Shown one piece after another: positions 1 through 24,061 of a DNA stretch of 24,061 bases (position 1 is the first letter of the stretch; each line of letters opens with the position of its first letter). The position numbers and the translations under genes are program-made. The notes under the pieces were generated by a model. The model made no database searches and had not been told where the DNA came from. It was given only the letters and a program-made list of their open reading frames with translations. The DNA comes from a virus, in the IMG/VR virus record IMGVR_UViG_3300042888_002520, positions 1-24,061 of that record; one strand, 5' to 3'.

Positions 1-108
1 GTTATGTTTACGTGGTCGGCCGTCTACTACTTGCCTAGCAGGTGTGTGGCGGATCAGTTCTAATATCTTAGCACGATCTGGAACGTCAATGTCAATGTCT
101 GCACTCAT
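1..108 (-). CDS. Partial gene, N-terminus only; possible polymerase-III-alpha-like fragment
   Basis: Thirty-six codons are visible before the gene leaves the window. The peptide starts MSADIDIDVPDR and continues through an Arg/Lys-rich stretch to RKHN. Its start codon overlaps the stop of the upstream 117-aa gene as ATGA, which fits translational coupling in one operon. The DIDIDxxxR pattern recalls the acidic active-site strand (PDxDxDF followed by Arg) of bacterial DNA polymerase III alpha subunits. Here it sits at the extreme N-terminus, so any such protein would lack the usual PHP domain. This resemblance is inference from about ten residues; the gene could equally be an unrelated phage protein. 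Confidence 0.6.
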   Translation of the reverse strand, partial: MSADIDIDVPDRAKILELIRHTPARQVVDGRPRKHN

Positions 109-458
109 ATTCTACACAGCGCCACAACAGTTTTCAATTGTTGTTCGGCTTCACGAACAGCGCCCAGTGCATCGGCCACAGCAGGATACTGTTCTGACAT
201 GCGCCAGGCTTCCTTTTCTTCCTGCATTTTTTCACGTGCCCAGTCTAAGATTTGTTCAGCGTCTGGATTCAACCCAACGTAATATTGACCTAGATTGAGT
301 GGTTGCCAACTGGTGCCGTTGTATAGTTCCAGTCGTTGATTACTGGTGTTGTATTGTATCTGTCCAACACCCATATAATTACTGTTGTTGATGTAGTTAG
401 TACCGGCACCGCCGGTGACTGCAATGTATTTTCCAGTTTGACCAATGTGTCCTATCAT
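105..458 (-). CDS. Conserved phage protein of unknown function, 117 aa
   Basis: The N-terminal half (about residues 1-60) is rich in Gly, Asn, Tyr and Ser (IGQTGKYIAVTGGAG, then NSNYMGVGQIQYN and LYNGTSWQPL). This resembles beta-rich repeats seen in virion or tail-associated proteins. The C-terminal half (65-117) is charged and probably helical (AEQILDWAREKMQEEKEAW). I recall this two-part layout as a small conserved family in marine T4-like phages, with no assigned function. It begins one base after the stop of the upstream gene (TGG TAA C ATG) and ends in an ATGA overlap with the next gene, so it lies inside an operon. A structural or assembly role is a guess from composition. Confidence 0.75.
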   Translation of the reverse strand: MIGHIGQTGKYIAVTGGAGTNYINNSNYMGVGQIQYNTSNQRLELYNGTSWQPLNLGQYYVGLNPDAEQILDWAREKMQEEKEAWRMSEQYPAVADALGAVREAEQQLKTVVALCRI

Positions 459-459
459 G

Positions 460-1149
460 TTACCATCCTGCTTGTTTCAATATTTCTTTAGCGTACTCCG
501 CATCGGCGGTGTAGTCTGAAAACTTTTTCTGCCATACGTCACTATCTATATAAGGCCATATCATTGACACTTGGTCGGCTGTGAGTTCGCCCAGGAACTT
601 CTGTCCTGATTCTGAGTTGTATATCACCCAAGGGCTGATGCGTCCGGTTGTGACAGCATGGCACATGGCATGACTGCTGCCATAACGCAAACAATCATGT
701 GGCGGTGCCGAGTGAGTCTCACTCCAGTCTATGCCAAACTCCACTGCTCGTGCAAGTGCGTCTGCCACTGCTTCCACTTTCAAATAGTCCAGCAAGTACT
801 CAGTGTATATTTTATCACTGCCCCAGTTGTCAATCTTTTTGTTGTGTTTCAGCAACCACTCTGTGAACTGTCTAGGATTAATTGCCTTTGTGCTCACACA
901 GTATCTGCCAAACTTGACAAATGCTCTATAGTAAGGTGAGTCTGCAAAGTCATCAAATGTTTTGAGCCTGGCCGATCCTTGTGCAATCTCATAGAATCGC
1001 AAGTAAGATTGAAAGCCCAGTTCTACACCACGTTCTGATCGTTCTGATCTGCGGCGCTTGGGTTCACACAGGTGCACCACAAGACTTTCTGCACGTCGAA
1101 ATGTTTTTTTGCAGTAGCCGCAGGTTAGTTCACTTAGTGTCTCGGCCAT
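460..1149 (-). CDS. Zinc-finger-like phage protein of unknown function, 229 aa
   Basis: A putative zinc-binding site lies at the N-terminus: C10, C13, H26 and C28 (CGYC, then HLCEPKRR), followed by a run of Arg/Lys. The rest is a mixed helical protein with several Trp and Tyr residues and no motif I can assign to an enzyme. I chose the ATG at 1149, which has a weak AGAG upstream. The longer reading would need a TTG at 1170. With this start the gene overlaps the preceding gene by 20 nt. It ends TGG TAA and the next ATG follows after a single C. The finger next to basic residues suggests nucleic-acid binding, which is inference only. Confidence 0.75.
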   Translation of the reverse strand: MAETLSELTCGYCKKTFRRAESLVVHLCEPKRRRSERSERGVELGFQSYLRFYEIAQGSARLKTFDDFADSPYYRAFVKFGRYCVSTKAINPRQFTEWLLKHNKKIDNWGSDKIYTEYLLDYLKVEAVADALARAVEFGIDWSETHSAPPHDCLRYGSSHAMCHAVTTGRISPWVIYNSESGQKFLGELTADQVSMIWPYIDSDVWQKKFSDYTADAEYAKEILKQAGW

Positions 1150-1582
1150 GGTCTCTAATGTATTGATCAAGTTCTTTCTTTGTGGTCATTGAGGCCAGCA
1201 TGGCTATCTCATCTTCTTTGTACATGGGAAATAACTCTGCCAGTTGTTTTCTAATACCACTTGCTCCAGCACCAGTTTCTTTCTTCTTGGGCGAGATCCA
1301 GTTGTGTCTGGGTGTACCCATGTCTGGACTCACAGTAGTAGCACACAACCATTGCAGTTCAGGATGCCGGCTGATGTTGAAGAAGTGTTTGTTCAGTCGT
1401 TCGTTGGTGGCAACCAAATAAAACTCTTGCAGTTCTCTTGAGCCTTCCACACATGACGCCCAACGAATCATGAGATAGTTTGAAAACTTCTTGCGTTCCT
1501 CGTCTGTGAGTTCGCTGTAAAAGTTTCTGTTCTTGCGATCCAGTTGTCGCATTTCATTGGCAATGTTTAGTTTGTGATCCAT
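1130..1582 (-). CDS. Probable clamp-loader small subunit (T4 gp62-like), 150 aa
   Basis: The protein is about 150 aa, short and largely helical. It has FYSELTDEERKKFSNYLMIRW near the start, a central HPELQWLCATTVSPDMG segment, a basic WISPKKKE stretch, and a C-terminal helix-turn pattern ending in TKKELDQYIRDHGRD. The order (charged N-terminus, MIRWAS, basic Trp-Lys segment, C-terminal helical bundle) is what I remember of divergent gp62-type clamp-loader subunits in aquatic T4-like phages. There gp62 works with the gp44 ATPase to load the sliding clamp. T4 gp62 itself is somewhat larger and barely conserved, so the call is tentative. Neither gp44 nor gp45 is in the window. Translation starts 3 nt after the radical SAM gene stops. 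Confidence 0.7.
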   Translation of the reverse strand: MDHKLNIANEMRQLDRKNRNFYSELTDEERKKFSNYLMIRWASCVEGSRELQEFYLVATNERLNKHFFNISRHPELQWLCATTVSPDMGTPRHNWISPKKKETGAGASGIRKQLAELFPMYKEDEIAMLASMTTKKELDQYIRDHGRDTK

Positions 1583-1585
1583 ATA

Positions 1586-2641
1586 TTATCCAATATGTAA
1601 TGCTTGTCTATATATGTCGTGCTTGATAGGCAAGTTTGAAAACCACATTTCTGATCTATAGTTGTCTTGGATCAACTGCTGGGTTAAAAATTTATACCAT
1701 CGATCACTGTGATCTTGATTTCGCAGTGCTGTCACAGCATGTTGCATGTTGATTTGATCACAAAATTTTGATTTTTCTAACTGGTCGATTAATATAGCAC
1801 GATATTTTGTAGGTATTACAGAAATACCTATGTCACTGCCAATGTTGGCCAGCACTGGTTGAAATTGATCAATGGCCAACCAATCAAAATATTCCAAAAG
1901 TTCTGGCAACCACCAGATGTTGATGGCGCTGATTACTGTGGCAAGATTGATTCGAACATTCGATTGAGTCAACATCCAATTTAAATTGTTTTCCACAGTG
2001 GCCCAATCACTGCCACTACGCACTGTACTTGCATGTTTACCTACCGCATCAATACTGGCATGCACTTGTATATTGGTGAATGCCGGCCAAAGGTCTGCTA
2101 CATGTTTTGATTTGGCACCCAGCACTGTCATATTGGTACTATACATCAACACAGGATCTGCACCATCTGCAATGAGTTTTTCTAGTACTTCGTAATGTTG
2201 AGGATTCAGCAAAGGTTCACCGCCAGCAAAATAGACTTTTTTACAACCGCTGAGATCCAAGTTTGCAACATCTATTGGCTGATGCAAAACAATATTTTTT
2301 ACTGAGGCTTCGCTGGACCAACTGGTACTGAACCCTGGACCACAACTGCGACATTTTAGATTACACAAATTGTTGTTGCGAAAATCCAAAAATTTTGTTT
2401 GATGAGAGTCAAAATCTGTGTTAAACTTGTCAAATTGATCTCGCCAGCCAGATTGATTTGGCTTGCAAGAACCATGACACGCATCAGGTACTTCGTTGCG
2501 TAAGAAAGCACCACCCACTTGCATGGTCATTTCCTCGCGGCTGTTGAAATGTGGTCCAGCCCATTGGCAACATGGAGTAAATTTGTTACCAGGCATGTAA
2601 CACACACTGGTCCAAGGAGCTTTACAAAAAACTTTATTCAT
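1586..2641 (-). CDS. Radical SAM protein with extra N-terminal cysteines, 351 aa (copy 1)
   Basis: The radical SAM cluster motif CxxxCxxC is at C93, C97 and C100 (CNLKCRSC). It is followed by a GGEP motif (AGGEPLLN) that in this superfamily helps bind S-adenosylmethionine. The first 60 residues hold six more cysteines (C6, C14, C24, C25, C55, C59), including a CC pair. That recalls the auxiliary Fe-S ligands of SPASM/twitch-type enzymes but placed before the core. Such enzymes modify peptides, proteins or sugars by radical chemistry; the substrate here is unknown. The start is preceded by AAGG and overlaps the previous gene by 8 nt. Two other genes (start codons at 6193 and 22702) share the layout. 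The fold is secure, the reaction is not. Confidence 0.9.
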   Translation of the reverse strand: MNKVFCKAPWTSVCYMPGNKFTPCCQWAGPHFNSREEMTMQVGGAFLRNEVPDACHGSCKPNQSGWRDQFDKFNTDFDSHQTKFLDFRNNNLCNLKCRSCGPGFSTSWSSEASVKNIVLHQPIDVANLDLSGCKKVYFAGGEPLLNPQHYEVLEKLIADGADPVLMYSTNMTVLGAKSKHVADLWPAFTNIQVHASIDAVGKHASTVRSGSDWATVENNLNWMLTQSNVRINLATVISAINIWWLPELLEYFDWLAIDQFQPVLANIGSDIGISVIPTKYRAILIDQLEKSKFCDQINMQHAVTALRNQDHSDRWYKFLTQQLIQDNYRSEMWFSNLPIKHDIYRQALHIG

Positions 2642-2933
2642 TTACCTTGATTAGTTTGTATATCATTATAACACGTTCCACAGCATCTTGTAAAGTGGGA
2701 TTGGTCCGGGCCAGTCGCCGGATGTCACCCCACATTTTATCTTCCTGGAGGTGATCAAACAAGGGCCTGCCATCACTAGTGCGCTTGTCGTAATCAACAT
2801 GATGCCCATTTACCGGATCATAATCCCAACCAACCGCTTGTCTAGTGCTGGAATCAGCACCTGCTTCGCGGGCATACACTTTATTGTCCACACGCTCGTA
2901 GATGTAGGTGGCGCCGGGTTTAAGGGTTCCCAT
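2634..2933 (-). CDS. Conserved small phage protein of unknown function, 99 aa
   Basis: The likely start is the ATG at 2933 (MGTLKPGATYIYER). I prefer it to a start at 2978 because the upstream part would overlap all of the preceding small gene's C-terminus. The protein has an N-terminal beta-like segment (TYIYERVDNKVYAREAGAD), a middle rich in His and Asp (GWDYDPVNGHHVDYD), and a C-terminal helix (TLQDAVERVIMIYKLIK). I recall similar short proteins with a TLKPGATYIYER start in aquatic T4-like phages, without known function. It overlaps the preceding 48-aa ORF by 14 nt and the next radical SAM gene by 8 nt. Confidence 0.75.
   Translation of the reverse strand: MGTLKPGATYIYERVDNKVYAREAGADSSTRQAVGWDYDPVNGHHVDYDKRTSDGRPLFDHLQEDKMWGDIRRLARTNPTLQDAVERVIMIYKLIKVNE
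2665..2694 (-). promoter_or_regulatory. Weak promoter candidate, TTTACA-18-TATAAT
   Basis: On the minus strand TTTACA (2694-2689) is followed after 18 nt by TATAAT (2670-2665), inside the 3' end of the 99-aa gene and about 24 nt upstream of the radical SAM start at 2641. The -10 is perfect and the -35 has one mismatch. The location inside a coding sequence makes chance occurrence a real possibility. Confidence 0.25.
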
Positions 2934-3066
2934 ACTTGTAGCCATATTGTGCATGTGCCCAGCGCAGGAATCGTTCAAGACCTTCCTGATCTTCTGGATA
3001 ACTTTCCAAGTAAATCTTGGCCAAGCGATTGATCATTTCAAATATTTGTGGTTCGGTGTATGCCAT
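2920..3066 (-). CDS. Small ORF, 48 aa, unknown function
   Basis: This ORF is read directly from the minus strand. It starts MAYTEPQIFEMINRLAKIYL, continues with an acidic segment (ESYPEDQEGLERF) and ends WAHAQYGYKYGNP. It begins one base after the stop of the preceding gene (TGG TAA C ATG), the same junction seen at four other places here. It overlaps the next gene by 14 nt. The sequence is amphipathic and helical with no membrane segment. Tight packing and plausible composition support a real gene, and skipping it would leave an unusual gap of about 135 nt in a tight operon. No function can be assigned. Confidence 0.7.
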   Translation of the reverse strand: MAYTEPQIFEMINRLAKIYLESYPEDQEGLERFLRWAHAQYGYKYGNP

Positions 3067-3067
3067 G

Positions 3068-3568
3068 TTACCAAGCCTTGTTGTAGTCTACTATCTCACA
3101 GTTGCGACTGATGTCTTTCACAAAGTACACACAGTCTGGATCTGGGTCATCGTTCAATGGCACAGAAAGCAACTGGCCATTCTTTAGTTTGGGTGCATAC
3201 CACGACACTTCGTGATACACATCTAGTATTTCAATGTCTGGGAAACTTGGACGGAAACTTGTGAGTGGATTGAACTGAAATACTTTAAAGCCACGATCGT
3301 TGATTGATGTCAACGGTAACACTTCTAGATCACCTACTTCAGGTTCGCCAATGAGTATTTGCCAGTCCATGGGCATTTTTATGGTGTTGGTTCCTATTCG
3401 TAGCACAAGTGCAGGCGCATTAAAACTTTCTAAAAAGATCAGTGGAATAAAATGATAGTCGGGCTCTTGGGGGTTTGAGTTGTCTAATATAGCAAACCGC
3501 ATGTCATCTACTTCTTCAGGCAAATGATCTAAGTCGTAGTGGATGTTGTCTAGGGTTAATATTCGCAT
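3068..3568 (-). CDS. Conserved phage protein of unknown function, 166 aa
   Basis: From the ATG at 3568 the protein reads MRILTLDNIHYDLDHLPEEV, then mostly beta-type sequence with many Pro, Leu and Ile residues (HFIPLIFLESFNAP, MPMDWQILIGEPEVGD, LPLTSINDRGF, SFRPSFPDIEILDVY). It ends near CVYFVKDISRNCEIV. I see no catalytic motif, and the cysteines are few and unpatterned. I recall it as a conserved hypothetical of aquatic T4-like phages, with no function. No Shine-Dalgarno sequence is visible. A GTG 15 nt upstream is the alternative start, but it falls inside a good promoter match whose expected start site lands near the ATG. The stop is TGG TAA, one base before the next ATG. Confidence 0.75.
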   Translation of the reverse strand: MRILTLDNIHYDLDHLPEEVDDMRFAILDNSNPQEPDYHFIPLIFLESFNAPALVLRIGTNTIKMPMDWQILIGEPEVGDLEVLPLTSINDRGFKVFQFNPLTSFRPSFPDIEILDVYHEVSWYAPKLKNGQLLSVPLNDDPDPDCVYFVKDISRNCEIVDYNKAW

Positions 3569-3574
3569 GTTGTT

Positions 3575-3603
3575 ATAATACACTGTTGTGTGACAGAAGT
3601 CAA
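3575..3603 (-). promoter_or_regulatory. Sigma-70-like promoter, TTGACT-17-TATTAT
   Basis: On the minus strand TTGACT (3603-3598) and TATTAT (3580-3575) are 17 nt apart. The -35 hexamer overlaps the stop codon of the UvsW gene. Transcription should start about 7 nt beyond the -10, at or very near the ATG at 3568. It could drive the small-gene operon to the left of uvsW. The hexamer match and spacing are seen in the sequence; activity is inferred. Confidence 0.45.
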
Positions 3604-5069
3604 CCTATTTTCATCCAGTCCAGCTTTTCTTGTGTAAAGGGATAGTTGGCTTCTTTGTAGAACTGTTTGCGCTTGGTCAAGTGACGCTTGGCAAATTTAC
3701 AAGTGCTGGTCAAGTCCCAGATCTGAACATGATCTTTGTCTTCTGCTCGTCTAATGCCTCGCCCAATGCTTTGTATAACGCGGACAAAGCTCTTTCCAGG
3801 TTCAACCAGAACCAAATTAAAAATACGGGGAATATTGATACCCACGGCGGCCACACCATATGTGGCCACAATGATTTTGTCTGTTGCGTCAGCCACTTCA
3901 TCATACTCTGCTTGCCTGTTTTTTGTTTTGGTTGCACCTGATACAAAAACTGCACGATCGCCCAAGCGTTCCACCAGTTGTCTACCACATTCAGTTCGGT
4001 CCACCAGCACTAGTGTGTTGCCTGTTTCGTTTACTCGGTTTATCAAGTCAGCCATGGTGTCCAAGCGTCCTGATTCCTCAAGCAAGTATTTGAGCTCACT
4101 TTGATAGTCTTTGTATTCCACATGATCAATCAGTTGCACAATGTTCACATGACAGTTGGCCAGCACACCTTGTTGTTGCAGTTCGCTGGCACTGAGCTTG
4201 CCAATCACCGGACCAAGACTCACAAGCAAGGCTTGGCTTTCAAACTTCTCTTTGGGCACAGTTCCAGTCAATCCCCAGCGAATCGGCACTCTCGACATTA
4301 CACCTGTCAGCAAGGTCTTTAGTGCGTCTGCCTTGGCCATGTGTACTTCGTCCACAATAACACATACCACGTCTTCCAAAAACTCACCTATGGTACAATC
4401 GCCTATGCCGGCCTTGGTATTCTTCAACAGGTTGTTTAGACTTTGCCATGTGCATATGGTGTGTTGACGTCCGTATTCTTTTCTGTCACCAAAGTACACA
4501 CCAACATCTTGTTGCATGTTGATATAGTCTGCTTCAGTCTGTGTGACCAAGCTCTTGTTGGGCACAATAACAATACTGCGTCCATAGGGTGTGACAGCAT
4601 TGCTCAAAGCCGCTGTCATTATGGTCTTGCCTGCGCCTGTGGCCACTTCCTGTATGCACTGTGGGTTGGCCAAGAAGTTGTTCACAATCTCCACTTGATA
4701 GTCACGCAACATGATGGGCTCACCTGCGGCGGGATGACCTTTGGGCCAGGTCACATGTGCAAAACTTGTTTCTGAGACCTGTTCAAAGTTGAATGTGTTT
4801 GAGTAGTCCCGTTGATCATCCAGTTCAACATCATAATCCAGCCGCTCCAATATGGGCATGATCTCAGGCAACAGGTTCACATAAGTTGATCCACCCAATT
4901 GAAAGTATGCCACCTTACCATCCCAGCGACCCAGTCTCACTGCTGGCAAATAACGTGCGGCAGGGTTTTCGTATTTGAAAGCATTGACCAAGGCCTTGCG
5001 AGCATCCAAGTCCAGGCCTTCAATCTTGATGTTTACTTCATCACGTATTTGTATGGTGCATCGTTTCAT
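3600..5069 (-). CDS. uvsW: UvsW-type SF2 DNA/RNA helicase, 489 aa
   Basis: This is a complete superfamily-2 helicase. Motif I (Walker A) is ATGAGKT at residues 143-149, motif II is DEVH at 240-243, motif III is LTGT at 267-270, and motif VI is QSIGRGIRR at 433-441. A Q-type LRDYQ segment precedes motif I at 121-125. Before the core lies a roughly 110-residue N-terminal domain with ARYLPAVRLGRWDGKV, typical of the UvsW N-terminal DNA-binding domain. In T4, UvsW unwinds branched DNA and R-loops, drives fork regression, and helps switch from origin- to recombination-dependent replication. The length fits T4 UvsW. The start overlaps the upstream radical SAM stop as ATGA, so they are co-translated. 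The uvsX and uvsY-like genes lie about 17 kb away. Confidence 0.95.
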   Translation of the reverse strand: MKRCTIQIRDEVNIKIEGLDLDARKALVNAFKYENPAARYLPAVRLGRWDGKVAYFQLGGSTYVNLLPEIMPILERLDYDVELDDQRDYSNTFNFEQVSETSFAHVTWPKGHPAAGEPIMLRDYQVEIVNNFLANPQCIQEVATGAGKTIMTAALSNAVTPYGRSIVIVPNKSLVTQTEADYINMQQDVGVYFGDRKEYGRQHTICTWQSLNNLLKNTKAGIGDCTIGEFLEDVVCVIVDEVHMAKADALKTLLTGVMSRVPIRWGLTGTVPKEKFESQALLVSLGPVIGKLSASELQQQGVLANCHVNIVQLIDHVEYKDYQSELKYLLEESGRLDTMADLINRVNETGNTLVLVDRTECGRQLVERLGDRAVFVSGATKTKNRQAEYDEVADATDKIIVATYGVAAVGINIPRIFNLVLVEPGKSFVRVIQSIGRGIRRAEDKDHVQIWDLTSTCKFAKRHLTKRKQFYKEANYPFTQEKLDWMKIG

Positions 5070-6193
5070 ATGTATTGAGCTAGGTCTGGGAATGTGTTTT
5101 TAAAATCTAAATTTCTATATTGATCATGCCGTTGTACAAACTGTTTGAATTGATCAAACAGATTGCTGTTATCTGTGTTCTGCATTAGATTTGACCAGAC
5201 ACGCACATCTTCAATTGTACTTGATTGTAATTTATTTACAATGGCCAACTTGGCCGGAGTTGACCAGACTGAAGGTCTTAACCAAGCAGATGTATGTACC
5301 TTGCCCATCCAGGGTCTGGGTAGTCCTTTTTGTTGACACCATGTTACAAATTCTTCTATGTAAAATATATTAAATGCACTCACAGCATGTGCCACACTGA
5401 GTTTGATGTTTGACTGTTGCTGTTGTAATTTGAGATATTGTTCGGCATGATTCTCTAATGTATTCCAGTCTGCTGGATATCTTAGATACTCAAATCGATT
5501 GTGTATACCATCAATGCTCAACTGCAAATCAATTTCAGCAAAGTGAGTCCATCTATCTAGCCAACTTTGCTCGGGAAAGATGGTGGCATTGGTGGTATAA
5601 TGAATAGAGATATTTTTTGATTGCCCGGTGTGTATGTAATGATCTAACAATGCTCGATGCTGTTCTATATTGGACAGCATGGGTTCACCGCCGTGCAAGT
5701 CTATGTGTATCAAGTTAGGAGCAATGTCAGTAATATTAATGATTAAATCTTTCCGCACACTTTCAATGTTTTGAACTTGTATGCCATACACATCTTTGTA
5801 TTCCTTGATCCATTTGCTGGATGCAGCCGGACCGCAAATGATACATTTTAAGTTGCAAGTGTTTCCCAGCGCCAAACTGGCTGTCAGCAATGCATTGCTA
5901 TCTAAATCATATTCGTCATAATGATGTTTCCAACGAGTGTAATCAAGTTGTCGTTTGCTTTCAATGCCGTTTTCTTCTTCTATCTTGCACCGCTCACATC
6001 CTGAGGGCCACTCACCTGTTTGAAACTGTTGTTTGATCGTGGACAACATTGCACTTTGCCGGTAGTCATCTATGGTGTGATGCTGTATGTTAAAAGTCTG
6101 TGCATAAGACTGACTTCCAAATTTACAACAAGGCAGTATCTCCCCAGTGGGCAGTATTTCCAAATTACTCCAAGGTGCAAAACAAAAAGTCAT
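5066..6193 (-). CDS. Radical SAM protein with extra N-terminal cysteines, 375 aa (copy 2)
   Basis: The radical SAM motif CNLKCIIC provides C113, C117 and C120, and HGGEP follows at 167-171. The N-terminus has MTFCFAPWSN with C4, then a CC pair at C22-C23 and CERC at C66/C69, closely matching the arrangement in the genes starting at 2641 and 22702. The opening FCFAPWSNLEILPTGEILPCC is a hallmark of SPASM/twitch-type radical SAM proteins. The remainder forms the usual partial TIM barrel (LSIDGIHNRFEYLR) and a C-terminal extension of about 100 residues. The substrate is unknown. The stop overlaps uvsW as ATGA, which ties its expression to a recombination gene. There is no Shine-Dalgarno, and two tandem -10 hexamers lie just upstream. 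Confidence 0.92.
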   Translation of the reverse strand: MTFCFAPWSNLEILPTGEILPCCKFGSQSYAQTFNIQHHTIDDYRQSAMLSTIKQQFQTGEWPSGCERCKIEEENGIESKRQLDYTRWKHHYDEYDLDSNALLTASLALGNTCNLKCIICGPAASSKWIKEYKDVYGIQVQNIESVRKDLIINITDIAPNLIHIDLHGGEPMLSNIEQHRALLDHYIHTGQSKNISIHYTTNATIFPEQSWLDRWTHFAEIDLQLSIDGIHNRFEYLRYPADWNTLENHAEQYLKLQQQQSNIKLSVAHAVSAFNIFYIEEFVTWCQQKGLPRPWMGKVHTSAWLRPSVWSTPAKLAIVNKLQSSTIEDVRVWSNLMQNTDNSNLFDQFKQFVQRHDQYRNLDFKNTFPDLAQYI

Positions 6194-6211
6194 ATTATGT
6201 GTGTATTGTCG

Positions 6212-6251
6212 ATTATACGTGTATTATACGTGAAATTTTAACTTGTTGCAA
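6212..6251 (-). promoter_or_regulatory. Promoter with tandem TATAAT boxes upstream of the radical SAM-uvsW pair
   Basis: On the minus strand TTGCAA (6251-6246) is followed after 17 nt by TATAAT (6228-6223), and a second TATAAT lies at 6217-6212. The two -10 boxes are in a short direct repeat (ACGTATAAT twice, 11 nt apart). The ATG of the radical SAM gene is 19 nt beyond the second box. The hexamers are seen directly; two alternative start sites are inferred. Confidence 0.45.
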
Positions 6252-7122
6252 CCTTGATACTTTTAATGCATTGGTGTTGGGAAATCATTTCTATTATTTG
6301 TGACTTTGATTGTGTCATAATCAATTTACCTAAAGTTATACTGCCTAAGCTCAGCTTGGAGTCGTATTTTTTATAACCTTGTCTGTGAAAAAAATCTTGA
6401 TTTTGTTCAAAATATTTCCATATCAATTGCTCAGTATTTTTCAAATCTTGTGCAGAATCTGAATGGAATCTAACGGTAAAGTCAACACACAAGTGACTTT
6501 GTGGTTTGAAAGCATCAGGTGCAATATATTGATCATTGTCGTGCCACAGGTCATACAAGGTTTTACCAATTTCACAATAGTTCAATCTTAAATCTCCCCA
6601 GTCCTCCTGCAAGGTGAACAATTCAAATTCATTATCTTCTATTAGGTCTCGGTAAGGTTTGTATTTCCAAGTTGCAACAAATCTTGGAAAAGCGTTTAAT
6701 GTTTCGTAACGATGAATCCAAATATTCAAATCACCCAAGGCATCTTGTACCGCAACTGGAGCCTTAGAAAAAAATTCATTGCTGGATTGTTGATCATACA
6801 ACCCATGATACACTTCAAATATATGATGTAAGTAATTTAGGTCGTCTTGTGTTGGACTGTGTCCAATGGATTTTTGAATTAGCCCAGGAGAATAGTCGTT
6901 AATTGTTTGTATCAATCTGCGTAGATGGTCCACCACACGATCATGTGTGTATTCAGAATTTGGAAAGTTATAAAATCTCTTAAGATCATCCCATGGTTGT
7001 CCAGCCTCTATAAATAAGTTTAGGTGTTTCAACCACTTGTGTGTTATACTTGTATCTACCAAATCAAAATACAACTCATAGTCAGTTTGATGATTGGTAA
7101 GAGTAATAATAATTTTATGCAT
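6238..7122 (-). CDS. Conserved protein of unknown function, 294 aa
   Basis: A soluble acidic-to-neutral protein rich in His, Tyr, Trp and Asp. Recognisable stretches are KWLKHLNLFIEAGQPW, DLNYLHHIFEVYHGLYD (about 95-112), DLNIWIHRYETLNAFPR, and LRLNYCEIGKTLYDLWHDND (about 180-200). I know similar proteins from aquatic phage genomes, often near radical SAM and glycan genes, but no function is established and I see no catalytic motif I can name. Base composition is AT-richer than uvsW. Its start codon shares the palindrome ATGCAT with the divergent plus-strand gene, so the two 5' ends overlap by 6 nt. No clear Shine-Dalgarno sequence is present. Confidence 0.75.
   Translation of the reverse strand: MHKIIITLTNHQTDYELYFDLVDTSITHKWLKHLNLFIEAGQPWDDLKRFYNFPNSEYTHDRVVDHLRRLIQTINDYSPGLIQKSIGHSPTQDDLNYLHHIFEVYHGLYDQQSSNEFFSKAPVAVQDALGDLNIWIHRYETLNAFPRFVATWKYKPYRDLIEDNEFELFTLQEDWGDLRLNYCEIGKTLYDLWHDNDQYIAPDAFKPQSHLCVDFTVRFHSDSAQDLKNTEQLIWKYFEQNQDFFHRQGYKKYDSKLSLGSITLGKLIMTQSKSQIIEMISQHQCIKSIKVATS
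7008..7016 (+). promoter_or_regulatory. T4-type late promoter motif CTATAAATA
   Basis: CTATAAATA on the plus strand contains the T4 late promoter consensus TATAAATA exactly. Initiation would be near 7022, about 95 nt before the ATG at 7117 and inside the opposite-strand 294-aa gene. The same nine bases recur at 13712-13720 before the other main plus-strand operon. Confidence 0.5.
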
Positions 7123-7701
7123 AATTCTAAAACAATCGAGGTAGCAGTTACACTACAAGGATACTTTTGCAATGACTGGCCGTGTGTGGAGGTTTCTGGG
7201 AATAATCATATTTATTATACAGGAACTGTTCAACAAACACAAGCAATTAGATTTTCAATGCCGTCTTGTGAGATCAATCAAGTTGTTATTACACATCAAA
7301 ACAAAAGATTTGGTCCTGACGGAATATGGGACGTTGCTGTCAAAGACAATGTAATTATTCAAGATCGAGCAGTGAAATTGTTGGATTTTGAGTTGGATGA
7401 CGTTAGTATCAAGTCCTATACATTTGATAATTGTAGATTTGTCACGGACCAAAATGAAATTCTACAAACAGATTATTTTGGTCACAATGGATATTTTGTA
7501 ATTGAGTTCGGAGGGCCAATTTACGAATGGATTATTTGCAATTGTGTCAAACCCCAGGCAAAAATTGCCCCGGGGAACTTTGTGATAAGCACCACTGCAG
7601 ACAACTTGTTTGACTATGTTCAAGACCAAGTAGAGCTAGATGAAATTGAAGGGATTTTAAATCAACATGCACATTTGTTTAATCAATTTACCAAGATATG
7701 A
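7117..7701 (+). CDS. Unknown protein, probably beta-rich, 194 aa
   Basis: The likely start is the ATG at 7117 (MHNSKTIEVAVTLQGYFCND). Starts further upstream would extend deep into the opposite gene. The sequence alternates hydrophobic and polar residues as in beta-sheet proteins (TIEVAVTL, HIYYTGTV, QVVITHQNKRF, VIEFGGPIYEWIICN). A jelly-roll or carbohydrate-binding type fold is possible but unproven. It has no signal peptide or catalytic motif. The C-terminus overlaps the next radical SAM gene by 35 nt, so the two are probably co-translated. The start codon lies within ATGCAT, shared with the divergent gene, and a CTATAAATA late promoter motif is about 100 nt upstream. Confidence 0.7.
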   Translation: MHNSKTIEVAVTLQGYFCNDWPCVEVSGNNHIYYTGTVQQTQAIRFSMPSCEINQVVITHQNKRFGPDGIWDVAVKDNVIIQDRAVKLLDFELDDVSIKSYTFDNCRFVTDQNEILQTDYFGHNGYFVIEFGGPIYEWIICNCVKPQAKIAPGNFVISTTADNLFDYVQDQVELDEIEGILNQHAHLFNQFTKI

Positions 7702-9199
7702 AATCCATCGTCCGCCACTGAGTTTGGCCACACTGAGTGAGATATGCAACCAAGCACAGGTTGACTACAATTGCATAGATTTAAGTTTGTTGATCTATCA
7801 ACATTTACAGGATGACTTTGAAGCCATAGATAATTTTTGTATCACAAGACAAGTTGAACCTGATGTATTGCAAAAACTAAAGGTACTAATTGACCGAATA
7901 ATCAAACAGCAAGTGGATCAGTATCCTGATTCAACATTTGCACTGTCACTATTGAGTATTTGGAGTCAGCCAGTGTGTGAACTTGTGTGCGCCAGTATCC
8001 GAACACACAGCAATTCCCAAATATTATTAGGCGGTCAAGGTTTGGCGGACAAAACTTGGACTATGAATCAAATCAGTCAAGGTGCTGCTGATGAGTTCAT
8101 AGTGAATGAAGCAGAGATTGTTTTTAAAAATTGGCTGCAAGGGGACAAGTCAGGTCCTGGCTGTAATAATTACAACTTTGAGCAGATAGATGATCTTGAT
8201 CAGCATGTTGTAGTACCTGACTACAGAAAACTTCCTATTGATCAATATCCTTACCTGGGTAACACCAGTTTTTTCATTACTGCCAGTCGTGGGTGTGTGC
8301 GTAATTGTGCCTACTGCGACATTGCACATCAATGGAAAAAGTATCGGTACCGAAGTGCAGCCAGTGTGTTTAAAGAAATGACCACACAATTCGAACGTCA
8401 CGGCGTGACTGATTTCTTTTTCACAGACAGTTTGATAAACGGCAGCATGAAAATGCTCAATGACTTATGTGACTTGTTAATTGACTACAAACAAAAGAAT
8501 CCAAATGCAAAGTTGAACTGGCAAGGACAATATATTTTTCGTCCTCGCAGTTCAGTCAATCTTGCGCACATTAAAAAAATGACTGATGCTGGTTTGAATT
8601 TTTTAGTAGTGGGTCTTGAGACTGGTAGTGATCAGGTGAGGTATGATATGAATAAAAAACATACTACTGATGATGCAGAGTGGTTTTTGGAACAGTTCAA
8701 ACAGCATGGTATAAAATGTAGACTGTTGATGATAACTGGATGGATAAATGAAACAGAAGAAGATCACAAAGCTACTTTGGAACTGTTTCCTCGTTGGCAA
8801 AAATATGTAGCCAGTGGGACTATAACTGGCATTGAATTAGGTAGCACATTAAGTATTTTGGAACATGCACCGGTGGCCATGCGAGTGCCTGACCTGGGTA
8901 TTCAACTGCTGAACAACAAAGGCTACCTGTGGTTCAATCCCACCAACCCTGACTTGACAATTGCCACAAGATTTAAAAGAAGACTAGAAACACATCGACA
9001 AGCAATAAAGTATTACTGGCCTATAACACGTAGCCTTTATCGACTGAGTACTATCAAGTCAAATTTATTAGAAGCTATTAAATATCTGACAGAGCCGCAG
9101 GCTCGTCCTCGGGTATTTGAAATAAATTTAGTCAAAAAAACAGGCTCCGAAGAGCCTGTTGTAAAAACCCGGGGCGGAGCCAACCAATCCCCAGGGTAA
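7667..9199 (+). CDS. B12-binding-type radical SAM protein, 510 aa
   Basis: The radical SAM motif CVRNCAYC (C210, C214, C217) follows SFFITASRG, as in the B12-binding/Elp3-like radical SAM group. The N-terminal 160 residues look like a cobalamin-binding-type Rossmann domain: MHICLINLPRYEIHRPPLSL, then ILLGGQG at 119-125 and DEFIVNEAE. I do not see the DxHxxG cobalamin lower-ligand motif, so B12 use is uncertain. Further features are FFFTDSLING and GLNFLVVGLETGSD (around 320), typical of the barrel. Relatives include methyltransferases and methylthiotransferases. It differs from the other three radical SAM genes, which carry N-terminal cysteine pairs. Its last 20 or so codons read through a terminator hairpin that serves the opposite strand. 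Confidence 0.9.
   Translation: MHICLINLPRYEIHRPPLSLATLSEICNQAQVDYNCIDLSLLIYQHLQDDFEAIDNFCITRQVEPDVLQKLKVLIDRIIKQQVDQYPDSTFALSLLSIWSQPVCELVCASIRTHSNSQILLGGQGLADKTWTMNQISQGAADEFIVNEAEIVFKNWLQGDKSGPGCNNYNFEQIDDLDQHVVVPDYRKLPIDQYPYLGNTSFFITASRGCVRNCAYCDIAHQWKKYRYRSAASVFKEMTTQFERHGVTDFFFTDSLINGSMKMLNDLCDLLIDYKQKNPNAKLNWQGQYIFRPRSSVNLAHIKKMTDAGLNFLVVGLETGSDQVRYDMNKKHTTDDAEWFLEQFKQHGIKCRLLMITGWINETEEDHKATLELFPRWQKYVASGTITGIELGSTLSILEHAPVAMRVPDLGIQLLNNKGYLWFNPTNPDLTIATRFKRRLETHRQAIKYYWPITRSLYRLSTIKSNLLEAIKYLTEPQARPRVFEINLVKKTGSEEPVVKTRGGANQSPG
9134..9160 (-). terminator. Intrinsic terminator with UUCG loop (minus strand)
   Basis: Read on the minus strand, AACAGGCTC, loop TTCG and GAGCCTGTT form a perfect 9-bp stem (9160-9152 with 9147-9139), followed directly by a run of T (the stem's last two plus five more). 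UUCG-capped hairpins with a U-tract are typical of T4-like phage terminators. It would stop transcription from the early promoters at 10366-10908. It lies inside the 3' end of the plus-strand radical SAM gene. Confidence 0.85.
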
Positions 9200-9202
9200 A
9201 AC

Positions 9203-9292
9203 TCAATCAAGTAACAAAATAAGACATGCCAACAAGAATGCAAAGCCAATGTGCCCTAAAAATATTAACAGTAGCACAAGAAGCCAAGCCAT
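9203..9292 (-). CDS. Tiny predicted membrane protein, 29 aa
   Basis: The minus strand encodes MAWLLVLLLIFLGHIGFAFL followed by LACLILLLD and TGA. Almost every residue is hydrophobic, enough for one membrane-spanning helix with a short C-terminal Asp. The ATG is one base after the ATPase stop (TAA C ATG), the junction used elsewhere in this window, and the ORF ends about 45 nt before the terminator hairpin. Position and composition argue for a real gene; the very short length argues for caution. No Shine-Dalgarno is visible, so expression would depend on coupling to the ATPase. Function is unknown; it might be a small inner-membrane effector made early. Confidence 0.5.
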   Translation of the reverse strand: MAWLLVLLLIFLGHIGFAFLLACLILLLD

Positions 9293-9293
9293 G

Positions 9294-10322
9294 TTAGGCA
9301 CTCTTCATACATGTAGTCTCAGCCATGCGCTTCCAGTTGCCTGCAAAGCTCTTGCGCAAGTCTGCAATCTTCAATGCCATACGCAGGCTCATCTCACGCA
9401 GACGATTCTGATTTGCTTCCATGAACTCAACGATCTCGTCCTGTACTACAGGCTCAAAATCATATTCTGAAAACAGCACACCGTCCTTGGCAATCTGCTT
9501 GATACGCAACACCTTGTCACGCATGGTGTCCAGTGTCAAGTCCAAGTAGTGACAGCGCGATTGCAGTGCATCCAAGTGATCACGCAATTTTTGGCTCTTC
9601 ATTGTGTCAAACTTCAAGTTGGTGATAAAAATCACACTACCCTTGAACTCAAAACGATCAGGAATGCCTTCGCGGCGCAAAGCACTGGATTCACTCAACC
9701 ATGAAATGGTACGCTTTTTGCCGGAGTCCAATGCGCCCTTCAGCAAGTTTAGGGCCACGTCGTCAAGCAAAATGCTGTCACAGTCATCAAACACCAACAC
9801 ACAATTGGCATCTGAATACTTGTACAGTGTCTGATACAAGCCAATGGGCGTTGCACTACCTTTCACAACTTCGGCACGGAGGCGCTTGCCTGCCAATTTG
9901 TCAAACAAGGTGGCCTTTTCAATTTCACGCTCGACGCCAAAGCTCTTGCCAACTCCAGGAGGACCACTCACAATCATGGCACGGATGTCACCATTCACAC
10001 AAGCCTTTGTCATCTCATTCAAGATGTCAAAACGCTCGCGAATGCGAGTCATAATTTGATCTTCAGTTTCAGTTTCAGTTTGTGCGGCAACAAAGGCCAC
10101 GGTGTTGTCATTACTCACGTTTTCTCCATTGACATATTCGATGTCTTTAATGTTGTTGACTTTGATACGGATGGTGTCGGGGCAGTTGGGAAATGCTCCG
10201 TTGTTTTCTACTGTCACAAAATTGCCTTTGGCGCCAGTTTGATAACCGGACACAAGATTGAAAGCAATATTGCGCACGGGTTTGTTGCGATACTCACCTT
10301 TGATAACTCGAATTGCACTCAT
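9294..10322 (-). CDS. AAA+ ATPase, 342 aa
   Basis: Walker A is GPPGVGKS at residues 120-127 and Walker B is VLVFDDCD at 175-182. A sensor-1-like IFITN follows (SVIFITNLKFD), and DRFEFKG precedes it. The first 100 residues are a separate beta-rich region (IRVIKGEYRNKPVRNIAF, then a run of Thr/Glu), without a known motif. The single AAA+ module resembles that of clamp-loader or remodelling ATPases, but there is no evidence it is gp44, since the N-terminal region does not fit. It is the last substantial gene of an early-type unit: a TTGACC-17-TATAAT promoter and an AAAGGAGCC ribosome site sit directly upstream. A terminator lies beyond the small ORF that follows. Its partner and target are unknown. 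Confidence 0.92.
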   Translation of the reverse strand: MSAIRVIKGEYRNKPVRNIAFNLVSGYQTGAKGNFVTVENNGAFPNCPDTIRIKVNNIKDIEYVNGENVSNDNTVAFVAAQTETETEDQIMTRIRERFDILNEMTKACVNGDIRAMIVSGPPGVGKSFGVEREIEKATLFDKLAGKRLRAEVVKGSATPIGLYQTLYKYSDANCVLVFDDCDSILLDDVALNLLKGALDSGKKRTISWLSESSALRREGIPDRFEFKGSVIFITNLKFDTMKSQKLRDHLDALQSRCHYLDLTLDTMRDKVLRIKQIAKDGVLFSEYDFEPVVQDEIVEFMEANQNRLREMSLRMALKIADLRKSFAGNWKRMAETTCMKSA

Positions 10323-10365
10323 TGTTGGCTCCTTTGAAATGCGGTTGTTTACTGTTTATGTCTCT

Positions 10366-10394
10366 ATTATAGCAAATGATGGATTATTGGTCAA
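10366..10394 (-). promoter_or_regulatory. Strong early-type promoter before the AAA+ ATPase
   Basis: On the minus strand TTGACC (10394-10389) is followed after 17 nt by TATAAT (10371-10366). A 43-nt stretch with AAAGGAGCC then leads to the ATG at 10322. The -35 overlaps the 3' end of the 60-aa gene. Hexamers and spacing match the host sigma-70 consensus and the two neighbouring copies. Confidence 0.85.
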
Positions 10395-10566
10395 CCGGGG
10401 CAAACAGTTCTTGCCCTTGTTGCATAAACACAACAAATGCTTCCATTGTTTTTTCACAGTAAAGCATCTTGCCGTGCTTTTGGATATCTTGCAAAGTTTC
10501 CAACAGGCCCATGCCCATGAAGTCTGCTTCTTTTTGTATTTGTTTGATTGCTGTAGTGATCTGCAT
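10384..10566 (-). CDS. Small early-type protein of unknown function, 60 aa
   Basis: The sequence MQITTAIKQIQKEADFMGMG, LLETLQDIQKHGKMLYC, then EKTMEAFVVFMQQGQELFAP is all-helical and rich in Gln and Met. It has no signal peptide or membrane segment. A consensus promoter and an AAAAAGGAGCC ribosome site lie immediately upstream, stronger than for most genes here. That is the main support for a real early gene. Its 3' end contains the -35 box of the ATPase promoter. Small early phage proteins commonly inhibit or redirect host functions, but no target can be inferred from this sequence. Confidence 0.8.
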   Translation of the reverse strand: MQITTAIKQIQKEADFMGMGLLETLQDIQKHGKMLYCEKTMEAFVVFMQQGQELFAPVDQ

Positions 10567-10643
10567 TGCTGGCTCCTTTTTGCTTTGTATGTGGTTATTA
10601 TAGCATTTTGGGAATTATTGGTCAAGTACTACCAAAGTATTAC
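10564..10643 (-). repeat. 80-nt promoter-leader repeat, copy A
   Basis: This segment and 10847-10926 are both 80 nt and can be aligned without gaps. Shared parts on the minus strand are GTAATACTT, GGTAGTACTTGACC, AATTCCCA, TGCTATA and CATACAAAGCAAAAAGG followed by AGCCAGCAATG. The differences cluster in the spacer and just after the -10. It runs from the end of one gene to the ATG of the next. Confidence 0.85.
10597..10625 (-). promoter_or_regulatory. Strong early-type promoter before the 60-aa gene
   Basis: On the minus strand TTGACC (10625-10620) is followed by a 17-nt spacer and TATAAT (10602-10597), then the leader CATACAAAGCAAAAAGG and the ATG at 10566. It overlaps nothing but the last codons of the preceding gene's downstream flank. 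The direct repeat GTAATACTT / GGTAGTACTT precedes the -35. Confidence 0.85.
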
Positions 10644-10849
10644 TTAATGAAGTTTTCAAAGAAACGGGTGTTGATTGCGTCCATTTCCGCCTGCTCCACA
10701 TAGAAGTCAGTAGTAGGATCGTAGTACTGACCCTCTTTGTTGTCATAATACAACACGCGACCTGAGAAGTTGAATGGGCCTTCCAGTCCTGCACGAGCAC
10801 TGTATTTGTTGCGCATGACGTCTATGGTGTCAACTACACGATATCCCAT
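10640..10849 (-). CDS. Small early-type protein of unknown function, 69 aa
   Basis: The protein reads MGYRVVDTIDVMRNKYSARA, a beta-like middle (GPFNFSGRVLYYDNKEG, QYYDPTTDFYVEQAEMDAI) and a helical end (FFENFIK). It is Tyr- and Asp-rich, with no known motif. A consensus-type promoter (TTGACC-17-TATACT) and an AAAAAGGAGCC site lie directly upstream, and the stop sits in the promoter region of the next gene. The gene is therefore the first of the early-type unit running left to the terminator at 9134. Function is unknown. Confidence 0.8.
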   Translation of the reverse strand: MGYRVVDTIDVMRNKYSARAGLEGPFNFSGRVLYYDNKEGQYYDPTTDFYVEQAEMDAINTRFFENFIK

Positions 10850-10926
10850 TGCTGGCTCCTTTTTGCTTTGTATGCCACTAGTATAGCACGATGGGAATTT
10901 CTGGTCAAGTACTACCTAAGTATTAC
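10847..10926 (-). repeat. 80-nt promoter-leader repeat, copy B
   Basis: This is the second copy of the segment at 10564-10643. It fills the space between the glycosyltransferase stop (10927) and the 69-aa gene's ATG, so the repeat unit equals a complete promoter plus ribosome-binding site. The -10 here is TATACT instead of TATAAT. Confidence 0.85.
10880..10908 (-). promoter_or_regulatory. Strong early-type promoter before the 69-aa gene
   Basis: On the minus strand TTGACC (10908-10903), a 17-nt spacer and TATACT (10885-10880), then a leader with AAAAAGGAGCC before the ATG at 10849. It is the most upstream of three similar promoters. Confidence 0.82.
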
Positions 10927-11673
10927 CTAGCACCAGTTGTTTGCAATCACAGGATCACTAGTGCATTCATGCGGTTTGGGACGACCATGAAATACAAGTA
11001 TGCTGGTATCACCGCCAATGTACGCATTAGAATCTGACCCGGGTGAATGGGGTTTTCTTGTGGCAAAATTATATCCGCCATTACTCACTTGCCAACGCCA
11101 ACTTTGTAGATGTTGTTGATCAAAGTATCTACGTTGGGTGGGATCAATCACCAATCCCAAGTAATCTTGGTCGCCAGGGTATTTTACAACTGTACGGTTG
11201 ATATCCAATTGATCAAATTCGTGCCACACATGTGCATACCGGGCAACGTTCCACCACATTACACTGCTATTCATACCTGAATGTGTTTGGCGTTGAAGAT
11301 ATCTAAAGTCTCTAATGGTCCAAAAGCATTGTGTACTCAATGCCGGAATCCAACTCAAATCATTTATGATTACACAATCAAGATCAAAGTACAACAAGTT
11401 GCCTGCATGATATTCAGGATTGAACAACTGCATTTTGTACCACCATTCACGTTTGGGCCCTGAAATACCTGGCCATTCTTTTACCACATGTTTGATCATG
11501 TGCGGTGGCACTGGCCTATCCTGCTCGGTGTACACATGAAAACGTATGCCTTGTGGCATGTGTCGTAGCAGCATGTTGTACAGTTTTTCCACATACACCC
11601 AGTCATAACCTGTGCCGTGGATTACACAGGCACAGTCTACAATCTGATCATGTCGTGGAGAGTGTTTGCTCAT
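10927..11673 (-). CDS. Glycosyltransferase-like protein, 248 aa (FDLD motif)
   Basis: The start chosen is the ATG at 11673, forming an ATGA overlap with the preceding GT17-like gene; a TTG six bases upstream is the alternative. The fold looks like GT-A: an N-terminal strand (DCACVIHGTGYDWVYVEKLY), a HVYTEQDRPVPP segment, and the metal/nucleotide motif FDLDC at residues 96-100. SGMNSSVMWWN and GDQDYLG follow, as in GT8-type and related transferases. The acceptor and donor sugar are not deducible. It is the last gene of the four-gene glycan operon 13702 to 10927, and its stop abuts the promoter repeat at 10926. Confidence 0.82.
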   Translation of the reverse strand: MSKHSPRHDQIVDCACVIHGTGYDWVYVEKLYNMLLRHMPQGIRFHVYTEQDRPVPPHMIKHVVKEWPGISGPKREWWYKMQLFNPEYHAGNLLYFDLDCVIINDLSWIPALSTQCFWTIRDFRYLQRQTHSGMNSSVMWWNVARYAHVWHEFDQLDINRTVVKYPGDQDYLGLVIDPTQRRYFDQQHLQSWRWQVSNGGYNFATRKPHSPGSDSNAYIGGDTSILVFHGRPKPHECTSDPVIANNWC

Positions 11674-12452
11674 GACCAATAGGGATATTGACGTAACACT
11701 GTATCAACTGATGCAGGATACTGAGGGTCAACTTGGTGCGTGGCAGTTTTGTGATTGATAGCAGTGCCGTCAAGGCGTTTGAATGTTTCTAGCATTTCAT
11801 CTGCATCTCGATGTTGTGTCTCAATGCAACTCCAGGCCTTGCTCTTGATGATGTCATCATTGCCAATCCATCCCCAATGCCAACCAGCAGTTTTGGGGAA
11901 CAGTACACAGTGACTACGGTCTTTTTTCTTTTGGGCATGTCCCACTCCACTCTGCAGACCCTTGTATAGTTTGCATGGATCTGCAAACATGTGTTTTTTG
12001 GCCACAACATTTCCAGTCCACTTACGATCCACTTGCTGATCCCACCGATAGATATACATGTCAAGTGTGCAAGTCACAGGCTGATTGACAGTGTTGACCG
12101 TTTGTAATATTTCTGGCCATAGTGCAGGATTAATAATTTCATCCAAGTCACTGTGCATCACAATGTCGTCATCACTGCAATCTTGATAGCCTTCTAACAA
12201 TGCTGAACGCTGTCCGTTTTCAATGTCCCAGTTGGTCCAGGTCTCAGGAATGTCAAGGCACACCACACGCAGTCGATCTCCCCAGTGGCTGTAGCGAGCC
12301 ATGTTGTCAGACAGATAGAATGGTTTGGGCCGACCGCTCATGGTTCGATTGCCTTCACAGATGACCCAACGGTCCACGTAGTGTTTGGCGAGCTCCAAAC
12401 GTATATCCAGCATATCAAACTCGTTGTTGAAAAGTGTAGTATCTACTATCAT
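11670..12452 (-). CDS. GT17-like glycosyltransferase, 260 aa
   Basis: The opening MIVDTTLFNNEFDMLDIRLE, then VDRWVICEGNRTMSGRPKPF and later HSDLDEIINP at residues 100-109, is characteristic of glycosyltransferase family 17 proteins. Eukaryotic relatives are beta-1,4-N-acetylglucosaminyltransferases, and bacterial and viral relatives act in surface-glycan synthesis. SDLDE is the probable metal-binding site. A Trp-rich segment (TAGWHWGWIGND) near 190 belongs to the same family pattern. The length matches the family. It begins one base after the methyltransferase stop (TTT TAA C ATG) and ends in an ATGA overlap with the next transferase. Donor and acceptor are unknown. Confidence 0.88.
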   Translation of the reverse strand: MIVDTTLFNNEFDMLDIRLELAKHYVDRWVICEGNRTMSGRPKPFYLSDNMARYSHWGDRLRVVCLDIPETWTNWDIENGQRSALLEGYQDCSDDDIVMHSDLDEIINPALWPEILQTVNTVNQPVTCTLDMYIYRWDQQVDRKWTGNVVAKKHMFADPCKLYKGLQSGVGHAQKKKDRSHCVLFPKTAGWHWGWIGNDDIIKSKAWSCIETQHRDADEMLETFKRLDGTAINHKTATHQVDPQYPASVDTVLRQYPYWS

Positions 12453-12453
12453 G

Positions 12454-13086
12454 TTAAAATTTAAAAATTATTTGGTAAGCATCGTAAATGGGCTGTTTGC
12501 CTTGTTGTGCTAGATATTCAACAATGCGTCGACCTTTGCCTGTTCTACGATTGTCTTCTAGAAATCTAGCATTGTCATCTATGGCCACAACAGCACCTGG
12601 TTTGATGTGTGATTCAATGGCTTGAAATTCTTTCAAGTGGTGTTCGGCGCTGTCATGATCGTTCTTCCATTTTACGTCCCAAGAGTCTAGATAAAACAAA
12701 TCTACTTGGTCAAGATCGTTTTGATGCAATAGCCAAGTCACACTGTCACTGCAACTGGCGCGGAAACAAGGATTGGGCAAGATTGCCTGAGCAATGTCAA
12801 CTGCCGCAGGATCAATGTCTACTGATCTTACTGTGCCACTGTGGTGCTCTACAAACTCCACAAACAATCGAGCACTTTGTCCATCTTTCCAGTTGCCTGG
12901 GTTACGCAGGGTACCAGTTTCCACAATGTGGTATTGAGATTGCTGGAGACTTTCCAGGTAGGCAAATATCAAATTAAAGCCATCTGCACGGCAATACAAA
13001 CCTTCATGCAACCCGCGTTTGGCGCCGCTGGTGTTTGAGTTCAAACAATCAAAATATTGTTCACGATAATGTTTAAGCCATGTCAT
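12454..13086 (-). CDS. Class I SAM-dependent methyltransferase, 210 aa
   Basis: The start is the ATG at 13086 (MTWLKHYREQYFDCLN). An apparent longer ORF to 13281 only overlaps the next gene. Motif I is VETGTLRNPGNW (55-66), motif II is SVDIDP (88-93), and a post-motif segment LFYLDSWDV contains an acidic pair. PGAVVAIDDNARF then resembles the strand-4/5 region of class I (Rossmann) methyltransferases of the TylF/Methyltransf_24 type. It would transfer a methyl group from S-adenosylmethionine, probably to a sugar hydroxyl given the neighbours. No clear Shine-Dalgarno is visible. It is followed by a TAA C ATG junction to the GT17-like gene. Confidence 0.85.
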   Translation of the reverse strand: MTWLKHYREQYFDCLNSNTSGAKRGLHEGLYCRADGFNLIFAYLESLQQSQYHIVETGTLRNPGNWKDGQSARLFVEFVEHHSGTVRSVDIDPAAVDIAQAILPNPCFRASCSDSVTWLLHQNDLDQVDLFYLDSWDVKWKNDHDSAEHHLKEFQAIESHIKPGAVVAIDDNARFLEDNRRTGKGRRIVEYLAQQGKQPIYDAYQIIFKF

Positions 13087-13102
13087 AGAGATATTTAAGT
13101 AG

Positions 13103-13702
13103 CTAGATACCGCTGTTGTCAAAATCTGGCTTGTCCACCAACCAGCAGCGTCCAGAGCGGCGTACTTTGAGATTACGGTGGCCAAAAAATTCCCACACAG
13201 CTTTTTGTACACCTGGATGACCCTTGGTGTAGTCATCTCCGCCAAATTGGCCACCAGGCCGTATTTTTGGCCACCAGGCATGCAGATCTTGTATCACACA
13301 ATCGTAAGTATGTCCAGCATCAACATAACAGAAGTCCACACTGCCATTATCAAACTGATTGGCTGCGTCCCAGCTCAAACTTTTGATAGGTACAATCAGA
13401 TCCAATACAGGCGCCACATTGTGTGCAAACACTTGTTCCAAAGTTTGTGATTTTATTATGTCTTGTTCAGCTAGTTCTATACCGCCGTCCCAGGTGTCCA
13501 CACAGTAGAATTTACCAAACTTTTTTTTCTGCAACAATTCAACCATGCAATAAGCTGTGCTTTTTCCAGTCCACGCACCCAGCTCGACCCAACAGCCTCC
13601 TGCTGGGAACAAGTCCAACACAATGTCCAACATCACTGTGTTTCTATGGCTCATAAATCCGTCAATGTTTTGATAAAAATGATTCATTTTGTATTTACTC
13701 AT
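13103..13702 (-). CDS. Class I SAM-dependent methyltransferase (Methyltransf_24-like), 199 aa
   Basis: Motif I is VELGAWTGKST (39-49), motif II is VDTWDG (68-73), and VDFCYVDAGHTYD followed by RPGGQFGGDD is the strand-4/5 region. All are in the order expected for a Rossmann-fold methyltransferase of the Methyltransf_24 group. FFGHRNLKVRRSGRCW near the end is basic. A sugar O-methyltransferase role is likely in this setting but unproven. It is the first gene of the minus-strand glycan operon. Its start is 23 nt from the divergent nucleotidyltransferase gene. Confidence 0.87.
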   Translation of the reverse strand: MSKYKMNHFYQNIDGFMSHRNTVMLDIVLDLFPAGGCWVELGAWTGKSTAYCMVELLQKKKFGKFYCVDTWDGGIELAEQDIIKSQTLEQVFAHNVAPVLDLIVPIKSLSWDAANQFDNGSVDFCYVDAGHTYDCVIQDLHAWWPKIRPGGQFGGDDYTKGHPGVQKAVWEFFGHRNLKVRRSGRCWLVDKPDFDNSGI

Positions 13703-13711
13703 AATCTTAGC

Positions 13712-13720
13712 CTATAAATA
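13712..13720 (+). promoter_or_regulatory. T4-type late promoter motif CTATAAATA next to an ATG
   Basis: The plus strand has CTATAAATA, matching the T4 late consensus, only 5 nt before the ATG at 13726. Initiation 6-7 nt beyond the box would fall on or just after the start codon. The motif is identical to that at 7008-7016. Confidence 0.5.
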
Positions 13721-13725
13721 TCTAC

Positions 13726-14490
13726 ATGAAAATAGTTCTAGTTACGGGTGGATTTGATCCGCTACATTCGGGGCATATTGCCCACCTCAAGGCAGCTCGC
13801 ACTTTGAGCGACAAACTTATTGTGGGCATCAACAGCGACGACTGGCTGATTCGTAAAAAAGGCAGAGCATTCATGCCATGGAATGAGAGATTGTGTGTGA
13901 TCAACAATCTCTCAATGGTAGATGAAGTTTACACCTTTGATGACGAAGACGGATCAGCTAAACATTTTATACAACAAGTTCGCGCACATTATCCAGAAGC
14001 AGAGTTAATTTTTGCCAACGGTGGTGATCGTACAGACAAAAACATTCCCGAAATGGATTTCAAAGACAATAATTTAAAATTTGTGTTTGGGGTTGGCGGA
14101 GAAGATAAAAAGAATTCTAGCTCATGGATTTTGCAAGAATGGAAAACACCAAAAACTGATCGTGCATGGGGTTATTATCGTGTGTTGCATGAAGTAGGTG
14201 CCAATACCAAACTAAAAGAACTTACTGTGATGCCCAACACATGTTTAAGCATGCAACGACATGATCAACGTGCAGAATTTTGGTTTGTGGCTGAGGGCGC
14301 GGCCACGGTGTACACCTTGGATGAAGCTTCAACTGATCAAGAAGTCAAGTGCAGTCTTACCATGCATGAACACACATTTATCAAAACAAACGAATGGCAT
14401 CAGTTGTGCAACGAAACTAATCAACCTTTAAAGTTGATTGAAATACAATACGGTGAACGCTGTGTTGAGCAAGATATACAACGTCGATGA
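13726..14490 (+). CDS. Nucleotidyltransferase-cupin fusion, 254 aa
   Basis: Two domains are visible. Residues 1-140 form a cytidylyltransferase-like nucleotidyltransferase: GGFDPLHSGH with HSGH at 14-17, the HxGH motif of the TagD/RfaE2 group, and MPWNERL downstream. Residues 146-250 form a cupin like the C-terminal domain of type II mannose-6-phosphate isomerases/ManC: TVMPNTCLSMQRHDQRAEFW, FVAEGAATV, and NEWHQLCNE. Together they suggest activation of a sugar or polyol phosphate coupled to isomerisation. The exact substrate is unknown. Both halves look intact and no frameshift is seen. No Shine-Dalgarno is evident. The stop overlaps the next gene as ATGA. Confidence 0.85.
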   Translation: MKIVLVTGGFDPLHSGHIAHLKAARTLSDKLIVGINSDDWLIRKKGRAFMPWNERLCVINNLSMVDEVYTFDDEDGSAKHFIQQVRAHYPEAELIFANGGDRTDKNIPEMDFKDNNLKFVFGVGGEDKKNSSSWILQEWKTPKTDRAWGYYRVLHEVGANTKLKELTVMPNTCLSMQRHDQRAEFWFVAEGAATVYTLDEASTDQEVKCSLTMHEHTFIKTNEWHQLCNETNQPLKLIEIQYGERCVEQDIQRR

Positions 14491-15173
14491 AACCTATACC
14501 TGTATTTGTAGGATATGATCCACGAGAAGCTGTGGCATATCATGTGTGTGCAAACTCAATCATTAGACACGCTAGTCAACCAGTGGCCGTAATTCCCGTG
14601 GCTCTAAACTTGTTTCAAGACTACGATGAAACACACACTGATGGCAGCAATCAATTTATCTACAGCCGTTTTCTTGTGCCACACTTGATGGACTACCAGG
14701 GCTGGGCCATATTCATTGACGGCGACATGATCCTGCGCGGAGATATTGTAGAACTATGGAATCTACAAAGTCCTTACAACGACGTCATGGTGGTCAAACA
14801 CGACTATCGAACACGCATGACTGAAAAGTATCTTGGGTCAAAGAACGAAGACTATCCACGCAAAAACTGGTCAAGTGTGATACTGTGGAACTGCAACAGT
14901 TTTCCCAATCGCAAACTAACACCTGAGTTTGTGCAAAAATCAACAGGGTCTGAACTGCATAGATTCACTTGGTTAGAAGATGAACGCATTGGTGAACTGC
15001 CCCCAGAGTGGAACTGGTTGGATGTCGAATATGAATGGAATCCACTTGCTAAACTTGTTCATTATACTTTAGGAACTCCGTGCTTTCATGAGTTTGCTGA
15101 TGTGGGAGATTTTGCAGAAGAGTGGCACCGAGAAAGACTACTGACTGACTATTGTCAACAAAGGAGCACCTGA
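14487..15173 (+). CDS. Glycosyltransferase-like protein, 228 aa (DGDM motif)
   Basis: The sequence MKPIPVFVGYDPREAVAYHV opens a GT8-like GT-A domain. FIDGDMILRGDI, with DGDM at 78-81, supplies the metal-binding DxD. YSRFLVPHLMDYQGWAIF before it is typical of GT8 transferases. The later NWSSVILWNCNSF and HYTLGTPCFHE match the conserved C-terminal part of that group. It probably adds a hexose to the glycan made by this operon; donor and acceptor are not deducible. It starts in an ATGA overlap with the nucleotidyltransferase-cupin gene and ends in a TGATG overlap with the next. Confidence 0.87.
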   Translation: MKPIPVFVGYDPREAVAYHVCANSIIRHASQPVAVIPVALNLFQDYDETHTDGSNQFIYSRFLVPHLMDYQGWAIFIDGDMILRGDIVELWNLQSPYNDVMVVKHDYRTRMTEKYLGSKNEDYPRKNWSSVILWNCNSFPNRKLTPEFVQKSTGSELHRFTWLEDERIGELPPEWNWLDVEYEWNPLAKLVHYTLGTPCFHEFADVGDFAEEWHRERLLTDYCQQRST

Positions 15174-15985
15174 TGACAAACTTTATTTTTCTCAGCAAAG
15201 GTGGCACAGATGAATATATCAACATGTTGGCCAATAGCGCAGGTAAAGAACCCACTAACACAGATTTTTTTGACTACAAGTATGACATAATAATGGATGG
15301 AATGACTCCAGTACTCCGTGGTATCTTGAAATACAAGATCATGCAAAAATGCCTGGCCGACCACAAAGATTTTTACTACGTGGATTCTGGCTATGTTGGT
15401 AACAATATCAACCGACTAAACCCCATGGGCAATAAACTGTATCATCGCATTGTCAAGAACGATTTGCAACAAACTGAAATACGACCCCGTCCAAACGATC
15501 GTTGGCAAGCTCTTGGTATCAACCTACAGCCAAGAAAGTTTGGCAAAAAAATTATCATTGCGGCACCAGACGAAAAGCCCTGTAGGTATTACGGAATTGA
15601 TCAAGCACAGTGGGTGCAACAAACTATTGAAGAAATTAAAAAATACACCAACCGTCCTATTATAGTGCGTCAACGAGCACCAAAACGAGTTGACCGGATA
15701 GCAACTGCGCCATTGCAGCAGGTGCTGACACAAGACGTTCATGCTCTGGTGACATTTAACAGTGTTGCCGCAGTAGAATCTATTTTGTCAGGAGTACCAG
15801 CATTTGTACTGGCGCCCAGTCATATAGCACAACCTGTGGCTAGTACGCAGTTGAGTCAAATTGAAAATCCTTACTGGGCAGATCAAGACAAATTAAATGC
15901 ATGGTGCCATAGTATGGCCTATGGTCAATACCATGTGCGTGAACTGCGCGATGGTACCGCTTTTAGAATGATGCAAGAATCATGA
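15173..15985 (+). CDS. Glycan biosynthesis/transfer protein, 270 aa (paralog 1 of 3)
   Basis: The start is the ATG at 15173, with AAGGAG ten bases upstream; a TTG at 15152 is the alternative. The protein begins MTNFIFLSKGGTDEYINMLA. The C-terminal half has HALVTFNSVAAVESILSGVP followed by AFVLAP, then LSQIENPYW and VRELRDGTAF. The same order occurs in the genes at 15982 and 19129. NSxxAxxxxLxGxPxFV resembles the UDP/CMP-sugar-binding end of capsule polysaccharide (KpsC/KpsS-type) transferases. I have no proof for the donor. A middle stretch rich in Lys (PRKFGKKIIIAAP) lies before it. It sits inside the plus-strand operon with TGATG and ATGA junctions. Confidence 0.72.
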   Translation: MTNFIFLSKGGTDEYINMLANSAGKEPTNTDFFDYKYDIIMDGMTPVLRGILKYKIMQKCLADHKDFYYVDSGYVGNNINRLNPMGNKLYHRIVKNDLQQTEIRPRPNDRWQALGINLQPRKFGKKIIIAAPDEKPCRYYGIDQAQWVQQTIEEIKKYTNRPIIVRQRAPKRVDRIATAPLQQVLTQDVHALVTFNSVAAVESILSGVPAFVLAPSHIAQPVASTQLSQIENPYWADQDKLNAWCHSMAYGQYHVRELRDGTAFRMMQES

Positions 15986-16950
15986 AAGTCGTCTGCTATT
16001 TGGCCACGCTGCCAAGAAAATTGGAGTACACGTCTGACCAAAGCCTTCAAGCTGCCACAGACAAACTCAACACTTTGAAGTTTTTTATTCAAGGTGTACA
16101 GGCCTGCGGTGATGAAGGTGTTGTTGTAGATGACGCTAACTATCAGCCCAGTGACGTGGCTGTGATACTGGGCTGGGTACACGAACATGGCAAAACCGCG
16201 CCACACTTGCAACTGCGTCAGCAGATATTGGACGGGCAACGTGCGTACAATGGTCGTACTGTGATTGCTGACAGCAATCTTTTTCTGTACAAAAACACAA
16301 GCAATCCTGGCTACTGGTTGCGCTACAGTTTTGATGGCATATTCCCCAACACAGGACAATACTGTGACACTGCGCCCGAACCTGCTCGTTGGTCAGCAGT
16401 GCAACAAAATCTCAACATACATCTCAAACCTTGGCGCACACAAGGCAATCATGTCCTGTTGTGTTTGCAACGTGACGGTGGCTGGAGCATGGGCGGAGTC
16501 GAAGTACTGGACTGGGCAATGAAGATCATACTGCAATTGCGCAGATATACCAACCGGCCCATTAGAATACGTGCGCATCCTGGCGACAAACGAGCCAAGA
16601 AGTATTGCGACCGATTGATGAAACTGTGTGTGGGCCGCAGACTACTCAATGTAGAACTCAGCACACCAGATACATCGCTAGAGCATGATTTAAAAAATTG
16701 TTGGGCGGTGGTCAATCATAACTCCAGCCCTGCAGTGGGCGCAGCAATCGAAGGTATTCCAGTTTTTGTTACTGATCCTGAACGCAGTCAAGTGCGAGAA
16801 ATTGCCGAAACAAGATTGGACAAAATAGAAACACCTATAACACCTGACCGTGACGCATGGATACAACGTATAAGTCAATTCCACTGGAGTCATCAAGAGC
16901 TCCAAGACGGCACAGCCTGGGCACACATGAGAAAGTTTGTGGAAAAATGA
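15982..16950 (+). CDS. Glycan biosynthesis/transfer protein, 322 aa (paralog 2 of 3)
   Basis: The C-terminal part has WAVVNHNSSPAVGAAIEGIP and VFVTDPERS, then LDKIETPITPDRDAW and HQELQDGTAW. These are in the same order as its two paralogs, and a RPIRIRAHPGDKR segment precedes them. NHNSSPAVGAAIEGIPVFV is close to motifs in KpsC/KpsS-type capsule glycosyltransferases. The N-terminus (MKVVCYLATLPRKLEYTSDQ) is longer than in the other two. It lies in ATGA overlap with both neighbours. A CMP- or UDP-sugar transferase role is inferred. Confidence 0.75.
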   Translation: MKVVCYLATLPRKLEYTSDQSLQAATDKLNTLKFFIQGVQACGDEGVVVDDANYQPSDVAVILGWVHEHGKTAPHLQLRQQILDGQRAYNGRTVIADSNLFLYKNTSNPGYWLRYSFDGIFPNTGQYCDTAPEPARWSAVQQNLNIHLKPWRTQGNHVLLCLQRDGGWSMGGVEVLDWAMKIILQLRRYTNRPIRIRAHPGDKRAKKYCDRLMKLCVGRRLLNVELSTPDTSLEHDLKNCWAVVNHNSSPAVGAAIEGIPVFVTDPERSQVREIAETRLDKIETPITPDRDAWIQRISQFHWSHQELQDGTAWAHMRKFVEK

Positions 16951-17666
16951 TAGACATTATTACCAGCTTTGATCAACGCTATCATGACCTAATAGGCAAG
17001 GATTGCGTAAGCAGTTTCTTAGAACACTGGGATTCACAATTTCAGTTGACTTGTTATGTCGAAGGTTTTGCCTTGCCTGACCATGCCAGACTCAAACAGA
17101 TTGATTTTAACTTGCAAATGGGCCCAGAGTATCATGCATTGCAACAAGACACTGCTTATGGTGTGCAAGTTAAAAAATTCAGCAAAAAAGCGTTCAGTGT
17201 GATACATGCCATGTATCACAGTGCTGCAGATTGGATATTGTGGTTGGATGCTGATGTAGTTACCATGAAGGCGTTGCCGGCTTATGTGATCTTGGACTGC
17301 ATGCGGTCTGAAGATCTCAGCATGTACATGGGCGTGACCTATACTACCGACAAATCAGGCAATCCTGGATCATGGCTTGTGCCCGAAACTGGGGTGTTTG
17401 CTGTAAACACCAAACATCCAAAGTTTGAAACTCTTAGACACGAGTATCGTAGACGCTATGTTGAACGTGATCATTCTGACCTGCGCAGATTCTACGACAA
17501 TGATGTGTTTGGTGCTGCCATCAATCTTGCTGATGCCCCGGTGTATGATTTGTGTGAGGGATTTGCCAAACCTTACAAAACACCCTTACCACACACAGTG
17601 CTGGGTGAATATCTTATACACTACAAGGCCAAACACAGCAAGGCCGACTATCAAGCAGACCAATAA
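16947..17666 (+). CDS. Glycosyltransferase-like protein, 239 aa (DADVV motif)
   Basis: The start at 16947 gives the ATGA overlap with paralog 2; longer readings would fall inside that gene. The DxD-type motif is ILWLDADVV with DADVV at 101-105, preceded by FSKKAFSVIHAMYHSAADW. WLVPETGVFAVNTKHPKFE then gives the usual post-DxD segment of GT-A transferases. The gene starting at 18466 on the minus strand shares the whole FSxKxxSVxH...AD.L.W.DAD block, so the two are paralogs. It ends converging on that gene with a 16-nt overlap of coding sequence. No terminator is visible between them. Confidence 0.85.
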   Translation: MIDIITSFDQRYHDLIGKDCVSSFLEHWDSQFQLTCYVEGFALPDHARLKQIDFNLQMGPEYHALQQDTAYGVQVKKFSKKAFSVIHAMYHSAADWILWLDADVVTMKALPAYVILDCMRSEDLSMYMGVTYTTDKSGNPGSWLVPETGVFAVNTKHPKFETLRHEYRRRYVERDHSDLRRFYDNDVFGAAINLADAPVYDLCEGFAKPYKTPLPHTVLGEYLIHYKAKHSKADYQADQ

Positions 17667-18466
17667 CTTTCGCTTCGGGGTTGAATGAGATCCTTGGCTG
17701 GACTCCGGCCAGTTTCCTTGCGCCTGCCTTTGAGATGGTCAAGATAGGCACCCCAAGCAGTGTTGATTAGTGGATGACCTTCGCCTTTGATCAGTCCTTG
17801 ACTCCAGTTAAGTTGGCGCCATTTAGGATGTGTAGCTTGCACTTCGTTACGAGTCTCATCAAACACCCAGCAGTCATTCCATTCGGCCATGGTCATAAGA
17901 CGTCCTGAATCATAGGCCAACTGAAATTCTTTGAGCCACGTTAGTGTAGCAGTGTCACGCAGGTTCATGCCGTACAAACCACATTCACTAAACTTTCGTT
18001 CGCGTCCTAGATAGGCCAGTCCTACCTTGGCGGGCATTTGACTGTTGATAAAGTCAGTAGAAATAGGTGTATGGCACACCATGTCTGCATCCATCCAAAA
18101 TAATACATCGGCATTGCAACTGTCTGCACAGTGAACTACTGAATAGACTTTGTGGCTGAATCTAATGGCGTCCCAACGGAATCCGAGGCCTGGGGCTTTG
18201 CCTTTGCGGTCCGCTGGCCCTGTGGCAACTAAACCACGTGCTCTAGGATCGCTGCCCCAGCGTTGTTTGAACGCTACAATTTCTGGGCTTACTGCATGTA
18301 AATCTCTCACATGCAGATTAGGTGCGCTCTGTTGTATCACACAGTCTTCAGTGTACACATATAAATCAATTTCTTTGGGCCAGTTTTGTAAGAACGTGTC
18401 AATCATGCGGCTGGCGTAGCGTTCGTAACCGCTGGCATTGAATGTTGTGACCACTGCGTATTTCAT
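17651..18466 (-). CDS. Glycosyltransferase-like protein, 271 aa (DADMV motif)
   Basis: The start is the ATG at 18466, in an ATGA overlap with the FkbM methyltransferase gene; an in-frame ATG 12 bases upstream would extend into it. VLFWMDADMV gives DADMV at 126-130, preceded by FSHKVYSVVHCADSCNADV, the block shared with the plus-strand glycosyltransferase at 16947. The N-terminus (MKYAVVTTFNASGYERYASR) is a first GT-A strand, and EIDLYVYTEDCVI is a typical second segment. A basic tail (KGRRKETGRSPAKDLIQPR) follows. Probably a hexosyltransferase on the phage glycan; the acceptor is unknown. Confidence 0.85.
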   Translation of the reverse strand: MKYAVVTTFNASGYERYASRMIDTFLQNWPKEIDLYVYTEDCVIQQSAPNLHVRDLHAVSPEIVAFKQRWGSDPRARGLVATGPADRKGKAPGLGFRWDAIRFSHKVYSVVHCADSCNADVLFWMDADMVCHTPISTDFINSQMPAKVGLAYLGRERKFSECGLYGMNLRDTATLTWLKEFQLAYDSGRLMTMAEWNDCWVFDETRNEVQATHPKWRQLNWSQGLIKGEGHPLINTAWGAYLDHLKGRRKETGRSPAKDLIQPRSESYWSA

Positions 18467-19110
18467 TTGGGTATCCATATTGTATTACTCTTGCTCTTGA
18501 CAGGGGCTGCCTCATATGGACCGCACAAATCATTGAGCCACTGTCTATGTTGATCTTGTTGACCGTTGTCCTCAATCAACAACCAAGGTCTATTGCGTTG
18601 TATGGTGTCACGACTGCCGTCTAGCACTGCATTTTCAAAACCTTCAACATCAATCTTGATCCAGTCAACTGATTCAAAATTGAATCGATCCAGTGTGGTT
18701 AGTTCTCCAGTGTGCTTTTCAAACTCTGGGTTGGGCACAAACTCTGCCACCTGTTTGGTGTGCCCACACTTGAGAGTTTGTAATTCAAATGTTGCTGTTT
18801 GATCTCTGTTGCTAAGACCTAAGTTATAGAGTTCTACGTTGCTGTATGTTTCTAGATTTTTTTGCAAGACTTCAAAATTTTTGAGCACTGGTTCAAAACA
18901 TATCACATGTTCAAAACGTTCAGCACTGGGTCTAGCAAATATGCCAATGTTGGCACCAATATCAATCATGGTACGCTTGCGAGGAATATTGTTGTACACA
19001 TACCAGCGATAACGATTTTGATAATGTACATCCACTACCTCCTGCAGTCGTTCACTAAAAAATCCATTTGGTGGCTCAGAAGAATACCACAGTGAGTTTA
19101 TTTTATACAT
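18463..19110 (-). CDS. FkbM-family SAM-dependent methyltransferase, 215 aa
   Basis: All hallmarks of the FkbM family are visible: IDIGANIG at 49-56 (SAM-binding motif I), CFEP at 71-74, LTTLDRF at about 136-142, and IKIDVEGFE at 150-158. Family members O-methylate sugars or other polar substrates; here a glycan hydroxyl is the plausible target. The length fits the family. The stop overlaps the glycosyltransferase start as ATGA, so they form an operon. No Shine-Dalgarno is evident, and the divergent plus-strand gene begins 18 nt away. That short gap leaves no room for two conventional promoters. Confidence 0.93.
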   Translation of the reverse strand: MYKINSLWYSSEPPNGFFSERLQEVVDVHYQNRYRWYVYNNIPRKRTMIDIGANIGIFARPSAERFEHVICFEPVLKNFEVLQKNLETYSNVELYNLGLSNRDQTATFELQTLKCGHTKQVAEFVPNPEFEKHTGELTTLDRFNFESVDWIKIDVEGFENAVLDGSRDTIQRNRPWLLIEDNGQQDQHRQWLNDLCGPYEAAPVKSKSNTIWIPK

Positions 19111-19128
19111 ATATAACTATTTAATCCA

Positions 19129-20926
<1,798 letters not shown>

Positions 20927-20955
20927 CTATGTATGTGACTTTTTGAGACAATAAA

Positions 20956-20963
20956 AATTTATA
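20956..20963 (-). promoter_or_regulatory. Late-promoter-like TATAAATT upstream of gmd
   Basis: On the minus strand TATAAATT differs from the T4 late consensus TATAAATA by one base. It is about 45 nt before the gmd ATG, leaving room for a leader with GGAGG. This AT-rich gap could produce it by chance. Confidence 0.25.
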
Positions 20964-20969
20964 TCAGTG

Positions 20970-21080
20970 TTATATATGTTCCACACACCACCAAAAAGCC
21001 ACCCAGGCCGCAATGAAGAATATCACTAAGAAAAATTCCATTTCTGCTAAATCGCGTTGCCAACGTTCTTGGTCAGTCAT
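20970..21080 (-). CDS. Tiny predicted membrane protein, 36 aa
   Basis: The minus strand encodes MTDQERWQRDLAEMEFFLVI followed by FFIAAWVAFWWCVEHI and TAA. A charged 13-residue start precedes a hydrophobic stretch of about 18 residues ending in WW, the layout of a single-pass small membrane protein. The ATG is one base after the stop of the UvsY-like gene (GTA TAA C ATG), exactly as for the 29-aa membrane ORF after the ATPase. No Shine-Dalgarno is visible. Length limits confidence, but the shared junction and composition suggest it is real. Possible roles (lysis timing, membrane inhibition, phage exclusion) are guesses. Confidence 0.5.
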   Translation of the reverse strand: MTDQERWQRDLAEMEFFLVIFFIAAWVAFWWCVEHI

Positions 21081-21081
21081 G

Positions 21082-21534
21082 TTATACCGTGATGTCTTCC
21101 ATGCCGGCTGTGCGCAGTCTGACCACATGCCCCATCTGCCACTGCTTGGTATCCAGGCCCTTCATGATGCCCAGCCAACGATTGCGCAACAGCGCCACTT
21201 CGTTGATGATGGTTTCAAAGTCCACAACTTCTTCTTCACCGTCCACATACTTTTCAGCATCACGTGCTGTGAGCGCACGAGCATAGCCTTCCAGGTACTT
21301 TTTAAAGTGCCGGGTTCGAATCTTGCGTAATTGGATGTTGAGAAAGTTCAGCACAGCTTCAATTTCTTGCAGCTGGTTGAACCTATGCTCAGTGATGCCC
21401 GGCAAGGCAGTGATGTTCTTTTCTACTAGGCCGCCAATCTTGCAGTCACGTTTGGCATCAGTTAACTCTGACTCAAAGTGTGCAATGAAGTCAGGTATAT
21501 TACTGAGGTCTGCTACTACTTTACTGTACCACAT
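21082..21534 (-). CDS. uvsY: Probable recombination mediator UvsY, 150 aa
   Basis: The protein is short, charged and helical. The central NQLQEIEAVLNFLNIQLRKI and RHFKKYLEGYARALTARDAE lead to a C-terminal half with RNRWLGIMKGLDTKQWQMGH and VVRLRTAGMED. The pattern LTARDAEKY...ALLRNRWLGIM...DTKQWQMGHVVRLRTAG can be laid over T4 UvsY's C-terminal segment, which has LSADKD and ends with AFAIKHIQDMRAFEAG-like sequence. The likeness is weak. T4 UvsY is about 137 aa and loads UvsX onto single-stranded DNA. The presence of uvsX and uvsW in the window supports the call. The overlap with the upstream radical SAM gene is 14 nt. An alternative is an unrelated conserved phage protein. Confidence 0.55.
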   Translation of the reverse strand: MWYSKVVADLSNIPDFIAHFESELTDAKRDCKIGGLVEKNITALPGITEHRFNQLQEIEAVLNFLNIQLRKIRTRHFKKYLEGYARALTARDAEKYVDGEEEVVDFETIINEVALLRNRWLGIMKGLDTKQWQMGHVVRLRTAGMEDITV

Positions 21535-22702
21535 GTATGTCTAGCCAATCTAAAAACGTTTTTGGAAAAATACTTAAATCTAAATTTCGCCTTGACGAAA
21601 ACTCTTGCAAAAACGTTGCTAAATTTTTTTGATCAATCGGTGATACTTCATAATCAGATTTTAGCAAGTCTATTAGAATTTTAAATTGTTGATTGTTTTG
21701 TTTGTCTAAAACTTCTAGTAAATTGTATTTTGACTCTTTGTCCATTTTTTGTACGTCAAGAAATTCAGGAATAACACACAAATTTTCTTCTATCTCAGCA
21801 TTGACAAAATTAACAAAATCAACATATCCAAATGCGGTTAGATTGCTGAGTGTAGAATAAAATTGATACTTAATTCCTGATGTTTTTACATAATCTAGCA
21901 ATTCTACCAAATGATCAAAAGAATATCCATACCGGTTAAATTCATGTAGTTTTCCAATATTCTCTGCACTGATCCCCAATTTAAAACTTGGATAATCTCG
22001 CAGTTGATCAATCAATCTTATAAATTTATTTTTAGGTATTCCAAGACCGGTCATTACAGTAAAGACAGAATTTGGATTGCTTATTTTTATTAGATCAAGC
22101 ACTTGTGTCTCATACAGCAACGTCTCGCCACCAGTGATGTACCAGACTTTTATTGTTTTTGCATGTTCGATCAAATGACTATACAGTGTCTGAAACTTTG
22201 AACTTGAATATATGTCATTTTGTTTCAGTTTTTTAAACAATAAATTTTCAGTGCTCAGTACATACGATGGTCTAGAATTTTCAAAATTATACTCGCCATT
22301 TTTTTCAATATCTTCAGACCAAGCACGGCTCCACTCAGGTCCACAATACGAACAAGTAAGTGTACAGCGATTGCCTAGCGAAATATTCACTTGCTCTAAA
22401 ATATCAATCTGAGCTGATTGGTGAGTTTTCTCTGCTCCGCCATTGATTGATCTAATGCTAGGTAATCCAGCATCTTCGTTTTTCCAACACGGTTTTTCAC
22501 AGGACAACACACGAGTATTAGACAACATCTGCTTGCGCTCGTTGCGTATAACTGATAAATTCAATAACCCATTTTTTTCTAAATCAACAAAATCAATTTT
22601 ATATGGTGAAGCAGCACAACATGATGATATTGATGAACTTTGAAATGTTAACGATAATTCAGTAAATTTTCTAGAACAATAATAATTCCGGTCAGTAGTC
22701 AT
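21521..22702 (-). CDS. Radical SAM protein with extra N-terminal cysteines, 393 aa (copy 3)
   Basis: The radical SAM motif CTLTCSYC lies at C113, C117 and C120, followed later by ITGGETLLYE, a GGE motif of the superfamily. N-terminal cysteines at C9, C28-C29, C68 and C72 (SSCCAAS, then CEKPC) mirror the CC plus CxxC/CxxxC layout of the genes starting at 2641 and 6193. Those probably bind an auxiliary cluster. The ATG at 22702 is chosen; a longer reading to 22774 would overlap the acidic gene completely. The gene is visibly AT-rich: one 60-nt line (22561) has 17 G/C against 27 in a uvsX line (23521), suggesting separate acquisition. The start overlaps the preceding stop by 11 nt. The substrate is unknown. 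Confidence 0.9.
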   Translation of the reverse strand: MTTDRNYYCSRKFTELSLTFQSSSISSCCAASPYKIDFVDLEKNGLLNLSVIRNERKQMLSNTRVLSCEKPCWKNEDAGLPSIRSINGGAEKTHQSAQIDILEQVNISLGNRCTLTCSYCGPEWSRAWSEDIEKNGEYNFENSRPSYVLSTENLLFKKLKQNDIYSSSKFQTLYSHLIEHAKTIKVWYITGGETLLYETQVLDLIKISNPNSVFTVMTGLGIPKNKFIRLIDQLRDYPSFKLGISAENIGKLHEFNRYGYSFDHLVELLDYVKTSGIKYQFYSTLSNLTAFGYVDFVNFVNAEIEENLCVIPEFLDVQKMDKESKYNLLEVLDKQNNQQFKILIDLLKSDYEVSPIDQKNLATFLQEFSSRRNLDLSIFPKTFLDWLDIHVVQ

Positions 22703-22955
22703 CTTCTTGATTGTAGTTGTCCTCGTCATCGGGTTCTTCATCTTCCTCTTCTGTATAGTCCTTGTCGTTGTCAAGGTATGCAGTCAATGCTTTTTTGATG
22801 TCTGAATCGCCTTTGAAGGCGTTTCGAATTTCTTCAACATCATGATCGTGATCAATCAGGATAGACACAATGCTTTCAGCAGCATCTATACGATCTACCA
22901 CATTCACGTATCGCTTTAATTCGCCCCAAATTTCGCTTGCTACTTCTGCTGACAT
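22692..22955 (-). CDS. Small acidic-tailed phage protein of unknown function, 87 aa
   Basis: The ATG at 22955 is preceded by GGAGG, part of which lies in the uvsX 3' end (stop two bases before the start). The protein has a helical N-terminal part (MSAEVASEIWGELKRYVNVV, then DRIDAAESIVSILIDHDHD). It ends in a strongly acidic tail (TEEEDEEPDDEDNYNQEDDY). Proteins with this SAExASxIWxELKRYxNVVDR start are, as I recall, regular companions of uvsX in aquatic T4-like phages, without known function. The acidic tail could bind a basic partner or mimic DNA; this is inference. Tight linkage to uvsX suggests a role in recombination. Confidence 0.8.
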   Translation of the reverse strand: MSAEVASEIWGELKRYVNVVDRIDAAESIVSILIDHDHDVEEIRNAFKGDSDIKKALTAYLDNDKDYTEEEDEEPDDEDNYNQEDDY

Positions 22956-22957
22956 TT

Positions 22958-24013
22958 TTATTCCTCCACAGTGTCGGCTGTACTTACCTCTGTCTTGATG
23001 TTCTTGAAGTCTGTCATGACTTTGTCCAGGCACCCATCTTCGTTTGCTTCCCAGGCCTTGCGGAATTGTTTAATTATCTCGCCTTCGCTAGTGGTGAACA
23101 CTAGACGATTGCCTTCTTTCTTGAGCATGCCTTTTTTCTCTGCAAGATCAGTCAATCCACTGTAGGGATTCATACCTGTTTCGTAGGGAATTTTAACCTG
23201 CATGCCTTCGAATGGTTTTGCATAACGAGTTTTCATTACTTTACAACCAGCACGTATGCCCATGACTTCGGAGATCTTGTTGCCATCCTCGTCTTCTTTC
23301 AGCTTCATTTTCTTCATGGCCACCACAATACTTGACGCATAGATAAAGCCTTGACCACCTGAGATTTTGTCATCTGGATCAAACATGTCTTGACTTGCGT
23401 ATGTATGATTTGTACAGACCATTCCCACATTAAAACCACCAAACATGTTGACTGAATTACGAACCAGTGACGTCAGTGCCTTGGGCTTACGACCCATGTC
23501 ACCTTTCATGTCACCTGCTTCAAACTGGTTGACATCAGTTGGTGTCAACAACATGCCCAATGAGTCAATCACCCACAACACTTTCATGCGCTCACCGTCT
23601 GGCAGGGCTTTGTAGTCAATCATGAATGTTGAAATGGCCTTGGCCACGTCATCAATCATGCTCATGTTCAGTTTGAGCAACTTATCTGCGCCAGTGTCCA
23701 CACCCAATGCATGCAGCCATGTCTCATCCAGTGCGTTTTCTGTATCAACCAAGATAACAAAAATACCTTGCTCTTGTGCGTTCTTCACAATGTTGCCTGA
23801 ACAGATATAACTCTTGCCTGCACCTGACTCGCCGGCAAACACTGTGATCTTGCCCAAGGGAATGCCTCGATTGAAATCTCCTGAGATGAGATAGTTCAAG
23901 GCAAAGTTGCCTGTGCTAATCCAATCTGTCGGATCATTGAATCCAATGCTTAGGCCTTCAATGCTTTTGGTAATGTCCTTGCGGAACTTGCTTACGTCAA
24001 ATGGTTTTCCCAT
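22958..24013 (-). CDS. uvsX: UvsX recombinase (RecA/Rad51-like), 351 aa
   Basis: Walker A is GESGAGKS at 61-68, preceded by IPLGKITVFA. Walker B is KVLWVIDSLGML near 144-155, and CTNHTYAS followed by ISGGQG is typical of the UvsX L2/sensor region. The opening MGKPFDVSKFRKDITKSIEG and ISTGNFALNYLISG is the UvsX N-terminus as known from T4-like phages. T4 UvsX coats single-stranded DNA, catalyses strand exchange, and drives recombination-dependent replication and repair; UvsY loads it. The length is slightly below T4 UvsX (about 390 aa), mostly in the C-terminal part. The ATG at 24013 has AAGGAAG upstream. The remaining 48 nt to the window edge show no recognisable gene. Confidence 0.96.
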   Translation of the reverse strand: MGKPFDVSKFRKDITKSIEGLSIGFNDPTDWISTGNFALNYLISGDFNRGIPLGKITVFAGESGAGKSYICSGNIVKNAQEQGIFVILVDTENALDETWLHALGVDTGADKLLKLNMSMIDDVAKAISTFMIDYKALPDGERMKVLWVIDSLGMLLTPTDVNQFEAGDMKGDMGRKPKALTSLVRNSVNMFGGFNVGMVCTNHTYASQDMFDPDDKISGGQGFIYASSIVVAMKKMKLKEDEDGNKISEVMGIRAGCKVMKTRYAKPFEGMQVKIPYETGMNPYSGLTDLAEKKGMLKKEGNRLVFTTSEGEIIKQFRKAWEANEDGCLDKVMTDFKNIKTEVSTADTVEE

Positions 24014-24061
24014 GTTTTTCTTCCTTGTATAAATCTTTAAAAATTGCTCTGCTGTCTAATT

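Follow-up and report, generated by a model that had tools for sequence, protein, structure and literature searches.

Radical SAM genes with an N-terminal twitch domain in a T4-like phage as candidate tailoring cassettes for surface glycoconjugates

Reports of radical SAM chemistry in phages mostly concern single genes. A T4-like environmental phage of 183 kb carries 12 radical SAM genes together with Fe-S cluster genes (PMC5332604). In pelagimyophages, radical SAM cassettes vary from phage to phage within a host recognition cluster that holds many glycosyltransferase and LPS genes (PMC7029224). The genes described here belong to or lie near the NCBIfam family NF033640 (N_Twi_rSAM, twitch domain-containing radical SAM protein), which has a curated cut-off of 170 bits. 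Our literature search found no paper naming this accession and none on radical SAM or SPASM proteins in Bdellovibrio.

The window, meaning the whole stretch of 24,061 nucleotides that was analysed, comes from a freshwater T4-like phage. Three NF033640-type radical SAM genes, A, B and C, and a fourth, D, are present in these 24 kb, with A, B and C located where an earlier note on this DNA had placed them. That note considered four such genes in 24 kb unusual, but the density is ordinary for the lineage: a 212-kb relative has 13 radical SAM genes and an IscU/NifU scaffold gene, and the 183-kb phage has 12 (PMC5332604). An IscU/NifU gene, relevant to Fe-S supply, is found in the relative G002 (E 2.9e-52). 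One phage genome alone has about nine members of NF033640. We read A, B and C as N-twitch radical SAM cassettes with an auxiliary cluster that may tailor surface glycoconjugates and would take no part in DNA recombination, and assign this whole reading a probability of roughly 45%. The main features are as follows.

1586..2641, minus strand: radical SAM A, 351 aa, NF033640 member (195.7 bits)
2634..2978, minus strand: small conserved gene upstream of A, kept with or without A
3600..5069, minus strand: UvsW-like helicase, core gene downstream of B (PHROG 16 and Pfam; 95.5% identical in G002)
5066..6193, minus strand: radical SAM B, 375 aa, NF033640 member (291.8 bits)
7667..9199, plus strand: radical SAM D, B12-dependent type by best NCBIfam matches, of a family other than that of A-C
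10927..20911, no strand assigned: sugar/glycan block
21082..21534, minus strand: UvsY-like recombination mediator, core gene downstream of C (PHROG 231; 98.7% identical in G002)
21521..22702, minus strand: radical SAM C, 393 aa, divergent NF033640 relative (149 bits, under the cut-off)
22692..22955, minus strand: small acidic-tailed gene after uvsX, kept with or without C
22958..24013, minus strand: UvsX-like recombinase (PHROG 97)

Domain architecture and family membership

The earlier note had described a CC pair and a CxxC or CxxxC pair ahead of the radical SAM core in A, B and C, and both pairs are found at those positions. The cysteines lie at residues 6, 24-25 and 55/59 in A (core 93/97/100), 4, 22-23 and 66/69 in B (core 113/117/120), and 9, 28-29 and 68/72 in C (core 113/117/120). 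The shared core numbering of B and C, also pointed out before, means little because these two are not sisters in the tree. The codons, assigned by alignment, map as follows.

2465..2626, minus strand: A, N-terminal twitch cysteines C6, C24(25), C55 and C59
2342..2365, minus strand: A, radical SAM core CxxxCxxC (C93, C97, C100)
5987..6184, minus strand: B, N-terminal SPASM/twitch domain, C4-x12-G17-x4-C22 then C66xxC69 (Pfam SPASM PF13186 in addition to alignments)
5834..5857, minus strand: B, radical SAM core (C113, C117, C120)
22487..22678, minus strand: C, N-terminal twitch cysteines C9, C28(29), C68 and C72
22343..22366, minus strand: C, radical SAM core (C113, C117, C120)

Conservation across 80 diverse viral homologues, all of which match NF033640, shows that the cysteine pattern is not due to chance. 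In B numbering, C4, C66, C69, C113, C117 and C120 are invariant and C22 is at least 90% conserved; the CxxxCxxC core and a GGE motif are invariant in the alignments. Calling the N-terminus a double-cysteine one was correct for the first cysteine of the pair, but the second is not conserved, and the early cysteine at residue 6, 4 or 9 had been overlooked. The conserved N-terminal set therefore consists of four cysteines in each protein: the early one, the first of the CC pair and the two of the later CxxC or CxxxC.

Pfam SPASM (PF13186) matches residues 4-70 of B over the full length of the domain (E 4.6e-6), with matches in 26 of the 80 relatives. A, B and C share a permuted SPASM/twitch domain N-terminal to the radical SAM core, in agreement with the auxiliary-cluster architecture previously suggested for all three. 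The RiPP-maturase order, with SPASM C-terminal to the core, is not found in them. Predicted models of B (pLDDT 94, pTM 0.90) and C (pLDDT 93.7, pTM 0.91) have a common order of elements, an N-terminal helix, a beta-hairpin and helices. Their nearest solved folds are SPASM enzymes, with anSMEcpe first, then sactisynthases and SuiB; the sugar-acting DesII, BlsE and AprD4 rank lower.

From this architecture we infer a possible chemistry. The four N-terminal cysteines are most likely the ligands of a single, fully coordinated auxiliary [4Fe-4S] cluster beside the SAM cluster. The 5'-deoxyadenosyl radical would remove a hydrogen from the substrate, and the auxiliary cluster would then take up an electron, a step known from BtrN and anaerobic sulfatase maturase. 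The outcome could be dehydrogenation or epimerisation.

Only A and B exceed 170 bits and are filed as NF033640 members; C is classed as a divergent relative. The three fall into three separate deep clades with bacterial sequences in between, and a one-clade topology for A+B+C is rejected (AU p=2.8e-5); the tree and this test rule out a recent triplication inside the phage. The earlier note had treated the three as one related set, with a phylogeny of unrelated families counting against it. All of them belong to or lie near NF033640, but they are not closely related. Its interpretation, related modifications on different substrates, is partly supported: the enzymes are related and their targets could be sugars or virion components, but they do not form one closely related set. 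The underlying observation is confirmed. D had been described as B12-binding; its best NCBIfam matches are B12-dependent radical SAM proteins, but no Pfam match to a B12-binding domain was found.

Cassettes in replication and recombination operons

The core genes were identified by profile matches: UvsX (PHROG 97, E 2e-65), UvsY (PHROG 231, E 1.1e-12) and UvsW (PHROG 16 DNA helicase, E 3e-72; its Pfam UvsW_N match is weak). As reported earlier, B is coupled to uvsW, its stop overlapping the uvsW start by 4 nt, and C sits between the acidic uvsX companion and the UvsY-like gene, overlapping them by 11 nt and 14 nt. A shares 8 nt with the 2634-2978 gene. Flank alignment delimits two cassettes.

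1574..2643, minus strand: A cassette, the stretch absent from empty-slot relatives (ORF plus a few bases)
21535..22691, minus strand: C cassette, the stretch that L091 lacks in its empty allele, with uvsY following directly on the acidic gene

A new finding is that A and C each form a cassette of one ORF with seamless borders. In five relatives with an empty A slot (L079, L014, L167, L173 and L005), homology extends to 2638-2644 on one flank and picks up again at 1573-1575 on the other, the two lying 5-13 bp apart. No endonuclease, transposase or co-travelling DNA was found at the A and C slots, where the insertions comprise the ORF and a few bases at most. Among the best 80 loci ranked by core-gene similarity, the C slot holds a radical SAM gene in 30 and is empty in 42, and the A slot holds one in 7 and is empty in 63; radical SAM genes occupy the B slot in 15 of 71 and the slot before uvsX in 17 of 63. 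Other slot fillers mostly have no Pfam name. C alleles are only 34-39% identical beside uvsY genes that are 97-100% identical. Slots keep their lineages, with 2 changes among 27 rows of the tree for the C slot. Both in the C slot and in the one preceding uvsX, sequences cluster by slot, which rules out random insertion anywhere for these two; the B slot holds several lineages. All three genes are under purifying selection (dN/dS 0.10-0.13 for A, 0.08-0.15 for B and 0.11 for C).

A and C are best viewed as accessory cassettes at set positions in core replication/recombination operons, with B at the edge of one. Overlapping stop and start codons in the operon would secure translation, and its homologous flanks would allow exchange. 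The earlier expectation that proximity to uvsX, uvsY and uvsW informs on the substrate is not borne out: most relatives have empty slots although their core genes are intact (80-100% identical), which rules out a recombination role for A-C. The same emptiness weighs against their acting in DNA or nucleotide modification (hypermodified bases), a reading that would explain their location and is consistent with matches to the folds of viperin (nucleotide-acting) and QueE. Phage glycosyltransferases can also glucosylate DNA. However, none of the genes named in the window is a known hypermodification gene and NF033640 also forms arrays in bacterial chromosomes, making this reading very unlikely. 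High turnover of accessory cassettes would suit inter-phage competition or host-takeover enzymes making a small intracellular, viperin-like product; viperin_w_prok is matched by 63 of the 80 members at E<=0.01 and viperin folds recur. Yet the matches of A-C to the viperin family lie far under its cut-off and cover the common core only, and to our knowledge viperin has no twitch domain. We regard such a role as highly improbable.

Glycan neighbourhood and candidate substrates

The block at 10927-20911 contains GT17, GT8, FkbM and other methyltransferases, a heptose-phosphate nucleotidyltransferase-like/M6P-isomerase cupin and a GDP-mannose 4,6-dehydratase. In Vibrio phage K566, radical SAM genes are interleaved with GT8 and GT4-like genes. 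Neighbours of the bacterial arrays (raw listing) include GT2, DegT, NDP-hexose 2,3-dehydratase, RmlD, TylF and a carbamoyltransferase. The most likely job of A-C would be tailoring the phage glycan or host envelope together with phage glycosyltransferases, sugar-nucleotide enzymes and methyltransferases, and cassette gain, loss and swapping would then change the surface. Against this, none of A, B and C directly adjoins a glycosyltransferase in the window, and G002 has the glycan block and lacks A.

A possible though doubtful alternative is that A-C resemble anaerobic sulfatase maturase and sactisynthases in modifying proteins or peptides, but with targets (virion proteins such as fibres and capsid, or host proteins) whose genes lie at a distance. 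SPASM-type relatives mostly act on peptides. Peptide maturases also appear as the best sequence and fold matches: the best secondary profile matches of B are PapB, CefB, YhhB and sulfatase maturase, and the top PDB folds are anSMEcpe, a sactisynthase (5wgg), SuiB and SkfB. Asp/Asn beta-hydroxylases, which can act on peptides, are encoded within or beside N-twitch arrays in 4 of 7 bacterial genomes examined (6 of 88 array neighbours, raw count). However, as the earlier note had remarked, no precursor-peptide gene is evident. A small-ORF search beside A, B and C found no candidate, which rules out a RiPP pathway with a local precursor. The acidic gene and the 2634-2978 gene are ruled out as dedicated substrates, both being conserved irrespective of enzyme presence, and many sugar genes occur among the named neighbours.

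A more far-reaching reading, which we consider rather unlikely, is that the operons of uvsX-uvsY, uvsW and their neighbours are standard docking slots for a wide range of radical SAM cassettes that are specific to a slot and can replace one another. Each phage would then bear its own combination of surface modifications, a combinatorial, serotype-like system built on a family shared with the Bdellovibrionota arrays.

Comparison with described systems

Expansion, purifying selection and rapid allele exchange distinguish NF033640 here. Together with the arrays, expansion and exchange make its substrate a tractable question, directly testable in the isolated phage K566. A, B and C match NF033640 over their whole length and share its N-terminal four-cysteine domain and radical SAM core, whereas C is under the curated cut-off and the three form deep separate clades. 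Among solved structures, anSMEcpe (PDB 4K36-4K39) is the top fold for B and C and has a SPASM-type auxiliary-cluster domain. Its SPASM domain is C-terminal with two auxiliary clusters; that of A-C is N-terminal with cysteines for one, and the TM score is about 0.4.

The cellular kin of A-C are mostly Bdellovibrionota, with 8-33 NF033640 matches per genome and arrays of, for example, 11 in 20 kb. Those genes stand in tandem in chromosomal arrays, interspersed with glycosyltransferases and further radical SAM genes, whereas single ORFs in core phage operons are found here. The genome of PMC5332604 likewise combines many radical SAM genes with Fe-S cluster proteins in one T4-like phage; it is marine, and the likeness concerns radical SAM genes in general, not the family. 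The pelagimyophage cassettes (PMC7029224) resemble ours in the presence or absence of radical SAM genes between close T4-like phages, family membership not being part of the comparison. Those cassettes lie in a tail-fibre/LPS island, whereas here they occupy the uvsX-uvsY and uvsW operons with single-ORF precision.

The N-terminal cysteine domain

The window is the entire 24,061-bp virus record, probably a phage fragment. Besides UvsX, UvsY and UvsW, it encodes an AAA protein and several sugar genes grouped in a block. Three radical SAM ORFs lie where an earlier note had placed them.

Radical SAM ORFs of the window and their cysteines
A, 2641-1586, minus strand: Cys 6, 24-25, 55/59; core 93/97/100
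B, 6193-5066, minus strand: Cys 4, 22-23, 66/69; core 113/117/120
C, 22702-21521, minus strand: Cys 9, 28-29, 68/72; core 113/117/120

The double cysteine and later pair described in that note are confirmed, but an early cysteine was overlooked (6 in A, 4 in B, 9 in C), and the interpretation is partly supported. NCBIfam NF033640 ('twitch domain-containing radical SAM protein') matches all three across nearly their full length (A 195.7, B 291.8 and C 149 bits; cut-off 170 bits, with A and B above and C below) and matches 80/80 homologues. In 80 diverse viral homologues, C4, C66, C69, R81, C113, C117 and C120 (B numbering) are invariant, C22 is conserved in at least 90%, and the second cysteine of the pair is variable. 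The whole Pfam SPASM model aligns with B residues 4-70. This alignment and the cysteine spacing (C-x12-G-x4-C ... CxxC) assign the double cysteine, judging by sequence, to an auxiliary-cluster domain N-terminal to the radical SAM core, not after it. Confident AlphaFold2 models of B (pLDDT 94.0, pTM 0.90) and C (pLDDT 93.7, pTM 0.91) have a common N-terminal order of helix, hairpin and helices. Their closest solved folds are SPASM enzymes, with anaerobic sulfatase maturase at the top; the TM of ~0.4 is expected if the core alone aligns in order.

Arrays of both phages and Bdellovibrionota repeatedly contain a pair made up of a short radical SAM gene (~235-250 aa) and, next to it, the gene for a 105-118 aa protein whose cysteine spacing is SPASM-like. 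From its sequence, the pair may represent an enzyme divided into a radical SAM part and a separate twitch part; neither Pfam nor PHROGs named the small protein.

Loci of the pair
L078:14775-15491 and L078:15472-15792: in the related genome G002, between uvsX and the acidic gene
L260:11121-12226
L266:12423-13468

Separate lineages in exchangeable slots

The proposal that A, B and C form one set fails. A carefully built 81-sequence tree, whose deeper order is uncertain owing to some long branches, places each in a separate, fully supported clade with bacterial sequences intervening, and a topology that unites the three clades is rejected (AU p=2.8e-5). A wider quick tree gives the same result for these ORFs. 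The core numbering shared by B and C was read correctly but is coincidental, as they belong to different clades.

Among the best 80 uvsY loci, picked irrespective of radical SAM genes, the gap between the acidic gene and uvsY (the C slot) holds a radical SAM gene in 30, is empty in 42, is longer in 4 and was unjudgeable in 4. The A slot is occupied in 7 and empty in 63 of 80 uvsW loci. The B slot, where a radical SAM gene runs up to uvsW, is occupied in 15/71, and the position before uvsX in 17/63. Empty alleles at A and C lack precisely the ORF: the A flanks lie 5-13 bp apart, and at one empty C slot (L091) the acidic gene continues into uvsY. In phages whose uvsY is 97-100% identical to that of the window, the C alleles are only 34-39% identical, and at two loci (L088, L089) DNA similarity to C stops ~40 bp after the gene start and returns ~50 bp before its end. 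Two changes suffice for the C slot among 27 rows of the wider quick tree, so this slot retains its lineages; the B slot is less lineage-bound. A, B and C are under purifying selection (dN/dS 0.08-0.15 versus 0.04 for uvsW). The slots most likely serve as sites of co-translation and exchange, with no pointer to recombination chemistry. Among pelagimyophages, radical SAM cassettes within the host recognition cluster have been reported as a point of difference (PMC7029224).

Other genes of the window
6238-7122, minus strand: unnamed 294-aa protein immediately upstream of B
7024-7701, plus strand: 225-aa product without a family match, leading into radical SAM gene D (7667-9199), B12-type by its best NCBIfam matches
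13726-14490: nucleotidyltransferase-cupin fusion; the first part resembles heptose 1-phosphate adenylyltransferase (PHROG 7878), the cupin is of the mannose-6-phosphate isomerase type; G002 copy 75% identical

The first two are divergent, their 5' ends overlapping by ~100 nt at the strand switch. Relatives have ORFs similar in sequence to 6238-7122 in the accessory slots that precede uvsX and uvsW, whether or not a radical SAM gene is there too.

Radical SAM arrays in phages and bacteria

The density of radical SAM genes, earlier considered unusual, is ordinary in this lineage. The 212-kb G002 (identity to the window: uvsY 98.7%, uvsW 95.5%, B 88%) has 13, including nine full-length N-twitch (NF033640-type) genes, and encodes IscU/NifU (Pfam, E 2.9e-52). 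This scaffold gene (L080:11623-12015) overlaps a B12-binding radical SAM gene. Five tandem N-twitch genes end a 62-kb viral contig (G003, L018, positions 2-6466). A 183-kb T4-like genome with twelve radical SAM genes has been published (PMC5332604). The nearest UvsX proteins (~65%) belong to large phages including Atu_ph07 and Vibrio phage 2.275.O. A search for isolates of the window's lineage found none, and isolates matching A or B are distant Vibrio phages only. The sample codes of related records suggest a freshwater habitat.

A genome scan gave 59 bacterial loci, mainly Bdellovibrionota. Their N-twitch genes are frequently arrayed, with up to 11 in 20 kb; seven genomes have 8 to 33 NF033640-type matches each, the lowest scorers being other radical SAM genes. 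A Rickettsiales MAG (MED657; L267, G018) has ten N-twitch matches in 16 kb and 30 across the bin, and its radical SAM types resemble those of G002; these may be phage contigs binned alongside the bacterium.

Substrate and chemistry

Substrate clues diverge, with neighbours pointing to sugars and the domain type to peptides. Array neighbours (n=88) include other radical SAM genes (14), GT2 (6) and Asp/Asn hydroxylases (6), as well as aminotransferases and deoxysugar enzymes. Vibrio phage K566 has the order radical SAM, GT8, radical SAM, radical SAM, GT4-like, followed on the opposite strand by radical SAM and GT8. Tailoring of glycoconjugates is our tentative preference, with a probability of roughly 0.45; modification of proteins or peptides by A-C, as the SPASM-type domain would favor, is a somewhat less probable alternative. 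The family itself is a known one. Worth pursuing are the precise single-ORF cassettes in core recombination operons and the family expansion common to the phage lineage and Bdellovibrionota.

The four N-terminal cysteines are predicted to hold a single auxiliary cluster that is fully ligated, an arrangement suited to a mechanism in which hydrogen is abstracted and an electron then passes to the cluster. A-C would thereby share the chemistry established for BtrN and anSME.

Follow-up and report, generated by a model that had tools for sequence, protein, structure and literature searches.

Three near-identical promoters on the minus strand of the window (the whole 24,061-nucleotide stretch of viral DNA analysed here) most probably represent copies of one cassette of a phage lineage, a cassette that would give small genes promoters of their own and serve as a recombination joint (probability about 0.85). 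It is proposed to consist of a hairpin or terminator, a host-type extended −10 promoter of the sigma70 class whose spacer has a fixed length of 17 nt and contains ATTCCCA, and a short leader with a strong SD and the ATG. Each copy would supply one small gene with its own promoter, so that gene plus cassette would stand alone as a module. In its complete form, hairpin and U-tract would terminate the upstream transcript, the promoter would let host RNA polymerase start afresh on the next gene, most probably at an early stage of infection, and the leader would provide the strong SD. Recombination between cassettes could then insert, delete and reorder modules with expression intact, because near-identical cassettes stand at many joints. 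We infer promoter activity, early timing, termination and host sigma70 use from the sequence features described below.

The window carries homologues of UvsX, UvsW and UvsY and, as far as genes alone can tell, belongs to a T4-superfamily phage, of which the record is just a 24-kb fragment. A blastn search with the region found no isolate with similar DNA. At the protein level, the AAA protein of the window is 42% identical in amino acids to its counterpart in PA5oct-like Pseudomonas jumbo phages (Arenbergviridae), and the terminase of a 349-kb relative (G001) matches T4-superfamily phages at 53% at best, this being its identity to PA5oct-group phages and to Sinorhizobium and Agrobacterium jumbo phages. 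Many ORFs of the window (1586-2641, 5066-6193, 7667-9199 and 10927-20911) resemble glycosyltransferase, radical SAM and sugar-metabolism genes, mostly as judged by eye from translations, and radical SAM proteins are also encoded on the minus strand of G001. A weak hint of the host group comes from L358, a contig of 89 kb that was binned with a Methylophilaceae MAG and has a 64% identical AAA protein and a TTGACC promoter.

Promoters and repeats in the window

Three consecutive minus-strand genes, encoding proteins of 69 aa (F3), 60 aa (F4) and 342 aa (F1, an AAA ATPase), are each preceded by TTGACC, 17 nt and TATAMT (Table 1). All three promoters are present where the original prediction had placed them, and they are the only sites of the window within one mismatch, compared with 0.27 in shuffled sequence. 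Promoters A and B lie in the longest repeat pair of the window, two 80-nt copies that had been described as exact; they do align without gaps, but are identical at 69 of 80 positions (86%), including a 28-nt stretch (CATACAAAGCAAAAAGGAGCCAGCAATG) common to both. Promoter C has the hexamers and AAGGAGCC in common with A and B while its spacer and leader have diverged, in agreement with the earlier description of a third copy with a different leader, and its −35 falls inside the last codons of the upstream gene (...CCG GTT GAC CAA TAA). The 80-nt unit had no real match in isolated phages. A fourth, weaker promoter (TTGACT-17-TATTAT, 3603-3568 on the minus strand, −35 at 3603) stands before the MRILTLDN gene, whose ATG begins exactly 6 nt after the −10.

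Table 1. Positions of cassette elements and neighbouring genes in the window
Feature	Position	Strand	Description
Cassette copy A	10847..10926	-	80 nt; hairpin, promoter, leader, SD AAGGAGCC, ATG
Hairpin remnant A	10909..10926	-	GTAATAC-TTAG-GTAGTAC, without U-tract
Promoter A	10908-10880	-	TTGACC-17-TATACT; −35 TTGACC 10903..10908; −10 TATACT 10880..10885
Promoter A spacer	10886..10902	-	17 nt, AGAAATTCCCATCGTGC, with conserved ATTCCCA and TG
Cassette copy B	10564..10643	-	80 nt
Hairpin remnant B	10626..10643	-	GTAATAC-TTTG-GTAGTAC; relatives have TACTTTTTGG between hairpin and −35
Promoter B	10625-10597	-	TTGACC-17-TATAAT; −35 TTGACC 10620..10625; −10 TATAAT 10597..10602
Promoter B spacer	10603..10619	-	AATAATTCCCAAAATGC
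Promoter C	10394-10366	-	TTGACC-AATAATCCATCATTTGC-TATAAT; −35 at 10394; spacer diverged; without hairpin
Gene F2	10927..11679	-	glycosyltransferase, phrog_1962; usual left-hand neighbour of module array
Gene F3	10640..10849	-	69 aa (MGYRVVDT...), phrog_13298, function unknown
Gene F4	10384..10566	-	60 aa (MQITTAIK...), function unknown; 3' end contains promoter C −35
Gene F1	9294..10322	-	AAA ATPase, phrog_1250; fixed right-hand neighbour of module array

Copies A and B, being adjacent and 86% identical, could suggest a recent local gene duplication that carried its promoter along, making the repeats by-products and not joints. However, F3, F4 and F1 belong to separate families, the promoter precedes about 135 unrelated gene families, and orthologous junctions reveal both absence and insertion of promoter-bounded genes; no homology was seen among the downstream genes. 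We therefore consider duplication very improbable.

The promoter in viral contigs and large genomes

A core pattern of 21 fixed bases, TTGACC-N4-ATTCCCA-N3-TGCTATANT (written TTGACCNNNNATTCCCANNNTGCTATANT), matched at least 120 stretches of viral contigs. No GTDB cellular genome contig matched it at full stringency, where about 0.1 was expected by chance (an estimate from collection size), which leaves room for weaker host versions of the motif. Fifteen large jumbo-phage records contained 3-20 core copies each (up to 2 mismatches), always on one strand, and the reversed pattern gave no copies in the same records. The original prediction had proposed to look for further copies in relatives, and for the core such copies are present. 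These multiple copies, their placement before so many unrelated families and the terminator-promoter composites and hybrid junctions described below give good support to its suggestion that promoter and ribosome site were copied as a unit.

Position, strand and spacing were examined in three large genomes (G001, G004 and G007) by a scan blind to the spacer, which asked for no more than TTGAC plus a −10 having at most one mismatch. With 17-nt spacing, 154 sites were forward (54, 57 and 43, respectively) vs 9 reverse (2, 2 and 5), and any other spacing gave 0-6 sites. The strand bias is not trivial, since in G001 and G007 the minus strand holds about a third of the ORFs of at least 200 aa. Among 158 promoters, TTCCC (up to one mismatch) began at offset 11 in 48 and at offset 10 in 7, with 0-2 occurrences elsewhere, and its presence was coupled to C at position 6 of the −35 (p 4e-10), to TG (1e-8) and to GG before the −35 (6e-8), p-values that are rough because the sites are not independent by descent. 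The sites have the sigma70 extended −10 form (TTGAC, 17-nt spacer, TGn, TATAAT), followed by an initiator-like (C/T)ATA about 7 nt past the −10 and by SD-like sites peaking 15-20 nt past it.

Since the −35, the extended −10, the spacing and the initiator all conform to sigma70, ordinary strong sigma70 promoters might have arisen independently at each gene, their likeness reflecting convergence on the consensus. Against this, the spacer motif, the identical 28-nt leader and the hairpin lie outside that consensus, the hybrid junctions reveal exchange, and in PA5oct, one of the closest isolates, the sigma70-like sites vary in spacing and do not contain TTCCC. The sequence shared outside the sigma70 elements disfavours convergence, to which we give hardly any credence. 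A test for homogenisation of leaders within a genome gave a small excess: the similarity of leaders between unrelated genes was only slightly higher within genomes than between them (0.514 vs 0.491, from non-independent pairs), which counts against the cassette reading.

Two other promoter types came to light in these searches. A distant relative (L357, positions 344-5372, from a Porticoccaceae MAG contig) has a repeat of its own, GGTTGACA-17-TATACT-GTATATAACAGTTAGGGCAAAGGGCA, before several genes, and this appears to be another lineage-specific promoter-leader cassette. A second conserved promoter type, TTGACTTNTTGNNGNNATAAGTATATANT, occurs in 43 contigs (for example L009, 12456-12484), and sites like it precede uvsW and other genes, with the ATG 5-6 nt after the −10. 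As a further repeated family this type (TTGACTTNTTG...ATAAGTATATANT) was rejected, because each contig has a single copy.

Terminators and module junctions

The original prediction saw no stem-loop in front of these promoters. A hairpin is in fact present in copies A and B, where it is the U-tract that is absent. Because GTANTAC forms a palindrome on either side of its central base, the direct repeat GTAATAC/GTAGTAC is also an inverted repeat, and GTAATAC-N4-GTAGTAC forms a 9-position stem with one mismatch. The two window hairpins are weak (−5.7 and −5.8 kcal/mol, z −2.2 and −1.1), while a perfect hairpin followed by a T-run in L027 reached −16 kcal/mol (z −4.7). The composite of hairpin, TACTTTTTGG and TTGAC is exact in 23 contigs, and the orthologous F3/F4 junction exists both with and without TACTTTTTGG, with a clean 10-nt difference between AAGTAATACTTTTGTAGTACTACTTTTTGGTTGACC in L012 and AAGTAATACTTTGGTAGTACTTGACC in the window, which leaves the window form without the U-tract. 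Hairpin plus TACTTTTTGG in relatives is thus a full predicted terminator, and the window copies, lacking exactly those 10 nt, would be cassettes that kept the hairpin. Across 150 core promoters, terminator-like hairpins stood before the −35 in 31, vs 8 in shuffles, although such structures were also raised on the reverse complement (19 of 150); a recognisable terminator lies directly upstream of only about one fifth of promoters.

Comparison of about 60 contigs showed that the interval between the glycosyltransferase gene and the AAA gene is a variable array of small genes, which differ by contig (F3, F4, F7, F8, F11, F12, F15, F16, F17 and others) and nearly every one of which has its own promoter. 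Two contigs (L308 and L309) are without F4, and their single F3-AAA junction is a promoter hybrid that switches at TTGACCA, being of the F3/F4 type up to GTAGTAC and of the AAA-promoter type from TTGACCATTAATTCAA on. Such a hybrid is the product expected of recombination between two cassettes, or of an equivalent deletion, and its direction was probably loss of F4 and not gain elsewhere. Taken together, the variable arrays and the hybrid junctions show the repeated promoters as apparent joints for the gain, loss and reordering of small genes. Swapped upstream genes were also expected at the GTARTAC border of F3; the upstream sequences formed one cluster, and this argument was abandoned.

The spacer motif, start codons and known phage promoters

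The fixed spacer may give the polymerase an additional contact, or it may be bound by a regulator. Phage regulation would make the family a regulon and not a set of plain strong promoters, with a phage-encoded repressor or activator binding ATTCCCA, the GTARTAC pair or both. Such a reading would account for the conservation of ATTCCC in mid-spacer while neighbouring positions vary more, for its coupling to a sixth −35 base (C) that is suboptimal for sigma70, and for GTANTAC pairs that mostly have an 11-nt step and precede a promoter in 10 of the 11 cases listed (three genomes and the window). However, these pairs are absent from most copies, no regulator candidate was identified, and a promoter of the general cassette form precedes the AAA gene in all 75 orthologues examined, of which only 10 have ATTCCC within one mismatch yet −35, TG and −10 are kept, indicating that the spacer motif is not obligatory. 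For the GTAATAC/GTAGTAC repeat in particular, which had been suggested as a regulator site, hairpin arms are the better fit, each GTANTAC arm being self-palindromic, and a role in regulation could still be added. On balance we regard a phage regulon as unlikely.

Start codons define a subclass of these promoters. Among 814 distinct promoter-like sites in all DNA collected, 171 have an ATG at offset 35 (6 nt after the −10), with far fewer at the adjacent offsets (24 and 9) and a second peak at 58-60; in the three large genomes this ATG is the first open one at 25 of 163 sites. In PA5oct this sharp peak is absent, with no ATG at 6 nt and one at 7 nt. The exact 6-nt distance in about 15-20% of promoters predicts leaderless mRNAs. 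It is a tentative, rather doubtful possibility that some factor, either a phage regulator or a modified host polymerase, recognises the spacer heptamer in addition to the standard sigma70 contacts and makes the family a phage-wide regulon, and that in a promoter subset the start codon coincides with the transcription start, an ATA/ATG change at the initiator switching between SD-led and leaderless forms.

With respect to timing of the proposed cassette, the genes downstream of the promoters are mostly small and uncharacterised, and the minus-strand genes of G001, which are without promoters of this kind, encode tail fibre and virion proteins among others. A search for AsiA and MotA as signs of a T4-like middle switch found none above cut-off in 9 records, and the T4 late motif TATAAATA was rare and without clear strand preference. 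Small downstream genes, strand separation from virion genes and undetected AsiA/MotA are compatible with early transcription without proving it. In T4 middle promoters a MotA box stands in place of the −35 and the phage encodes AsiA and MotA; this class was rejected on the TTGACC −35 and on the AsiA/MotA search of those 9 records.

PeSL cassettes of T4-type phages were reportedly described by Arbiol in 2010 (doi 10.1093/gbe/evq006) and Comeau in 2014 (doi 10.1093/gbe/evu129), the latter under a title that names them composite promoter-terminator motifs. In PMC4503421, PeSLs (promoter early stem loops) are presented as mediators of gene shuffling among related T4-like phages. The kinship to PeSLs raised by the original prediction gains from the multi-copy core, the full terminator-promoter composites of relatives and the hybrid junctions. 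Like PeSLs, the cassettes combine a sigma70-type promoter with a stem-loop or predicted terminator between small genes, in the full form in relatives, are multi-copy (with form, copy number and intergenic position as in PeSLs), are tied to module shuffling (variable arrays and the hybrid switch at TTGACCA), and reside in a T4-superfamily phage, as judged by UvsX/UvsY/UvsW and the G001 terminase. The stem-loop is joined to the promoter in the exact composites of relatives, in A and B as a hairpin only, and in C not at all. Compared by description only, they differ from PeSLs in their uncultured jumbo lineage, in the fixed ATTCCCA spacer, in a stem-loop upstream of the promoter that is often truncated or absent, and in a leader and SD that are part of the copied unit. 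T4 early promoters have excellent −35, TGn and −10 elements plus an extra consensus outside these (PMC2988021); the cassettes likewise have an extra consensus beyond the sigma70 elements, which here includes a specific spacer heptamer, with TTGACC as the −35. Unlike the cassettes, the promoters of PA5oct-like jumbo phages, among the nearest isolates by terminase and AAA ATPase, have no ATTCCCA spacer, mixed spacing and no leaderless peak. The cassette, which belongs to an uncultured lineage and has a fixed motif in its spacer, thus probably works as PeSLs do, with early timing and termination as predicted parts of that likeness.

With these results, the shuffling of promoter-terminator cassettes known from T4-type isolates would also apply to a lineage of jumbo phages that is abundant and uncultured, and a recombination joint becomes visible near nucleotide resolution in natural genomes, where a gene is missing and a hybrid promoter stands in its place. 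The motif offers a way to locate module boundaries and candidate early genes in phages from metagenomes, while the conserved spacer and the subclass with ATG at the start raise directly testable questions on RNA polymerase recognition and leaderless translation.
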